Shown here in pieces: positions 1-64,000 of a stretch of 64,000 nt of DNA. Within the stretch, counting starts at the first letter, position 1; each line of letters starts with the position of its first letter. A model generated the notes under the pieces. The model saw only the letters and a list, made by a program, of their open reading frames with translations, was not told the origin of the DNA and did not search any database. Source of the stretch: Gammaproteobacteria bacterium (lineage in GTDB: Bacteria > Pseudomonadota > Gammaproteobacteria > Coxiellales > Coxiellaceae). The stretch lies in NCBI GenBank assembly GCA_030429175.1, contig JAUIDD010000002.1, positions 108,012 to 172,011 of the forward strand. Direction: 5' to 3'. The position numbers and the translations under genes are program-made.

Positions 1-495
1 GGTAAATCAAGTGCGCTAAATACCATTACCGGCATTAAGGGCTTAGCCAGAACCAGTCAGACGCCTGGGCGTACGCAGATGATTAATCTGTTTTCGCTCG
101 ATGCAGATCGCAGGCTTGTGGATTTACCGGGTTATGGCTATGCCAAAGCACCACGTGTATTGCGTGAGAAGTGGTTACAGAATACAAATGAGTATCTTAA
201 GGTACGTGAGTGTCTTAAGGGTTTGGTGGTGTTAATGGATATTCGGCATCCACTTAAAGATTCAGATCAGCAGCTGATTACATGGGCTGTTGATTGTCAG
301 TTACCGCTACATGTATTATTAACCAAATCAGATAAACTCAAAAGTGGCGCGCGTATGCGTACACTGCGAGAAGTGAAAACCTATCTTGAACAATTCGGTG
401 ATATGGTAACCATACAACTTTTTTCTTCTCTCGATCGAAATGGTTTAGACGAGGCGCAAGAAAAATTAGACGAATGGTTTGTTGAGTCTGAGTAA
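1..495 (+). CDS. engB: Ribosome biogenesis GTP-binding protein EngB (YihA/YsxC), 5' truncated by window edge
   Basis: The frame is open from base 1 and the start codon lies outside the window. The fragment begins inside the G1 P-loop (GKSS), followed by the conserved TPGRTQ switch region at about residues 21-26, the G3 motif DLPGYGYA, the G4 motif TKSDK and a C-terminal SS near G5. This order and spacing is that of the EngB/YihA branch of TrmE-Era-type small GTPases, which is known to assist assembly of the large ribosomal subunit. About 164 codons remain of a family normally near 200, so roughly 30-35 N-terminal residues are missing. No unusual residue is seen. It is followed after 67 bases by an ABC transporter operon. 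Confidence 0.95.
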
Positions 496-562
496 TTATT
501 AAATACCATCATTGTGAGGCGTGCATTGCACGGCGTGGCAATCTACCTAGCAGGACAGAGCA

Positions 563-2302
563 ATGTCTCTAAACACTTACAATAAAAATGAAGTGACGAG
601 CTGGCCCATTCCTAATGTTTGGGATTTAGTGGCATTGGTATTTGTGTTAGCGATTATTTTTTTATTGGGGTGGGGCGGTTCGGGCCTAGTTGGCCATTAT
701 AATTTTGGCCAACATATTCCGATTAGTTTAAGTCCGACTAAACTACCTTATTATGCACTGCGTTCGGTGGTGCGTATGCTGATTGCGATGTGTTGTTCGT
801 TACTATTTACCTTTATTTTTGCAACTTGGGCCGCAAAGAGCCGTTATGCTGAGCGAATTATTATTCCGATGATTGATGTTGCACAAACGGTACCGGTATT
901 AGGCTTTCTCTCAATTGCCGTAGCAAATCTTACGCTGATTTTTAAAGGTAGTATGCTTGGCCCTGAGTTGGCAGCAATTTTTGCGATTTTTACGGCGCAA
1001 GTATGGAATATGGCATTAAGCTTTTATCAAAGTTTAAAAACAGTCCCACATGAGCTCGGTGAAGCATCCCGGATGTTTCAGTTATCGAGCTGGCAGAAGT
1101 TTTGGAAAATTGAAGCGCCGTTTGCCATGCCGGGATTGTTATGGAATGCGATGATGTCGATGTCGGGCAGCTGGGTATTCTTGGTTGCATCAGAAGCAAT
1201 TACAGTTGCGAACCAAAATATTACTTTGCCAGGTGTGGGTTCGTATATTGCTATGGCGATTACGCACGCAGATTTCAAAGCAGTGGTGTATGTGGTCATT
1301 ACCATGTTTATCGTTATCAGTCTATACGATCAAGTTATCTTTCGTCCACTGGTAGCCTGGGCTGAAAAGTTTAAAGCTGAAGAAGCAGGTGATGAGGATG
1401 AGCGTGAGTCTTGGGTATTACAGCTTTTTCAGCGCGCTGCATTTTTTCAGCATATTGGCAATTATATCAGTTTATTTAGAGAATGGTTTATTAATGCGCC
1501 GGTGTTTATGCAAAGACGCAGTCGTGTCAAAACACCTAAAAATTATGCATCCTATCGCCGTTATTTTGTCATACTATGGAATGTATTGGTGTTTGTGTGT
1601 GTGGCGTTTGGGTTATATGTGTTGTGGCATTTTATTTATGATTCAGTGCCTTTTTATATGACGTGGCACATACTGTATCTCGGATTCGTAACAGCAGTGC
1701 GTGTGACGGTGCTTATCATTATCAGTTCCATTATATGGGTACCGATTGGTGTATGGATTGGGTTACATCCTAAAGCGTCGGCTATTGCGCAACCGATCGT
1801 ACAATTTTTTGCAGCGTTTCCAGCTAACTTGTTATATCCATTTTTTGTGATTCCGATTGTGATGTATCATCTAAATGTAAATATTTGGACGTCACCCTTA
1901 ATGATACTCGGTACCCAGTGGTATATCCTATTTAATGTTGTGGCGGGTACGATTGCATTACCAAAACACTTAAAGCAAGCAGTGGGTACATTAAACGTAA
2001 GTGGTTGGTTGTGGTGGAAGCGTTTTGCATTACCCGGTATTTTCCCTTTTTATGTAACAGGCGCAATTACGGCAGCAGGTGGTGCTTGGAATATCAGTAT
2101 TATTGCGGAGTCTGTGAGCTGGGGTAAATACCATTTGCATGCAACTGGCCTTGGCGATTTTATTGCACAAGTTACTGCTGATGGTAATTTTCCACTTGAA
2201 GCATTGAGTATCGCTGTGATGTCATTATATGTGTTAGTGATTAATCACTTAGTTTGGAAGCCGTTGTATAGTTTGGCACAAGAAAAATTTCAGATTCGTT
2301 GA
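563..2302 (+). CDS. ABC transporter permease, NitT/TauT type, two permease domains in one chain
   Basis: A 579-residue, strongly hydrophobic protein with two binding-protein-dependent transport permease units, about residues 60-270 and 370-570. Each has the cytoplasmic loop that contacts the ATPase: EASRMFQLSSWQKFWKIEAP in the first half, and a less typical LKQAVGTLNVSGWLWWKRFALP in the second. The halves are joined by a polar linker (about 270-330). A Shine-Dalgarno-like AGGA precedes the ATG. It is followed after 9 bases by its ATPase, so the two form an operon. Family members import nitrate, sulfonates, bicarbonate or similar anions. No periplasmic substrate-binding protein is encoded nearby, so the substrate cannot be named. 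Confidence 0.85.
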   Translation: MSLNTYNKNEVTSWPIPNVWDLVALVFVLAIIFLLGWGGSGLVGHYNFGQHIPISLSPTKLPYYALRSVVRMLIAMCCSLLFTFIFATWAAKSRYAERIIIPMIDVAQTVPVLGFLSIAVANLTLIFKGSMLGPELAAIFAIFTAQVWNMALSFYQSLKTVPHELGEASRMFQLSSWQKFWKIEAPFAMPGLLWNAMMSMSGSWVFLVASEAITVANQNITLPGVGSYIAMAITHADFKAVVYVVITMFIVISLYDQVIFRPLVAWAEKFKAEEAGDEDERESWVLQLFQRAAFFQHIGNYISLFREWFINAPVFMQRRSRVKTPKNYASYRRYFVILWNVLVFVCVAFGLYVLWHFIYDSVPFYMTWHILYLGFVTAVRVTVLIIISSIIWVPIGVWIGLHPKASAIAQPIVQFFAAFPANLLYPFFVIPIVMYHLNVNIWTSPLMILGTQWYILFNVVAGTIALPKHLKQAVGTLNVSGWLWWKRFALPGIFPFYVTGAITAAGGAWNISIIAESVSWGKYHLHATGLGDFIAQVTADGNFPLEALSIAVMSLYVLVINHLVWKPLYSLAQEKFQIR

Positions 2303-2311
2303 GGATTAAAA

Positions 2312-3574
2312 ATGAAGCACGCCTTAATTGAAGTAAAAAATGTAAAAAAAGCGTTTAAGAAAAAGCGTGTGCATGAATTGTTGGTACTCGATAATGTCAA
2401 TTTTTCGATTCACGAAGGTGAGATTATTGCGCTGCTTGGTAAGTCTGGCTCAGGAAAGTCGACCTTACTACGTATTATTGCTGGTTTAATTAAAGCAAGT
2501 GAAGGAGAAGTGCTATATCACGGCGAGGCGATTACTGACCCAGTGCCGGGGCTGACTATGGTATTTCAGCATTTTGCACTCTTGCCGTGGCTCACCGTAT
2601 TAGAAAATGTAGAACTTGGTTTAGAAGCACAAGGCATTAAGCGCGAAGAACGACGTAAGCGTGCATTAGCAGCGATCGATGTCGTTGGTCTTGATGGCTT
2701 TGAATCGGCCTATCCGAAAGAGTTATCAGGTGGTATGTCACAGCGTGTGGGTATTGCACGTGCTTTAGTTGTCGATCCAGAAGTACTATTAATGGATGAG
2801 CCATTTTCAGCATTAGATGTATTAACTGCAGATAAGATGCGTAGCGATTTGCTGAATATTTGGCAGTCTGAAAAAACGAATATTAAATCAATTTTAATCG
2901 TTACCCATAATATTGAAGAAGCAGTTCAGCTTGCCGATCGTATTCTAATTTTTTCACATAACCCAGGCTATGTGCAGCAAGAAATCAAAATTGATATGCC
3001 ATATCCAAGAGAAGAAAAAGATCCACAGTTTACTGCATTAGTAGAAAAGATTTATCGTATTATGACTCAGCCCGCAATTACGATTGAAGAGGGTTATCGT
3101 ATTCCAAGTGTTAAAGTATCTGAACTGCTTGGTTTTATGGAAACATTAGCATCTGAGTATGAACGCAAAGTTGACCTTCCAATACTTGCAGAAGATTTAC
3201 ATCTGGAGATCGATGCGTTATTCCCAATTACAGAAGCTTTAGATATTTTACACTTTGCCTGTGTGAGCCAAGGTGACATTGAATTGACAGACATTGGTCG
3301 TAAAGTTGCAGCTGCAGATATCTTGGATCAGAAAAAAATATTTGCTCAACAGTTGATAACCTATGTTCCTTTGGCACGCTATATCCGTCATAGCCTCGAT
3401 AAACAATCAGATCATGAAGTCTCAGAAGAAATATTCCTAAAAGAACTCGGTAAAAACTTGAGTGAACAAGCAGCCGACGAAGTATTAACCACAGTGATTG
3501 ATTGGGGGCGTTATGCTGAAATCTTTGCTTATGACTACAATACGGGTTATCTAAGTCTTGAGAATCCGAGCTAG
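2312..3574 (+). CDS. ABC transporter ATP-binding protein with C-terminal AAA-associated domain
   Basis: A 420-residue ATPase partnering the upstream permease. Visible motifs are Walker A GKSGSGKST (about residue 43), Q-loop FQH, signature LSGGMSQR, Walker B VLLMDEP with catalytic Glu, and the H-loop histidine (THNIEEAV). This is the NitT/TauT/SsuB type. Residues from about 270 form an extra C-terminal domain (EGYRIPSVKVSELLGFMETL onwards) that resembles the AAA-associated C-terminal domain found in some nitrate/sulfonate transporter ATPases, probably regulatory. The gene ends 24 bases inside the convergent SDR gene. Confidence 0.87.
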   Translation: MKHALIEVKNVKKAFKKKRVHELLVLDNVNFSIHEGEIIALLGKSGSGKSTLLRIIAGLIKASEGEVLYHGEAITDPVPGLTMVFQHFALLPWLTVLENVELGLEAQGIKREERRKRALAAIDVVGLDGFESAYPKELSGGMSQRVGIARALVVDPEVLLMDEPFSALDVLTADKMRSDLLNIWQSEKTNIKSILIVTHNIEEAVQLADRILIFSHNPGYVQQEIKIDMPYPREEKDPQFTALVEKIYRIMTQPAITIEEGYRIPSVKVSELLGFMETLASEYERKVDLPILAEDLHLEIDALFPITEALDILHFACVSQGDIELTDIGRKVAAADILDQKKIFAQQLITYVPLARYIRHSLDKQSDHEVSEEIFLKELGKNLSEQAADEVLTTVIDWGRYAEIFAYDYNTGYLSLENPS

Positions 3575-4450
3575 CGCTTGTTTGAGACGGGGATGCTTAA
3601 ATTGAAACCCAAGTTGTTTAAGGCGTGTTGCTTTAACCCTAACACCATTTAGAAGTAATGTTTCGCCCATCTCTCCAAACATCAATTTAATCATAAAGTC
3701 TGGTAAGTGCATGAAGCAGGGTCTATGTAGTGTGGCCGCGAGTGTTTTTGCAAATTGTTGTTGTGTCACAACTTCGTCTGCAACAATATTAAAAGCACCA
3801 CTGGCTTCGGGTTTTTCGAGTAAGAATTTAATAGCAGAAACCACATCATCTATTGATACCCATGAAAAAGGCTGTTTGCCGCTACTAATAATAGCCCCCA
3901 TGCCAAATTTAAAGCTCGGTAACATTTTTGCAAGTGCACCATCTTTTGCAGAGAGTATTACTGCAAAGCGTAGTTTGACAACATTGACACCGATGTTAAT
4001 TGCGTTATCTAGTGCTGCTTCCCACTGTGTGGCAACCTGGCTTAAAAAATCAATTTGTGTATGATCGAGTTGAGTATTTTCATCGAATACCATTTTGTCT
4101 TCGATACCATAGATGCCAATTGCACTGGCATTGAAAATACGGGGACTATTATTTTTTAATTGAGCGCAGAGATTGGCTATTTGAGTTGCGGTGTTAACGC
4201 GACTATCAAGGATTAATTGTTTTTGGGCGGCGCTCCATTTTTTGTTACCAATATTTTCGCCGGCTAAATTAATCACACAGTCATAGTCAGCTAATAAGTC
4301 AGTGCTAAGTTCATCCCAAGAAAGGCATGTAAAGTTATGGTCTAGGCGTGAGGCGTCACGTCCCACTAACGTTAGATTGTGTTTGGATTTAAGTGCTTGA
4401 GTTAAAGCGCAACCAACTAAGCCACTGGCGCCACAAATTATAATGTTCAT
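3551..4450 (-). CDS. TIGR01777-type SDR epimerase (YfcH-like)
   Basis: A 299-residue extended short-chain dehydrogenase/reductase. The N-terminal Rossmann motif is GASGLVGCAL, preceded by MNIIICG. Further signatures are CVINLAGENI, a characteristic family motif, and a C-terminal DUF1731-like stretch with RVKATRLKQLGFQFKHP. The usual YxxxK pair of classical SDRs is not obvious, which is common in this family (E. coli YfcH, plant SulA). The exact substrate is not known. The gene is convergent with the ABC ATPase, overlapping its 3' end by 24 bases, and divergent from the hydrolase gene with 61 bases between the starts. Confidence 0.85.
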   Translation of the reverse strand: MNIIICGASGLVGCALTQALKSKHNLTLVGRDASRLDHNFTCLSWDELSTDLLADYDCVINLAGENIGNKKWSAAQKQLILDSRVNTATQIANLCAQLKNNSPRIFNASAIGIYGIEDKMVFDENTQLDHTQIDFLSQVATQWEAALDNAINIGVNVVKLRFAVILSAKDGALAKMLPSFKFGMGAIISSGKQPFSWVSIDDVVSAIKFLLEKPEASGAFNIVADEVVTQQQFAKTLAATLHRPCFMHLPDFMIKLMFGEMGETLLLNGVRVKATRLKQLGFQFKHPRLKQALARILKT

Positions 4451-4511
4451 ATCTAAAAAAGCCCATTTGGTGAAGGTTTTATTTTAGTAATAATCTAGTA
4501 TAATTACATCT

Positions 4512-5132
4512 ATGATAAAAACAACATTATTAGCAGGTACTGTTGGCAAACTCGAAGCGATGGTTTGTGAGCCGCAAGCACTACCAAAAGTAATTGGTGT
4601 GATCTGCCACCCACATCCACAGCAAGAAGGCACAATGCATAATAAAGTCGTTACCACTTTGGCAAAAGCGTTTGAGCTATGTGGTGCTGCAACAGTGCGT
4701 TTCAACTTCAGAGGTGTGGGCAAAAGTGACGGTGTGTTCGACGATGCAGTTGGTGAGTGCGATGATTTGCGTGCAATAATCAAGTGGGCTACTGAACAGT
4801 ATCCTGGTATACCCCTATGGCTGGGTGGTTTTTCATTTGGTGGCTATATTGCAGCACGTGTCGCTAACGAAGACCAAGTAGCTTCTCGACTTATCACTAT
4901 TGCGCCAGCTGTAACAAGATACAGTTTCAATGATATTACTCAGATTACTATTCCGTGGTTAATTGTTCACGGTGATCAGGATGATGTCGTGTCACTTCAG
5001 GCTTTAATCGATTGGCAGCAGTCGATGTCTTTTGTTAAAGCACCAGAACTAGAAATATTTGAAGGTGTTGGTCATTTTTTCCATGGACAGCTGATTCCAT
5101 TGCGCGAACTACTGGTGCAGTGGCTGCAGTGA
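4512..5132 (+). CDS. Alpha/beta-hydrolase, small COG2945-like
   Basis: A 206-residue alpha/beta-hydrolase without signal peptide. The N-terminus has the conserved CHPHPQQEGTMHNKVV block and the oxyanion region RFNFRGVGKSDG. The nucleophile elbow GGFSFGGYIA supplies the Ser, HGDQDDVV the acid and GVGHFFHG the His. These proteins are cytosolic esterase/dienelactone-hydrolase-like enzymes with unsettled substrates. The start is supported by length and by conservation of the N-terminus; the spacer to the divergent SDR gene is only 61 bases, so both promoters lie there. Confidence 0.85.
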   Translation: MIKTTLLAGTVGKLEAMVCEPQALPKVIGVICHPHPQQEGTMHNKVVTTLAKAFELCGAATVRFNFRGVGKSDGVFDDAVGECDDLRAIIKWATEQYPGIPLWLGGFSFGGYIAARVANEDQVASRLITIAPAVTRYSFNDITQITIPWLIVHGDQDDVVSLQALIDWQQSMSFVKAPELEIFEGVGHFFHGQLIPLRELLVQWLQ

Positions 5133-5186
5133 CAACTTTATAAAAAGCCGTTACAATGATTCTTCTATATGGCCTTAGAGGTATTT

Positions 5187-5945
5187 ATGCCAGACGATAA
5201 AAACCACAAAAAACCTAATTCAGAAGAAGCACGTCTGCAAAAGGATATTGATTCGATTGTAAGCCAGTTGGGTTTAAGTGGTGATGAGTCAGCACACGAA
5301 TCTCAAGAAGAAGGGCCTGAAGAAGAAGCGTATACAGAAGAAGAAAGTCTTGAGGAAGCAGCGATTGAAAGCCTTGAGAATGCACCAGAAGTAGATATAG
5401 AAGAATCGATTCAAGCAGCCGCACAAAAGCTGGGTGTTGATGTTGATTTGTTGCGTGATGTTACTGCCGAAGAAATTCAATATCTTATTGACATGTGTCC
5501 CTATCTGCAGGTTGTCGATACAGTATTACACTATATAGATGAGCCACCACCCGATGTGCAGTTTATTCAAGCGAAATCTGGTTGGAAAATCTTCGATTAT
5601 GGTGATGCAATGTGTAGTTCTGCTGGAGAACGTATACTAAACTTATCTGATTCAGCGCAAAGTGATGATGATGAAGGTGGTGACGGCACGATTTGGCATC
5701 AAGGTATTATAACAGCAGCCGAAATGGTAGAAATCGCTAAAGCACGTGGCTGGAAAGGATTGCAAATTATTGATGGACATCGCATCATGAAACGCAGCGC
5801 TTGGATTGTCGCTTTAAGAGAGGGGTTGCCGGTAGTCGGTTATGAGCCGACGGAAGCCGATAAAAAAGCACGTGCACGTATTGCGATGAGCGATAGCGAG
5901 TACGAAAGTCTACGTCATTATGCCAAAACGCAGTCTTTAAGATGA
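5187..5945 (+). CDS. Protein with acidic N-terminus and LPD7-like domain
   Basis: I prefer the ATG at 5187 (252 residues) over the one at 5169, because AGAGG sits six bases upstream of the former and falls inside the coding sequence of the latter. The N-terminal 90 residues are Glu/Ser-rich and probably disordered. Residues from about 130 on carry a pattern like the LPD7 domain of conjugative relaxases: a GW..FDYGD segment, IAKARGWKGLQI, a central AWIVALREGLPVVGYEPTEADKKAR. The match is by eye. In known cases LPD7 accompanies relaxases, whereas here it stands alone. An acidic loop with DDDEGGDG interrupts the domain at about residue 165. The 3' end overlaps the convergent neighbour by 9 bases. 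Confidence 0.6.
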   Translation: MPDDKNHKKPNSEEARLQKDIDSIVSQLGLSGDESAHESQEEGPEEEAYTEEESLEEAAIESLENAPEVDIEESIQAAAQKLGVDVDLLRDVTAEEIQYLIDMCPYLQVVDTVLHYIDEPPPDVQFIQAKSGWKIFDYGDAMCSSAGERILNLSDSAQSDDDEGGDGTIWHQGIITAAEMVEIAKARGWKGLQIIDGHRIMKRSAWIVALREGLPVVGYEPTEADKKARARIAMSDSEYESLRHYAKTQSLR

Positions 5946-7694
5946 TCCGCTTTTAGGAGTAGGGGGGTGATGATCATTATCCTCTGCTCCTTCTGCTGGG
6001 ACTTCCCCTTGTTTCCATTCATCACTGCTGCTACGTTCTTTCCACGCCGGCCCTTGTCGTGGCGGGTCTTCTTTTGTTATTGATGGCTGCTCTTCATCTG
6101 AAAGCTTTTTTTCTGGCGCTTGTTTGAGTTCCGCTTCGGTAACTTCATCATCAGTCAGATTATTTTCTTTCCATTGTTCGTATTCTTGATTACGTTTAGC
6201 GAGTAATGATACAAAATCTTGACGTGCTTGGGCATTTTTAAATTCTATGTGTACTGAGCCATTGGAGTTCATGCTGGTTTTTACACCAGGTACTTCAAGC
6301 GCTACCGAATGAATTGAGAAACGTTTAACGGCGTTAATTGCTTGGCTAGAGGATAATAGGTTTTTTGTTGCAAGCAAGTTCATGGGAGGGTATGGCGGTA
6401 GTCGCAATCCTTTAAGTTGCTTACTGATTTGTGCCCTTTCTTGCACCGGGATACCGCAATAATAAGAAAAATGAATGTTACCATTGGTTTCAACTGCGAA
6501 TGCAGCAGCGGCATAGTTTTCACTATCGCCTTGGGTTCTTTGATAAAAGTCTTCATTATGTCTAACTCTAAGAGCTACTACTTGATTTAGATTTGGTGCG
6601 CAACGGGTTGCTCTTACAGCATTAACAAAGGCAGCGATTTGATGCTTCTTATTGCCTGCGATAAGTGAGCGTTCTTTAAGAAGATCCCAAGCAAGACAAT
6701 GTTCGCTTAGTGTTTGCATGTGTTGGGCAAGTTCCCCCTGTGTTTTTGTGAATTTTTCTTTTGCTTTGGCGGCAACAGCAGGGTCGATTTCATCGCACGC
6801 TATAGCTTGTTGTTGAAGCTGTTGAAGTAAGGCTCTAGCTGTGTTGAGCTGAGATTTGAGCAATGTAATTTGAGGAGGGACAAAGTAACCATCGTATTTA
6901 GTATGTTCTGCAATAACGAAATCAGCACCCTGCATTATTTCTGAGGGAATTCTACCAATAGCGGCCAGGATGTTATATGTGTCTTTAGAGGGGTTATTTG
7001 CATTATCGAGAATTTTTTGTAAGCCGTTCGAAGGATCTCTAAGCTGCATTATAGCTGTCATTGGATTTTGCATTATCGAATCCTTATCAGCTAGTAAGCT
7101 CTTAGATAGGCTGGCTAGTTGTGCAATGCTGTTTTGTGCTTTAGTGGTAACGACTCTAACTTGTGCGTCTACTGTCGCATCAAGATCTTTATCAAGATTG
7201 TGTTGGCGAATAAATTTGCGAACCTCAGCTTTTTGCGTTTCTGATTGGTCAGCTAAAGGGTTGCGGTCGGCTTGTGGGCATCGCGCCCTATATGTTTCTA
7301 GGTTACGTACGAGGTTTGGGTTGTTTGGATATTTTCTTTTGCAGTTGGCGATGGTTGCGTTTAACCGTGCTTGTATTTTTTGTGATTCTTGATAGTTAAG
7401 CAGCTCTCTGGCGAGTCTTTTAGTTGTTTCATCAGCATCACCGCCAGCAGTTTCTGTTGCCCGTTGTCTGGTCTCACGTGCTCGCTCTATGGCAGGTGTG
7501 GTGACTGTGTTTGGAATCACTTGCTCAAGTAACTTAGCATCGGATTCGACCATGCTTCGCAGCTTTTCGATAAATTCAATGGTATGAGCGGCAACTTCTT
7601 GGTTTTGCTCGGATGGTTGTCGTGCAGCGTACTCGCGTAGTTGTGCCGCTTCTTGCATTAAATTTACGATTTGATCTTTGTATACCACGGCCAT
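5937..7694 (-). CDS. Unrecognised 585-residue protein, helical, disordered C-terminus
   Basis: No family recognised. The protein is hydrophilic, Gln/Ala-rich and predicted largely helical with coiled-coil-like stretches (about residues 10-60 and 240-300). It has no signal peptide or membrane segment. A more compact, beta-rich section lies at about 400-500 (FAVETNGNIHFSYYCGIPVQ, then VHIEFKNAQARQDFVSLLAK). The last 65 residues are charged, Pro/Ser-rich and end in HHPPTPKSGSS. A GAGGAG Shine-Dalgarno lies nine bases upstream of the ATG. A soluble multi-domain protein with a disordered tail in an intracellular-type gammaproteobacterium could be a secreted effector, but nothing in the sequence proves it. 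Confidence 0.7.
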   Translation of the reverse strand: MAVVYKDQIVNLMQEAAQLREYAARQPSEQNQEVAAHTIEFIEKLRSMVESDAKLLEQVIPNTVTTPAIERARETRQRATETAGGDADETTKRLARELLNYQESQKIQARLNATIANCKRKYPNNPNLVRNLETYRARCPQADRNPLADQSETQKAEVRKFIRQHNLDKDLDATVDAQVRVVTTKAQNSIAQLASLSKSLLADKDSIMQNPMTAIMQLRDPSNGLQKILDNANNPSKDTYNILAAIGRIPSEIMQGADFVIAEHTKYDGYFVPPQITLLKSQLNTARALLQQLQQQAIACDEIDPAVAAKAKEKFTKTQGELAQHMQTLSEHCLAWDLLKERSLIAGNKKHQIAAFVNAVRATRCAPNLNQVVALRVRHNEDFYQRTQGDSENYAAAAFAVETNGNIHFSYYCGIPVQERAQISKQLKGLRLPPYPPMNLLATKNLLSSSQAINAVKRFSIHSVALEVPGVKTSMNSNGSVHIEFKNAQARQDFVSLLAKRNQEYEQWKENNLTDDEVTEAELKQAPEKKLSDEEQPSITKEDPPRQGPAWKERSSSDEWKQGEVPAEGAEDNDHHPPTPKSGSS

Positions 7695-7829
7695 GAGTGA
7701 CGACTCCTCTTTTTATGGCTAATTTTGTCAAATAATAGCATTAAAACCTTAATGAAGCATTAAAGAATACCAGTCATCTCAGTAACTATGTCTATGTGTT
7801 TGATTTTATGGGATTGTGTAAGTAGGAGG

Positions 7830-7859
7830 GCTCAGCTACACAAGATTAGGTAGCTGAGC
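7830..7859. terminator. Perfect 10-bp hairpin between the HU-like gene and the 585-residue gene
   Basis: GCTCAGCTAC and GTAGCTGAGC are perfectly complementary around a 10-base loop, 13 bases beyond the stop of the HU-like gene. No run of T follows on either strand, so it is not a textbook intrinsic terminator; it may still stabilise the 3' end of the HU transcript. Confidence 0.4.
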
Positions 7860-7871
7860 GGATTGAAGTGA

Positions 7872-8372
7872 TTATTCAACCATTTCTTTGAGTTTTTTCA
7901 GAGGTCTGATTTTAATGATGTTACGAGCAGGTTTTGCTTTAAACATGATTTCTTCGCCTGTGAATGGGTTGATCCCCTTACGTGCTTTAGTCGCAGGCTT
8001 GCGCTTTCTAACGACTTTCATAAGGCCTGGTACAGTGAATTCACCTGCACCGCCGTTACGTAGGTGGCGATTCATAGCATTGCCAAGCTCGTCGAATACA
8101 GCAGCGATTTCTTTTTTGCTGAGTTCAGTTTGCTCTGCGATGTTAGTTAAGATTTGAGACTTGTTCCAAGCTGCTTTGATTGCAGTTGTTGGTCCAGTAG
8201 TTTGTTTAGTTGCTTTTTTAGTGGTTGTACGTTTTTTAGCAGGCTGCTTTTTAGTTGTTTTACGCTTAGTAGTTGCACGTTTAGCCGTTTTAGCACGTTT
8301 AGCCGTCACTTTGCGTGTGGTGGCCTTTTTAGTAGCCTTCTTTTTGGTTTTTTTTGCTTTTGTTCGAGCCAT
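7872..8372 (-). CDS. HU-family DNA-binding protein with histone-H1-like Lys/Ala/Thr tail
   Basis: A 166-residue nucleoid protein of two parts. Residues 1-65 are almost only Lys, Ala, Thr and Arg in repeats such as KKATKKATTRK, resembling the C-terminal tails of eukaryotic histone H1 and bacterial H1-like proteins. Residues 66-166 form an HU/IHF fold: KSQILTNIAEQTELSKKEIAAV, then GEFTVPGLMKVVRKRKPATKA and NPFTGEEIMFKAKPARNIIKIRP, the DNA-contacting arm. A TTTCCTC complement gives a Shine-Dalgarno upstream. HU proteins with basic extensions are known in several bacteria; here the basic part is N-terminal. It should bind DNA without sequence specificity and compact the chromosome. Confidence 0.9.
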   Translation of the reverse strand: MARTKAKKTKKKATKKATTRKVTAKRAKTAKRATTKRKTTKKQPAKKRTTTKKATKQTTGPTTAIKAAWNKSQILTNIAEQTELSKKEIAAVFDELGNAMNRHLRNGGAGEFTVPGLMKVVRKRKPATKARKGINPFTGEEIMFKAKPARNIIKIRPLKKLKEMVE

Positions 8373-8812
8373 GATGAGTATTTCCTCGTTCGTTTTTTTC
8401 TAACAGTGGTCGGGCTGGTAGCATTTTTTAGCCGGATAGCAATGAAAATTATTATCCGAAATGTACAAGCTTTTCCAAGAATATAAAAAATAACATATTT
8501 TTTTTGAAATGCGAACAAAAAGTCACGTTTTTATCTAAAAAAATAGTGTTTTTTGTGTTTTTTTGCATTTTAAGTCCGATAATTCCTTTTTTTCAAAGGG
8601 GTTGGATGATTTTAAGAGATTTTTTTTGTTTTTTGGCAGCCTGTTTTTTGGCGGCAAAGTATTCATCATGACAGTTACGTACACTTTGCTTGAGGTGAGA
8701 TTTGCCACAACCCTCATTTCCGAGGTATAAACTTTGTGAAAAAACTTGTTTAATCTTAGGTTGTCATGTAACATTCTCACCCTTTCATGTTCGTGAAACC
8801 AAGGCGTAGGCA
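8373..8812. other. 440-base intergenic region upstream of HU-like gene and rplM
   Basis: Very AT-rich, with many T tracts from 8520 to 8640, and with both flanking genes reading outward, so it must contain the promoters of the HU-like gene and of rplM-rpsI. I find no convincing sigma-70 pair, no ribosomal-protein leader structure that I can name, and no complete gene. A minus-strand open frame from about 8725 to 8604 has a lysine-rich reading but no start codon. Confidence 0.5.
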
Positions 8813-9241
8813 ATGAACACATATATGGCAAAAAATGAGACACAGTCACCAAAGTGGTATCTAATAGATGCGGCTGGAATGACGCTAGGTCGTCTCGCAA
8901 GTACATTAGCACTGAGACTGCGTGGTAAGCATAAGGCTACCTTTACTCCACATATCGATACGGGTGATTTCTTTATTGTTATCAATTCTGATAAGTTGAA
9001 AGTAACAGGAAAAAAAGCCGACGATAAGATTTATTATCGTCACACAGGCTATCCTGGCGGTATCAGAACCGAATCATATAAAGACCTTGTGCGTCGTATA
9101 CCTGAGCGTGCTCTTGAGCAGGCAGTAAAGGGTATGCTACCTAAAGGGCCGCTAGGGCGTAAGATGTTTAAGAAGCTTAAGGTATATGGTACCAACAAGC
9201 ATCCACATGCATCTCAACAACCTGAACCAATAGAATTATAA
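8813..9241 (+). CDS. rplM: 50S ribosomal protein L13
   Basis: 142 residues, exactly the length of E. coli L13. Family blocks are visible end to end: [70 protein letters not shown], and the C-terminal [13 protein letters not shown]. The ATG at 8813 gives the N-terminus [10 protein letters not shown], which aligns with E. coli MKTFTAKPET; a GGCGT-type weak ribosome site precedes it. L13 binds 23S rRNA early in 50S assembly. It is followed after 11 bases by rpsI, the universal L13-S9 operon. Confidence 0.98.
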
Positions 9242-9252
9242 GAGGTTTTTAA

Positions 9253-9702
9253 ATGACACAAGTCTCACAAAATCTAGGCACAGGTCGTCGTAAGACATCG
9301 ACAGCACGTGTTTTTCTTCGCCCAGGTAAGGGCAACGTTATGATTAACAAGAAAGCATTAGATGTATTTTTTGGTCGTGAAACGGCACGCATGGTAGTTA
9401 TGCAGCCGTTATTAGCTGTCGAGGCGTCTGATCAGTTTGATGTATATGTCACCGTTAAAGGTGGTGGTATTAGTGGCCAAGCTGGTGCGATTCGTCACGG
9501 TATCACGCGCGCGCTAATCGATTACGAGCGTGAGAACATGATGCATGATAAGTCTGATGACCAAGATGATGAAGGTGGTAATGGCGAATGGCACAAAACT
9601 TTGCGTAAAGCAGGTTATGTCACTCGTGATCCACGTGCGGTAGAGCGTAAGAAAGTCGGTCGTCATAAAGCACGTAAGGGTATTCAGTACTCTAAACGTT
9701 AA
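9253..9702 (+). CDS. rpsI: 30S ribosomal protein S9 with an extra acidic loop
   Basis: 149 residues against about 130 in E. coli. The core is intact: [69 protein letters not shown], and the C-terminal SKR that reaches the P-site tRNA. The excess length is one insertion at about residues 95-115, between ALIDYERE and the LRKAGY helix; it is rich in Asp, Gly and Asn ([12 protein letters not shown]). AGAGG lies ten bases upstream of the ATG. The insertion is in frame and the flanking sequence normal, so the gene should be functional. Confidence 0.97.
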
Positions 9703-9734
9703 TATTAAGGCTTATTCCACAACGCTTATGGCGT

Positions 9735-9808
9735 TGGGGGATCGTCTAGCGGCAGGACTGCGGACTCTGACTCCGCCAACCTTGGTTCGAATCCAAGTCC
9801 CCCAGCCA
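9735..9808 (+). tRNA. tRNA-Gln (anticodon CTG), CCA encoded
   Basis: A 74-base tRNA. The acceptor stem TGGGGGA pairs with TCCCCCA, followed by G and an encoded CCA, like E. coli tRNA-Gln, which also begins with an unpaired-type U1. The anticodon stem GCGGA/TCCGC encloses the loop CTCTGAC, giving anticodon CTG for codon CAG. The T arm carries GGTTCGAATCC. The gene sits between rpsI and sspA; a small CAACGC/GCGTTG hairpin overlaps its 5' edge. Confidence 0.96.
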
Positions 9809-9830
9809 AATTCTAAGGAGGCATTAGTAG

Positions 9831-10442
9831 ATGCTAAAACGTTCAGTCATGACTCTTTATTCAGGTCCAGATATTTTTAGTCATCAGGTACGTATCGTAC
9901 TTGCTGAGAAGGGCGTTAGTGTCGACATTTTAAATGTTGATGCCAATCACCCTTGTGAAGATCTTTACGAACTCAATCCCTATAACAGTCTACCGACTTT
10001 GGTTGATCGTGAGCTGGTACTCTACAAAGCGCAAGTGATAATGGAATACTTGGACGAGCGTTTTCCGCATCCGCCGCTATTACCTGTTTATCCAGTATCG
10101 CGCGCCAAAAGCCGCTTGATGATTTATCGTATTGAGCGAGATTGGTATACCCTGATAAAACGTATTGAAAAAGGTGATACACAAGCGCGTGACGAACTGA
10201 AAAATGGCATCGTGAGTATTGCGCCAGTTTTTGATGAGATGCCTTACTTTTTAAGTGAAGAATTCACCTTGGTTGATTGCTGTATTGCGCCCCTATTATG
10301 GCGTTTGCCAGCTTATGGTATTGAGTTACCACGTTCAGCGAGCTCGATCATACAGTATCAAGAACGCGTATTTAATCGTGAGTCATTCCAAGTATCTTTA
10401 ACCGAAACTGAAAGAGAAATTAGGGAGTCTCATGACGACTAG
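9831..10442 (+). CDS. sspA: Stringent starvation protein A
   Basis: 203 residues with the SspA form of the glutathione-transferase fold: KRSVMTLYSGPDIFSHQVRIVLAEKGV at the N-terminus and NPYNSLPTLVDRELVLYKAQVIMEYLDERFPHPPLLP in the thioredoxin-like half, then an all-helical half with EEFTLVDCCIAPLLWRLP. SspA proteins bind RNA polymerase holoenzyme and alter stationary-phase and acid-stress transcription; they lack GST activity. AAGGAGG nine bases upstream fixes the ATG. It overlaps sspB by 11 bases, so the two are translationally coupled. Confidence 0.95.
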   Translation: MLKRSVMTLYSGPDIFSHQVRIVLAEKGVSVDILNVDANHPCEDLYELNPYNSLPTLVDRELVLYKAQVIMEYLDERFPHPPLLPVYPVSRAKSRLMIYRIERDWYTLIKRIEKGDTQARDELKNGIVSIAPVFDEMPYFLSEEFTLVDCCIAPLLWRLPAYGIELPRSASSIIQYQERVFNRESFQVSLTETEREIRESHDD

Positions 10443-10845
10443 TAGGCCTTATTTGATTAGAGCCATCTATGATTGGCTATTAGATAACAGTCTCACACCC
10501 TACCTGATGGTCGATGCTTGCTACCCAGAAGTGTCTGTGCCACAGCAATATGTTAAAGATAATAAAATCATCTTAAATGCATCGCCAACTGCTGTATCTG
10601 GTATGGCGATGGGCAATAAAGTGATTGAGTTTAAAGCGCGTTTCTCAGGAATTCCACATCATATCTATGTGCCAGTTATGGCGGTTCAGGCAATTTATGC
10701 CTATGAAAATGGACGTGGCATGGTCTTCAACGAAGATGATGATGGCGGGTTACCACCGGAGACTAACGGGCCTGACTCACCAGATGGCTCGCCATCTTCA
10801 TCAGATGGTAAGGGCGGTCGTTCACATTTGCGTGTCATTAAGTAA
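10432..10845 (+). CDS. sspB: ClpXP protease specificity-enhancing factor SspB
   Basis: 137 residues. The globular domain is typical: RPYLIRAIYDWLLDNSLTPYLMVDA, then IILNASPTAVSGMAMGN, the ssrA-tag-binding RFSGIPHHIYVPVMAVQAIYAYENGRGM. An acidic, flexible linker follows (about residues 98-125), and the protein ends in GGRSHLRVIK, the ClpX-docking XB motif. SspB tethers ssrA-tagged substrates to ClpXP. The linker and docking motif are encoded by bases that are also read on the other strand as the tail of the PAP2-type protein. Confidence 0.95.
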   Translation: MTTSRPYLIRAIYDWLLDNSLTPYLMVDACYPEVSVPQQYVKDNKIILNASPTAVSGMAMGNKVIEFKARFSGIPHHIYVPVMAVQAIYAYENGRGMVFNEDDDGGLPPETNGPDSPDGSPSSSDGKGGRSHLRVIK

Positions 10846-11744
10846 TTCACAAAGCTAATACACGGTATTGTAACAATAATTGAAGCAATAATATCAGCCA
10901 GGTAATGCCAGCCCAGCGCGAGTGTTGAAAACACCAATATACAGTTCAATACGATTAGTGGATAGAATAACCACTTTTTCTCGAATGTCATATAAGTAAA
11001 GAGAATCGCCCAGATTACATGAAATGATGGAAAAGCAATCAGTCCGCCTTCGGTAGTAGTGAGTTTGATATAGTGGCGAATTTCATAAAATTTAATATAC
11101 GTAGCGTGTGATTCGGGTAAAAATAAGTTGCTATGGAGTGTTTGTGCAGGTGCTGTGGTGGGGAAAAAATAATAAATCATCGTACCGATGGGGTAGGTTA
11201 GCATCAAAGCGAGTAAAAACACCATCACTGCACGCTTACAACCAAGTATGGTCATAATTGTTGGTACGAGAATAAATTCGGGCAGTAGGCTATTGTAAGA
11301 CCACTTAAGGAGTGTATCGAGCCATGCATGCTGATGCACTGTTTTCATCAATGCTAGTTGATTAAAATGCAGTGCATTGTCAGCTGCAAGCAACCAGTGG
11401 TCAATGGTTGGAAAGGTTGTATATTGTATGCCTTGAGTAACCCACGACCCTGAAATAATACATAGAAAATAAGCGCAAAAAGTAAAGACCAACAAATATA
11501 CCCGTTCTGGAATAATCTCTCGAAAATAAATGGTTGCGATCGCCAGTATCAACAGTGGCGCAGTTGCTCGATTAAAGCCATCGGTATAAAATGCTTCGCC
11601 AGAAAACTGAGTGGTATAGTGATTTATTGCTAGCAAAACACAGCCCAGTAGCGTCGTGAACAGCATTAGCACAAAAAGTACTTTCTGATCATAGGCAAGT
11701 CTTTGTCGATAAAAAATAAGCGCTTGTTTTTTTAGGTCAAACAT
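10701..11744 (-). CDS. PAP2-superfamily membrane phosphatase (AUR1/Ipt-like), tail antisense to sspB
   Basis: 347 residues with several membrane helices. The phosphatase motifs are seen in the variant form of the inositol-phosphorylceramide-synthase-like branch: GGLIAFPSFHVIWA, giving PSFH instead of PSGH, and LALGWHYLADIIA, giving the H and D of motif 3. Such enzymes dephosphorylate or transfer lipid phosphates at the membrane. The last conserved segment ends near 10865. The frame then stays open for about 48 residues of Pro/Ser/Gly-rich sequence that is simply the reverse strand of the sspB linker. This makes a 145-base convergent overlap with sspB and suggests loss of the original stop codon. 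Confidence 0.8.
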   Translation of the reverse strand: MFDLKKQALIFYRQRLAYDQKVLFVLMLFTTLLGCVLLAINHYTTQFSGEAFYTDGFNRATAPLLILAIATIYFREIIPERVYLLVFTFCAYFLCIISGSWVTQGIQYTTFPTIDHWLLAADNALHFNQLALMKTVHQHAWLDTLLKWSYNSLLPEFILVPTIMTILGCKRAVMVFLLALMLTYPIGTMIYYFFPTTAPAQTLHSNLFLPESHATYIKFYEIRHYIKLTTTEGGLIAFPSFHVIWAILFTYMTFEKKWLFYPLIVLNCILVFSTLALGWHYLADIIASIIVTIPCISFVNYLMTRKCERPPLPSDEDGEPSGESGPLVSGGNPPSSSSLKTMPRPFS

Positions 11745-11822
11745 AAGCGCTTATTATAGAGAATTGTGCTTAAAATAGCATTAATGGCATCTTAATTGAG
11801 ATGTTGGGTGCTGCTGTTAACA

Positions 11823-12125
11823 TTAGCATTTAGTTCTTATTAAGCCACTAGATTGACCACCACCAATACAATTATTTCCTACATCAACATTGTAGTATGT
11901 AAATGACCCGTAAGAGCAGCTGTTCGAATTAGTGTTTTTGCAACAATGACCTGTAACGTTTATACCATAACTCACAGATTTGCAGCTTGTTACAATACAG
12001 CCCGAGGCATGTTTAGTATATGTTCCTTTACGAGCAGCAGTACAGTTGGCGCCAGCGTAGGTGCTTAGGTTTGCAGCCATAATCAGTCCAGCCGTAGCTA
12101 GAATTAAATTATTTTTAAATCTCAT
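11823..12125 (-). CDS. Small secreted cysteine-rich protein, unrecognised
   Basis: I place the start at the ATG at 12125, five bases after AGGAGG; the frame is open further upstream to 12209 but that part contains the short palindromic repeat. This gives about 100 residues. The first 25 (RFKNNLILATAGLIMAANLS then STYAGA) form a signal peptide with a probable cut after AGA. The mature part has nine Cys, some paired as CIVTSC and CC, plus NNCIGGGQSSGLIRTKC at the end, so it probably folds through disulphides in the periplasm or outside. No family recognised. Confidence 0.6.
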   Translation of the reverse strand: MRFKNNLILATAGLIMAANLSTYAGANCTAARKGTYTKHASGCIVTSCKSVSYGINVTGHCCKNTNSNSCSYGSFTYYNVDVGNNCIGGGQSSGLIRTKC

Positions 12126-12151
12126 CATAACCTCCTGTTTTTTAAATAGAG

Positions 12152-12174
12152 AAATAGGTGCCAGGCACCTATTT
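12152..12174. repeat. 23-bp perfect palindrome with GTGCC-A-GGCAC core
   Basis: AAATAGGTGCC, a single A, then GGCACCTATTT: 11-bp arms with a one-base centre. The same core recurs at 12230-12240 (GTGCC-T-GGCAC) and at 26048-26070. It lies just upstream of the secreted Cys-rich gene. Confidence 0.6.
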
Positions 12175-12229
12175 TCTAACCATAGCATAATAATTGCTTG
12201 TTGTGTCAAGCTTATTGTTTAGGAGCCGC

Positions 12230-12240
12230 GTGCCTGGCAC
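12230..12240. repeat. Short palindrome GTGCC-T-GGCAC
   Basis: A second, shorter copy of the core seen at 12152-12174, with T as the central base and only five-base arms. It lies 14 bases from the left end of the MITE copy at 12254. Confidence 0.45.
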
Positions 12241-12253
12241 TCATTTACCTTTA

Positions 12254-12512
12254 ACCTCAATTCTGGATAACTGTTCAATTTAAGCGTCGACTAACCATCT
12301 GTTTCTTCGTTAAAAACCATTAAAAATGGCGTTACGTAGCTTTGGCTACGCGCCTTATTTTTAATGTCTTTTGCCTCGAAACAAATGGCAATTCTCGCTT
12401 AAAATGCACCAACCATTCTTAACAGTGCTATATATAAAGAAGATTCTAAAGTTTTTACCTATTAAACCATTAGCTACTGTTGTTGCTTTGAACATTTATC
12501 CAGAATTGAGGT
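12254..12512. mobile_element. MITE-like element, copy 1 (259 bp, TA-flanked)
   Basis: The element starts ACCTCAATTCTGGATAA and ends with the exact reverse complement TTATCCAGAATTGAGGT, a perfect 17-bp terminal inverted repeat. Both ends are flanked by TA, the target duplication typical of IS630/Tc1-mariner-type transposition. A second copy of identical length (29564-29822) differs at only a handful of bases. An internal hairpin (GCGTTACGTAGC, TTTG, GCTACGCGC) is present at about 12329-12352. It encodes no transposase; a 65-codon frame inside it is not a gene. Its right-hand TA forms part of the stop codon of the adjoining protease gene. Confidence 0.88.
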
Positions 12513-13147
12513 TATTTAATTCCAAACCACGATGTAATTGCCTGCATTGCGATTTGCAGATTGGGTAGTAGTATCATCGACAGCGCGCCAGAGATTAATA
12601 AGAGTACGATAATAATAAAGCCATACGGTTCGATTATATTATAGTAATAAGCTGCTTTCGGTGGTAAGAAAGCGGTGACCACGCGGCTGCCATCAAGTGG
12701 TGGGATAGGGATTAAGTTTAATAGGCACAATATCATATTTATTTGGATGCCAAAGATCGACATCATTATCAATACCGGTATGTTCATATCGATACCAATG
12801 CGTGCGATACCAGCCCAGATCAGTGCCATAATTAAATTAACCACTGGGCCTGCAGCAGCAACCAGTGCCATATCGCGGCGCGGTTTATTGAGGTTGTTCC
12901 AGTTAACGGGTACCGGTTTTGCATAACCAAAAATAAAATTGGTTGTTAGCAGCATGATTAATGGAATGACAATTGTGCCGAAAAGATCGATATGCTTAAT
13001 TGGATTTAGTGTAATGCGCCCGAGTTTTTTAGCGGTATCATCACCACATTTATTCGCAACCCAGCCATGTGCTGCTTCATGCACAGTAATCGCGAATATC
13101 AATGGAATAATGGCAATCGCAATTTTTGTAACGATATCGTATGTCAT
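12512..13147 (-). CDS. Site-2-protease-family (M50) membrane metalloprotease
   Basis: 211 residues, mostly transmembrane. The zinc site HEAAH occurs in ITVHEAAHGWVANKCGD at about residue 23, and the second motif NLIPIPPLDGSRV supplies the Asp ligand. This is the short M50 form without PDZ or CBS domains, widely conserved but of unknown substrate. It follows dolP after two bases in an operon. The stop codon TAA is made from the TA duplication plus the terminal A of the MITE, so the C-terminus may have been altered slightly by the insertion. Confidence 0.9.
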   Translation of the reverse strand: MTYDIVTKIAIAIIPLIFAITVHEAAHGWVANKCGDDTAKKLGRITLNPIKHIDLFGTIVIPLIMLLTTNFIFGYAKPVPVNWNNLNKPRRDMALVAAAGPVVNLIMALIWAGIARIGIDMNIPVLIMMSIFGIQINMILCLLNLIPIPPLDGSRVVTAFLPPKAAYYYNIIEPYGFIIIVLLLISGALSMILLPNLQIAMQAITSWFGIK

Positions 13148-13149
13148 AG

Positions 13150-13734
13150 TTAAGTGTGCTGCTGAAATACTTCGACTACTTTGCGTACGCCGCCGACACG
13201 TCTTGTTGCATCTGCAGCTAGATTTGCTTGCTCATGGGATACGTTGCCCATTAGATAAACTACACCATTTTCGGTCACGACTTTTATTTGGCCAGAGTTA
13301 AGGTCGGCACGACGCAGTAACATCGTTCTCACTTTACTGGTAATCCAAGCATCGTCAACCGATGCAAATAAAGATTCTGAGCCCGATACGGTAATTTCAT
13401 TATAGATTTTTCTAACACCTTTGATATTAGAAACAAGCTCTTTAACATGCTCTTTAAGCTCTGGTGTTTGCGCTTGGCCAACAAGCAACACGTTACCGCT
13501 ATAGGTTGCAACGCTAATATGCGAGCGACCAGATAATGTATCATCTTCATGAATCAGATCATTAGCTTGGTCGGAGATGTGTCGATCAGAAAATTGTTGA
13601 TGAAAACTGCGGCGATCATAGGCCATGGACCCACTACTAGCACCTAGACTTGCGCCTGCTAAAACAGCGGCACCGACGCAGCCATTAAGGCACAACGTGA
13701 GCACTATAACTGCGGTTAATTTGCGAACATCCAT
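13150..13734 (-). CDS. dolP: BON-domain outer-membrane lipoprotein DolP (YraP)
   Basis: 194 residues. The signal sequence ends in a lipobox LNGC at about residue 19, so the mature protein should be lipid-anchored. Two BON domains follow, about 50-115 and 120-190, each with the V.T..G.V.L.G.V pattern: VATYSGNVLLVGQAQTPELK and VVTENGVVYLMGNVSHEQANLA. Length and layout match E. coli DolP, which sits in the outer membrane at division sites and supports envelope integrity. It lies three bases after diaA, as in E. coli. Confidence 0.93.
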   Translation of the reverse strand: MDVRKLTAVIVLTLCLNGCVGAAVLAGASLGASSGSMAYDRRSFHQQFSDRHISDQANDLIHEDDTLSGRSHISVATYSGNVLLVGQAQTPELKEHVKELVSNIKGVRKIYNEITVSGSESLFASVDDAWITSKVRTMLLRRADLNSGQIKVVTENGVVYLMGNVSHEQANLAADATRRVGGVRKVVEVFQQHT

Positions 13735-13737
13735 ATC

Positions 13738-14699
<962 letters not shown>

Positions 14700-14760
14700 A
14701 ACAACTATGATGAAGATAAACACTTAGCTTATCAATACGGGTATTTTTCATGCTCAAGCT

Positions 14761-16578
14761 TTATTTAACCAAAGTTGGTGTGCCATTTTTAAAGCGAGAC
14801 CAATTAAGTTCGCGATAGATATGTTGTGCTTGATCGAGGTAGAGATCCCCTGTGGCGCCGGCGATTGCAAACTGCGGTAATGCCTGCATTTGTTGTAATT
14901 TGGCACTGACAAGGTAGGCGTCGACACCAAGTGCGTAGAGTTTTTTATGGTGGGTATATGATGTTGGCCAGACTGTTTTTATCTGTTGACGGAGTGCCTG
15001 AATGTGTTTTGGTTCATGTTTAGGATCAAGCACCCAGGGCATATCACAAAAGTAAACACCATTTAAGTCACGATCGATGCGAGTGTTATTAATTCCAGAA
15101 TAGACTTGTGATAATGCATAAACGGGTACGTTGCCGGCAAAAAAGTATTTAAGTGTGGGAACAACTTGACGTGCAAGCGTGGGTTGGGCGACAAGATAAA
15201 TCATATCAATATCTTGACGTCGGCGTGGTACGAAACGCATATGCGTGGCGAGATCTTTTTTCAAGGTGTTGTAGTCTTGATTAGAGTAGTTGATGTTAAG
15301 TGCATTACCTATAGCTGCTGTAATATTTTGTGATGAAGAGAGATTTACTTGATCAACGATGTCACCGCCAAAATTGGTCCATGCTTGGCGAAATACATCA
15401 GAGATATGCTGTCCCCACTGAGTGTTGGTCGTGATAATTAATACACGGTGCATACCTTGTTTCCAAGCACGATCGGCTGCTTGCTGTGCTTCATCCAAAG
15501 GCGATAAACCAAACTGGATTAAGTTTTTATTTTGTGGAGGTGCATCATATAGCGTATTTAAAGCGATGGTTTGGGTGTTAATCGCATCGTTCTTGATAAG
15601 TGTTTGCAAATCATTTTTGCGCAGAGGACCAATGATTAAGTTAGCGCCTTCAGCAACAGCTTGCTGGTAAACACTGGTAATATCTTTTTTATAGGTATCG
15701 TATATTTTAAGATGTGGAATATTAATTTGTTTTTTCTCAGCGGCATAATAAGCAGCTAGAAAACCATTACGTACCGACTCGCCTGTAGCAGCAAGACGAC
15801 CGTGGAGGGGCAGTAATAATGCTATTGATTTAGGTGCTACTGTACCATTAAGCTCTTCAGACACATTTTGAGGTAATAAAGAAATAGCCGCGTGGTTAGG
15901 ATATTTTTTTTGCCATTGGCGGAGGCTTTTAATCAGTTGATCGGGTGTTTGTGATTGCTTGGTGATAAGTGTCAGTGTCAGCCAACCTTGTAGATTTGGG
16001 GTTGCCGTTGTGCTGATATATTGGTTAAGCTGTTTGGGTGAGAGAGATTGTAAGTTATGCCAAGTAGCAATTAAGTTTGGCCGTTGTTGTTGTGGGTCTT
16101 TAATTAATGATTGTAGTAATGAGCGTTGTTCGACGCTGGCAAGCGTATCACCCACAATTTCATAGGTATTAGCAAGTAAAGTATGTAGTAGCATTTGCTG
16201 TTCATCGTTTAATACTACGTTGCTAGCAACAATTTGATTTAAGATGCTGAGCGTTTTTTTAGGCTGATCTTCTAGTAAGGCTAGTTTGGCTTCAATGAGT
16301 TGTTTCTCGAGGTTAAGCTCAGTGGTTAATTGCACATCAATTTGATTGAGTATGCCTTTGGCTAGTTCTGGCTTTTGTTGCTCGATATATTTATTTGCGG
16401 CCGCAAGTTCATATACTGGCTTGAGCGCGGGCTTTGCTGTTTGAGCTAATTCTATATATTGCGCTGCAGATAGCTGCGTTGGGATAAGCGGTTTGTGTTT
16501 TTTTGAACAGCTGGAAGTTGTAAATAAACAGATCACTGTACAAAGCGTAATACCGAGATGAGAGGTTAACTTTTTCAT
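14761..16578 (-). CDS. lpoA: Penicillin-binding protein activator LpoA
   Basis: 605 residues. A lipoprotein signal peptide ends at TTSSC (about residue 24). Residues 30-230 form helical repeats (TPR-like: KQLIEAKLALLEDQPKKTLSIL), and from about 250 there is a periplasmic-binding-protein-like domain: KSIALLLPLHGRLAATGESVRNGFLAAYYAA, then GANLIIGPLRKNDLQTL and ALNTLYDAPPQNKNLIQFGLSP. This is the LpoA architecture; LpoA reaches from the outer membrane to stimulate the transpeptidase PBP1A. It heads the lpoA-yraN-diaA-dolP-protease operon. Confidence 0.95.
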   Translation of the reverse strand: MKKLTSHLGITLCTVICLFTTSSCSKKHKPLIPTQLSAAQYIELAQTAKPALKPVYELAAANKYIEQQKPELAKGILNQIDVQLTTELNLEKQLIEAKLALLEDQPKKTLSILNQIVASNVVLNDEQQMLLHTLLANTYEIVGDTLASVEQRSLLQSLIKDPQQQRPNLIATWHNLQSLSPKQLNQYISTTATPNLQGWLTLTLITKQSQTPDQLIKSLRQWQKKYPNHAAISLLPQNVSEELNGTVAPKSIALLLPLHGRLAATGESVRNGFLAAYYAAEKKQINIPHLKIYDTYKKDITSVYQQAVAEGANLIIGPLRKNDLQTLIKNDAINTQTIALNTLYDAPPQNKNLIQFGLSPLDEAQQAADRAWKQGMHRVLIITTNTQWGQHISDVFRQAWTNFGGDIVDQVNLSSSQNITAAIGNALNINYSNQDYNTLKKDLATHMRFVPRRRQDIDMIYLVAQPTLARQVVPTLKYFFAGNVPVYALSQVYSGINNTRIDRDLNGVYFCDMPWVLDPKHEPKHIQALRQQIKTVWPTSYTHHKKLYALGVDAYLVSAKLQQMQALPQFAIAGATGDLYLDQAQHIYRELNWSRFKNGTPTLVK

Positions 16579-16605
16579 TGAGACAGTATAAATTGTGTTG
16601 GCAGT

Positions 16606-18150
16606 TTATGGAATAGCCATATTCAGACTTTTTTGGAAAGAGCTTGCTTTAGTTTTAATTTTTTTAATGTCTTGTTGTGAAAGCTTGTTTATGTGGTTAT
16701 AGGCGAATTTTAGTCTGGGGTTGTTTTCTAGTTTTTTCTTATGGGTAATAAGAAAATGCCAGTATAAAAAATTAAAGGGGCATGCATTATCTTCTATTTT
16801 ATGTTTCACATTATAATGGCAATTAGTACAGAAGTTTGACATTTTATTGATGTAGTTACCTGATGAAATATAGGGTTTTGAGGCAATGATACCGCCATCA
16901 CCAAATTGTGACATGCCTAATGTGTTTGGTAGTTCTACCCATTCAAAGGCATCAGCATAAACGCTTAAGTACCATTCGCATACTTCGTTTGGATCTGTAT
17001 GTAATAGCAGCGCAAGGTTGCCAGTAATCATAAGGCGTTGGATATGATGAGATGTGGCCGTCTCGCGAGTTTGTTGAATACAGTGCTTGACGCAAGCCAT
17101 ATTAGTTTCACCAGTCCAAAATAATTCAGGCAGTTTATTTTTATGATTGAGGAAATTAAGCTCTTTGTATGTGGGCATATGTAGCCAATACATGCCACGA
17201 ATAAATTCACGCCAGCCAAGTATTTGACGAATAAAGCCTTCAATGTTATGTAATGCAATATTTTTGTTATGATAGGTTTCTAATGTTTTATCAATGATTT
17301 CATTCGGCAATAATAAGCCAATATTAAGATACATAGAAAGTTGGCTGTGATATAAATTATATTCATCCAGTAGCATTGCATCTTGGTAAGTACCAAATTG
17401 ATGTAAGTGATGCTGGCAAAAAAAGTTTAAGCATTTTTTTGCATCTTGTCTGGTAACTGCAAAAGCAAAATGATCAATGACACCAAAGTGCTTAGAGAAG
17501 TGTTTTTTAACAAGTTTAATGACTTGTTGTGTTATCGTGTCTGGGCTAAATTGTGGTGGAGTTTTAAATGTTTTATCTTTAGGCGGTGCTTGTCGGTTAT
17601 CGCTATCATAATTCCATTTATCGCCGATGGGTTTTCCTTGTTTCATTAAGATATCAGTGTCTTTGCGCATTTTTCTGTAAAAATGTTCCATGCGTAGCTG
17701 CTTTTTACCTTTAGCCCATTGTTTAAATTTTTCAATAGTACAGTAAAAACGTGTATCTTCTAAGATTGATACTGGTATTTTAAATATTTTTTGCCATTGT
17801 TGTATCATCTCTAAGACGCGATACTCGCCAGGCTCTGTTACAGTGATTTTTTGTGGTTTTGTTTTATTTATGATGATACTCAGCGTATCAGTAAAGTTAT
17901 GTTTATTTTGCATGGCATTAAATTTAATATAGGTGACATTATAGCCTTTTTGTGTCAGCTCTTGTGCAAAGTGACGCATTGCCGAAAAAATTAAAATGAT
18001 TTTATAGGGATGGTGTTTGACATAAGTCGCTTCATCGAGCAACTCCATCATGACGATTATATCATTTTTAGGATTACAGTCTGATAAGCTGCTAATGCTG
18101 CTAGAGAGCTGATCTCCCAATACTAGAATTAGATTTTCATAACTAGGCAT
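16606..18150 (-). CDS. Iron-sulfur (6-4) photolyase / FeS-BCP cryptochrome
   Basis: 514 residues of the prokaryotic Fe-S cryptochrome/photolyase group. The N-terminus has NLILVLGDQLS, the antenna domain start of this group. Four Cys sit at about residues 353, 441, 444 and 457, in MACVKHC, NFCTNCHYN and NACPFNFLYW; the spacing equals that of the [4Fe-4S] ligands known in Agrobacterium PhrB (350, 438, 441, 454). FAD-binding blocks include EGFIRQILGWREFIRGMYW and RLMITGNLALLLHTDPNEVCEWYL. It should repair UV (6-4) photoproducts using light. It overlaps the upstream SDR gene by eight bases. Confidence 0.93.
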   Translation of the reverse strand: MPSYENLILVLGDQLSSSISSLSDCNPKNDIIVMMELLDEATYVKHHPYKIILIFSAMRHFAQELTQKGYNVTYIKFNAMQNKHNFTDTLSIIINKTKPQKITVTEPGEYRVLEMIQQWQKIFKIPVSILEDTRFYCTIEKFKQWAKGKKQLRMEHFYRKMRKDTDILMKQGKPIGDKWNYDSDNRQAPPKDKTFKTPPQFSPDTITQQVIKLVKKHFSKHFGVIDHFAFAVTRQDAKKCLNFFCQHHLHQFGTYQDAMLLDEYNLYHSQLSMYLNIGLLLPNEIIDKTLETYHNKNIALHNIEGFIRQILGWREFIRGMYWLHMPTYKELNFLNHKNKLPELFWTGETNMACVKHCIQQTRETATSHHIQRLMITGNLALLLHTDPNEVCEWYLSVYADAFEWVELPNTLGMSQFGDGGIIASKPYISSGNYINKMSNFCTNCHYNVKHKIEDNACPFNFLYWHFLITHKKKLENNPRLKFAYNHINKLSQQDIKKIKTKASSFQKSLNMAIP

Positions 18151-18832
18151 CTATACGAGCTCCTTGCCAATCAAATAAAAAACCACTGTCATCGGCCTTT
18201 AGGTCGTTAATAACATTAATGCAGCAAGTCGCAGCAAAGTCTGGTGTAAAGATTTTTTCTGTGGGTATGTTTTTTTGAAAGGGTTGAGAGAGGCGGGTAT
18301 CGACAGTGCCAGGATGGTAACCTGCTATGAGCCAATTAGAATGTGAGCGCCGCCATTCGATCGATATATTTTTTATAAGCATATTTAGCATGCACTTTGT
18401 CATGCGATAACTGTACCAGCCACCTAGCCTATTATCACTGATACTAGAGACGCGTGCCGATAATGATATCAGCTTACAGTGATGGTTTCTTTGATAGTGT
18501 TTTGTCATCATCTGCGCTAAATGTACGGTCGGTAGTACATTTACTTGCATGCTATGATTAAGCCATTGGGCATCGAGCTGGGTAATGTTTTTTTCGGGTA
18601 AATGAGTGTCATCATACAAAGTACCAGTTGTATTGATGATGCAATCAAAAGTCGTGTTTTGAAAGAGTTGTGTCAATGTATTATCAGTTGGTTGTGTTAG
18701 GTTTGCAGTCGTACAACTTTTATTTTTTTGAGGTGTTCGCGAAACAACATGTACATTGATGTTGGCTAACTGTAGCTGGTTTGCAAGTGCTTTGCCAATA
18801 CCGCCATGGCCCACAATTAAGTAGTTTTTCAT
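18143..18832 (-). CDS. Short-chain dehydrogenase/reductase next to photolyase
   Basis: 229 residues of classical SDR type. The Rossmann motif is VGHGGIGKALANQL at about residue 7, the NNAG-equivalent INTTGTLYD, the catalytic Ser in LISLSARVSS, and YSYRMTKCML giving YxxxK. C-terminal IAGYHPGTVDTRLSQPF is typical of the C-factor-like subgroup. The reaction is unknown. The gene is translationally coupled (eight-base overlap) to the Fe-S photolyase gene, so a shared role, for instance in light or redox response, is possible but not shown. Confidence 0.85.
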   Translation of the reverse strand: MKNYLIVGHGGIGKALANQLQLANINVHVVSRTPQKNKSCTTANLTQPTDNTLTQLFQNTTFDCIINTTGTLYDDTHLPEKNITQLDAQWLNHSMQVNVLPTVHLAQMMTKHYQRNHHCKLISLSARVSSISDNRLGGWYSYRMTKCMLNMLIKNISIEWRRSHSNWLIAGYHPGTVDTRLSQPFQKNIPTEKIFTPDFAATCCINVINDLKADDSGFLFDWQGARIDA

Positions 18833-18858
18833 AGTCGTTGCCTATTGTGCGTTTTAAG

Positions 18859-19833
18859 TTATATCCACTTTTTACGCTTAAAAGTTAGATAGAGGCCAAA
18901 GAAAATCACAATTAATATAAAGCATACAACCATAAAAGCAGAATGATATTTAGCACCGGGAATGCCCTCTACATTAATACCAAGCAGCCCAGTGATGAAG
19001 CTCAAGGGTAAAAAGACTGCAGCAATTAAAGAAAGTAAATACATACGGCTATCAATTTGCTCTGATAGCTTACTAGATAATTCTTCTTGTGAAACGGCAG
19101 CACGTTCGCGTGCTGAATCTAAATCTTCAATGTAACGAATTACGCGATCGTTTGCTTCTCTTAAATGTATTCGATCATCTATTGTGAGCCATTTGTTGTC
19201 TTCCATTTGGAGTCGATTTACAGCATCGCGTTGAGGCGCGAGATAGCGCCGAATTAATATCGCTTCTCTTCTGAGATCAGCAATTTTAGGCCGCAATGCA
19301 TAGCTTTCATCTGTAAGTACGGCTTGTTCTAGATCATCGACACTTGAGTCTAGCGTATCAATCACATCACCTATGCGGTCATTAAGGCGATCATTTAACA
19401 TCACTAATAGCTCAGAATTAGTGTTGGGTCCATGTGTATTATTTATTGTATCTTCAACGTCTTTAATTGAAAGAAGCGCTTGTCTACCAGCAGTAATAAT
19501 ACGATTTTCATCGAGCCAAATACGCACAGAAATCATATCTTCAGGGTCTTGTCCTGGATTAAGGTTTACACCTCGGAGTATGACGAGTAATCCATTTGGG
19601 TTGATAATAGACCGAGGGCGAGTCTCAGTTGTTAACATTGCCCTAACTGAGAATCTATCTAGGCCACTTGATTTTTTAAGCCATGTCTGTGCTTTGGTGG
19701 CAGTATAATTTAAGTGGACCCATAGTGTGCCTTTGTCAGGAGACCAGTTATTTATTTCATCCCAGCCTATTTTGGTACCGCTTTTTTTGCCATCTAAAAT
19801 ATAGGCAGTAATTAGGCTAGTTTTGCGTTGCAT
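18859..19833 (-). CDS. CorA-superfamily transporter, ZntB type
   Basis: I choose the ATG at 19833 (324 residues) because GGAG is six bases upstream of it, while the first ATG directly abuts that site. The long soluble N-terminal domain has a coiled-coil section (VDDLEQAVLTDE.., LRREAILIRRYLAPQRDAVNRL). Two C-terminal membrane helices follow, with the pore signature as TGLLGINVEGIPG: GIN where CorA has GMN. That variant is typical of ZntB, which moves zinc. It closes with KRKKWI, as in ZntB. Confidence 0.87.
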   Translation of the reverse strand: MQRKTSLITAYILDGKKSGTKIGWDEINNWSPDKGTLWVHLNYTATKAQTWLKKSSGLDRFSVRAMLTTETRPRSIINPNGLLVILRGVNLNPGQDPEDMISVRIWLDENRIITAGRQALLSIKDVEDTINNTHGPNTNSELLVMLNDRLNDRIGDVIDTLDSSVDDLEQAVLTDESYALRPKIADLRREAILIRRYLAPQRDAVNRLQMEDNKWLTIDDRIHLREANDRVIRYIEDLDSARERAAVSQEELSSKLSEQIDSRMYLLSLIAAVFLPLSFITGLLGINVEGIPGAKYHSAFMVVCFILIVIFFGLYLTFKRKKWI

Positions 19834-19920
19834 GGGCATCTCCAGGATTAAGTAGGTTCAAGTAATGTACATAACCTAATGATGCAAGTCAAAGATTAAC
19901 TTGTGGTATACTCCACAACT

Positions 19921-20760
19921 ATGTCTGGACAATTATATATAGTAGCAACACCTATCGGCAATCTTGCAGATATTACATTACGTGCACTTGAAGTGTTAAA
20001 AGCAGTTGATGTAATTGCGGCAGAAGATACACGTCATAGTCGTATTTTATTGCAACACTATCAGATTAATACATCTGTGATATCACTCCATGGTGACAAT
20101 GAAAAAGCCAAAACAGAGCAGCTATTAGTGCGTATTCAAGCAGGTGAGTCGATCGCATTGATTAGCGATGCTGGTACACCATTGATTAGCGATCCGGGAA
20201 GTTATTTCGTGCAACAAGCACGTGCACAAAATATTCATGTGGTGCCTATTCCTGGTGCTTGTGCGTTGATTGCTGCATTAAGTGCTTCTGGTTTATCGAC
20301 ACAGTCATTTCGTTTTATCGGTTTTTTACCGCATAAGGGGCGTGATCGTGAAGCAGGTATGCAGGCCATTGCTGATGATGTTGCAACGTTGGTGTTTTAT
20401 GAGTCTTGTCATCGTATTGTTAATTTTTTAAAGCTTGCACAATCGGTGTTTGGTGCAGAGCGTTATGTGGTACTTGCACGAGAGCTTACAAAGCACTTTG
20501 AAACGATACGGGGCGATCGTTTGGATCGTTTATACGAATGGGTGCAAGCTGACGCCAATCAACAAAAAGGTGAGTATGTTGTCCTTGTCTCTGGCAGTGA
20601 TACACAACCTGATAGCGGTATGGTGTCTCGGCAGCAAATTATAAAGGTATTAGCGCAGCATTTGCCGACAAAGCAAGCCGCTAAATTAACCGCTGAAATT
20701 ACTGGCGAAAGCCAGCGCGATTTGTATCAGCGTATGCTAGAATTAAAAAATCAGTCATAA
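19921..20760 (+). CDS. rsmI: 16S rRNA (cytidine-1402-2'-O)-methyltransferase RsmI
   Basis: 279 residues from the ATG at 19921; an in-frame GTG at 19903 adds six residues not typical of the family. Signatures are GQLYIVATPIGNLADITLRAL, EDTRHSRILL, ALISDAGTPLISDPG, PGACALIAALSASGL and FIGFLPHKGRDR. RsmI 2'-O-methylates C1402 in the ribosomal P site. A TATACT hexamer ends only nine bases before the ATG, so transcripts could be leaderless or start just upstream. In E. coli rsmI is next to lpoA but divergent; here three unrelated genes lie between them. Confidence 0.95.
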   Translation: MSGQLYIVATPIGNLADITLRALEVLKAVDVIAAEDTRHSRILLQHYQINTSVISLHGDNEKAKTEQLLVRIQAGESIALISDAGTPLISDPGSYFVQQARAQNIHVVPIPGACALIAALSASGLSTQSFRFIGFLPHKGRDREAGMQAIADDVATLVFYESCHRIVNFLKLAQSVFGAERYVVLARELTKHFETIRGDRLDRLYEWVQADANQQKGEYVVLVSGSDTQPDSGMVSRQQIIKVLAQHLPTKQAAKLTAEITGESQRDLYQRMLELKNQS

Positions 20761-20771
20761 AGGAGCTTACT

Positions 20772-21311
20772 ATGAAGCGTATTATTTTATGCTTACTTAT
20801 AGCATTTACTTTTTCTACAGCAATGGCAAAGTCGATTACTGTCGATGTCTACCGCACAGTTGATGATGGGAAAAAAGCAGCATCCATAGGCAAAGTCACA
20901 TTTGAAGATAGTTGCTATGGTCTTTTAATTAAGCCTGAATTGCATGGCTTAAAACCAGGTATACATGGTTTTCATGTGCACCAAAATCCTGATTGTGGCA
21001 AGTTAGGTATGAATGCAGGTGGCCATTTTGATCCAGATAATACCGGCAAACATTTAGGCCCATACAATAGCAAAGGACATCTTGGTGATATGCCACCATT
21101 ATTTGTCGACAAAAAAGGTAAATCTACATTGCTGCTTCTTGCGCCCCGTTTAAGGGTGCGTGATTTAATGGGTCACTCTATTATCATTCATGAAGATGGC
21201 GATAACTTTTCTGATATACCTAAGCCTCTTGGTGGTGGCGGTAAGCGTATTGCTTGTGGGGTGATTAAAGATGAGAAATCAGCAGCTGCAGTCGCTAAAG
21301 AGAAAAAATAA
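20772..21311 (+). CDS. sodC: Periplasmic Cu/Zn superoxide dismutase
   Basis: 179 residues with a cleavable signal peptide (MKRIILCLLIAFTFSTAMAKS). The metal site is visible: GFHVHQNPDC with two Cu ligands and the disulphide Cys, NAGGHFDPDNTGKHLGPYN, SKGHLGDMPPLFVD with the zinc Asp, LMGHSIIIHEDGDNFSD, and the closing GGGGKRIACGVI with Cys and Arg. AGGAG precedes the ATG. It is 11 bases after rsmI. It should dismutate superoxide in the periplasm. Confidence 0.96.
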   Translation: MKRIILCLLIAFTFSTAMAKSITVDVYRTVDDGKKAASIGKVTFEDSCYGLLIKPELHGLKPGIHGFHVHQNPDCGKLGMNAGGHFDPDNTGKHLGPYNSKGHLGDMPPLFVDKKGKSTLLLLAPRLRVRDLMGHSIIIHEDGDNFSDIPKPLGGGGKRIACGVIKDEKSAAAVAKEKK

Positions 21312-21354
21312 ATCCCAATAGACATGTGATTTTTTTTGCGATAAAGTCCGCACA

Positions 21355-22719
21355 ATGAATATTACTATTTCGCAATCTATTCCATATCATCAGCCGATTA
21401 CGATTTTTAATCGGCTGTGCCAATTTGAGAAGAAAATTGCTTTTTTAGATAGCGCTGCACAAAATGATCAACTGGGACGGTACAGCTACATCTGCTTTTC
21501 ACCCTTTGAGATAATTCATAACTTTGAAAAACTAAGGCATATTCATCAAAAGTTTGCTTGTGACATGGTTCCTGATCTGCCCCCTTTTCAAGGGGGCGTA
21601 ATTGGCTATTTAAATTATGATTTGGGTAGAAATTTTGAAAGCCTACCTAATATTGCTATAGATGATATGCAGTTTCCCTGTATTGAGTTGGGTGTTTTTC
21701 CTTTAGTGATTAGTTTCGATCATGGATTGAAAAAAGCATGGATTGTGTCTACAGGGTTCCCTGAGCTTGATTTGAAAAAAAGAGCAATTAAAGCCAAACA
21801 AGATTTATCTAATTGTTTAAATTTGCTTGCAAAGCCGTTGCCTTCGAAAAAAACCAAATCAATTTCAGTATTAAGTCAAAATGATATTAGCAGTAACTTT
21901 TCAGCAGATGCATATCAGCAAGCTGTTTTGAAAACTATAAACTATATTAAAGCGGGTGATATTTTTGAGGCAAATTTATCTCAGCGTTTTTCAGCAAAAT
22001 TGCCAAAATATTTCGATACCTGCGAACTTTATCATCGATTACATGATAAGAACCCAGCACCCTTTGCTGCATTTATTCGGCTGTCGGAGGTTGAGATTTT
22101 ATCGAGCTCACCAGAACGTTTTTTAAAAATGATCAATCACAAAGTTGAAACACGGCCGATTAAAGGTACGATAAAGCGATCACAAGATCCAGAACTTGAT
22201 CGACAATATGCAAGCCAGCTAATGCAAAGTGGTAAAGATCATGCTGAAAATACCATGATAGTCGATCTAATGCGAAATGATTTATCGAGAGTCTGTAAGC
22301 CGCATAGTATTCAAGTGCCACAGTATTGTAGGTTAGAATCGTATGAAACAGTGCATCATCTTGTGTCTGTTGTGACAGGAGAATTAAAAGAGACACATAA
22401 TGCTATTGATTTGTTGGCAGTGACTTTTCCCGGTGGTTCGATTACGGGTGCGCCTAAAATTCGTGCCATGGAAATCATAGATGAACTAGAACCTACACGC
22501 CGAGGTCCTTATTGTGGTAGTGTGATTTGTTTAGGCTTTAATGGCTATTTAGATAGTTCAATTTTAATTAGGAGTTATCTAATTAAAAATGGCAAAATTA
22601 GTTTTCAGGGAGGTGGTGCCATTGTACTGGATTCAGACCCGAAGAAAGAATATGAAGAAACACTGGTTAAAATAAATAGACTTAAAGATGTGTTGATAAC
22701 TGATGATATTACTGCTTGA
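21355..22719 (+). CDS. pabB: Aminodeoxychorismate synthase component I
   Basis: 454 residues of the chorismate-utilising family. The PIKGT motif (ETRPIKGTIKRS) carries the Lys that distinguishes PabB from anthranilate synthase, which has PIAGT. Other blocks are IKAGDIFEANLSQRF, SSSPERFL, DHAENTMIVDLMRNDLSRVC, TFPGGSITGAPKIRAMEIIDELEP, and GPYCGSV. It makes 4-amino-4-deoxychorismate for folate synthesis, using ammonia from PabA. The 3' end overlaps pabA by 17 bases. Confidence 0.93.
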   Translation: MNITISQSIPYHQPITIFNRLCQFEKKIAFLDSAAQNDQLGRYSYICFSPFEIIHNFEKLRHIHQKFACDMVPDLPPFQGGVIGYLNYDLGRNFESLPNIAIDDMQFPCIELGVFPLVISFDHGLKKAWIVSTGFPELDLKKRAIKAKQDLSNCLNLLAKPLPSKKTKSISVLSQNDISSNFSADAYQQAVLKTINYIKAGDIFEANLSQRFSAKLPKYFDTCELYHRLHDKNPAPFAAFIRLSEVEILSSSPERFLKMINHKVETRPIKGTIKRSQDPELDRQYASQLMQSGKDHAENTMIVDLMRNDLSRVCKPHSIQVPQYCRLESYETVHHLVSVVTGELKETHNAIDLLAVTFPGGSITGAPKIRAMEIIDELEPTRRGPYCGSVICLGFNGYLDSSILIRSYLIKNGKISFQGGGAIVLDSDPKKEYEETLVKINRLKDVLITDDITA

Positions 22720-23287
22720 TAATTACGATTCATTTGTTTACAACCTTGAACGCTATGCTGTTGAATTAGGTTTTCACTGTATGGTCGTGCGTAATGATAA
22801 AATTACTATTGATGCTATTTTAGCAATGCAGCCATCACATATTATTTTATCACCAGGACCTTGTAGTCCTAATGAAGCAGGTGTTTCATTAGAAGTTGTA
22901 AAAAAATGTGGAATAGATATTCCAATTTTTGGTGTGTGTCTTGGTCATCAAGCTATTGGGCAAGCGTTTGGTGGTAAAGTTGTTGCTGCAAATCAGCCGA
23001 TGCATGGGCGCGCGTCATATATTTATCATAATCATAAAGGCATATTTGAACAGGTTGAAAATCCGCTGCAAGTTGCACGTTATCATTCTTTGATCGTTGA
23101 AAAAGAAAGTTTGCCTGAATGCCTTGAAATCCTCGCGCTAAGTGAGCAAGGTGAGATTATGGCCCTACGTCATAAAGTTTACCCTATTTACGGTGTGCAG
23201 TTTCATCCAGAATCTATTTTAACTAAGCACGGTCGTCATTTAATGAAGTGCTTTTTTGAAAGCACTATCGATGCCCCAATTGTGTAG
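22703..23287 (+). CDS. pabA: Aminodeoxychorismate synthase component II (glutamine amidotransferase)
   Basis: 194 residues of a class I glutamine amidotransferase. It has LLDNYDSFVYNLERY, LSPGPCSPNEAG, the nucleophile block GVCLGHQAIGQAFGG with catalytic Cys, and GVQFHPESILTKHG with the His-Glu pair. Sequence alone does not separate PabA from TrpG; the 17-base overlap with a PIKGT-type pabB argues for PabA. It may serve both enzymes if no other copy exists. Confidence 0.93.
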   Translation: MILLLDNYDSFVYNLERYAVELGFHCMVVRNDKITIDAILAMQPSHIILSPGPCSPNEAGVSLEVVKKCGIDIPIFGVCLGHQAIGQAFGGKVVAANQPMHGRASYIYHNHKGIFEQVENPLQVARYHSLIVEKESLPECLEILALSEQGEIMALRHKVYPIYGVQFHPESILTKHGRHLMKCFFESTIDAPIV

Positions 23288-23356
23288 CGCCTTTTATTGT
23301 CCCACTATGACAATTTTGTTAGGATAAAAAATCTAGTCCTCTATGGAGTTGGTTCT

Positions 23357-24055
23357 ATGAAGTCTTTATTCCGTTGGCTACCATTATTTATTTTGATCAT
23401 CGTTTTGGTATTGGTAATAAGTTTGGGCTGGTATCGTTATTTATCTTTCGAGATAATTGTTAAACACCATCATCAGTTTAAGCAGCTGACTAGTGATCAT
23501 TATACTGCGGCAGTATTTATTTTTATACTGATTTATATTGTTGCTGTTGCTGTTTCTATTCCTGGTGCAACATTTCTGACATTAATCAGTGGTTATTTAT
23601 TTGGTATTGTGCCAGGAAGTATTTATGTGATACTCAGTGCAACTATTGGTGCAACTGCAATTTTTTTAGCGGTAAAAACCGCAGTTGGTGGTTGGTTACA
23701 GGCTCGTGCACAAGGTTGGGTGGCTAAGATGGAAAAAGGCTTTCAAGATAATGCTGTTAGTTATATGCTATTTTTACGCCTCGTGCCGATCTTTCCATTT
23801 TGGGTTGTCAATATTGTTCCAGCACTATTAAATATGCGCTTAAGTTTATATTTCTTAGCGACCTTGGGGGGGATTATTCCAGGTAGTGTTGTTTATGTGT
23901 CGGTGGGTAATGGATTAAATACGATATTTGAGCAAGGTGGTACACCAGATTTAGGGATTATCTTTAAGCCAACTATTCTTATTCCTATTTTGTGTTTGGC
24001 ATTATTATCATTAGTGCCAATCATCTATAAAAAATTGAGGAAAAAACATGCTTGA
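23357..24055 (+). CDS. TVP38/TMEM64-family membrane protein
   Basis: 233 residues from the ATG at 23357, which has GGAG eight bases upstream; a TTG 60 bases earlier is in frame but adds a polar stretch. The protein is a polytopic membrane protein with the SNARE-associated (DedA-like) core: SIPGATFLTLISGYLFG, RLVPIFPFWVVNIVPALLNM, and ATLGGIIPGSVVYVSVGNGL. These proteins are thought to act as lipid scramblases or in lipid transport. It is eight bases into the downstream CDP-alcohol transferase, and followed by an oxidoreductase remnant. Confidence 0.88.
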   Translation: MKSLFRWLPLFILIIVLVLVISLGWYRYLSFEIIVKHHHQFKQLTSDHYTAAVFIFILIYIVAVAVSIPGATFLTLISGYLFGIVPGSIYVILSATIGATAIFLAVKTAVGGWLQARAQGWVAKMEKGFQDNAVSYMLFLRLVPIFPFWVVNIVPALLNMRLSLYFLATLGGIIPGSVVYVSVGNGLNTIFEQGGTPDLGIIFKPTILIPILCLALLSLVPIIYKKLRKKHA

Positions 24056-24632
24056 AACTTTTATTCGTCCGAATTATCAGCGTTTTTTCGCCGATCCATT
24101 AGCACGTTTATTCTTACACAAAGCTAAGCCAAATACGGTTACCATTGCCGCAATTATTATTGGTATTTTATCGGCTGTATGTTTTATATATGATTACCGT
24201 TATTTAGCGATTGTATTACTCGCTTTATCAGGCCTGTGTGATTCATTAGATGGCACGGTAGCGCGCCTTACGGGCCAATCTTCTAGCGCTGGTGCGATGT
24301 TAGATATTGTTGGAGATCGTATTGTTGAATTTGTGATTATTTTTAGTTTTTACCTCTACAACCCCAGTCGTAATGGCTTAGGTGCGTTTTTAATGCTCGG
24401 TGCTTCTTATCTATGTGTGACAACTTTTTTAGTAGTTGGTATCTTTGAAAAAAATGTGACGAGTAAAAGCTTTTATTATAGTGTCGGATTGTTTGAGCGT
24501 GCAGAAGCTTTTGTTATGTTTGCTATTATGATGCTATGGCCACTTACTATCGCGTGGCTTGCATGGATTTATTTTGTATTAGTGATTTACACGACGAGTG
24601 TACGCATGTTGCAGTTTATGAGGGCACATTAA
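24048..24632 (+). CDS. CDP-alcohol phosphatidyltransferase family protein
   Basis: 194-residue integral membrane enzyme. The signature DG-x2-AR-x8-G-x3-D-x3-D is complete: DGTVARLTGQSSSAGAML then D, IVG, D. Such enzymes exchange the CMP of CDP-diacylglycerol (or a CDP-polyol) for an alcohol; the acceptor is not evident. It is not the same as the pssA-like gene at 61 kb. It overlaps the TVP38-type gene by eight bases, so the pair is probably one lipid-related operon. Confidence 0.87.
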   Translation: MLETFIRPNYQRFFADPLARLFLHKAKPNTVTIAAIIIGILSAVCFIYDYRYLAIVLLALSGLCDSLDGTVARLTGQSSSAGAMLDIVGDRIVEFVIIFSFYLYNPSRNGLGAFLMLGASYLCVTTFLVVGIFEKNVTSKSFYYSVGLFERAEAFVMFAIMMLWPLTIAWLAWIYFVLVIYTTSVRMLQFMRAH

Positions 24633-24633
24633 C

Positions 24634-24774
24634 ATGGAACGTTATGATATTTGTGTTATCGGTGCAGGTGCGGGTGGACTCATTGTTACCTATATTGCAG
24701 GGCATTATTTCGATCCATTACTCTTTTCAAAACGTACGCGTTGGATTGTTAGTAAGCTGATGCAGTATTTTTAG
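24634..24774 (+). pseudogene. Remnant of an FAD/NAD-dependent oxidoreductase
   Basis: A 46-codon frame starting ATG and beginning RYDICVIGAGAGGLIVTYIA, the FAD-binding start of a dihydrolipoamide-dehydrogenase/mercuric-reductase-like enzyme. After about 21 residues the sequence turns into HYFDPLLFSKRTRWIVSKLM and a stop, without any further fold. The simplest reading is an in-frame internal deletion that kept only the extreme N- and C-terminal ends. It lies directly after the TVP38-type and CDP-alcohol transferase genes. Confidence 0.6.
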
Positions 24775-24781
24775 CATGTTC

Positions 24782-24810
24782 TTTAAATCTAGCATATTAT
24801 TTGCTAGAAT
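24782..24810 (+). promoter_or_regulatory. Probable sigma-70 promoter of rnpB
   Basis: TTTAAA at 24782 (4 of 6 with TTGACA) and TAGAAT at 24805 (5 of 6 with TATAAT), 17 bases apart, placing the start near 24817, where the RNase P helix P1 begins. Confidence 0.6.
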
Positions 24811-24816
24811 GCCGCG

Positions 24817-25207
24817 CACTGTTAGCTAAACAGTCGCTGTAACGCTTTGAGTTTATGTCGAAACGTTATGGAGGAAAGTCCGGGCTCTACAGGACAAGGT
24901 GCCAGGTAACGCCTGGGGGGCTTAGAAATAAGCCTACGGAAAGTGCCACAGAAAATATACCGCCAAAATAAGGACATTAAGTGTCTTTTGGTAAGGGTGA
25001 AAAGGCGTGGTAAAAGCACACCGCATTTGTGGCAACACAAGTGGCAGGGTAAACCCCACCTGGAGCAAGGCCAAATAGGCATCTAGGCACGCAAGTGCCA
25101 CGCGTGGTCCGCGCGAGATGCGGGTAGGCTGCTAGAGGTTGATGGCGACATCAATCCCAGATAGATGACTGTTCACGACAGAACCCGGCTTATCGGTTAG
25201 CAGTACT
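24817..25207 (+). ncRNA. rnpB: RNase P RNA, bacterial class A
   Basis: Very close in order and wording to E. coli M1 RNA: AACAGTCGC, then GAGGAAAGTCCGGGCTC, GGTGCCAGGTAACGCCTGG (P-loop region), GGTAAGGGTGAAA, GGAGCAAGGCCAAATAGG, GGGTAGGCTGCT, and ACGACAGAACCCGGCTTATC near the 3' end. The ends CTGTTAGCT and GGTTAGCAG pair with G-U wobbles to form P1. It is the catalytic RNA that trims tRNA 5' ends. Confidence 0.97.
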
Positions 25208-25211
25208 TTAT

Positions 25212-25248
25212 GATGGGTCTTAGTGAAAGCTTGGCCCCATCTTTTTTA
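25212..25248 (+). terminator. Intrinsic terminator of rnpB
   Basis: GATGGG at 25212 pairs with CCCATC at 25236-25241 and is followed at once by six T. Confidence 0.75.
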
Positions 25249-25286
25249 TAGAAGACATATTTAATAAGTATAAAAGGAAGGGTGAG

Positions 25287-25694
25287 ATGCTAAATCAACG
25301 AGCTGTAACTGTATTCAATCGAATTTTTTCTATGTTGAAACGCTTTAATGATGATATTCCAAGTCCAACTGTTGGCGCAGCTAGGAGAGTATTGACACAT
25401 TTATGTGAATACTTAAATAGCCCTCCATGTTGTCGTTTTTTTGAAAATACAAGCATTACGTTAAGCCAGCTTCATCAGCAGATTAATAGTAAATTTGATA
25501 ATGTACGTGAAATTGATCGTGCCAAGTTTGGTTATGTATGCACAAAAATTGCAAATTTGCAGCTAATAGCTAAAATATCTGGTCGTGCGCGCCGCGCTGG
25601 GGAAGGAATCGGGGCTCGCCGTCGTTTATTTACAATTGCTGCAGCTCCTGCAGCTGAGACTGTTGAGGATATACCTACTAATACTGGAAGATAG
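25287..25694 (+). CDS. Unrecognised 135-residue protein
   Basis: A short protein with a good ribosome site (AGGAAGGGTGAG before the ATG) and its own intrinsic terminator, so probably a real gene. Residues 1-100 are predicted helical with a Leu/Phe pattern (TVFNRIFSMLKRF, RRVLTHLCEYL, TLSQLHQQI); a basic run GRARRAGEGIGARRR follows and the end is Ala-rich and disordered. No signal peptide, no metal site beyond a CC pair at about 51-52. No family recognised. Confidence 0.6.
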   Translation: MLNQRAVTVFNRIFSMLKRFNDDIPSPTVGAARRVLTHLCEYLNSPPCCRFFENTSITLSQLHQQINSKFDNVREIDRAKFGYVCTKIANLQLIAKISGRARRAGEGIGARRRLFTIAAAPAAETVEDIPTNTGR

Positions 25695-25695
25695 T

Positions 25696-25724
25696 AAAAA
25701 AGCCCGCATTTGCGGGCTTTTTTG
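25696..25724. terminator. Bidirectional intrinsic terminator
   Basis: GCCCGC, loop ATTT, GCGGGC, flanked by A6 on the left and T6 on the right, so it can end transcripts from both strands: the 135-residue gene on plus and the 70-residue gene on minus. Confidence 0.9.
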
Positions 25725-25747
25725 TTCTAGGGAGTGATAAAGTCAAC

Positions 25748-25960
25748 TTAACCAAGGGTTGACGCGGGAGACGCGTTAGCTGCTACTTGATCAGTTGAGT
25801 TTGCATTTGAAAAGAGTGCGGTAGTATTGTTGTTTGAAATTGTTGGTTCTGCGCTTTGCATGGCTACCTTACTAAGGTTCATAATAGCGTAACGCGAATC
25901 TGTAATTTCAGCTTTTTCTGCTGCTAATATGGCACGTTGTATGTCTGGAAATAATTTCAT
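25748..25960 (-). CDS. Small 70-residue protein, unrecognised
   Basis: A short open frame whose stop lies 24 bases before a bidirectional terminator, which argues that it is transcribed. Its N-terminal half (MKLFPDIQRAILAAEKAEI, then RYAIMNLSKVAMQ) could form amphipathic helices; the rest is Asn/Ala/Ser-rich and probably disordered. The ribosome site is weak. No family recognised. Confidence 0.4.
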   Translation of the reverse strand: MKLFPDIQRAILAAEKAEITDSRYAIMNLSKVAMQSAEPTISNNNTTALFSNANSTDQVAANASPASTLG

Positions 25961-26047
25961 AATATTAGCCTACTGTTTAAATTTAATACTTGCGATAACG
26001 TATACTATATCAACCTAAGATTAAGACAATATTAAGCAACTATAAAC

Positions 26048-26070
26048 ATCTAGGTGCCAGGCACCTAGAT
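26048..26070. repeat. 23-bp perfect palindrome with GTGCC-A-GGCAC core, upstream of mraZ
   Basis: ATCTAGGTGCC, central A, GGCACCTAGAT. Same core as the palindromes at 12152 and 12230 but different outer arms. It lies about 30 bases upstream of the mraZ promoter. Confidence 0.6.
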
Positions 26071-26098
26071 CGAAATAGTGTACACTTTATGTCCTGAG

Positions 26099-26123
26099 GT
26101 GGTATACTGTGGATAATAGTGGG
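26099..26123 (+). promoter_or_regulatory. mraZ (dcw) promoter with three MraZ boxes
   Basis: Three GTGG repeats, GTGGT at 26099, GTGGA at 26109 and GTGGG at 26119, lie exactly ten bases apart, the layout of the known MraZ-binding repeats. They overlap an extended -10 box (TGG TATACT, 26100-26108). MraZ should therefore repress or tune its own operon. Confidence 0.75.
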
Positions 26124-26132
26124 AGGAAAAGG

Positions 26133-26594
26133 ATGTTCCGAGGGCTAAATTCCCTAAACATGGACGTGAAAGGTCGGGTCACTATCCCAACTCAATACCG
26201 TCAGGCCGTCACGGAGGAGGCAAATGGACAGTTGGTGATCACGATTGATACCGAAGACCGCTGCCTATTACTCTATCCGTTGCCTCAGTGGCGCACGATT
26301 GAAGAACGTCTTGAACAATTACCAACCTTCCAGCCGGCGGCGCGTCGTATTCAGCGATTGTTGATTGGGCATGCCACGGAGCTTGAGCTTGACCGCAATG
26401 GTCGGATACTATTGCCAGCTTTGTTAAGAGAGTATGCGGGTCTCGATAAAACAGTGATGTTGGTAGGTCAAGGAAAGCGATTTGAGATTTGGGGTGACTC
26501 CCAATGGCAGATGCATAGAGATGCATGGCTTGCAGAGGGTATGGGAGAGGACGGCGCTGGTGTTCCTCCTGAATTAACCTCACTCTCCTTGTAA
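26133..26594 (+). CDS. mraZ: Transcriptional regulator MraZ
   Basis: 153 residues from the ATG at 26133, chosen because GGGAGG lies just upstream; a GTG 24 bases earlier is in frame but overlaps the MraZ boxes. Both AbrB-like SpoVT domains are present: FRGLNSLNMDVKGRVTIPTQYR and the second ATELELDRNGRILLPALLREYAGLDKTVMLVGQGKRFEIW. MraZ forms a ring-shaped oligomer that binds the repeats in its own promoter and controls the division/cell-wall operon. Rather conserved length. Confidence 0.95.
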   Translation: MFRGLNSLNMDVKGRVTIPTQYRQAVTEEANGQLVITIDTEDRCLLLYPLPQWRTIEERLEQLPTFQPAARRIQRLLIGHATELELDRNGRILLPALLREYAGLDKTVMLVGQGKRFEIWGDSQWQMHRDAWLAEGMGEDGAGVPPELTSLSL

Positions 26595-26609
26595 TTTGAG
26601 GAGCGAAAA

Positions 26610-27545
26610 ATGGCTGATTTGCATGTGCCGGTGTTGTTGAACGAATCAATCGATGGATTAAACATTAAGCCGGATGGTGTTTATGTCGATGCAACGTTTG
26701 GCCGCGGGGGTCACAGTTTTGAAATTTTACAGCGCCTAGGGCCCAATGGTCGGTTGATTGCTTTGGATAAGGATCCTAAAGCGATAATGTATGGTGAAAA
26801 AGGGCCCTTCCGAGAAGATCCGCGTTTTGCAATAGAGCGAGTGTCATTTACGCAGATGGAGTGTGTTATTGCGAAGCGCGGTCTCTTGGGTCAGGTGTCA
26901 GGGATACTCATGGATTTAGGAGTATCGTCACCGCAGGTGGATACACCCGAACGCGGTTTTAGTTTTTTACATGATGGACCACTTGATATGAGAATGGATA
27001 CAACACAAGGCATGGATGCTGCAACGTGGATAAATGCCGCAGACGTTGCTGATATCGCAAAAGTTTTAAAAGAATTTGGTGAAGAGCGCTTTGCTAAACG
27101 GATTGCAAATGCTATTATGCGCAATCGAGATGAGCAAAGGATATTAACTACCCGACAATTATCAAAAATAATTGCAGAAGCGGTGCCATTTGTTGAAAAA
27201 CATAAACATCCGGCAACAAGAAGTTTTCAAGCAATTAGAATCTTTATTAACCGTGAACTAGAAGAATTATCACAAGTATTAAAGCAAAGTTTAGAAGTAT
27301 TAATGGTCGGTGGTCGATTGTGTGTCATTAGCTTTCATTCATTGGAAGATCGAATTGTAAAACGTTTTATGCAGAAGGAATCTCAACAGCATGAGGTTCC
27401 GCGTGGCTTGCCGATTAAGGCACAGGATATGCCACTAAAACGTCTAGCAACTATTGGCAAATTCATTACGCCAAGTCAGGACGAAATTAACCAAAATACC
27501 CGTGCGCGTAGCGCGCGACTTAGAATAGCGGAGAGACTATCATGA
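26610..27545 (+). CDS. rsmH: 16S rRNA (cytosine-1402-N4)-methyltransferase RsmH (MraW)
   Basis: 311 residues. HVPVLLNESIDGLNIKPDG, the SAM-binding YVDATFGRGGHSFEIL, GILMDLGVSSPQVDTPERGFSF, PLDMRMDTTQGMDAATWIN and VISFHSLEDRIVKRFM are all family hallmarks. It N4-methylates C1402 of 16S rRNA, the same base that RsmI modifies. GAGGAG precedes the ATG, and the 3' end overlaps ftsL by four bases (ATGA). Confidence 0.96.
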   Translation: MADLHVPVLLNESIDGLNIKPDGVYVDATFGRGGHSFEILQRLGPNGRLIALDKDPKAIMYGEKGPFREDPRFAIERVSFTQMECVIAKRGLLGQVSGILMDLGVSSPQVDTPERGFSFLHDGPLDMRMDTTQGMDAATWINAADVADIAKVLKEFGEERFAKRIANAIMRNRDEQRILTTRQLSKIIAEAVPFVEKHKHPATRSFQAIRIFINRELEELSQVLKQSLEVLMVGGRLCVISFHSLEDRIVKRFMQKESQQHEVPRGLPIKAQDMPLKRLATIGKFITPSQDEINQNTRARSARLRIAERLS

Positions 27546-27880
27546 ATGCTATTACACGCGTGTATCAGCAGACTAAAGTCAGTCCTTTTGCTGGATTTGC
27601 AGTTAATGGACGAGTTGTGGCGATGGTAATTGTATGCCTATGTGTATTGTTATCAGCAGTCGGTGTTGTGTATATGAAAGATTTGAATAGACGTTTATTT
27701 ATTCAATCTCAGGGCTTACAACAAGCGAAACAACAGTATAATATCGAGTGGGGCAAATTGCTGTTGGAGGAAAGTGCGTGGTCTACACAAGCACGAGTTC
27801 AACATCTTGCAACACAAAATTTAAATATGGTGATGCCACCAAGACAAAGCATTGTATTAGTGAGCACGCCTAAAAGATGA
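27542..27880 (+). CDS. ftsL: Cell division protein FtsL
   Basis: 112 residues: a short cytoplasmic N-terminus, one membrane segment (about residues 28-48, VAMVIVCLCVLLSAVGVVYM) and a periplasmic heptad-like coil (DLNRRLFIQSQGLQQAKQQYN then WGKLLLEESAWST). Size, topology and position between rsmH and ftsI identify it. FtsL forms the FtsQLB complex that activates septal peptidoglycan synthesis. Confidence 0.92.
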   Translation: MNAITRVYQQTKVSPFAGFAVNGRVVAMVIVCLCVLLSAVGVVYMKDLNRRLFIQSQGLQQAKQQYNIEWGKLLLEESAWSTQARVQHLATQNLNMVMPPRQSIVLVSTPKR

Positions 27881-27886
27881 TGATGA

Positions 27887-29560
27887 ATGTCAAAACAAGC
27901 CAACAATTATGCCTGGCGATATTACTTTGTAATTGCATTACTCGTAATCGCAGCGGTATGCATCATTTGGCGACTGTTTGATTTAAACGTATTAGATCGA
28001 GCATTTCTGCTCAAACAAAGTAATGCACGTGTTATGCGTACCGAGACCATCCCTTCTTATCGAGGGATGGTGTTGGATCGTTTGGGTGCGCCATTAGCAA
28101 TTAGTTCTCCGGTTGAAACGATTTGGGTGAACCCTAAAAAATTTAAAGCAACTTATGTACAAAAAAAAGCCTTAGCAGATGCGTTGGGTTTATCATTAGA
28201 GTATGTCGTACACAAAACACGTTATCGTCCCGGACATGAGTTTGTTTATCTCAAACGCCAAAACACACCACAAGTAGCGCTTGCGGTTGCTGATTTAAAT
28301 ATCCCAGGCGTCCACCTAGAGCGTGAATATAAACGTTTTTATCCAGAAGGTGAGGTAAGCGCACATGTCGTTGGCTTAACCAATGTCGATGATCATGGCC
28401 AAGAAGGTTTGGAGCTTGCTTACGATCAATGGTTGTCTGGAACAGCAGGTAAACGTGAAGTGGTTAAGGATCGTTTAGGGCATATCATTCGTGATATCGC
28501 CATCTTAAAAAAACCAACCGAAGGGCATAACCTTATTTTAAGTTTAGATCACCGAATTCAATATGTTGCTTATAGTGCGATAAAAGAGGCGGTGTCACAA
28601 TTTCATGCACAATCAGGTTCAATCGTGGTGATGAACCCACACACCGGTGAAGTATTGGCGATGGCGAACGCACCTTCATATAACCCAAATGATCGCCCCA
28701 AAGGTCATGCAGAAGTGTTTCGCAATCGCGCAGTGACCGATATGTTTGAGCCTGGTTCAGTGATTAAACCCTTTAATATTGCTTTAGCGCTCGAAAGTCG
28801 AAAATACACGCCAGGCAGTATTATTGATACCAGTCCTGGAAGAATGCGTGTAGGCAATTTAATTGTTAAAGATGATGGCTTAAATTATGGGGCGATCGAT
28901 CTGACAGAGGTATTACAACATTCGAGTAATATCGGTGCGGCCAAGATATTAATGTCGATGCCACCGAAGCGTTATTGGGATCTGTTGCATGACTTTGGTT
29001 TTGGTTCGGTGACAAAAAGCGAATTTCCAGGTGAGTCATCGGGTATGTTAGTGCCACGTGATCGTTGGTATCCGACAGTGATTGCGACACTGGCATATGG
29101 ATATGGTATTGCAACGACGACATTGCAGTTGGCGCAAGCGTATTCTGTGATTGCCAATCATGGAGCATTAGTGCCCGTTTCATTACTAAAATTGCAACAA
29201 CAACCACAAAGTTATCAAGTGATTCGTGATGATGTGGCTAAAGATATCGTTAAAATGTTAGAAACGGTTGTCGAACATGCTGGTACGGGTAGGCGTGCTG
29301 GTGTGCCTAACTATCATGTTGCAGGTAAAACAGGTACGGCTTATATCGCAGGCCAACATGGTTATGACAAGCATCGCTATATCGGCTCTTTTGTTGGTAT
29401 GGCACCAGCAACCGATCCGCAACTTGTTATCGCTGTTGTCATTCACGAACCACAAGGCCAACATTTCGGTGGGTTGGTTGCCGCGCCAGCATTTTCTAAA
29501 GTGATGACATCAGCATTGCGTATTTTAGATGTGCCGCCAGATAATATAAAAGCTTCTTAA
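27887..29560 (+). CDS. ftsI: Septal transpeptidase FtsI (PBP3)
   Basis: 557 residues with one N-terminal membrane anchor, a pedestal domain (RGMVLDRLGAPLAISSPVETIW) and a transpeptidase domain. Active-site motifs are SVIK with Ser at about 291, SSN at 346-348 and KTGT at 481-484. FtsI crosslinks septal peptidoglycan. The gene ends four bases before the second MITE copy; murE, murF, mraY and the rest of the dcw cluster, which normally follow, are absent here. Confidence 0.96.
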   Translation: MSKQANNYAWRYYFVIALLVIAAVCIIWRLFDLNVLDRAFLLKQSNARVMRTETIPSYRGMVLDRLGAPLAISSPVETIWVNPKKFKATYVQKKALADALGLSLEYVVHKTRYRPGHEFVYLKRQNTPQVALAVADLNIPGVHLEREYKRFYPEGEVSAHVVGLTNVDDHGQEGLELAYDQWLSGTAGKREVVKDRLGHIIRDIAILKKPTEGHNLILSLDHRIQYVAYSAIKEAVSQFHAQSGSIVVMNPHTGEVLAMANAPSYNPNDRPKGHAEVFRNRAVTDMFEPGSVIKPFNIALALESRKYTPGSIIDTSPGRMRVGNLIVKDDGLNYGAIDLTEVLQHSSNIGAAKILMSMPPKRYWDLLHDFGFGSVTKSEFPGESSGMLVPRDRWYPTVIATLAYGYGIATTTLQLAQAYSVIANHGALVPVSLLKLQQQPQSYQVIRDDVAKDIVKMLETVVEHAGTGRRAGVPNYHVAGKTGTAYIAGQHGYDKHRYIGSFVGMAPATDPQLVIAVVIHEPQGQHFGGLVAAPAFSKVMTSALRILDVPPDNIKAS

Positions 29561-29563
29561 TTA

Positions 29564-29822
29564 ACCTCAATTCTGGATAACTGTTCAATTTAAGCGTCGA
29601 CTAACCCTCTGTTTCTTCGTTAAAAACCATTAAAAATGGCGTTACGTAGCTTTGGCTACGCGCCTTATGTTTACTGTCATTTGCCTCGAAACAAATGGCA
29701 ATTCTCGCTTAAAATGCACCAACCATTCTTAACAGTGCTATATATAAAGAAGATTCTAAAGTTTTTACCTATTAAACCATTAGCTACTGTTGTTGCTTTG
29801 AACATTTATCCAGAATTGAGGT
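29564..29822. mobile_element. MITE-like element, copy 2 (259 bp, TA-flanked)
   Basis: Same length, same perfect 17-bp inverted ends and same flanking TA as copy 1 at 12254; the two copies are nearly identical. It lies between the ftsI stop and the stop of the DUF4143 pseudogene, and its right end supplies the last base of that stop. Here the inverted symmetry extends outward (AATTA on the left, TAATT on the right). The internal hairpin could weaken read-through from ftsI. Confidence 0.88.
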
Positions 29823-30365
29823 TAATTATTTTTAATAAGACGTTCAAGTTCACTGATTAAGTATAAAGGTAATGTGATGATATTATTTTTAATATCTAGC
29901 ATATGTGTTGCAACATGTATGCCAATATGAGATTTAAAGTGTTCCATAAATAATTTTAGTGATTTAAGTTTGCCGCTAGAGTCAGATTTAACTTCTATAG
30001 GCACGATATGAATGCCGATATTAATGACATAGTCTAATTCTGCATTTGATCCACGTGTATCACGTTCCCAATAGTATATTTCCGGTGACATGAGTGGGTC
30101 TTGATAAGCAAGTAGTTCTTGTCCAACATAGTGTTCTGCGATCATGCCTTTATGTGCAGATAATATGTCGCCTTGGAGTAGTGATAGAGCGTCCATGCGT
30201 GTGCTACGTTGCACAAGGCCGGTATCTAAAAATAATAATTTAAATTTTTTGGGATTAGTTAAGGCATAAGGATTTGCCAACTTGGCGTGCGCCACGTAAT
30301 AAGATAGGTAAATGCGTTTTGGCATTTTTCCATTCGAATAGCTTTTCTTCGATATCACGTTTCAC
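29822..30365 (-). pseudogene. DUF4143 AAA ATPase, internally deleted and frameshifted
   Basis: Two pieces of one gene. From a GTG at 30365 the frame reads KRDIEEKLFEWKNAKTHLPI and then LLRGARQVGKS, the Walker A start of the bacterial AAA/DUF4143 ATPases; a stop follows four codons later. A different frame then gives the C-terminal half from KKFKLLFLDTGLVQR to IYYWERDTRGSNAELDYVINIG and PIEVKSDSSGKLKSLKLF, the DUF4143 nuclease-like domain. The whole middle of the ATPase domain (about 200 residues in intact proteins) is missing. Such ATPases are common, poorly understood, probably toxin-antitoxin or defence related. Confidence 0.8.
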
Positions 30366-30400
30366 TTGGCTTGCCACGCATTTTTTAAAGTATGAATATA

Positions 30401-30446
30401 TGCGTATCACGCATAAAAATCAGTATTATTTTCTGCGTGTCACGCA
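30401..30446. promoter_or_regulatory. Two TGCGT-N3-ACGCA palindromes, 33 bp apart
   Basis: TGCGT ATC ACGCA at 30401 and TGCGT GTC ACGCA at 30434, each followed by TAAAAAT. The spacing is close to three helical turns. They lie 36-80 bases upstream of the remnant GTG start of the DUF4143 gene, where a repressor would bind, so an autoregulatory operator is likely. Confidence 0.5.
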
Positions 30447-30473
30447 TAAAAATTAGGCTAAAATAGCCATAGT

Positions 30474-32181
30474 CGTAACTTCTCAATAAATTGAGGCATT
30501 GCCTGATCTGTAGTCAATTGATTTTATGTGGCATTAGCAGTTTGGATTAATAGGTCTGGTAACCAAGCTACCTGGTTACTTCCTGTCATTCTATCCATTA
30601 AGTAATCCCAGAAAGATACGCCTAATTTGAGTGCCGTTTTTTTAAGACTCGCAAAGATATCTCGACAACACCGCCCTTCATCACTACGGGTACTACCACT
30701 GATTTTTCGTCGTTTAACATATTCTCGAATGTCTCTTTCACTCAGATTATTATGTAATGGCAATTCTGGACGATCTAAAATCATTAATAACTCAGCTTGA
30801 CTGTTTTTGATTTTTTTTAGTTGGTTATTCAATAGCTGATAACATGTTTTCTGTGCAACCAATTCATCAAATAGTCTTTGAGCTTTCTTGCGTGTCGCGG
30901 CGTGTGGTTTTTTCTTATATTTTTTAAGTTGCTGGTAGAGTATCCATATTTTTTTACGCGTTAGCTCTACAGAAGCTATTTGTTGCTTTCCATTGGGCAT
31001 TAATTTATGGATATTCCTTTCAATGTGGAACCAACACAACACATGATTAAAAATATTAAACTGACCCGCATCATCACTCATGATAACAGTATCCATACGA
31101 AACCCATGCGATAATACACTGCCAATTAATGCCGATTCCGTTATAATTTTAATGTGTCTCGGTCGCGTTATTCCTAATTCCAGTAAATAATTTTGCCACG
31201 TAGGATCATCTGTAAAAATACGTCCGCAATCAGATCGCAACTTATCCCTTATAGTAGGTGCTAATTTCTGCCGTTTCATATATGAAAATGAATGCTCAGT
31301 TAACACATAATCCGTATGATCTTGTCTCAATAAATTTAAAAAATTAATACGGCTTTTGCTTCTCGTACTCTCAAACCAAGCAAATAGCTCATTACCTATA
31401 TGCGTGCAATAACCATTGTTACCTTCGTGTCTGGCGCCTGTATCATCTACATGAACATAATCTGAAACACTAAACGCTGCTGGCAATAACCCATCTTTTT
31501 CCTTATGAAAATTATCTTTCTTCTCAATCAACAAATTATTCAGCTGATCACTGGATATTGTGAATTTAAGCTCTTTTAAACCAGCTAATAATAATGGTTG
31601 CGTGACACCCTGATGATGGTGCTGATGCAATACATAGGATCTTAACGTTGGTCCAAAATGAGAGCCAGCTATGCCAGCAGGTAAAGTGGCTGTCATATAA
31701 GAACCATCTGAAAGTTGCCAGCGCTCTAAGCGATAGACAACCACCTCTCGACGCAATATCAGCTCTTCAACTCGATAATTCGTATAACCTTTAAAACGTG
31801 CTCCATCCGCGACAGAGTCTGCCTTTATAATCTCAGTTCTATCTGCCTTGTTGGATTTTGATGATTTCTTGTGTGATGAGCGCTTCTTATTATCTGACCC
31901 AGCGCCTTTATTGCCCGAGTTCGATTTACCTAAACTGCTAGCACGCAACTTAGGCTTTCCCTTTAGACCTTTAGCACGTGCAACTTCCTCTCGTAACCTA
32001 TCATTATCTTTTTGAATTTGATCTATGATATCAAGTAACTGATCTACTAAGGGGGTCCGCTCACTGACTGATATCTTGGGTAGGTGGATCTTGAGGCTCA
32101 TAATGAAACGTACAATAACTCAATACCAGAAAATCAACAAGTTAAAATTTAATTCGTGCCTCAACTTATTGAGAAGTTACG
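30474..32181. mobile_element. IS66-family-like insertion sequence, single-gene form
   Basis: 25-bp terminal inverted repeats with one mismatch, 30474-30498 and 32157-32181, beginning CGTAACTTCTCAATAA. They enclose one gene, an IS66-type transposase. The accessory tnpA and tnpB of classical IS66 are absent, as in the ISBst12-like subgroup. Flanks share only GCCAT, so a clean 8-bp target duplication is not proven. The element is about 1.7 kb and appears intact. It lies just upstream of the DUF4143 operator. Confidence 0.85.
30524..32101 (-). CDS. IS66-family transposase (TnpC-like)
   Basis: 525 residues. The N-terminus has a leucine-rich coil (LLDIIDQIQKDNDRLREEVARAKG) and a basic low-complexity stretch. 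The DDE core is visible: HVDDTGARH, VIMSDDAGQFN and the Glu in LPLHNNLSERDIREYVKRRK, followed by SGSTRSDEGRCCRDIFASLKKTALKLG, the IS66 pattern around the N-x-x-E-R motif. No frameshift or stop interrupts it, so the element may still be active. Confidence 0.9.
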   Translation of the reverse strand: MSLKIHLPKISVSERTPLVDQLLDIIDQIQKDNDRLREEVARAKGLKGKPKLRASSLGKSNSGNKGAGSDNKKRSSHKKSSKSNKADRTEIIKADSVADGARFKGYTNYRVEELILRREVVVYRLERWQLSDGSYMTATLPAGIAGSHFGPTLRSYVLHQHHHQGVTQPLLLAGLKELKFTISSDQLNNLLIEKKDNFHKEKDGLLPAAFSVSDYVHVDDTGARHEGNNGYCTHIGNELFAWFESTRSKSRINFLNLLRQDHTDYVLTEHSFSYMKRQKLAPTIRDKLRSDCGRIFTDDPTWQNYLLELGITRPRHIKIITESALIGSVLSHGFRMDTVIMSDDAGQFNIFNHVLCWFHIERNIHKLMPNGKQQIASVELTRKKIWILYQQLKKYKKKPHAATRKKAQRLFDELVAQKTCYQLLNNQLKKIKNSQAELLMILDRPELPLHNNLSERDIREYVKRRKISGSTRSDEGRCCRDIFASLKKTALKLGVSFWDYLMDRMTGSNQVAWLPDLLIQTANAT

Positions 32182-32286
32182 CGCCATTAAGCTAACTCCA
32201 TGAAATATAGAAAAAAAACAGCAGCCTCACTAGAGGCGAATAACATTTTCTGGCATAATTGTGTTTTTTAGCAAGGAAATAGTCGT

Positions 32287-33207
32287 ATGGCAAAGCAACA
32301 ACAGCAGCACGGATATAACACCTATACCATTACCGCTTCAGATAATATTACCAGCATTACCGTGCTACCCGAGCGTGGTGCGTTTGGTAGCTCAATTATC
32401 ATGCCGACCAAAGATGGCCCACGTGAAATGCTCTTTCAGCACGATTTTTTTTGGGAAAAAGAATGGCCTGGCCTTCCAGGTGGCTTACCCTTTTTATTTC
32501 CTGTATGTGCACGTATCAGCCGCGACGGTAAAAAAGGTATATACCTGTATGATGGCAAGCAATATGAATTAGGTATTCACGGTTTTGGCTGGACTAGCGC
32601 ATGGGAAGTTGACAGTGATACTGATAACACCATTACCATGCGTTTACTCGCAAACGAACACACACTTGCTGTTTACCCATTTAAGTTTGAAGTGATCCTG
32701 CAATATACGGTTGAACCGGGTAAACTCATTTGTCATACCACTTTTACCAATCATGGCAAACATGACATGCCTTATTATGCAGGCTTTCATCCCTATTTAC
32801 GTATGCCCGAACCAGGTAGTGGCAAAGACGGTGTCATGCTCGACTATAAACCAATTCGACGCCTTAAATATAACGAAGCAATGACTGACATCATTGGCGA
32901 GCAACCTTTATTTGAATTACCAACTGCAATCACTAACCCAGAAATACTTGAACAGCTGACCATACTTGGAGAAGATAAAGAAGTGCGTCTACACATCCCC
33001 AATGGCCCTACCATTCACCTTGAAAGTAGCGGCATCGAAAACCATGATCTCTTTTCTTATGTGCAATTATATACGATGGCAGATAAACCCTTTTTCTGCG
33101 CCGAACATTGGATGGCTTTTCCAAACGCAATCAACACTGTCAAAGGCGCACAATGGCTACGCCCCGGACAGAGTGAAAATGGGTTTTTAAAGATGTGGAT
33201 TAACTAA
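32287..33207 (+). CDS. Aldose-1-epimerase-like (galactose mutarotase family) protein
   Basis: 306 residues with the beta-sandwich mutarotase signature: LPFLFPVCARISRDGKKG, the His in GIHGFGWTSAWEV, the second His in YYAGFHPYLRMPEPG and the acid near FFCAEHWMAFPNA. Closest in type to the cytosolic aldose epimerase / hexose-6-phosphate mutarotase-like group. The substrate is a sugar whose identity cannot be read. AGGAA lies upstream of the ATG. Confidence 0.85.
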   Translation: MAKQQQQHGYNTYTITASDNITSITVLPERGAFGSSIIMPTKDGPREMLFQHDFFWEKEWPGLPGGLPFLFPVCARISRDGKKGIYLYDGKQYELGIHGFGWTSAWEVDSDTDNTITMRLLANEHTLAVYPFKFEVILQYTVEPGKLICHTTFTNHGKHDMPYYAGFHPYLRMPEPGSGKDGVMLDYKPIRRLKYNEAMTDIIGEQPLFELPTAITNPEILEQLTILGEDKEVRLHIPNGPTIHLESSGIENHDLFSYVQLYTMADKPFFCAEHWMAFPNAINTVKGAQWLRPGQSENGFLKMWIN

Positions 33208-33536
33208 CAAGGGCCACAGCCCACTTCGTAGGTAACTGCAGGCTGTTCTTTTTCAAAATTTATATATGAACAATGACTCAATGGCATACCCAAATGCTCC
33301 TGTACATACGCCTCTAGTGGACGTTTGGATCCTTCTTCATCCGGTTTTATACATATAGACCCAGGACCAAACACAGCCACATACCCACCTGGTATGCTAT
33401 AAGAAATAGTAAGTGATGTTACCAACTTATCATATTGATGTTTAATTGCCTCAAAAAGGTCTTGAGCAGAGTAGTTTTCTGGAATATTTTCTAAAGGATA
33501 TCCGCCAATCATTAGATTACCATTATTTGTACGCAT
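33204..33536 (-). CDS. Unrecognised 110-residue protein
   Basis: I start at the ATG at 33536, which has a GGGGG ribosome site eight bases upstream; the frame is open to 33584. The sequence begins MRTNNGNLMIGGYPLENIPEN and has an alternating beta pattern in the middle (SLTISYSIPGGYVAVFGPGSICI), then ends in VTYEVGCGPC. No signal peptide. Convergent with the mutarotase gene, overlapping by four bases. No family recognised. Confidence 0.55.
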   Translation of the reverse strand: MRTNNGNLMIGGYPLENIPENYSAQDLFEAIKHQYDKLVTSLTISYSIPGGYVAVFGPGSICIKPDEEGSKRPLEAYVQEHLGMPLSHCSYINFEKEQPAVTYEVGCGPC

Positions 33537-33675
33537 TGTGTGCCCCCTATTGGTTGTATATTTTAGGACCACAGTGTACAGCACTAAAACATACCGTGCA
33601 AGCTAAAATTTAGGATCCATTCACACTTACAATCCAAGAAAAGTACACTCAACCAAGATTTGTAACAATTATAGT

Positions 33676-33840
33676 CTAGGGCCTGTTGACAATTGCCCTT
33701 TCCGGCTGCAAATTTAGCTTTCCGGCTTGTTTTTGTAAATTTTCTCGTCACGTAGTTCACTATGCTCCTCGAAAATTTAGCAAAACTAATCTCTGAAAGC
33801 TAAATCTTCGCTCGAAAAAGCAAATGTCAACAGCCCCTAG
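33676..33840. repeat. 165-bp palindromic repeat element
   Basis: Starts CTAGGGCCTGTTGACA and ends with the near reverse complement; the ends match at 19 of 21 bases. Further inside, the element folds again on CAAATTTAGCTTTCCGG against CTGAAAGCTAAAT and on AAATTTTC/GAAAATTT around the centre, so the whole can form a long imperfect hairpin. It has no coding capacity. It looks like a MITE or REP-type repeat; a second copy is not in this window. Confidence 0.6.
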
Positions 33841-33869
33841 CTGATTGTGCTATTTTACAATTTTTTAAT

Positions 33870-34166
33870 TTATTGCGCGGTGGATTTTTTGTATGCACAA
33901 CTTGGCTTATTACAACCACAATTTGACTCAGCACAACGCTTACAGCTTTCTGTGGTCTGTTTGCATTGACAAGAACTTACTCGAGATGATTTACGTGGAG
34001 TATTGTTCCCGATAAGCAGCTTAGCGTGCTTCGCCTGTTTTGACGCGCAATTCGTACCGCTATGACACTGACAGGACTTTACTGAAGCTTGCGACGGTAT
34101 ACCAAAAGCATTAACTGCAAGTAATGTAAATAAAGCAAGTACTACAACTTTCAAATGATTTATCAT
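33870..34166 (-). CDS. Small secreted Cys-rich protein
   Basis: 98 residues. Signal peptide MINHLKVVVLALFTLLAVNA with probable cut near AFG. The mature part is Lys/Ser-rich with CxC and CxxC pairs: SCQCHSGTNC, SSCQCKQTTESCKRC and NCGCNKPSCAYKK, twelve Cys in all. The spacing suggests two repeats of a Cys motif, a metal-binding or disulphide-knotted fold. AGGAG lies upstream of the ATG. Different sequence from the secreted Cys-rich protein at 11.8 kb. No family recognised. Confidence 0.65.
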   Translation of the reverse strand: MINHLKVVVLALFTLLAVNAFGIPSQASVKSCQCHSGTNCASKQAKHAKLLIGNNTPRKSSRVSSCQCKQTTESCKRCAESNCGCNKPSCAYKKSTAQ

Positions 34167-34231
34167 GATGATACTCCTTAGATTGAAATGAAAGATTGAT
34201 CATACACGTTAGTACACGCCCAATGCAAATA

Positions 34232-35179
34232 TCACTTTCGTAAGTAAATACGCTCAACTGAATGGTCTTTATGCTTATGTAAGATAAGTTTAGCACGCTC
34301 ACGAAAAGGTAATATATTTTCGACGAGATTCAGTTCATTAATCTCACGCCAAATGCGTTCAGCAAATTTAACTTGTTCTTCATAATTCATTTGAGATAAA
34401 AAATAAAAATAGTTATCGGGATGCTTAAAAGAATGTTCACAAAAGTATAATACACGTTCAATATACCATTGGCGAATCGCATCAATATCAGCATCAACAA
34501 AAATACTAAAATCCAAAAAGTCAGATACAAATTGCGTTGGTGGTTTACCCGGAGCAAAACAGCCCGTTTGTAGAATATTTAAACCTTCAATGATCACAAT
34601 ATCGGCATTTTCAATAAGGATATGCTGATCTGGCAGCACATCATATGATTGATGCGAATATACCGGTGCGTGCACTTTTGCAACACCTGATTTAAGTGCT
34701 TCGAGAAAAGCAAGAAGGCTTGCAGCATCAAAACTCTCAGGGAAGCCCTTGCGCGACATCAGGCCACGCGCCTCGAGCTCGGCATTGGGACACAAAAAGC
34801 CATCGGTGGTGACGACTACCACATTACGATGGTTAGGCCAGCGTGATAATAGTGCCTGCAATATACGTGACACCGTACTTTTACCAACCGCCACACTACC
34901 AGAAACACCGATAATATAAGGCACTTGGCGCGCTTCATCTGCCGATAAAAATGCGCGTGTCACTTGATAGAGTGATTGTGTTTCAGTGACATACATGTTG
35001 ATTAAGCGAGAAAGGGGTAAATAGACATCTACTATCTCATCTAAAGATACCGTCTCATTCACACCATGCAGGCGCTGAAGATCTTCCTCCGTCAGTGTTA
35101 GTGGTACATCTTGGCGATATTGCTCCCACTCTGAACGCGAAAAACTGGTATATGCAGATTGAGATCTAATTGGACACAT
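34232..35179 (-). CDS. coaA: Type I pantothenate kinase
   Basis: 315 residues. P-loop GVSGSVAVGKSTVSRILQALL, then VVVVTTDGFLCPNAELEARGLM, KGFPESFD, IVIIEGLNILQ and SDFLDFSIFVDADIDAIRQWYIERVL, all as in E. coli CoaA. It phosphorylates pantothenate, the first and regulated step to coenzyme A. AGGTGG precedes the ATG. Divergent from tamA with only 39 bases between starts, so the promoters overlap. Confidence 0.96.
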   Translation of the reverse strand: MCPIRSQSAYTSFSRSEWEQYRQDVPLTLTEEDLQRLHGVNETVSLDEIVDVYLPLSRLINMYVTETQSLYQVTRAFLSADEARQVPYIIGVSGSVAVGKSTVSRILQALLSRWPNHRNVVVVTTDGFLCPNAELEARGLMSRKGFPESFDAASLLAFLEALKSGVAKVHAPVYSHQSYDVLPDQHILIENADIVIIEGLNILQTGCFAPGKPPTQFVSDFLDFSIFVDADIDAIRQWYIERVLYFCEHSFKHPDNYFYFLSQMNYEEQVKFAERIWREINELNLVENILPFRERAKLILHKHKDHSVERIYLRK

Positions 35180-35218
35180 CTATAGCCACCTAATATTTAT
35201 TCCTTTATAATCAACAAT

Positions 35219-36979
35219 ATGTTACGCATTTTACGACATGGACTTACCCTATTATGCCTGCTCGCCACATCCTGTGCGCTGGCAAAATCGATCACAAAAA
35301 CCAATACGCATCATACAGCCAAAAAAGACCCAGTCAACATTATCATCAACGGCATCAAGGATGAAAAATTACTAAAAAATATCAATAGCGCGGTGAAAAC
35401 CGTTAAGATGACCCACCTAACCGAGCCAGTTAACGATGACTCACTGTTTAGTATCTACGAAGATTCACCCAAAGCAATTAAAAATGCGATGCAACCTTTT
35501 GGCTATTTTAATCCCAAGATAGATGCACACTACAAACGCAACAATAGCAATTGGACCATGTTTTTTCATATCCAAAAAGGTGTGCGCAGTATCGTAACAA
35601 ACGTCTCAATCAAGATCGAAGGCTCTGGTAATAGTGATAAAAATTTCTTAAAAGTCTTAGAACATTACCCGATTAAAAAAGACGAATACTTCTTGCTATC
35701 AAACTATAGTGACGGTGGCAATTTATTATTTGAACATGCTGCAAATCTTGGCTATTTCAAAGCCAAGATGGTACAGAATAAAATTATCGTCGACTTACTT
35801 ACTAATACTGTTAAAATTAATATCATATTTAATACTGGAAAGCGTTATCATTTTGGACCAACTCAATTTTCCAAAACACCCTTTAACATAAAATTCTTAC
35901 GTAAATTTCTTGTCTATAAACAAGGCAAGCCTTACTTTAACTATAAAATTCAAAATTCACAAAATAACCTGGCTAATAGCAGCTATTTTACAACTGTGAT
36001 CGTACGTCCTGAAGTAAAAAAATCAGTAAACTATCAAACACCGATAGGTATCACGTTAAAAATGCACAAACGTAAATTGTATACATTTGGATTGGGTTAT
36101 AGCACAGATACGCAACTACGTGGTACTGCTGGTTTTAAATACCGTTGGGTTAACTCTTGGGGACATTACTTCGATACCAGACTCCAAGGTTCGTTTATTA
36201 ACTATAGCTTAGTGGGCGCCTATCATATTCCTTGGCCAAATCCGGTGAAAGATTTATTCAGCTTAAAAGCAGGTGCGGGTAAGCTTAATATTTCTCGTGG
36301 ACGCAGTAACAGTAAAAAGATTTCTATCGAATACAAGCATACTTACACACGTTGGACACATACATTTAGCTTTAGCTATTTGAATGAGCGTTACGATATG
36401 CAAAACTTACCCAAAACAAAAGCTGATTTATTTTATCCTGAGGCAGATATTACTTACTACAGCACAAAAAATCATATCAACCCCGAAAACGGGCTTAGGT
36501 TCAATGTTGAACTTTCAGGCACACCAGATTCATTAAGTACTAAGTCGGGGTTTGTCCAAATCAAAACATCCGCCAAGGCTGTTGCAACTTTGCTCCATTA
36601 TGAGCAATTTGTGGGACGTGCAGTACTTGCAGAAACCATTATCCCAAATATTAATAATCTACCATTCTCATTACAATTACTGGCCGGTGGTACACAAAGC
36701 ATACGTGGATTTGATTATCAAAGTATTGGGCCTGGTAAAAAAATGCTGGTCACCAGTTTTGAGTTCAGACAACGTATTTGGAAAGAACTATTCTTATCGG
36801 GCTTCTATGATTATGGTAATGTTGCAGACTCACAACTCTTCAAAGATGCAAGCTATAGCGCTGGCTCCGGTATTGTTTTTCGCTCACCGATTGGCGTCAT
36901 CGAAATAGATCTAGCTTGGAGACTCTCAACACCTAAAAGAAAAATGCGCTTGATCTTTGGCATGGGGCCTGAATTATGA
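35219..36979 (+). CDS. tamA: Translocation and assembly module outer-membrane protein TamA
   Basis: 586 residues. Signal peptide MLRILRHGLTLLCLLATSCALA. Three POTRA-type repeats occupy about residues 40-280, and a 16-strand barrel follows with the Omp85 signature GGTQSIRGFDYQSIGP at about residues 490-505, then FEFRQRIWKELFLSGFYDYGNV. The C-terminal GPEL is close to the expected aromatic-ended strand. A TATAAT box ends eight bases before the ATG, so the mRNA leader may be extremely short. Stop overlaps tamB by four bases. Confidence 0.93.
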   Translation: MLRILRHGLTLLCLLATSCALAKSITKTNTHHTAKKDPVNIIINGIKDEKLLKNINSAVKTVKMTHLTEPVNDDSLFSIYEDSPKAIKNAMQPFGYFNPKIDAHYKRNNSNWTMFFHIQKGVRSIVTNVSIKIEGSGNSDKNFLKVLEHYPIKKDEYFLLSNYSDGGNLLFEHAANLGYFKAKMVQNKIIVDLLTNTVKINIIFNTGKRYHFGPTQFSKTPFNIKFLRKFLVYKQGKPYFNYKIQNSQNNLANSSYFTTVIVRPEVKKSVNYQTPIGITLKMHKRKLYTFGLGYSTDTQLRGTAGFKYRWVNSWGHYFDTRLQGSFINYSLVGAYHIPWPNPVKDLFSLKAGAGKLNISRGRSNSKKISIEYKHTYTRWTHTFSFSYLNERYDMQNLPKTKADLFYPEADITYYSTKNHINPENGLRFNVELSGTPDSLSTKSGFVQIKTSAKAVATLLHYEQFVGRAVLAETIIPNINNLPFSLQLLAGGTQSIRGFDYQSIGPGKKMLVTSFEFRQRIWKELFLSGFYDYGNVADSQLFKDASYSAGSGIVFRSPIGVIEIDLAWRLSTPKRKMRLIFGMGPEL

Positions 36980-39900
36980 TGATTTGGAAATGGATACTAC
37001 GCAGTTTACTTACCTTGATTATTTTATTGATGATCTTAGTCTGCTTTATGTTAACGCCCTACGGTTTTCATTTTTCACTATATTTAGCAACCAAATTTGC
37101 ACCAGGAGAACTACACTATCAACATGCTTCTGGCATGATATTAGGTCCTGCGAGTATTACTGGTCTCGACTACAAACATGATAAACAGCATATTCACATC
37201 AATTCACTAGAACTAAACTGGGCACCAAGCGATTTATGGCATAAACAGCTCACTATTACCCATCTCAACATAGAGGGTGTGACTGCAATTATGCCCACGC
37301 AACCCAAACCAAAAATTCAAGTTAAAACTAAGGAAGATCTCTTAGATATTCTCAAAAACATGAAACCGTTTGAACCCAAACAATTTCATTTACCTTTTTC
37401 TGTAAAAATTAATCACGCCCATATAACTAACATTAAATACGGCATAACACCAAATAACATTACTGCTGTTATTAAAACAATCGACATTAATGGTACAGTA
37501 CTACCAAACCATATCGACCTAACTGCTACTACTGAAATTCTCGAGCCTAGACATATTACTGCCAAACTTACAGCCAAAGGGTCAATAAAACACTATGTTA
37601 TTGATGTTGTACTCAATGACCAACTACAACAATTAACCCTACACGGTGAGGGTAATCGCGATGGCGCTGAAATTACGATCCCACCCAGTAAAATGCTCGA
37701 TGGTACTGCCGAGGGTAAACTCAAACTCACTTGGTATCCACAAATACAATGGGATATTAACCTTGTCACCAAAGAGGTTGATTTAGGCAAAATAGAGGAA
37801 GGCTTACCTGCAGCAATTTCAGCAACACTTATTAGCAAAGGAAAGCTTGAGAAAACAAACCCCATATTTGATTTAGTCATTAACATTAATAGTGGTGATT
37901 CAAAAGTACAGCTTGAGGCACATCACCATAAAAACTGGGATGGCAGTTGGGATATCAATTTACCAAAAATTACCGACTTCTACCCAGCAGCGCATGGTAG
38001 TATTGTATTGCAAGGTCATATACACGGTAAAAACTTATTTAAACCAGAAATTACAGGCACACTCAAAGGCAAAGCAATTCAGTTTAAGCAAATGGATGTT
38101 GAAAATATTAATGGTGCTTGGAATATTTACCTAGACAACAATAAAAAATCTCATTTAAGTGTTGATGCCAACAACATTATATTTAATAAGAAAAAACTTG
38201 ATACCCTACATTTAGGCATGGATGGAAACCTTCCTAAACACACTGTTAAAACAAAAATAGTTTTAGGTAAACATGAAATTACCATTGCAGGTGATGCACA
38301 TTACGATGGTAATCGCTGGTATGGTAAACTTTTAGAATTCACATCTCTACACAATCCATTTGGCAACTGGAAACTACGCCATCCAACAACTTTTGAATAC
38401 TCACCCACAAAAGCATTTCTAAAACCACTGTGCCTCGATGCAAATACAGGTGCTTTTCTCTGTACACAAGGTGATTGGGAACAAGGTAAGCCATGGCATT
38501 TTTCACTTGATAGCAAAAAGTTTAGCTTTACCCAGCTTGAGAAAAAAGCGATGATCAAAACACAAATTACAAGCAAACTATCAATGCAGATTAAAGCTGA
38601 AGGTAATGGTAAAGATATTGAGAATGCCACCTTACATCTCGACATTCTACCTGGGATGCTAACTTATATTGTCGATAGGCAAGTCATTAATAGTCCTGTG
38701 CGCAAAAGCCAAGTTGACCTAACCATCAACAAAAATATCGGATTACAAGCTAACGTTGACTTAAATTTCGCTGAAAATGATTCAACAAAAGTAAAATTAA
38801 ATATCCCACAATTCACCGATTACAGCATGCCATTCAAAGATAAAAAGCTTTCAGGTACGGTTGATATTTTAATGCATGATTTTAAATTTGTGTCATTAAT
38901 CGAAGACATCTTAAAAATTTCACTTGGACGTATGACTGGCCACTTTACCCTCGGCGGCACCATTGGTGAACCCATTTATGAGGGCAAGGCACATTTGCAT
39001 ATTCCTAATTTTGAATACACGATGATTCATGTCAAGGCACATGATCTGAATGCAGAAATCAATGTTAAAAATAAAAAAATCACATATAACCTATTGGGTA
39101 AAGCACTTAACAATGCACCGCTAACCATGGACGGTGAAACAGATTTAACAGAGCCTCATGCAGTAACTAAATTTACGGTTAAAGCCAAAAATGCAGAAGT
39201 CATTCATGATAACCAATTTGATGTCTTTGTTGATACAACGTTAAAGTTTGTGCTGACCCATACATCACTCGATATTAGTGGTGACGTGCATATTCCAAAA
39301 GCGACACTCACACCGATTGACTTCTCTAGTACTACAACCATGCCTGCATCCCACGTAGAATATATTGGCTTACCGAAAAAAGACCAACCTGAGGGTGGTC
39401 ATAAAATCAATTTACATTTAAATATTTCACTTGGGGAAAACGTACAACTTAAAGCTTATGGCATGCGCGCAAATCTCGAAGGCAATCTTGTGATGACCAT
39501 GTCACCACAACAATCCACAATGGCCAATGGCCAAATCCGTATTGTGGATGGTACGTTCCAAGCTTATGGTCAGTATCTCACTATTACCAAAGGTTCATCC
39601 GTCAGTTATATCGAAAGCCCCATGACCAATCCATTTATTGATGCACGTGCTTTTAAATATGTTAATATCAATACTGAAAACATTGGTAGTCAATTAGGTC
39701 GAGAGGAAATCATCGTTGGTGTACATATTCACGGTACAATTAAACAAATGCGCTTTAAGCTCTACTCACAGCCACCTAATATTCCACAAGCCGATATTTT
39801 GTCATACCTTGTTTTAGGCTATGCAAATAACAGTGGTCAAGACTCAGGTAACGTTGCCTTACTTGCTGACGCTGCAAGCGCTATTCTTGATTCATCAGGT

Positions 39901-40209
39901 GGACTCGATCGCCCACCAGGCCTTGTCGATCAACTTAAATCTGGCCTTGGTATTCGAGAACTTGGGGTACGCAATGAAACACTGGTTGATGCAATTGGCA
40001 ACCCAATCGAAAACCAATCTTCTTTTGTAGTTGGTGATAAAATCACAGAAAATATTTATATACAATTCAGTCGTGGATTACTCGTACCCGATAATATCCT
40101 ACAAATCCAATATCGATTTAATAATAACTGGATGCTACAAACCACAGCTGGTGTTGGTGGTGATGTTGGTACCGGTGCTGATGTGCTTTACACTACTGAA
40201 TCTGATTAG
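36976..40209 (+). CDS. tamB: Translocation and assembly module protein TamB
   Basis: 1077 residues; the N-terminus is one membrane anchor (LLTLIILLMILVCFML), followed by a long AsmA/VPS13-like beta-helical region that would bridge inner and outer membranes, and the DUF490 C-terminal domain with NIPQADILSYLVLGYANN and DNILQIQYRFNNNWMLQT. Shorter than the 1259 residues of E. coli TamB. TamB with TamA takes part in outer-membrane protein insertion and phospholipid transport. ATGATG overlap with tamA indicates coupling. Confidence 0.93.
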   Translation: MMIWKWILRSLLTLIILLMILVCFMLTPYGFHFSLYLATKFAPGELHYQHASGMILGPASITGLDYKHDKQHIHINSLELNWAPSDLWHKQLTITHLNIEGVTAIMPTQPKPKIQVKTKEDLLDILKNMKPFEPKQFHLPFSVKINHAHITNIKYGITPNNITAVIKTIDINGTVLPNHIDLTATTEILEPRHITAKLTAKGSIKHYVIDVVLNDQLQQLTLHGEGNRDGAEITIPPSKMLDGTAEGKLKLTWYPQIQWDINLVTKEVDLGKIEEGLPAAISATLISKGKLEKTNPIFDLVININSGDSKVQLEAHHHKNWDGSWDINLPKITDFYPAAHGSIVLQGHIHGKNLFKPEITGTLKGKAIQFKQMDVENINGAWNIYLDNNKKSHLSVDANNIIFNKKKLDTLHLGMDGNLPKHTVKTKIVLGKHEITIAGDAHYDGNRWYGKLLEFTSLHNPFGNWKLRHPTTFEYSPTKAFLKPLCLDANTGAFLCTQGDWEQGKPWHFSLDSKKFSFTQLEKKAMIKTQITSKLSMQIKAEGNGKDIENATLHLDILPGMLTYIVDRQVINSPVRKSQVDLTINKNIGLQANVDLNFAENDSTKVKLNIPQFTDYSMPFKDKKLSGTVDILMHDFKFVSLIEDILKISLGRMTGHFTLGGTIGEPIYEGKAHLHIPNFEYTMIHVKAHDLNAEINVKNKKITYNLLGKALNNAPLTMDGETDLTEPHAVTKFTVKAKNAEVIHDNQFDVFVDTTLKFVLTHTSLDISGDVHIPKATLTPIDFSSTTTMPASHVEYIGLPKKDQPEGGHKINLHLNISLGENVQLKAYGMRANLEGNLVMTMSPQQSTMANGQIRIVDGTFQAYGQYLTITKGSSVSYIESPMTNPFIDARAFKYVNINTENIGSQLGREEIIVGVHIHGTIKQMRFKLYSQPPNIPQADILSYLVLGYANNSGQDSGNVALLADAASAILDSSGGLDRPPGLVDQLKSGLGIRELGVRNETLVDAIGNPIENQSSFVVGDKITENIYIQFSRGLLVPDNILQIQYRFNNNWMLQTTAGVGGDVGTGADVLYTTESD

Positions 40210-40232
40210 AACTTGTTTACAATTAAAAATCA

Positions 40233-41507
40233 CTATTTTTTGAAACTCAGCGTTGAACAGTCAGCAGAAAAAAAACTTTCTTTAAGTTTAAGCAAAATAA
40301 TTAGTGGTATAAATCCAATTGCAAACGATACAAGATAATAATCAAACCAGCCCACCTGCTTTACCAGCAGTGCTGCAAATGGACCTATGTAGACACGCCC
40401 TAATGCCATCACTGCTGAAAATAATGCATATTGTGTTGCAGTATAACGGGTGTTACACAAGCGCGTTAAGTAAATAATAAACACCACTGATGATAAACCA
40501 CTACAAAAATTTTCAGTAAAAATACTTATAGCCATTAGTACATAGTTTTTACCAACAACGGTTAACAGTGCAAATAATAAAGCTGAGGTTGCTTGTAAAA
40601 TGCCAAAATACATTAATGAACGAAACAATCCAAGACGTGGGTAAAAACCACCACCCACAATACTGCCGATTAATACACCAGTTAATCCAGCTACTTTGGT
40701 AACGGCACCTAAATCAATTAAGCTGAAGTTTAAAAAATGTAATAGAAAATATGTATTTAATGCGAGAGCTAATGCATCACTCAGTTTATAAGTTAAGATA
40801 AAAGCGAGAATCATCCATGCACCAGGGCGACGGATAAAATCTAAAAACGGCATCACCACCGCTTCTTTAAAATGTAGTGGCTGTAGATGTTCCTGTTGCG
40901 GTTTTGGACCCTTAATTGTTGTTAAGGCACACAGGCACATCAGTAACGCCATTATTAAATAGGTCACCCGCCAGCCAAACCCATGCGCTATAACTAATGC
41001 TAAAGCACCAGCAACCAACATCGCAATGCGATAACCGAGTGAGGTCATTGCAGCACCGACACCACGCTCTGCATCCGGCATTAAGTCTGTTCGATAGGCA
41101 TCAATTACTGTATCTTGTGACGCTGAACAAAATGCCGTAACGATTGCTAATGACGCTAATAACCATGGATGTAATTTAGGATCTTGAAAAGCCATCCAAC
41201 TCAAAGTAATCGCAATACCAATCTGACACAGTAAAATCCAACTGCGTCGTCGGCCCATACGACTTAATTGATAACGATCAAAAATCGGTGCCCACAAAAA
41301 TTTCCAAATATAAGGTTGCCCAACCAAACTTAATACACCGATCGTCATCAAACTTACTCCAGCGGTGGTATACCATGCTTGTAAAGTTGATGCGATTAGC
41401 ACGAGCGGCAAACCAGATGAAAAGCCTAAAAATAAAATGGTCAACGCACGGCGATTAAAATAAATCTGAAACAAACGTGAATCGGAAAGTCGAAGTGCTA
41501 TCGCCAC
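40233..41507 (-). CDS. ampG: Muropeptide transporter AmpG (MFS)
   Basis: 424 residues, about 12 membrane helices. AmpG blocks are FLGFSSGLPLVLIASTLQAW, GQPYIWKFLWAPIFDRY, GRRRSWILLCQIGI, and SASQDTVIDAYRTDLM. The start is GTG with AAGGA seven bases upstream. AmpG imports anhydromuropeptides for cell-wall recycling. Convergent to tamB with 23 bases between stops. Confidence 0.93.
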   Translation of the reverse strand: MAIALRLSDSRLFQIYFNRRALTILFLGFSSGLPLVLIASTLQAWYTTAGVSLMTIGVLSLVGQPYIWKFLWAPIFDRYQLSRMGRRRSWILLCQIGIAITLSWMAFQDPKLHPWLLASLAIVTAFCSASQDTVIDAYRTDLMPDAERGVGAAMTSLGYRIAMLVAGALALVIAHGFGWRVTYLIMALLMCLCALTTIKGPKPQQEHLQPLHFKEAVVMPFLDFIRRPGAWMILAFILTYKLSDALALALNTYFLLHFLNFSLIDLGAVTKVAGLTGVLIGSIVGGGFYPRLGLFRSLMYFGILQATSALLFALLTVVGKNYVLMAISIFTENFCSGLSSVVFIIYLTRLCNTRYTATQYALFSAVMALGRVYIGPFAALLVKQVGWFDYYLVSFAIGFIPLIILLKLKESFFSADCSTLSFKK

Positions 41508-41613
41508 AATTATGTCCTTATGTTGATCTAAAAATGTCAGCCTAGCATCATTGAATTATATTCACAACGGCTACAAATGCATGTACAATCCTCAATCAAC
41601 TGGAGATTATACA

Positions 41614-42975
41614 ATGACAATTAGTATTTTTGATTTATTTTCAATAGGTATTGGCCCTTCTAGCTCACACACGGTTGGACCCATGCGTGCTGCTAAAGCA
41701 TTCCTTGAAACCATATCAGAAAAGCTAACGAGCATAAAATCTATAAAGATCATATTGTACGGCTCGCTTGCCTATACCGGCAAAGGCCATGGCACAGATA
41801 AAGCCATTCTTTTGGGGCTTGAAGGTGCTATTCCTGAATCCATAGATCCTGATACCATACCTTATCGTGTTGAACAAATAAAAATAGATCACACACTTAA
41901 ACTCCTCAACCAACATCCTATTGCTTTTGATTATGAGCAAAACCTCACTCACAATTACAAAGATACACTTTCCGGCCATTCAAATGGCATGAAATTTATA
42001 GCCTTATTTGAAGATGGCAATTCGATAGAAAAAATTTATTATTCAATCGGCGGTGGCTTTATACAAACAGAAGACGAGATTCACACTGCAACTGATACAC
42101 ATAAAATACAGCTTGCTTACCCTTTTACATCAGCACAAGAACTCTTAAATATATGCAACACACATCAACTCAGCATTGCTGACGTTATGATAGCTAATGA
42201 AAAAATCTGGCGTGATGAACCTGAAATTCACAAAAAACTATTACAAATTGCTGAGGTCATGGAAGCCTCTATTGAAAAAGGTTGTCGCACAGCTGGTAAT
42301 CTTGAGGGGCGACTTCAAGTACGTCGACGTGCACCAGCATTGTATGAACGCCTTTTACAGCAAGGCAAACCAACGCCACAACATCCACATGCAATGAGCT
42401 GGCTCAATGTATTTGCCATAGCAGTCAATGAAGAAAATGCAGCAGGAAGTCGTGTTGTAACTGCGCCAACGAATGGCGCTGCTGGTATTATTCCATCGGT
42501 AATGCATTTTTATCGCTTATTTTATAATGGCACTAATACCGACATTATGAATTATCTACTGACTGCTGGCGCCATTGGTTCACTTTACAAAAGAAATGCC
42601 TCTATTTCTGGTGCCGAAATGGGCTGTCAAGGCGAAGTCGGTGTTGCTTGCTCTATGGCAGCAGCAGGGTTTGCTGCGGTCCTTGGTGGTAATCACTACC
42701 AAATTGAAAATGCCGCAGAGATCGCAATGGAACATAACCTCGGACTCACCTGCGATCCTATAGATGGCTTGGTGCAAATCCCTTGTATCGAACGCAATGC
42801 GATGGGTGCGGTTAAAGCGGTTAATGCAGCACAGCTTGCACTAGCAGGCGATGGCCAACATCATGTGTCACTTGATGCCGTGATCAAAACCATGTATGAA
42901 ATTGGCACCAATATGAATTCCATTTACAAAGAGACTTCTCTCGGTGGCTTGGCAGTAAACGTTGTAGAATGTTAA
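41614..42975 (+). CDS. sdaA: L-serine ammonia-lyase, iron-sulfur type
   Basis: 453 residues from the ATG at 41614, preceded by TGGAGA; in-frame codons further upstream are not conserved. Signatures: [79 protein letters not shown] and [23 protein letters not shown]; the Cys of the last three are the [4Fe-4S] ligands of one-chain SdaA/SdaB. It converts L-serine to pyruvate and ammonia. Confidence 0.95.
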
Positions 42976-43007
42976 AATAAAAACTGTTTTAGGCCATGGA
43001 GGCAGAT

Positions 43008-43592
43008 ATGCAGGCAAGAACACTTAACAAACCTTCACTCTACCTTTTAATTTTTACCGATTCATTTTTTAATATGGCGACACTGGTGCTGGTGCCTATT
43101 TTTGCGGTTTATGTAATTTCACTAGGTGGTGATGTACGCAATATTGGCGAGCTATATGCGATCCACGCGGTCAGTTTTGGTATTATCGGTTGGTTCGTTA
43201 CTAAATTTTTTCTTGGCAAGCGTCGATATATCGCCATCGCCTATTTTTTATGGATGTGCTACAGCCTAGTACTTATCTTCAATGACTCATTGACAACATT
43301 TTATTGCCTTCAAGTAATTGCAGGTGCTGCAACTGCTACTCATTATCCCTTTTTACAATTAAATATAACCGATCACACCAAGCATGCAGAACAAGCACAA
43401 TACTATAAAACCTTGTATATTTTTTTCGGGCGATTGGCTGGCGCAGTTATTACAATACTTGCCGCCCACTATGCACATCATCGTGGCTTTCAGGGTATCT
43501 TCATTACGATGACAATACTTTCTTTCATCGCAATGATAGTAGCGATTTACTATGCCAGGCATTTAAAAAGCAACTCTCGAAGCACACCTTAG
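43008..43592 (+). CDS. Half-length MFS-type membrane protein
   Basis: 194 residues from the ATG at 43008, which has GGAGG just upstream; an ATG 12 bases earlier would make the ribosome site part of the coding region. The sequence reads as six membrane helices with an MFS pattern (FFNMATLVLVPIFAVYVISLGG, FLGKRRYIAIAYFLWMCYSL, LQVIAGAATATHYPFLQLNI) and ends after RHLKSNSRSTP. Full MFS carriers have twelve helices, so this may be a truncated pseudogene or a small dimeric transporter. Confidence 0.65.
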   Translation: MQARTLNKPSLYLLIFTDSFFNMATLVLVPIFAVYVISLGGDVRNIGELYAIHAVSFGIIGWFVTKFFLGKRRYIAIAYFLWMCYSLVLIFNDSLTTFYCLQVIAGAATATHYPFLQLNITDHTKHAEQAQYYKTLYIFFGRLAGAVITILAAHYAHHRGFQGIFITMTILSFIAMIVAIYYARHLKSNSRSTP

Positions 43593-43691
43593 AAGCAATA
43601 AGGCTAAGAAGCAATCTGCACCACGCTAACGCTGCGGAGATTATTAAGTTTATTGATGGTATTTGAGAGGATCAGATTAAATAAAAACAAA

Positions 43692-43727
43692 TCGGAGTTT
43701 CACAATTTCAAAGTGAGAAACTACTGA
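43692..43727. repeat. Inverted-repeat site resembling insertion-sequence ends, left of the biosynthetic cluster
   Basis: GGAGTTTCACA at 43694 and AAGTGAGAAACTACTG at 43711 form an imperfect palindrome. The right half matches 14 of 16 bases of AAGTGCGAAACTCCTG, which occurs at 47423 and, reversed, at 63874 beside a transposase start. Nearby at 43620-43662 a short frame reads HANAAEIIKFIDGI and stops, possibly the end of a lost transposase. The rest of the 285-base gap up to 43878 holds no gene. Confidence 0.45.
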
Positions 43728-43877
43728 CAAAATGCAAATGTGAGGGTTGCCGCCTGATGAAAAAATTAACCCACACACAAAATTTGACTATAACTCATTA
43801 CCAGTAGGAAAATAAAATAAACTATGTTAGGATATTTTCCACCATGATAATTTACCAAAAACAAAATACTAAATTCT

Positions 43878-45440
43878 ATGGAACATAATAAGAAAGATAA
43901 ATATGTAACTGTATATCAATCAGCCACTCTTGGCATAAGCAGAACAATAACAACCTGCTCAACACTACTAAGTAACATTATAATTTCACACTTAGGTGAA
44001 AATGAAGTAGCCTCACTTCCTTACATTAGCTCACTCCAAGCTTTATCACAGGTAACAATAACCGCAGGCTTATCTCCAGTTGGGGGATTACTAGTCAATG
44101 AATTCAATAAGAACCCAGAAAGCAATAGAATTAAACAAATTATTAGACAAACACAAGCTGTTGGGCTAAAAGCATCAGTACCTATAGTAATACTTGTCTT
44201 TAGCGCTTGTGGATTATTATTTGCGATTGATATCAACCATGAAATTGCAAAAAATGTCTTATATTACTTTGTATCATATGCAGCAACACTCCCTTTATTA
44301 GCATTAACACTACCATCACAACAGCTTTTTATTGGTACAAAATATAAAGTTTACGCTATAATTTCAACACTACTAACCTCAGCACTACAACTTGGTTTTG
44401 CATATACAGCATACAAATTTGATATATTGCCAATACCAGCTGTGGGGCTATCTTTTACTATTTCCACCTTACTAAGATTAATTTCCAATGAAGTAGTACT
44501 ATTTCTAGTCGGGCACGCTGATAAACTATCTGAAATGAAAAACACATCAGAAAAACGTTTTATTATCAATAAGGGATTACCTGTTGCAGTACAATACTTT
44601 CTAGAAATGCTAAGTATTGTTTTAATCTCATTCCTGACCTCACTACTTGAAAGTGAAGATTTAAGAATGCGCGGCATCACATCAATGATTATCAGTTTTT
44701 TAGCACCCTTAGTGTTCGCATTTTCACAAGGTGCCACTTACTCAGTAGCAAGAACAAAAGCATTGGTTGATATCGGTAAACGCGATATATCGATGATTAG
44801 AAAAACCGCCTATGTCTCCACTCTCTTTGGAACAAGTATAGTTGCAACTTTTCTTGGAGCTTTATTTATCAGTACTGATTGGTATTTGAAAATTACTGGT
44901 GGCAACAAAAGCTATTTTTCGGATACACAAAAAGATTTTATGAGAAAGCTCATCTTAATGGCAGTAAGTGCGCAAGTATTAGACTCAGTAAGAAATATTT
45001 CTTCAGGTGTCTTAAAAGGTCTTGCTAATACAAGGTTTTCATCGTCAGTAAGTGTTATATTCAGATTAGTCATTAAAACCTCACTTGCAGCAATATTAGG
45101 CTTAGCTTTCTCTGAAGGACTTCTTGGGTTCTCAATTGCAAATTTAGTGACCTTGTTTTTAGAATCAATAGTTATGTTCATATATATGCATTATAGCACT
45201 CGGGTAGAGCACTGGGTTTTTAAAGAGGAAAGTAGTACCGCGCAAGAAACTTATTTTCAGGAAGTTTATAAAGAATTGTGTGGCTTGTGTACTTATATGT
45301 TTAACCTAATGACGGAATCACTCTGCAAATGTCAATCAAACTCAAATAATAGGTATTTTATTTTGGGCAAGCCTAAACCATCAGACAAACAGTCATTGTT
45401 AGATGATGGCCGCTTGATTATTAATTACAATACTGCTTAA
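43878..45440 (+). CDS. MATE-family efflux transporter, first gene of the biosynthetic cluster
   Basis: 520 residues, about 12 membrane helices in two similar halves: ISRTITTCSTLLSNIIISHLGENEVASLPYISS at the start and INKGLPVAVQYFLEMLSIVLISFLTSLLESEDLRMRGITSM at the middle. These are MATE (multidrug and toxic compound extrusion) patterns. A 70-residue cytoplasmic C-terminal tail is Cys-containing (ELCGLCTYMF, ESLCKCQSN). It should export the cluster product or a precursor by ion antiport. Its DNA, like the rest of the cluster, is AT-rich with AGA and ATA codons common, unlike the flanks. Confidence 0.8.
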   Translation: MEHNKKDKYVTVYQSATLGISRTITTCSTLLSNIIISHLGENEVASLPYISSLQALSQVTITAGLSPVGGLLVNEFNKNPESNRIKQIIRQTQAVGLKASVPIVILVFSACGLLFAIDINHEIAKNVLYYFVSYAATLPLLALTLPSQQLFIGTKYKVYAIISTLLTSALQLGFAYTAYKFDILPIPAVGLSFTISTLLRLISNEVVLFLVGHADKLSEMKNTSEKRFIINKGLPVAVQYFLEMLSIVLISFLTSLLESEDLRMRGITSMIISFLAPLVFAFSQGATYSVARTKALVDIGKRDISMIRKTAYVSTLFGTSIVATFLGALFISTDWYLKITGGNKSYFSDTQKDFMRKLILMAVSAQVLDSVRNISSGVLKGLANTRFSSSVSVIFRLVIKTSLAAILGLAFSEGLLGFSIANLVTLFLESIVMFIYMHYSTRVEHWVFKEESSTAQETYFQEVYKELCGLCTYMFNLMTESLCKCQSNSNNRYFILGKPKPSDKQSLLDDGRLIINYNTA

Positions 45441-45458
45441 CAGTAATGAATATTAAAA

Positions 45459-45878
45459 ATGAATACTAATATCTTTGAAATATTGCCTCATCGTTATCCA
45501 TTTATGCTACTTGATAAGCTTCTCAAGTGTATCCCTGGAGAGTCTGGCCTTGCGATTAAAAGGGTATCATGCAATGAACCTTATTTTACTGGTCATTTTC
45601 CAAATGAACCGATTGTGCCAGGGGTACTGATAGTAGAAAGTTGTGCTCAATTAATCGGTCTTATATGCGCTGATACAACCTCAAATACAAAATATCACCA
45701 ATATTTAACTGTGATAAAAAATTTCACCTTTAAACAACCTGTCATGCCTGGAGATACCATGTATATCCAAGCTAGAGTCACAGAGCAGGCTCATCAGTTC
45801 GTACAAGGAAAAACGCAAGTAAAAACAAAAAGAGGTATTGTCGCCTCTGGGATTATCATTATTACAGATAAAAAATAA
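45459..45878 (+). CDS. FabZ-like 3-hydroxyacyl-ACP dehydratase
   Basis: 139 residues of hot-dog fold. EILPHRYPFMLLDKL and NEPYFTGHFPNEPIVPGVLIVESCAQLIGL are the FabZ hallmarks; catalytic His is at 46 and Glu at 60. It removes water from a 3-hydroxyacyl-ACP to give a trans-2-enoyl chain. In this cluster it would act after the ketoreductase on each elongation cycle. It lies 18 bases after the MATE gene and two bases before the first halogenase-like gene. Confidence 0.92.
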   Translation: MNTNIFEILPHRYPFMLLDKLLKCIPGESGLAIKRVSCNEPYFTGHFPNEPIVPGVLIVESCAQLIGLICADTTSNTKYHQYLTVIKNFTFKQPVMPGDTMYIQARVTEQAHQFVQGKTQVKTKRGIVASGIIIITDKK

Positions 45879-45880
45879 AT

Positions 45881-47374
45881 ATGCCTATGCAAAATTATGA
45901 TGTCATTATATTAGGAGGAGGATTAGCTGGACAATGTCTAGGAAGACAACTAATTCTTAATAACCAAAAACTTAATATTTTAATAATTGAGCGTAATAAA
46001 TTTCCTGTGCAAGAATCTGCACACAAAGTAGGAGAATCAACTGTAGAGTTAGGCTCATACTACTTAAGTTCAGTCTTAGGCCTAGAACAACACTTAAAAG
46101 ATTCACATTTACCCAAAGCAGGACTACGATTTTTTTTTACAAATGGTAATAACCAGCAACTTAGCTCACGATATGAACTTGGTAGCACTGCATTTCCACC
46201 AGCACCAAGTTATCAATTAGATCGCGGCCGCTTAGAAAATCACTTATGCGATGAAAACAGAAAGTTAGGGATAGAAATAAGGGACAATTGCTCAGTAAAA
46301 AATTGTCATTTTGATAAAATTCACACTGTCACAATAGAAAAAAATAAGCAAATATCCAATATAACTACTCGCTGGTTAATCGATGCTACTGGAAGATTTA
46401 GTCTCATCAAACGTAAAAAAAATCTTAAAAAACAAAATAATCACAATGTTAATGCTAGCTGGTTTCGGTTAAAAACTAGAATAAACATAGATGATTGGCT
46501 ACCAAAGGCATCCTCACACACATATGTTCCTAAAAATCTAAGATACTTCAGTACTAATCATTTAATGGGGCATGGCTACTGGCTTTGGATTATACCCCTT
46601 GCATCAGGCTCAACAAGTATTGGGGTTGTCGCAGATAACAGGCCACACCCATTTGATACAATTAAAACATTTCCACAGCTAATAAAGTGGATGGCAAAAT
46701 ATGAACCTCAATGTGGAGATACTGTTTATGATTTGAAAGATGAACTTCAAGATTTTCATACGCTTAGAAACTACTCATATGGATGCTCAGAAATATTCTC
46801 ACCTCAAAGGTGGTGCCTAACTGGAGAAGCAGGTGTTTTTCTAGACCCATTATACTCGCCAGGAACTGACTTTATAGCAATTAACAACACAATGATATCA
46901 CACCTAATTCATGCAGAATATATGGGTGAGGATATAAATATATTAACTAAACGTTTTCAAAATTTATACTTACAATTGTATCAAAATTCATTATCAATAT
47001 ATCAAGACCAATACCTTATCATGGGCAATCATGAGCTCATGATAAGAAAAATAATTTGGGATTATGCTGTGTATTGGGGATTTACGGCTTTATTATTTAC
47101 TCACAATAAACTATGTGATTTTTCCTTCATGAAAGAAATCAAAAATGACTTACAAAAGTTGGACACTATCAATTATAAAATACAAAATTGCTTTAACAAA
47201 GCACATAAATTAAAGCTACCTCCCATTAAAAATAGCTTTATAAATACATTAACACTTCCAGAGTTGGGCTGCTATCAAGCAGAATTACTCGCTAGCTTTA
47301 CTAATACAGAATTGAAATCTAAACTTAAGGATAATTTAGGTGACATAATTAAGTATGCAAAACAATTATTTTGA
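45881..47374 (+). CDS. FAD-dependent halogenase-like oxidoreductase, copy A
   Basis: 497 residues. FAD-binding GGGLAG at 12-17, KVGEST at 49-54, WLWIIP at 234-239 (the WxWxIP of flavin-dependent halogenases), and FLDPLYSPG at 320-328, matching the Fx.Px.Sx.G halogenase signature. A Lys (79) in PKAGLRFFF sits where halogenases have the catalytic Lys. The wider match is to halogenase/geranylgeranyl-reductase-like flavoproteins, some of which are not halogenases, so chlorination or bromination is possible but not proven. It is a paralogue of the enzyme at 59.5 kb; they share YxxLDRGR-type and NHLMGxGYW blocks. Confidence 0.85.
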   Translation: MPMQNYDVIILGGGLAGQCLGRQLILNNQKLNILIIERNKFPVQESAHKVGESTVELGSYYLSSVLGLEQHLKDSHLPKAGLRFFFTNGNNQQLSSRYELGSTAFPPAPSYQLDRGRLENHLCDENRKLGIEIRDNCSVKNCHFDKIHTVTIEKNKQISNITTRWLIDATGRFSLIKRKKNLKKQNNHNVNASWFRLKTRINIDDWLPKASSHTYVPKNLRYFSTNHLMGHGYWLWIIPLASGSTSIGVVADNRPHPFDTIKTFPQLIKWMAKYEPQCGDTVYDLKDELQDFHTLRNYSYGCSEIFSPQRWCLTGEAGVFLDPLYSPGTDFIAINNTMISHLIHAEYMGEDINILTKRFQNLYLQLYQNSLSIYQDQYLIMGNHELMIRKIIWDYAVYWGFTALLFTHNKLCDFSFMKEIKNDLQKLDTINYKIQNCFNKAHKLKLPPIKNSFINTLTLPELGCYQAELLASFTNTELKSKLKDNLGDIIKYAKQLF

Positions 47375-47406
47375 TGAATGCAAACTTATTAAGTCAAAAA
47401 TATAAT

Positions 47407-47439
47407 AGGAGGTTTGTACTACAAGTGCGAAACTCCTGT
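47407..47439. repeat. Inverted-repeat site resembling insertion-sequence ends, inside the cluster
   Basis: AGGAGGTTTGTACT then AAGTGCGAAACTCCTGT; both halves resemble the same 17-bp end. The right half is an exact reverse complement of ACAGGAGTTTCGCACTT at 63874-63890. It lies in the 118-base gap between halogenase-like copy A and the carrier-protein gene. Confidence 0.55.
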
Positions 47440-47492
47440 ATAAAACAGGATGTTTATAGTCATTAATAGTATTTTAAATACCAGGAGGCATT

Positions 47493-48818
47493 ATGAACTG
47501 CACCGTCTTAGATAGTACGTATATTGAAGAGCGTTACCAAATCGTCAACTCAATTAAAAAATGTTTAATCAATTCTCTAGATCTAGATTATAGCCAAGAA
47601 CAAATACATGCAGATGAAATATTATTCGGCGCTGGACTTGCATTAGATTCAATTGATTCCTTACAGCTAACTGTTTCTATAAAAGCCGAACTGGGAATAG
47701 AAATTAGCGATGAAGATATGTGGGCACTACGATCTGTCAATACATTAGCCGATTATGTTATGCATAAAAAAGGAATATTAGCTAACATACGACTGAATAT
47801 GCTCAGCTCTTATGAAAATAAAAGTAGTTTATTAGGTTATAATAAAATCAGAAATGATGTTATCTTTTACGAAAATCAAGATTATATTCTATTAAGAATT
47901 AATGATGATATTAGTCTTTCAAATTTAAACAATATCGTATCTAAAGAAATTGACTTCACACCAGAAGGGTCTGTAACACAAACTTTACTTCTAGATGAAC
48001 AAGGTAATTTTGTAGCTATACTATATTTTATGAATAATTTTGATCATCACTTTTTATTAATATATGAAGAAAACAAAGAAACAATATTTTCGACACTAAA
48101 AAAATATGACGTTAACTATGACAACCTTGAATTGCAATACACCACATACTCAATTGAAGGATACAAAGCATCTAAAGCGATTGAATCTTGTTTTGATGTT
48201 GTTGTCTCATCTATGAATCCTCACTCATTCTCTATGGAGCCCTTAGATGGTAATTCGGATGTGATGATCGCACGAATAGATACACATGGAGAGTTTGGGT
48301 ATATAGTATTTTCTTTTGATGATAAAAATAACAAGACACTTATTAATAAACTTTCAGAAAAAAATATAACATTAATGCCTGCTGATAAAACTATAAATAA
48401 AGATACTGAGTTATTATTATGGCTAGAGTCTTGTATCTTTCACCCCTCAACCTGCTTACTAAAATCAGAAAATATCATAGAAACAGGTCTGTCATATTTA
48501 TTATCATTAGATAAAGACAATTTTATAGGTAAAGATGCTATAGTATCGGCCAACATAAACAACCAGCTTGTTCACTTTCAATCTGACACACCAATATTAC
48601 CTTCAGAGCTGCTATGTTATGAAAATAAAGATATTGGCTATGTGGTTATAACAGCATACTCCCCCCTACTAAATACTTATATTGGCAATGCATATATCAA
48701 TAAAAAATATGCGACTTCCGCTGCAATATTCAACACGAAATCTAACCCTGAAGTAGAGATTAAGCTTATAACAGCTCCTCAAATTTTAGGGCATAGCTAC
48801 TTGGATATTTTATCATGA
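47493..48818 (+). CDS. Acyl carrier protein fused to a GcvT-like domain
   Basis: 441 residues. Residues 10-95 are an acyl carrier protein: FGAGLALDSIDSLQLTVSIK, with the phosphopantetheine Ser at 53. From about 115 to the end the sequence follows the aminomethyltransferase/folate-binding (GcvT/YgfZ) fold: EGSVTQTLLLDEQGNFVAIL, GEFGYIVFSFDD, IETGLSYLLSLDKDNFIGKDAIV (compare GcvT IGKEAL) and IGYVVITAYSPLLNTYIGNAYI. The conserved GGxxDD of true GcvT is not kept (GNFVAILYF), so folate-dependent catalysis is uncertain. AGGAGG fixes the ATG. It overlaps the ketosynthase gene by four bases. Confidence 0.8.
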   Translation: MNCTVLDSTYIEERYQIVNSIKKCLINSLDLDYSQEQIHADEILFGAGLALDSIDSLQLTVSIKAELGIEISDEDMWALRSVNTLADYVMHKKGILANIRLNMLSSYENKSSLLGYNKIRNDVIFYENQDYILLRINDDISLSNLNNIVSKEIDFTPEGSVTQTLLLDEQGNFVAILYFMNNFDHHFLLIYEENKETIFSTLKKYDVNYDNLELQYTTYSIEGYKASKAIESCFDVVVSSMNPHSFSMEPLDGNSDVMIARIDTHGEFGYIVFSFDDKNNKTLINKLSEKNITLMPADKTINKDTELLLWLESCIFHPSTCLLKSENIIETGLSYLLSLDKDNFIGKDAIVSANINNQLVHFQSDTPILPSELLCYENKDIGYVVITAYSPLLNTYIGNAYINKKYATSAAIFNTKSNPEVEIKLITAPQILGHSYLDILS

Positions 48819-51130
48819 GCACAATTGCTGTGACTGGTTTGGGCCTGATTACTGCATTGGGCCCAGACGTTGAAAGCTCATTTCAACAAATCAAGCGAGG
48901 TAAAAATGGTATCTCACCAGTAAAAGCATGGGATGTGTCAAATTATGAAACGAAATTGGCGGCTGAAATTAAGTTTCCAATTCCTACTTCCCATATAAAT
49001 ACAAATACCTTGCTTGATCGCGGCCACAAATTACTACTCTCTGTTGTTGAACAAGCACTTAAAGATGCAAACTTATTGAATCACACTAAGACACTCAAAA
49101 TTGGGATCATAATTGGCACATCACTAGCTGGTATGGACTCAATGCAACGATATGATAAGGAACTCTGTTATAACAAAAAGGGAAATTTACGACAACTTAT
49201 CAACCAACCCAATCACTTTACTGCAGATATTGTTGCTGACACATTCCATTTAACTGGACCAAAACTAGTTATATCGACTGCATGTACTGCCTCTACAATT
49301 GCCATAGGTTGCTCGATAGCACTTTTAAGAAATGGCGCTGCTGATATGATCATTGCAGCAGGTTGTGATCATTTATCGACAATATCTTATACTGGTTTTT
49401 CTTGTATGAAAAACATGTCTACACAGCCCGCTGCACCATATAGCCTACCAATAGGCCTAACTTTAGGCGAAGGTGCAGGCGCAATTATATTAGAAAGATT
49501 GGATAAAACCGATAAAAAAAGAAAAATGAAATACGCCTATGCTAGTAACTACATGTTTACAGCAGATGGGTATCATGCGACATCACCAGACCCAAGAGGC
49601 CATGCTACAAGCTTCTTACTAAAAAAATTAATTGAAAAGAGCAACATAACGCCAATGGATATTGACTATATCAATATGCATGGCACTGGAACTCTTGGTA
49701 ACGATGCTACAGAAACCTCTATTATTGAAAAATTATTTTATAGTAATGGACACTCCATTCCTGTTTCTTCAATAAAAGGAGCAGTCGGCCATACATTAGG
49801 CGCAGCGGGAATAGTAGAATCTGTGCTAACTATCAAAGCAATGCAAGAAGATATTTTATTGCCAACAGTTAATTATAAGACAAAAAGGCAAAAATGTACC
49901 TTGGATTATATTCCTAATCAAGCAAGAAAAGCATCTCTCAAGCACACAATCGTACAAAATTTTGCTTTTGGCGGTAATAATGCTGCAATTTTATTTTCAT
50001 CACAAAAAGAAAATATTCAAAACACAAATAAAAAAAGAGTTGTAGTAACAGGAATGTCGGTGATTAGCCCTCTTGGTAACTCATTTGAAGAGATTTATGA
50101 AAATATACAATGTGGAACATCTGCCATAACCGATTATTACTCTGAAGAATTTAAACGATACTTCAAGTCGGCTAAATTAGATGACTTCAACCCTCGTAAC
50201 TTTATAAAATTAAATACTAGAAGAATGGATAAGCTATCACAATTAATTGTATCTGCAACTTATCTGACACTTAAAAATGCCAAAATTAACTCAAATATAA
50301 AAAATGATGATCCTATTGGCCTTATAACAGGGACAATGTTTGGGCATGCTCAAAGTAATCTAGACTTCCACAGAGAAATACTGACAAAGCATCCCTCCAA
50401 TATCGACCCAATTAAATTTCCAAATACAGTACTTAATGCAGGCACAGGTCAGGCATCAATCGTTAATCGCCTTAAGGGCTGTAATATCGCGCTGAGTATG
50501 GGTCAAGGTTCAGGATTAGCAGCCATTGAATTGGCTTATCAATTAATTCAGGATGGCTTACACTCATCTATAATTGCCGGAGGAGCAGATGAGCTATTTG
50601 ATTATTTATTATTTAATTATTATTATTCTGGACTATCGCGCAGCAATAGTACTAAACCAGTAAAAAATATGGATCGACTAATACTGAATGAAGGCGCTTC
50701 ATATTTCATGCTAGAAGAGCATGATCACGCTGTCTCTAGAGGTGCACATATTTATGCAGAATTAGAAACTTGTGATACAACATCACTTGAATTTAGTGTT
50801 TATTCAAAAAATAAAAACACAAAAGATCAAGTAGAATATTTCTTAAATAACTTCTTTAGTAAAAGCAAAACACACAATGAAATTGATAAAATTTACACAT
50901 CATCACTCAATTACAAAGGCTTTATTGATTTAGAATCACACTTACTATCTAAATTAACTAATAATACTCCACCAATAGTTGATCTACACAACCAAATTGG
51001 CATAAGTGCGCTAACTTCAGCAGTTAGCTTTGGATTAAGCTGTATCAGCAATGATAATCGATCTTTGATAAACTCAGCATCACTAGGTGGTACCTATTAC
51101 TCGGCTTTAATTAAGAAGTGGGACCACTAA
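48815..51130 (+). CDS. Fused ketosynthase and chain-length-factor (KS-CLF)
   Basis: 771 residues holding two thiolase-fold halves. The first (1-400) is a complete beta-ketoacyl synthase: Cys157 in STACTAS, His289 in MHGTGT and His326 in KGAVGH. The second (from about 407, KKRVVVTGMSVISPLG) lacks all three: Gln564 in MGQGSG replaces Cys, and the His positions read YTSSLNY and HNQIGIS. A Gln in place of Cys is the mark of chain-length factors in type II polyketide synthases. So one chain supplies both partners of a KS-CLF dimer. It should extend the chain with malonyl units. Confidence 0.88.
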   Translation: MSTIAVTGLGLITALGPDVESSFQQIKRGKNGISPVKAWDVSNYETKLAAEIKFPIPTSHINTNTLLDRGHKLLLSVVEQALKDANLLNHTKTLKIGIIIGTSLAGMDSMQRYDKELCYNKKGNLRQLINQPNHFTADIVADTFHLTGPKLVISTACTASTIAIGCSIALLRNGAADMIIAAGCDHLSTISYTGFSCMKNMSTQPAAPYSLPIGLTLGEGAGAIILERLDKTDKKRKMKYAYASNYMFTADGYHATSPDPRGHATSFLLKKLIEKSNITPMDIDYINMHGTGTLGNDATETSIIEKLFYSNGHSIPVSSIKGAVGHTLGAAGIVESVLTIKAMQEDILLPTVNYKTKRQKCTLDYIPNQARKASLKHTIVQNFAFGGNNAAILFSSQKENIQNTNKKRVVVTGMSVISPLGNSFEEIYENIQCGTSAITDYYSEEFKRYFKSAKLDDFNPRNFIKLNTRRMDKLSQLIVSATYLTLKNAKINSNIKNDDPIGLITGTMFGHAQSNLDFHREILTKHPSNIDPIKFPNTVLNAGTGQASIVNRLKGCNIALSMGQGSGLAAIELAYQLIQDGLHSSIIAGGADELFDYLLFNYYYSGLSRSNSTKPVKNMDRLILNEGASYFMLEEHDHAVSRGAHIYAELETCDTTSLEFSVYSKNKNTKDQVEYFLNNFFSKSKTHNEIDKIYTSSLNYKGFIDLESHLLSKLTNNTPPIVDLHNQIGISALTSAVSFGLSCISNDNRSLINSASLGGTYYSALIKKWDH

Positions 51131-52596
51131 TGACGATACTAAATAGTTATAAAAAAACATTTCACTCTATAATTGGTAGTAGGCTATATAAAAAGCCCGA
51201 TCTAACAACAGTTCAAGTAGCCTCACCAATCAATGGAGAAACATTATATGAAATAACTGAAGCTAATACTGACTGTATTAAAGAAGCTTGCGAGATTGCA
51301 GGAAAATCACAAAAAAAATGGGCGTCATTCAGCTGTGATTCAAGAGCAGATATTCTAGATAAAATATCTGATATAATCATCAAGAATAAAATACTACTTG
51401 CTGAATCTGAAATGCTCGATATTGGTAAATCTCTATCCCAAGCTTTAAATGAAGTCCAACTAGGAGCAGAATATTTTCGTTATTTTGCAGCTTGTATACG
51501 CACGCAAGAAGGATCTGCTTCACATGTAAAGGATGTACTATCGATCAACCTAAATGAACCAATTGGAAAGATAGCCATTATCTTGCCATGGAACTTTCCT
51601 ATTTTAATGTTTTCATGGAAACTTGCACCTGCATTAGCAGCTGGAAATTCAGTAATTGTCAAACCATCAGAGTATGCGTCACTCAGCATAATAAAACTAG
51701 TTGAGATCATAACACCCATAATACCCAAAGGCATAATAAATATTATACTAGGTAGTGGTAGCACTGCTGGAAAAAAACTGATTCAAGAAGCTACTTTTGA
51801 CAAGATTTTTTTTACCGGTGGTAGACATACTGCAAAAATAATCTCCAGCGCACTATCAAAGCGACTTATTCCCGCTTCATTTGAACTAGGAGGAAAATCA
51901 CCTTGTATTATCACTGCAGATTGCTTTAAACATAGTACTCAATTTAGAAACAAGATCTTGAAAAATGTCTTATTATTCACTCATAATCAAGGTCAAATAT
52001 GTGGTAATTTATCGAGACTCATTATAGAAGAATCTATTGCAGATACCTTTTTAGATCAGTTAAAAGATTCTCTTGAAAAATATACAGTTGGAGATCCTCG
52101 TAATAAAAAAAATAATATGGGACCTGTTATTTCAGAGGCACATAAAAATAAAATTTTAGAGCATATTAACCAAGCTCGCCAGAGTGGCGCTAAAATAACT
52201 GCATTCCCAAATACCATCCACTTAACCGAGACAAATAAGAATGGTTTTTACATATCACCTTACCTGGTTGAAGGAAATCAGAATATATCAATTTACCAAC
52301 TTGAGATATTTGGTCCAGTGTTATGTATTAGCACTTTTAAAACACTAAACGAGGCAGTTTACTTAGCCAATAGCACTCCATATGGATTAACTGCATCAAT
52401 ATGGTCACGTGATATTGAAGCTATAAACTATTTAACGAAAAATATAGATGCAGGTAAAATATGGATAAATGCCTCTCATATTTACTATCCTCATACAAAG
52501 TTTGGTGGATTTAAAGAGTCTGGATCAGGGAATGAAATGCATAAACTTGCTTTAAATGATTTTCAGAGAATAAAAAATATCATCCAGCATTATTAG
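51130..52596 (+). CDS. Aldehyde dehydrogenase
   Basis: 488 residues from the ATG at 51130, which shares its A with the preceding TAA stop (TAATG coupling); a GTG at 51118 is also in frame. NAD(P)-dependent aldehyde dehydrogenase: PWNFPILMFSWKLAPALAAGN, FTGGRHTAK in place of the usual FTGS, Glu252 in FELGGKSP and Cys291 in GQICGN. It oxidises an aldehyde to an acid. Given a carotenoid-oxygenase relative in the same operon, its substrate may be the polyene aldehyde made by that cleavage. Confidence 0.9.
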   Translation: MTILNSYKKTFHSIIGSRLYKKPDLTTVQVASPINGETLYEITEANTDCIKEACEIAGKSQKKWASFSCDSRADILDKISDIIIKNKILLAESEMLDIGKSLSQALNEVQLGAEYFRYFAACIRTQEGSASHVKDVLSINLNEPIGKIAIILPWNFPILMFSWKLAPALAAGNSVIVKPSEYASLSIIKLVEIITPIIPKGIINIILGSGSTAGKKLIQEATFDKIFFTGGRHTAKIISSALSKRLIPASFELGGKSPCIITADCFKHSTQFRNKILKNVLLFTHNQGQICGNLSRLIIEESIADTFLDQLKDSLEKYTVGDPRNKKNNMGPVISEAHKNKILEHINQARQSGAKITAFPNTIHLTETNKNGFYISPYLVEGNQNISIYQLEIFGPVLCISTFKTLNEAVYLANSTPYGLTASIWSRDIEAINYLTKNIDAGKIWINASHIYYPHTKFGGFKESGSGNEMHKLALNDFQRIKNIIQHY

Positions 52597-52607
52597 GGGA
52601 TTTTAAT

Positions 52608-53345
52608 ATGAACCAACCAATTGCACTAGTAACAGGTGGAAGCCGAGGGCTGGGCGCTTCTTTCGTCAAAAAACTAACAGATGATGGATATTTTGTTTAT
52701 TTTACATATTCAGAAAATAAGACCGCAGCTGAAGAGCTTGAAAACAGCCAAAATCAAAAAGTTAAGCGAACTCAGGCTATAAAAGTTAATTTCAATGATC
52801 ATAAAAGTATAAAGCAACTTTATACAATAATTGAAAACTCCTACAGCCGTCTTGACTTATTAGTTAATAATGCAGGTATTACAAAAGATATGCTGATGGC
52901 CAAAATGGATTTATGTGATTGGGATGACGTTATTGATACTAATTTACGATCCGTTTTTTTAATAACAAAACCTGCCTTAAACTTTATGATGCCTCAGAAA
53001 AAAGGTTGTATTATTAATATCACTTCAGTCTCAGGTCTACGTGGTGCGATAGGGCAGTGTAATTACTCTGCATCTAAAGGAGGTATTATTGGCTTAACAA
53101 AAAGCATGGCGAGAGAGTTTTCACAATTCAACATCCGAGTTAATGGTATTGCACCTGGATTCATTGAAACAGATATGACAAAAAACATCTCAAATATCGA
53201 TAGAAAAAAAATATATCAATCATGCTTATTAAAAAGATTTGGGAAACCACATGAAGTAGCAGAGGTCGTTGCATTTCTTGCCTCAGAAAAAGCATCTTAT
53301 ATTCAAGGACAGATTATTATTGTTGATGGTGGTGTTATGCTATGA
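52608..53345 (+). CDS. FabG-like 3-ketoacyl-ACP reductase
   Basis: 245 residues, classical SDR. LVTGGSRGLGASF, NNAG, catalytic Ser in ITSVSGLRG, Tyr153 and Lys157 in NYSASKGG and APGFIETDMTK near the end, all FabG features. It should reduce the 3-keto group after each KS cycle. AGGGGA precedes the ATG. The gene overlaps the carotenoid-oxygenase-like gene by four bases. Confidence 0.92.
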   Translation: MNQPIALVTGGSRGLGASFVKKLTDDGYFVYFTYSENKTAAEELENSQNQKVKRTQAIKVNFNDHKSIKQLYTIIENSYSRLDLLVNNAGITKDMLMAKMDLCDWDDVIDTNLRSVFLITKPALNFMMPQKKGCIINITSVSGLRGAIGQCNYSASKGGIIGLTKSMAREFSQFNIRVNGIAPGFIETDMTKNISNIDRKKIYQSCLLKRFGKPHEVAEVVAFLASEKASYIQGQIIIVDGGVML

Positions 53346-54775
53346 ACATAAAATCATTAGCCACAAACAATTGTTTTTTAAGCTATAAGAAGAAGCTAGG
53401 AGGCATAGCTCGACCTCTTGATAATGAGATAAATCATCAAGAACTACCTATAAAAGGAAATATACCAAAATCAATATCAGGAACTTTCTACAGAAATGGT
53501 CCAAACCAAAAAACACAGCCTTTTTCACACCATCACTTGATAGATGGTCATGGGATGTTACATAAATTTGACATCCACAATAGTCGCATTTACTATACAA
53601 ACCGATGGATTAATACAAAAATATTTAATCTTGAAAACAAATATAATACTGGATTGACAGGGAGCTTAATCAAACCCTTTTGCTCTCATAATAAAATTAA
53701 ATTATTATCTTCAAGAGAAAGAACAAGGGCGAATACAAATGTTTTTAAGTTAAAAAATATGCTATATACTTTCGAAGAAGGCGGCATTCCCTATATTACA
53801 AATCAAGAAAATCTAACTCATTTCTATATCTTTAAAGATGCACTTAAACTTAAAACTACAGTAACAGGGCACCCAAAATATGATCACGATGAAAAAAAAT
53901 TATATTGCATTAATTGGAATGGTGAAGATAAATATGCAGCCTGCACTGTCTTTTCAATAGATGAAAATCATAAATGCAGTAATTTAAAGACAGTAGATAT
54001 GCCATATAGAGCCTTTATACACGATTTTGCAATCACTAAAAACTATATTATTATACCGCTCTTTCCTTGCCTTGTTGATTATAATGCTAATAAAAAAAAT
54101 GTGGCGCATAATGTATTTAGCTGGAACCCAGAACTAGCAGCTGAAATTATTATTCTTAAAAAAAGAAACTTTGAAATCGTTACCTCTTTTAAAATAGATT
54201 TATGTTATGCACTGCATACTTGTAATGCTTACGAGCAAGGAGATCATATTTATCTTGACCTTATAGCACACGATAGCCCTATTCTTTTATATAACGAAGA
54301 ATCATATACAGGCAAAGAAAAAATAAGATCGCAACTAACCAGGCTCGATTTAAATCTCAACTCAAAGAAGTCGAACATAATTTTTTTAGATAGTAGTGAC
54401 TTCCTATATAATTTTCCACGCATTGATGATCGACTTACCGGCAAAAAGCATCGATATATATATGCCACCATGACAAGAAACCCCAATCGCAATCACATCT
54501 TATATAATGAGTTTCTTGTAGCATTTGATACACTAAACTTACAAAAAAAAGTTTTTTTATATGGCCAAGATTGGTTTTTTAATGAACCTATTTTTGTAGC
54601 CAACCACCACTCCAATTATATTCTATCAATAGTTTCAAACTATAAATTAAATCAATCAAAATTATTATTTTTTAATGAAAATGATATTTCAACCGGACCC
54701 ATTGCTGAAGGCGTCATATCTCATATGATTCCTTATGGATTTCATGGTCATTGGTCAAGTGTGGAGGAAAAATGA
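53342..54775 (+). CDS. Carotenoid-cleavage-oxygenase-family enzyme
   Basis: 477 residues of the RPE65/carotenoid-oxygenase seven-bladed propeller. The four iron-binding His are all visible: His177 in GHPKYD, His227 in FIHDFA, His292 in ALHTCNAYEQGD and His468 in GFHGHW. The N-terminus IPKSISGTFYRNGPNQ is also conserved. Members cleave conjugated double bonds with O2, giving aldehydes or ketones, or isomerise polyenes. Inside a polyketide operon its natural target would be the conjugated polyene made by the KS/KR/DH set. No signal peptide. Confidence 0.9.
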   Translation: MNIKSLATNNCFLSYKKKLGGIARPLDNEINHQELPIKGNIPKSISGTFYRNGPNQKTQPFSHHHLIDGHGMLHKFDIHNSRIYYTNRWINTKIFNLENKYNTGLTGSLIKPFCSHNKIKLLSSRERTRANTNVFKLKNMLYTFEEGGIPYITNQENLTHFYIFKDALKLKTTVTGHPKYDHDEKKLYCINWNGEDKYAACTVFSIDENHKCSNLKTVDMPYRAFIHDFAITKNYIIIPLFPCLVDYNANKKNVAHNVFSWNPELAAEIIILKKRNFEIVTSFKIDLCYALHTCNAYEQGDHIYLDLIAHDSPILLYNEESYTGKEKIRSQLTRLDLNLNSKKSNIIFLDSSDFLYNFPRIDDRLTGKKHRYIYATMTRNPNRNHILYNEFLVAFDTLNLQKKVFLYGQDWFFNEPIFVANHHSNYILSIVSNYKLNQSKLLFFNENDISTGPIAEGVISHMIPYGFHGHWSSVEEK

Positions 54776-55686
54776 AAGGTGTTATGTTATTTTCTGGTCA
54801 AGGAAATTTAAAAATAAAATCCTTAAAATGGCTTTGTCAGCGACTTCCCGAAGTAAAACATTTTATACTGAACGCATCTGATCTATTAAAACATGACATA
54901 AGTTATATGTTTGATGCCTCTGGTTTACACAATACACAATACCAGCAATTAGTAGTCTGTATCATAGCAGCTGCATATATTAAACATTTTGAAAAGTTAA
55001 ACATTAGCATTGCTGCTGGACATAGCCTGGGAGAACTAATTGCATGCTACAAACTAAAAGTAATATCCTTTGAGGACTTAATTTTAATTGTTTCTGAACG
55101 TGGAAAAATTATGCAAAAAATAGCAAATCAATGTAAAGGTGGCATGCTAATTATTTTTAGTAATGAGCTTTCTATGATAAACACTATATATGAAGAGCAA
55201 TTTTCAGATCGCATCTCTTTAGCTAATGTAAACTCTGATACACAGGCTTTATATTCTGGCCTAATATCTGAGCTTACCGAATTTGAAACTGTGATTAAAA
55301 AAAATAGAACATGTGTTAGCAGATGGTTGGATGTTAATGGCCCATGGCATAGTTCATATATGCTCCCAATAGTTAATACATATAAAATAATTTTAGAAAG
55401 GCATCATTTCAATCAACCCGATGGTAAGCTATATATGTCTTTTCCTAGCATACCTTCACATAACCCTAATCAAATAAGGAACAATCTGGCCAATCAACTC
55501 GCTACAACAGTTTATTGGTCAAAATTGATTAGAGCAATAGTTAAAACTGAACACCCAGATTTCTTTTTTGAAATAGGTCACGGGTCAGCCTTAAAAGGAC
55601 TCCATAAGCATATATGTCCACATATACCAATATATTCCGCAGGAGATAAGAAAAATATTCAAAAATTGCTTTTAATGCCATCATAA
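54772..55686 (+). CDS. Malonyl-CoA:ACP transacylase-like acyltransferase (FabD type)
   Basis: 304 residues from the ATG at 54772, after GGAGG and overlapping the previous stop (ATGA). MLFSGQGNLKIK is the FabD start, nucleophile Ser85 lies in GHSLGELIA, the catalytic His193 in GPWHSSYM, and ATTVYWSKLI near the end is the fingerprint region. It should load malonyl units on the carrier protein. It is a cluster-specific copy and quite divergent from housekeeping FabD. Confidence 0.87.
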   Translation: MKGVMLFSGQGNLKIKSLKWLCQRLPEVKHFILNASDLLKHDISYMFDASGLHNTQYQQLVVCIIAAAYIKHFEKLNISIAAGHSLGELIACYKLKVISFEDLILIVSERGKIMQKIANQCKGGMLIIFSNELSMINTIYEEQFSDRISLANVNSDTQALYSGLISELTEFETVIKKNRTCVSRWLDVNGPWHSSYMLPIVNTYKIILERHHFNQPDGKLYMSFPSIPSHNPNQIRNNLANQLATTVYWSKLIRAIVKTEHPDFFFEIGHGSALKGLHKHICPHIPIYSAGDKKNIQKLLLMPS

Positions 55687-55689
55687 TGA

Positions 55690-57051
55690 ATGTTATATAT
55701 GAACTTACTTGATAATAATAAAATACAAAAATTAGCCAAAAAAAGCCTCCCAAGCTCTATTGATAGATTATCGTGGACCAGAGCGAAACTTGAGAACTAT
55801 CAGCTTAAAAAATTGAAATTAATATTAGCATATGCAAAAAAATACTCTCCATGGTATGCACATACACTCAAAAACATTGAATTATCTTCATTTACTCTAA
55901 AAGATTTAAATAAGATCCCTATTCTCACCAAAGATACATTCATAAATCATTGGGATGATATTGTCACTGATAGAAAACTATCACTAAAATATATACAATC
56001 TATCATTAATCAGAAATGTAAGAATAACACTTCATACAGAATAACGCGTTCAGGTGGCACATCTGGCAAAACAGGACTCTATGTATTTGACCGCTCTGCC
56101 TGGATCAACTCATTTAATTCGACAATAAGAGCACTAATACACGAAAAAGTTATACAGAATAAAATTAATCAAACAATCACTCGCATCACTTTAGCAGCTC
56201 CTTTTACTACACATATGACAAGTAGCTTAATGATTGGTGCCCAGTCTGCGGTAAATGATATATATTTACCTGTAACAGAACCATATGACTTAATTCTAAA
56301 AAAAATTCAAACTCATAATATTGATATCTTGCAAGGCTTCCCCTCAATGCTATCAAAAATAGCGACTTCTCACCTTAATGGTGATATTTATATAACACCA
56401 TCGATTATAATTAGCATGGCAGAACCACTAGATGCTCAAACGAAAACTCTATTAAAAAAGACTTGGAACGTTAAAATTTATGATGTTTGGGCTACAGGCG
56501 AATTTGGCCCCCTAGGCATCACCTGTCATAGTTGTGATAATATTATACTAAATAGTGATCATTGTTATTTTGAATATAGCTTTAATAAAACGATCCCACC
56601 AACATCAAATACTCTTTTAGTTACAAGCCTTCACAATAAAGTAATGCCATTAATCAGATATCAAGTTGATGATATACTTGAACAGTCAGAACCTAACACA
56701 TGTTGCCACTCTCATTTTGGAGTTATAGGTGGCATCATCGGACGCCCCAGTGATATCTTCTATTACGATAATATTATAGTTCACGGATATTGTATTCGTA
56801 TGGTATTTCTTAAATTCCCCAATATACTGGACTACCAGATTTATCAAACACAATCTGGAGTTGCTGTACACCTAAACAAAAAATATCAATCACAAGATAA
56901 TGATATTAAAAAATTATGCACCATGTTAAAAGATAATCTATGCCACCTTGGCTTGAAAAATCCAACTGTTAAAATAAAATATGTAGACAAAATGAAAACA
57001 ACTCCTGCAGGAAAAACACAAAGACTTATTGCATTAAAGGAGAAAAAATGA
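55690..57051 (+). CDS. PaaK-like adenylate-forming enzyme
   Basis: 453 residues. The phosphate loop RSGGTSGKTG, WATGEFGP and LIRYQVDD are as in phenylacetate-CoA ligase-type enzymes. The C-terminus ends in MKTTPAGKTQRLI, with the Lys expected of the catalytic second domain. These enzymes activate an acid as AMP ester and pass it to CoA or a carrier. Here it may load a starter acid or activate the finished acid for coupling to an amine. No obvious ribosome site. Confidence 0.82.
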   Translation: MLYMNLLDNNKIQKLAKKSLPSSIDRLSWTRAKLENYQLKKLKLILAYAKKYSPWYAHTLKNIELSSFTLKDLNKIPILTKDTFINHWDDIVTDRKLSLKYIQSIINQKCKNNTSYRITRSGGTSGKTGLYVFDRSAWINSFNSTIRALIHEKVIQNKINQTITRITLAAPFTTHMTSSLMIGAQSAVNDIYLPVTEPYDLILKKIQTHNIDILQGFPSMLSKIATSHLNGDIYITPSIIISMAEPLDAQTKTLLKKTWNVKIYDVWATGEFGPLGITCHSCDNIILNSDHCYFEYSFNKTIPPTSNTLLVTSLHNKVMPLIRYQVDDILEQSEPNTCCHSHFGVIGGIIGRPSDIFYYDNIIVHGYCIRMVFLKFPNILDYQIYQTQSGVAVHLNKKYQSQDNDIKKLCTMLKDNLCHLGLKNPTVKIKYVDKMKTTPAGKTQRLIALKEKK

Positions 57052-58067
57052 CAGTCACACAAAAACCATCCCTACTGAACTGTAGTGATATTAAAAGCAT
57101 TCAGCAGCTTGTATACCTAGTCTATAAAGATGCCTATGCCTCAGACTGGATTTACAAAAAAGAGGAACTAAAAAATAAAATACGCTCAAAAGAGTTGACT
57201 TTTTTGGGTATAAAAAAGAATGGAATGTTGGTTGGCCTACTATGTATGAGCTATCCGCACCCAACCCAATATGTAATTGAACTGAATAAACTTATTATTC
57301 ACCCAGCCTACCGTGCTTATCAAAATGGATCTGTGATTCGCTCACTAATAATGGAATCAAAAAAAATAGTAAATAACTTAGCAGAAAAAACTCATGTTTG
57401 TGTACTCTTGACAGCACCAATAGTAAAGCATCAACTCTCTCAAAAGTTACAGCTTATTTTAGGTTTATATTCTGTCGGCATAGCTTACTGTACACGTCCT
57501 GATGAACATGAACTGCATAAAATTTTAAAAAATAAAACACAATCCCTAAATCTTGCTTCCCTCAAAAGAAATGATCAAGTAATTTCCATTTACTGCTACA
57601 AAAACAAACTTAGTATTATTGATATTTGCCTCCCACGAAAATATTTTTTAATATTAGAATCATTACTACCACACGAAAAATTATCTATTTTTAATAGTAA
57701 AAAAAGCAAACCACTTCCAAATAATGATGTAAACTTACAAATTAAACCAAGACAAAGCTTTGTCACATTCAAAATTGATTCCACGTGTAATTATAATGAC
57801 CTAGTTAAAGATTTACTCGATATAATTAATAAAAATTATAGAGTAATTCATATTTATATAAATGTTGGAAACTATGATAATATCGAGCTTATAGAAAAGC
57901 TTGACACACTAGGACTTATATTTAGTTATTTCATTCCTTGTTATTTCGGAGCAGGTGGACATGCACTTGTATTACAATATCTAAATAATCTCAAACCAAC
58001 CTCTAAATCAAAACAATTTTACGATCCTAAAATGCAGCTATTACATAAACAATTACTAGGAGTCTAA
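57048..58067 (+). CDS. GNAT-like acyltransferase with unknown C-terminal half
   Basis: 339 residues. The first 150 have the GNAT pattern of a folding core: ELTFLGIKKNGMLVGLLCMSYPHP then VIELNKLIIHPAYRAYQNGSVIRSLI, the last being the acetyl-CoA-pyrophosphate-like turn. The second half (160-339) is not recognised and is beta/alpha with FGAGGHALVLQYL near the end. It could join an acyl group, maybe the polyene acid, to an amine. AAAGGAG precedes the ATG, overlapping the PaaK-like stop by four bases. Confidence 0.65.
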   Translation: MTVTQKPSLLNCSDIKSIQQLVYLVYKDAYASDWIYKKEELKNKIRSKELTFLGIKKNGMLVGLLCMSYPHPTQYVIELNKLIIHPAYRAYQNGSVIRSLIMESKKIVNNLAEKTHVCVLLTAPIVKHQLSQKLQLILGLYSVGIAYCTRPDEHELHKILKNKTQSLNLASLKRNDQVISIYCYKNKLSIIDICLPRKYFLILESLLPHEKLSIFNSKKSKPLPNNDVNLQIKPRQSFVTFKIDSTCNYNDLVKDLLDIINKNYRVIHIYINVGNYDNIELIEKLDTLGLIFSYFIPCYFGAGGHALVLQYLNNLKPTSKSKQFYDPKMQLLHKQLLGV

Positions 58068-58070
58068 TGT

Positions 58071-59396
58071 ATGTTTAAATCCTTAATTAATACTTCCTAT
58101 CCATTTATATGCTCCCGTCTTTTAAATGTTTTACTTGATGTTATATCAGTTTTTATTGTTGCTCACCTTGGCATATCTATACTGTCAGCTTACGGCATTG
58201 TTATGCCCATCTATTTAACCATTTTCTTAATTATCACCTCTTACTTGCTTATCTTCTCAGTTAAAGCTGCACGTATTTCACAAAATAAAAATATAATGTC
58301 TATCTATATTGGTTCAGGACTGGTTTTTTCTCTTATATTATCGATTATCAATATAATTATTTTTATTGCTATACCTAAAATATTACCATATCTTGGACAG
58401 TCTATCTCAGTTAGCCATTATGCGGGAAACTTTTTTTACCTAATTACATTGGGCGTTCCCGCCATACTAATGAATATTATCATTACTCAAACTTTAGTTG
58501 TTTACTCAAAATCAGCTTTTGTATTATGGTCTGCAATTATTCAAGTTTGTGTTGGTATTTTCTTTGTATTACTATTCACACACTACTTTAAGCTGAACCT
58601 CAAAGGTGTTGCTCTAGGATTTGATATTTCATATTGGGCTAAATTTTTTATTCTGATGACATATTTAAAAAATTCTAAGGATATTGAATTTAAATGTAAA
58701 CTTGGTAGCAAGCCCCAAATAACAGAAGACATTAAGTTTTTAGTAAAATTAGGCTGGCCAGTATCATTACAATATGGCGGCGAGCTATTAGCTGGTTCAA
58801 TAGCTGCCCTTATGATTGGGCACATATACTCTGAAGCACTGGCCGCACAACAGTTAGCAAACCAAGTCAGAGTGTTATGTATTATGATACCGTATGGCTT
58901 GAGTCAAGGCTTGTCCATTATGCTTTCTGCAAAACATTCCGGTGACTTAGCTGAGAGACGTGCATACACACACCTTTTTTTAAAAGAATCTTTATTTTGG
59001 ACTATACCTATTATGCTTGCAATTGTATTAGTCATAAATTCATTTTCACTAAATTATGCAATAAACTTTCTCAACACCAATAACCAACATTTAATTTATT
59101 TAACACAAATATTTATTGTTATAACATCAGTCGCCGTTTTATTCGATACTATTAAATATCTCTTAATGGGCCTTCTACGCGGCATGAGTGATACAAAAGG
59201 TAGTATGTTTCATTCTCTAGGAGCTTATTATATTATTGGTATACCATCTGCATATTTGATGGGTTATGTGCTACATCTTGGAGCCATTGGCATTCGTCTA
59301 GGCATGCTGTTTGGATTATTAGTAAGCGTAATACTTATATTTAAATATTACTTAAACTTTGTAAATTGTAAATATACCAGGGAATCGTATCACTGA
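58071..59396 (+). CDS. MATE-family efflux transporter, second copy
   Basis: 441 residues, 12 helices: LINTSYPFICSRLLNVLLDVISVFIVAHLGISILSAYGIV in the first half, VKLGWPVSLQYGGELLAGSIAALMIGHIYSEALAAQQ in the second, the standard MATE pattern. No close likeness to the 43.9-kb copy in wording, though it keeps the same fold. AGGAG lies upstream of the ATG. It ends the 12-gene plus-strand run and is followed by a perfect 20-bp hairpin. Confidence 0.87.
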   Translation: MFKSLINTSYPFICSRLLNVLLDVISVFIVAHLGISILSAYGIVMPIYLTIFLIITSYLLIFSVKAARISQNKNIMSIYIGSGLVFSLILSIINIIIFIAIPKILPYLGQSISVSHYAGNFFYLITLGVPAILMNIIITQTLVVYSKSAFVLWSAIIQVCVGIFFVLLFTHYFKLNLKGVALGFDISYWAKFFILMTYLKNSKDIEFKCKLGSKPQITEDIKFLVKLGWPVSLQYGGELLAGSIAALMIGHIYSEALAAQQLANQVRVLCIMIPYGLSQGLSIMLSAKHSGDLAERRAYTHLFLKESLFWTIPIMLAIVLVINSFSLNYAINFLNTNNQHLIYLTQIFIVITSVAVLFDTIKYLLMGLLRGMSDTKGSMFHSLGAYYIIGIPSAYLMGYVLHLGAIGIRLGMLFGLLVSVILIFKYYLNFVNCKYTRESYH

Positions 59397-59412
59397 ACAT
59401 GCGATCCATAAA

Positions 59413-59479
59413 TAACCTCAGCATCTGTATTACAAATCAAGCATTGACAGTCTTATTTTTAATACAGATGCTGAGGTTA
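59413..59479. repeat. Perfect 20-bp inverted repeat between the convergent genes
   Basis: TAACCTCAGCATCTGTATTA at 59413 and its exact reverse complement at 59460, with a 27-base loop. No T run follows in either direction. The right arm overlaps the stop codon of halogenase-like copy B. The outer TAACCTCA is the same as that of the MITE ends at 12 and 29.6 kb. It may act as a bidirectional transcription barrier. Confidence 0.75.
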
Positions 59480-61123
59480 AACATTGTTAACTACCTGAGA
59501 TTGCGTAACTCTCCATAAATCATATTTATTCCCATCTCCATTAATATAAAAGTCTGGAACAATACATTTATAATTTATAATATCATTTGCTAATTTTTTC
59601 ATAAGCGTAAGATTACTATTAATTTCTCTTTTTAAATCGCCATCGCTAATCTTTTTTTCCACATATAGCTGCTTATATATACGTCCACCATAATATTTTG
59701 AATGAATAATATCTGAAAAATTTAAAAAATTGTTTTCTAATCTAATTTTTTTATACTTATCGGCATTTTCTATAAAATGATTTTGCACTCTAGTTGTTAA
59801 TTCTTTATATGTTTTAAATGCATCCAATCCTACTGTACTCATAAAATCTAAATCACAAAATTTATTTTTATAAAATAATAAATATGGAACACCAAATGCA
59901 CAGATAGTATCCCAAAGAATTTTTTGAATCATTAAGTATGGACTATCAAAATTTTTATAATGGCCATCAAAATGTAATAATAATATATTAAAATATTCTA
60001 TATATGTATTATTATAAAGACTTATCCGATTGGAAATACTTTCACCATTGCTATCCCTATAAATTAGATCTGTAATATAAGTATTCCCCAGTGCAATAAA
60101 ATCGTTTCCTGGTGAATAAAATGGATCAGCAAAAACACCTGCTTCACCTGTAATATACCATCTGTTTTCAGAATATAACTTCTGGCATGAATACGCATAA
60201 TGTTTAAGCCTACGAAAATCAAGCAACTTATCTTTAAGGTCTTTAATATTTAAATAACATTGTGGCTCGTGTATTGCTAGCCATTCTAGAGTTGTATCAA
60301 AATTTTCAAAATGGTTAACATGGTGAATTTTAGGATCATAGACCACACCGATACTCGTTGCACCCGATGATAAAGGTATAAGCCAAACCCAATATCCCTT
60401 ACCCATTAAATGATTGGTACTGTAATAACGTTGCCCATAGGGGCTTCTTTGCCCCCATAACTTATCTTTCGACCACGTACCCACATCAACCACTGATTTC
60501 AACCTAAACCACGCTGCCGAACTATCATGCTGCAAAGGCTTATGCAAGTTTAATTTTCGCTTTAAAAAACTAAATCTGCCTGTTGCATCAACCACCCATC
60601 GAGCTTGCAATTCATATGACTGATCATTTTTTTGATAATAAATAATATGATTTTTGCACTTATCATCTGATAAGTGTATATCTTTTATAATCGCAGGCGT
60701 GATAATCATTATTCCTTTTTTTTGATTTATATCATAAAGATGATTTTCAAACCTTCCTCTGTCAATCTGGTATGTCGGCACTGGGGTTGGAAGCTGAGCA
60801 GAACCCATTTCATAACGCTTTGTTACGTCTGTATTATCATTTTGGGGAAAGAAATAACGCAATCCTAATTTCTGAAAATGCTCCCTTATCAAGTGTTGCT
60901 TAAGTCCTAATGTGTGAGCATAATACCGCGCACCCATTTCGACAGTGGACTCTCCCACTTTAATTGCTGCTTCTGGCAGAGGGTAGACATTTCTTTCAAG
61001 GACGGTAATTGTTTTATCAGGCATCTTCCGCTTAAGCTGTCTGGCAATAGATAATCCAGCGATACCACCGCCTAATATAACAATATCTACCGTGTCTGAT
61101 ACATTCGTGTTGACCATGCTCAT
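59477..61123 (-). CDS. FAD-dependent halogenase-like oxidoreductase, copy B
   Basis: 548 residues from the ATG at 61123 (a TTG three codons upstream is also in frame). Same features as copy A: GGGIAG, KVGESTVE, the Lys in QKLGLRYFF, NHLMGKGYWVWLIP (WxWxIP) and GVFADPFYSPGNDF (Fx.Px.Sx.G). The C-terminus is about 50 residues longer than copy A. It is on the minus strand, convergent with the second MATE gene, so it is separately transcribed and may add a different or alternative modification. Halogenation remains unproven. Confidence 0.85.
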   Translation of the reverse strand: MSMVNTNVSDTVDIVILGGGIAGLSIARQLKRKMPDKTITVLERNVYPLPEAAIKVGESTVEMGARYYAHTLGLKQHLIREHFQKLGLRYFFPQNDNTDVTKRYEMGSAQLPTPVPTYQIDRGRFENHLYDINQKKGIMIITPAIIKDIHLSDDKCKNHIIYYQKNDQSYELQARWVVDATGRFSFLKRKLNLHKPLQHDSSAAWFRLKSVVDVGTWSKDKLWGQRSPYGQRYYSTNHLMGKGYWVWLIPLSSGATSIGVVYDPKIHHVNHFENFDTTLEWLAIHEPQCYLNIKDLKDKLLDFRRLKHYAYSCQKLYSENRWYITGEAGVFADPFYSPGNDFIALGNTYITDLIYRDSNGESISNRISLYNNTYIEYFNILLLHFDGHYKNFDSPYLMIQKILWDTICAFGVPYLLFYKNKFCDLDFMSTVGLDAFKTYKELTTRVQNHFIENADKYKKIRLENNFLNFSDIIHSKYYGGRIYKQLYVEKKISDGDLKREINSNLTLMKKLANDIINYKCIVPDFYINGDGNKYDLWRVTQSQVVNNV

Positions 61124-61250
61124 CCAACTCAAATTTTTGTATAACTAAATTCATTTAAATATACATTTATTTGATATTAATGCAATAGTTTTAACTTTTT
61201 TCATCTTTACACATCTAGGAGCTGTTAACAACTACTCCTAAACAAATATA

Positions 61251-61988
61251 CTATGATTTACGTAGAAAATTAAAGCACCACATCACAGGACCGGATAAAA
61301 CATACAGCGCAAATAAGACAAATAACACATCAGCAGGATCGAGTGATACAAGCACTAATAAGATCACCACAAAAAGAATGACAAAGAAAGGTACACGTCC
61401 ACGCATATCAAAATCTTTAAAGCTGCGAAATTGAATAGTACTTACTTTTAGAAATGCAATTGCAACTGTGACAATAATCGTCACGATATGCATGGCAGGC
61501 GTGGAACCAGAAATTCCATTTGATTCACACATCCAAATAAAGCTTGCTATGAATCCAGCAGCCGCTGTTGTAGATAATCCTAAGAAAAAGTGTTTATCTT
61601 CATTTTGATCTTGAGAATTAAAACGTGCTAAACGTAGTGCCGTACAAACCGTATAAATAAAAGCAGCTAACCAACCGGCTTTACCCAAATGTGTTAAAGA
61701 CCAATAGTATAAAATCAATGCTGGACTTAGGCCAAAACTCAACATATCTGACAAGCTATCATATTCAGCACCAAACTTAGTCTGTGAGTGTGTCAAACGT
61801 GCCACTCGCCCATCTAAGCCATCTAGAATCATCGCCACAAAAATCGCAATCGAGGCAGCTTCAAAGTTATGTTTGGTCGCAGCAATAATTGCATAAAAGC
61901 CAGCAAATAACGCCGCTGTGGTAAACAGGTTTGGTAATAGGTAAATACCGCGCATCCCACGATTAGTGCTTGGTTTTTCATCTGACAT
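61251..61988 (-). CDS. pssA: CDP-diacylglycerol--serine O-phosphatidyltransferase
   Basis: 245 residues, membrane protein. IYLLPNLFTTAALFAGFYAI, and the complete CDP-alcohol signature in LDGLDGRVARLTHSQTKFG then EYDSLSDMLSFGLSP. This is the PssA type found in many bacteria other than E. coli. It makes phosphatidylserine, which is decarboxylated to phosphatidylethanolamine. Normal host-like codon use, so the acquired region ends before it. Confidence 0.92.
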   Translation of the reverse strand: MSDEKPSTNRGMRGIYLLPNLFTTAALFAGFYAIIAATKHNFEAASIAIFVAMILDGLDGRVARLTHSQTKFGAEYDSLSDMLSFGLSPALILYYWSLTHLGKAGWLAAFIYTVCTALRLARFNSQDQNEDKHFFLGLSTTAAAGFIASFIWMCESNGISGSTPAMHIVTIIVTVAIAFLKVSTIQFRSFKDFDMRGRVPFFVILFVVILLVLVSLDPADVLFVLFALYVLSGPVMWCFNFLRKS

Positions 61989-62098
61989 CGTTCATAATCT
62001 CTTGTCAAACATGCAGTGCTCTTTATGAACATTATGTACATGTATCGGGTTAATAGGTGCTATAATATAACACAATTTACTTAATTTTTTTCATCAAT

Positions 62099-62398
62099 AT
62101 GACTGACAAAAAATCAAAAATTATTATTGAGGGCATCACTGAAAGTGGTGAGACGTTTCGCCCAAGCGATTGGGCTGAGCGTATGAGCGGCAATTTATCA
62201 ACTTTTGAGCGTCGCCGCATTAAATACTCCCCACTACTACAACCATCCACTAAAGATGGACATAGATGTGTGCTACTCGATCCAAAGCTCAAAGAATCTA
62301 ATCCTGAGCTTTATCAGTCAATATTGGACTTTGCTAACACCAACCATTTGAAAATTTGTCAAGAAGATGAAAACAACGCTCCCAAAAAGGAAGACTAG
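62099..62398 (+). CDS. DUF3579-family protein
   Basis: 99 residues. IIEGITESGETFRPSDWAERM, FERRRIKYSPLLQPSTKDGHRCVLLDPKL and LDFANTNHLKI give the DUF3579 pattern, a small domain of unknown function often beside cardiolipin-synthase genes. The 3' end overlaps the phospholipase-D-type gene by 32 bases, so the two are linked in translation. Confidence 0.85.
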   Translation: MTDKKSKIIIEGITESGETFRPSDWAERMSGNLSTFERRRIKYSPLLQPSTKDGHRCVLLDPKLKESNPELYQSILDFANTNHLKICQEDENNAPKKED

Positions 62399-63539
62399 CC
62401 CCTGGCCCAGGCCTAAAGAACGCATCTTTGCTAATGGCAAGGCACATTTTGATCATATGCTAAAGGATATCGCGCAGGCGACAACTACTATCGACCTTGA
62501 AACTTATATCTTCCAACGTGATAGTATCGGCGAGCTTATTACCAGTGCGCTGATTGATGCTTGTAGGCGTGGTGTGAGAGTTCGCATCCTAGTTGATGGT
62601 GCTGGCACGCCCGCGTGGACTGCAACTTATGCCAAACCCCTCGAACATGCTGGTGCCGAAACACGTATCTATCACCCCTTCCCCTGGCAACTATGGAACT
62701 ACAGCCGCTCCATCATTAAACTGCCATTTTTATTGAAATGGACTTATCTCTTCCTTAAAGCGAATAAACGCAACCATCGCAAAACCTGTATTATCGACAA
62801 TCAGATCACTTATATCGGCAGCATGAATATTACTAAGGCTCACATGCCTTATGAAAACGATGGCAGCAACTGGCGTGATACATCGGTGCGCATCCAACAA
62901 CCTGAACTTAGCAGCCTAACAAAAGCGTTTGAAGCTGCTTGGAGTCATCGCTCTATCCAAGAACGTATCCAAGATATTTTTCATCATGTCCGTCGCAATC
63001 CTGTCATACGTTTAAATTATTCATGGATACGCAGGCGCATCCTCTATAAAAACTTATTACGTAAAGTATCACACTGTAAAAAGCGTATTTGGATTACTAA
63101 TGCCTATTTTGTGCCAGATAACTTTTTATTGCGTCGTATCAAAGAAGCCGCGCGTCGTGGTGTAGATGTACGTATTTTACTGCCCAAAAAATCAGACGTA
63201 TTGATGATGCCATGGGCATCTTCTACATTCTATTACAGCCTACTTAAAAATGGGGTACGCATATTTGAATATATGCCGAGTAACTTACACGCCAAAACAC
63301 TCATCCTCGATAACTGGATGTTGGTAGGCTCGAGCAACCTAAATCATCGCAGCCTGCTCCATGACCTTGAAATCGATGTCAATGTCAGACGCTTCTCATC
63401 CAAACAACAACTCATTTCATTATTCGAAGAAGATCTTAAACACGCCAAAGAAATTTTTATCGATGATCTTGGCACTCACCGTCCATGGCGTCAACGCTTC
63501 CTTGGACGTATCGTGTTATACCTGAAATATTGGATCTAA
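62367..63539 (+). CDS. clsB: Cardiolipin synthase B-like (phospholipase D family)
   Basis: 390 residues with two HKD motifs: NHRKTCIIDNQITYIGSMN at about 134 and LHAKTLILDNWMLVGSSNLNHRSLLHDLEID at about 308. This is the ClsB/YbhO type, which makes cardiolipin or related lipids. No membrane helices at the N-terminus, unlike ClsA. Together with pssA nearby, it points to a phospholipid function of this region. Confidence 0.88.
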   Translation: MKTTLPKRKTSPWPRPKERIFANGKAHFDHMLKDIAQATTTIDLETYIFQRDSIGELITSALIDACRRGVRVRILVDGAGTPAWTATYAKPLEHAGAETRIYHPFPWQLWNYSRSIIKLPFLLKWTYLFLKANKRNHRKTCIIDNQITYIGSMNITKAHMPYENDGSNWRDTSVRIQQPELSSLTKAFEAAWSHRSIQERIQDIFHHVRRNPVIRLNYSWIRRRILYKNLLRKVSHCKKRIWITNAYFVPDNFLLRRIKEAARRGVDVRILLPKKSDVLMMPWASSTFYYSLLKNGVRIFEYMPSNLHAKTLILDNWMLVGSSNLNHRSLLHDLEIDVNVRRFSSKQQLISLFEEDLKHAKEIFIDDLGTHRPWRQRFLGRIVLYLKYWI

Positions 63540-63873
63540 GGAGAATAACTTACTGTCAACTGCGAATGATCTGATAAAGGAGTTTCCCCAGGGGCAGGTA
63601 ATACATCTGGAACCTTACCTTTAAAACTTGAGAAATGAAATAAATCTGCAACAATATTTGGTTTTGGTATTATTGGTAACTGTGAAGTTGGAACTGATGA
63701 AACCGCCACACAACAGTCAGAAACCATTGTAGGTAATTTTGCACTAAGCGCGCATAAAAAAAGTAAATCTAATCGACTACTAGGCATTCCATCATCACTA
63801 AAAATACGATTCAACGTTATAAGACTCGATGATAATCTAGCTAAATCATCAGCAGATACAGCATGAGAATCAG
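63536..63873 (-). pseudogene. 3' end of a gene cut by an insertion sequence
   Basis: An open frame of about 112 codons reads from the right-hand insertion-sequence end at 63874 to a stop at 63536 (KLLSDSHAVSADDLARLSS, then LITLNRIFSDDGMPSSRLDLLF, ending LTVSYSP). No ATG or GTG lies before the break; a TTG at 63814 is an unlikely start. The 5' part should lie beyond the insertion, outside the window. The protein is not recognised. It overlaps the clsB stop by four bases. Confidence 0.5.
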
Positions 63874-64000
63874 ACAGGAGTTTCGCACTTAGCTAAAAAT
63901 TGAGTTAATCTGTCAGTTTTTAAAAACTGATGGTGTTTCAAAGATGTCGAAGCATAAATGCACAAAAGAAATTTACCAGGCCTTTCTCCAAGCGAGTAGC
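63874..64000 (+). mobile_element. Left end of an insertion sequence with transposase start, cut by window edge
   Basis: ACAGGAGTTTCGCACTT at 63874-63890 is a terminal repeat that also occurs, reversed and exactly, at 47423-47439. A frame from the ATG at 63944 reads MSKHKCTKEIYQAFLQASS to the window edge, a typical transposase-like N-terminus, although I cannot name the family. Confidence 0.6.

Follow-up and report, generated by a model that had tools for sequence, protein, structure and literature searches.

In the window, i.e. the whole stretch of 64,000 nucleotides analysed here, a block of genes encodes a fused ketosynthase and chain length factor (KS-CLF), a ketoreductase (KR), a dehydratase (DH), an acyltransferase (AT), an ACP fused to a GcvT-like domain, an aldehyde dehydrogenase (ALDH), a carotenoid oxygenase, two FAD enzymes, a ligase, a weakly GNAT-like protein and two exporters (Table 1). 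All 13 of these open reading frames, described in an earlier note as lying in AT-rich DNA, were confirmed, and the GC content from position 43593 to 61250 is 0.329 (32.9%), compared with 0.40 (40%) on each flank, the flanks being the rest of the window.

Table 1. The island and its open reading frames (window positions)
Feature	Position	Strand	Motifs, residues and family scores
Inserted island, 18,275 bp	42976..61250	.	between sdaA and pssA
Half-length MFS ORF, 198 aa	42996..43592	+	GC 0.397, host-like
MATE-family exporter 1, 520 aa	43878..45440	+	Pfam MatE 44.6 bits
FabZ-type 3-hydroxyacyl-ACP dehydratase	45459..45878	+	GHFP, PGVLIVE; NCBIfam FabZ (NF000582) 137 bits, cut-off 113
FAD enzyme 1, flavin-dependent-halogenase-like	45881..47374	+	Pfam FAD_binding_3, Trp_halogenase; GGGLAG, GEST, K79, GYWLWIIP, FLDPLYSPG
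ACP fused to GcvT-like folate-fold domain	47493..48818	+	ACP Ser53 of DSID
Fused ketosynthase and chain length factor	48815..51130	+	Cys157 in TACTA, HGT, GHTLGAAG; Gln564 in GQGSG
Aldehyde dehydrogenase	51118..52596	+	GQIC, ELGGK; Pfam Aldedh 435.8 bits
FabG-type ketoreductase	52608..53345	+	YSASK
Carotenoid oxygenase (RPE65) family enzyme	53342..54775	+	Pfam 320 bits; Fe ligands H177, H227, H292, H468; second-shell E146, E415
Malonyl-type acyltransferase	54751..55686	+	GHSLG
PaaK/CapK-like acyl-adenylating ligase	55690..57051	+	NCBIfam TIGR02304 99 bits, FlxY 57 bits, both below cut-off
Weakly GNAT-like protein	57048..58067	+	Pfam GNAT E 0.023, below cut-off; PDB best E 0.099
MATE-family exporter 2, 441 aa	58071..59396	+	Pfam MatE 75.9 bits
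FAD enzyme 2, halogenase-like	59477..61132	-	GEST, K88, GYWVWLIP, FADPFYSPG

Origin and borders of the island

In a genome of the same genus (G001, locus L141) sdaA and pssA lie tail to tail, with overlapping stop codons (8668-8670 and, on the opposite strand, 8667-8669) and zero genes between them, the island being missing at that site. Because of its low GC content and the adjoining position of its two flanking genes in this relative, the block is an acquired island, i.e. a horizontal gain. The MFS ORF is probably a remnant; no match to it was found at E 1e-8 across 17 pssA regions from relatives. The two ends of the insert share no 11-mer that could form direct repeats, and scans for promoters (89 found, 96.2 expected) and terminators (8 found, 7.8 expected) gave counts at chance level. 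Catalytic motifs are intact in the seven proteins checked, namely KS-CLF, DH, KR, AT, ALDH, ACP and the oxygenase.

A polyketide core with features of the highly reducing type II

The KS half of the fused protein keeps Cys157 and both His residues, and its nearest family by score is FabF; in the second half Gln564 replaces the Cys, as in a CLF. Both residues are invariant in the five aligned KS-CLF sequences, that of the window included. The KR scored 245 bits, below cut-off, against the NCBIfam model of FlxB, a protein of flexirubin synthesis, as is FlxY, which the ligase matched (Table 1). Pfam and NCBIfam assignments on the island ORFs bear out the previously claimed absence of an enoyl reductase, and none of them was assigned to a cyclase or aromatase family. 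The features of a highly reducing type II polyketide synthase (PKS) are thus present: a KS-CLF pair with Cys in one half and without it in the other, a dedicated ACP, KR and DH, and no enoyl reductase in the island. Judged by sequence, the core (fused KS-CLF, ACP, KR, DH and AT) fits a polyene-making enzyme set of this type. The genome holds one PPTase candidate of the PF01648 family.

The ACP-GcvT fusion and its relatives

What the earlier note had called an ACP does carry an ACP part with its serine, the best fold match of which is ApeE, tied with other ACPs; the fusion partner, a GcvT-like domain with the T-protein fold, had been overlooked. Aligned to the GcvT sequence P0012, the Asp pair of the T-protein is Ala-Ile in the island domain, and the Asp-Asp of 1yx2 is aligned with Ala and a gap. 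Asp is likewise found at neither position in all six of the sequences P0001-P0006. Asp97 of the Escherichia coli T-protein, changed in PDB 3a8k, presumably falls within this pair. The conserved Asp of GcvT aminomethyltransferases is therefore lacking from the island domain which, since the pair is gone, would probably act by binding the polyketide chain or a folate-like ligand, and not by aminomethyl transfer.

No second ACP-GcvT fusion was found in 36 genomes of the family (the search of the order covered the same 36), nor any other among 369 genomes of the class and 398 of the phylum, two samples that overlap. Matches to the fusion at E <= 1e-35 occurred in 8 of the 398 phylum genomes; one is that of the window, and the other seven start at query position 85 or beyond, in the GcvT part. 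A scan of genome contigs left 80 loci, screened jointly by tblastn, 77 of which align to the ACP part or little beyond; L016 and L017 were examined further out of these 77. L014 is a true ACP-GcvT fusion, and at L015 and L019 the ACP and GcvT are separate genes. A GcvT-like sequence directly upstream of a fused KS-CLF was found at seven further loci belonging to three phyla, making eight loci with the island. KS-CLF matches were present in 1269 plasmid records, of which one from Priestia and one from Streptomyces were examined; the latter (L140) has a fused KS-CLF without a GcvT match, and GcvT is hence not general to fused KS-CLFs. Against viral contigs the KS-CLF profile gave 58 loci with 24-41% identity, which were set aside.

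The carotenoid oxygenase and its substrate

The predicted model of the oxygenase (mean pLDDT 90.4) matches the family fold. All four Fe-ligand His are kept in 42 of 42 aligned sequences, and the second-shell Glu residues in 42 and 39 of the 42; the family fold with its four His and second-shell Glu identifies the enzyme as a member of the RPE65 family, of which the genome has one gene. No match to phytoene synthase (SQS_PSY, PF00494) was found in the 98.93% complete genome, the control being positive in 7 of 14 genomes, and the oxygenase would thus be without an evident home-made carotenoid substrate. In lignostilbene dioxygenases a Lys serves in phenolate activation. At the position of this Lys in 5v2d the island enzyme has Glu145, as have all seven members of its clade, and it accordingly lacks this Lys.

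This clade (P0133-P0139) has a support of 100/100 and a stem of 1.24. For three of the six other members (P0137, P0138 and P0139) the longest contig (65878, 42965 and 110640, respectively) was matched, by equal size alone, to one bearing a relative of ACP-GcvT and/or KS-CLF. Matches to the carotenoid cleavage oxygenase (CCO) were found in 99 plasmid records; in the three neighbourhoods examined, of Megaera, Nostoc and Streptomyces HUAS 31, there was no KS match nearby. As far as sequence can tell, the oxygenase and ALDH pair is best read as cleaving a polyene to give an acid.

Tailoring enzymes and exporters

The two FAD enzymes share 41% identity, and PDB matches of the first include the halogenases 8zop, PltA and CmlS. 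Flavin-dependent halogenases are marked by a GWxWxIP motif and an active-site Lys; the corresponding GYWLWIIP and GYWVWLIP runs and K79 and K88 were located by motif and pairwise alignment alone. Halogenation by these enzymes is plausible, and the call between halogenase and hydroxylase is uncertain because the fold is common to flavin hydroxylases. The ligase matched the phenylacetate-CoA ligase 4r1l in the PDB with an E value of 1.4e-8. As to the neighbouring protein previously labelled GNAT-like, a faint Pfam resemblance stands behind the label, set against scores below cut-off and no NCBIfam match. The genome also encodes a DotA/TraY-family protein, in view of which the bacterium may be host-associated.

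Proposed pathway and alternatives

On balance we lean towards the view that the island is a highly reducing type II PKS gene set whose predicted product chain, a conjugated polyene, is likely cut by the RPE65-type oxygenase and would then be oxidised to a polyene acid by the ALDH. The AT would load malonyl units onto the ACP of ACP-GcvT, and the fused KS-CLF would extend the chain. Given the motifs of KR and DH and the lack of an enoyl reductase in the island, these two enzymes are expected to convert each keto group to a double bond. The Fe-dependent oxygenase would then split one C=C of the released or ACP-bound chain, and the ALDH would turn the resulting aldehyde into an acid, by a logic resembling the limocrocin proposal. 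More speculatively, either a starter or the freed acid may be activated by the ligase, with the weakly GNAT-like protein perhaps coupling it to an amine. The two FAD enzymes would putatively either halogenate or hydroxylate the product, and the MATE proteins would export it. The earlier interpretation, a tailored polyene, is thus supported in part: the polyene-type core stands and cleavage to an acid is the preferred reading, halogenation is plausible, and the GNAT label is weak. A wider proposal, which we hold tentatively and at somewhat less than even confidence, is that the GcvT fold has been recruited to the core of a distinct class of reducing type II PKS (AT, KR, ACP, DH, GcvT and KS-CLF) across Pseudomonadota, Bacillota and Spirochaetota; here, fused to the ACP, it would work on ACP-bound polyenes, and the pathway would end with an enzyme cutting the polyketide to an apo-form, much as apocarotenoids arise, but on a chain of non-isoprenoid origin.

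The oxygenase might instead oxidise or isomerise the chain end without shortening it, as proposed for SmcC4, yielding a polyene dicarboxylic acid or aldehyde of full length. We consider this unlikely, since the enzyme retains its Fe ligands and second-shell Glu and the nearest sequences and folds are those of double-bond-cleaving enzymes; the analogy may itself fail, as the relevant passages of the source paper place SmcC4 and CrtP together under 'carotenoid oxygenases' without stating that SmcC4 is an RPE65 member (PMC11727611). It is distinctly unlikely that the oxygenase and ALDH act outside the pathway, for instance on plant stilbenes or the carotenoids of a eukaryotic host, and are merely co-resident with the polyene cluster. 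The best fold matches of the oxygenase are lignostilbene dioxygenases, locus L162 has a CCO-ALDH pair within a catabolic-looking gene set, a plasmid of the endosymbiont Megaera carries a CCO, and the DotA/TraY-family protein may mean host-associated life. However, the oxygenase gene overlaps those of KR and AT in one operon, members of its clade share three other contigs (matched by size) with KS-CLF and/or ACP-GcvT, and the Lys of 5v2d is replaced by Glu. The PaaK-like ligase belongs to a family also found in aromatic catabolism, but the island has no other assigned family typical of it.

That both FAD enzymes are hydroxylases or epoxidases is nearly an even call. Their NCBIfam matches are scattered (halogenase CmlS, geranylgeranyl reductase, UbiH and QhpG), all far below cut-offs, 3nix, their first or second PDB match, is labelled just flavoprotein/dehydrogenase, and two enzymes at this level of identity are many for one halogenation. 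For halogenases speak the GYWxWxIP of both enzymes, near the halogenase motif, the FxxPxxSxG run also present in PltA, a Lys downstream of GEST at roughly the halogenase place, and matches to several solved halogenase structures. Least probable of the alternatives, in our judgement, is a reduced or aromatic polyketide, arising through host reductases or folding by the GcvT-like domain. The proximity of the KS half to FabF would suit it, as would an enoyl reductase gene lying outside the island, to which the assignments are confined; the dedicated KR and DH and the lack of assigned cyclase or aromatase families argue for a polyene, as does a similar core in Priestia with no enoyl reductase in its incomplete gene table and the same activities in six further loci.

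Comparison with known systems

Polyene PKS clusters are already known and, in the portions of the literature dealing with limocrocin and simocyclinone, cleavage to polyene diacids had been proposed earlier. Our literature search on CCO or GcvT with polyene PKS found no description of the gene combination of the island, although a paper may exist beyond that search, and in the literature examined polyene diacid cleavage is not shown with an RPE65-family oxygenase. The island would open this step to direct testing, with one enzyme taken from a genome that gave no phytoene synthase match. It further brings to light that a GcvT-like protein recurs next to the ketosynthase, at eight loci spanning three phyla, and it puts an unusual pathway of the pigment type into a DotA/TraY-bearing, possibly host-associated bacterium. 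The gene combination of the island would suggest a bacterial pigment of a new kind.

In aryl polyene (APE) synthesis an aryl starter is loaded by an acyl ligase. APE clusters share with the island KS-CLF, a FabG-like KR, a FabZ-like DH, ACP and an acyl ligase; the island differs in having one ACP only, joined to a GcvT-like domain, a fused KS-CLF, the carotenoid oxygenase and the ALDH. According to the relevant part of a published account, APE clusters have two ketosynthases, a heterodimeric KS-CLF and a second one (PMC8358021). Of the 13 ORFs just one encodes a protein with a KS; for want of the second ketosynthase we place the island outside the APE class. Celluxanthene (cex), a bacterial polyene pigment, was also rejected as a counterpart; its cluster, as far as the consulted part of the paper describes it, has an iterative type I PKS and a different gene set (PMC12144888).

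For the limocrocin (lim) cluster of Streptomyces roseochromogenes, the oxygenase Lim18 and the ALDH Lim16 are proposed, in the sections of the paper concerned, to cleave and oxidise a polyene to a dicarboxylic acid (PMC11727611). As in the island, KS proteins, ACP, KR and DH make the polyene, and oxygenase, ALDH and acyl-activating ligases are present; in contrast, Lim18 belongs to the ABM family of monooxygenases, the cluster has two separate KS proteins, and neither a GcvT-like protein nor a FAD halogenase-like pair nor a MATE exporter appears in the gene table given there. The same source places SimC4/SmcC4 of simocyclinone in a 'family of carotenoid oxygenases', proposed with an aldehyde step for a tetraene dicarboxylic acid (PMC11727611). 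Compared by description only, this system differs in that its cluster is actinobacterial and the proposed step may be a terminal oxidation.

In the operon of Priestia megaterium pBM500 (NC_014025, L139), of order AT-KR-ACP-DH-GcvT-KSCLF, the ACP and the GcvT-like protein are encoded separately, genes for a thioesterase and a PPTase lie upstream in the same run, and neither a carotenoid oxygenase nor an ALDH or FAD enzyme is listed within 26 kb in the incomplete gene table. It has the same six core activities as the island, with no enoyl reductase listed, and its GcvT-like gene likewise stands directly before the fused KS-CLF.

Gene content and layout

The island between sdaA and pssA carries an intact, acquired gene cluster, which includes an ACP-GcvT fusion. 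According to our reading of the ORFs of the window, the cluster comprises thirteen genes, twelve of which are co-directional and one convergent, with several overlapping gene ends and starts among the co-directional ORFs. An earlier note, made from the sequence alone, had assigned a family to each of the thirteen products, and these assignments held except for the gene labelled ACP, which encodes the fusion, and for the GNAT-like gene, the match of which is weak (E 0.023). In a motif check of seven core proteins the residues expected of each family were found in KS, DH, KR, AT, the aldehyde dehydrogenase (ALDH), ACP and the carotenoid oxygenase, and the CLF half contains a Gln at the position of the KS Cys. 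The gene set very probably encodes a polyene synthase. One PF01648 phosphopantetheinyl transferase is present in the genome of the window, as is a DotA/TraY-family protein (type IV secretion or conjugation).

Coordinates of the features in the window, elsewhere in its genome (G000) and in two plasmid loci of other bacteria
Feature	Sequence	Coordinates	Strand
sdaA-pssA junction	window	42975-61251
Half-MFS ORF	window	42996-43592
Low-GC stretch	window	43593-61250
Thirteen-gene block	window	43878-61132
FAD enzyme 1	window	45881-47374	+
ALDH	window	51118-52596
Carotenoid oxygenase	window	53342-54775
FAD enzyme 2	window	59477-61132	-
Overlapping gene ends/starts	window	48815/48818, 51118/51130, 53342/53345, 54751/54775, 57048/57051
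DotA/TraY-family gene	G000	C46:42083-44290
Carotenoid oxygenase	L160	14962-16386
Annotated FAD-dependent oxidoreductase	L160	22189-23799
Carotenoid oxygenase and aldehyde dehydrogenase	L162	11935-14742

Acquisition at the sdaA-pssA junction

The thirteen-gene block is an acquired island. The GC content of the low-GC stretch is 0.329, versus 0.394-0.410 in 51 overlapping stretches of the same size elsewhere in the window. In G001, the sole other genome of the genus compared (68% complete), sdaA and pssA overlap at their stop codons with nothing in between, and the TamB, AmpG, DUF3579 and PLD genes flank the pair in the same order as in the window. At the left edge lies a 198-aa ORF of host-like GC content, corresponding to an MFS transporter without its C-terminal half, and this ORF is likely a remnant.

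A pssA match was found in 32 other genomes of the family, and 17 pssA regions, including that of G001, were examined. In four of them (L143-L146) sdaA lies 0.24-0.92 kb from pssA, and in three others (L142, L147 and L150) the spacing is 3.4, 7.7 and 5.2 kb, respectively, with other ORFs in between; sdaA was not found in the examined piece for nine of the 17 regions, some of which are short contigs. Since spacing and content vary in this way among family members, the junction seems to be a site of DNA uptake, and it looks like an insertion hotspot, occupied in the window, L142, L147 and L150 and empty in G001.

Proposed tailoring steps

The oxygenase probably works on the polyene, and a cleavage step is likely part of the pathway; for a subsequent oxidation of the aldehyde the chances appear even. 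A carotenoid oxygenase also adjoins an aldehyde dehydrogenase on a Streptomyces plasmid (L162), in a set which includes CoA-transferases and an enoyl-CoA hydratase and looks catabolic, so that polyene tailoring cannot be diagnosed from this pair by itself. The two FAD enzymes share 41% identity, and their best matches among solved halogenases have E values of 1e-20 (enzyme 1) and 2e-14 (enzyme 2). Their motifs fit halogenases; they may instead be hydroxylases, which belong to the same superfamily, and we regard halogenation as a tentative proposal, slightly less probable than aldehyde oxidation.

Comparison with other loci

The endosymbiont Candidatus Megaera polyxenophila has a carotenoid oxygenase with 27% identity on a plasmid (L160), where it lies among transposases, and the annotated FAD-dependent oxidoreductase near it has no similarity to the FAD enzymes of the island at E 1e-4. 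A myxococcote (L044) and Pelagicoccus (L028) encode relatives of the latter (29-36% identity), at distances of no more than a few kb from KS and ACP matches. A GcvT-like sequence immediately 5' of fused KS-CLF genes was found in seven loci of Bacillota, Spirochaetota and Pseudomonadota (L139, L016, L017, L019, L015, L014 and L158). The gene in L139, the Priestia megaterium plasmid pBM500, bears no annotation other than glycine cleavage T barrel protein. KR, ACP and DH are close by in all seven loci, and AT in six.
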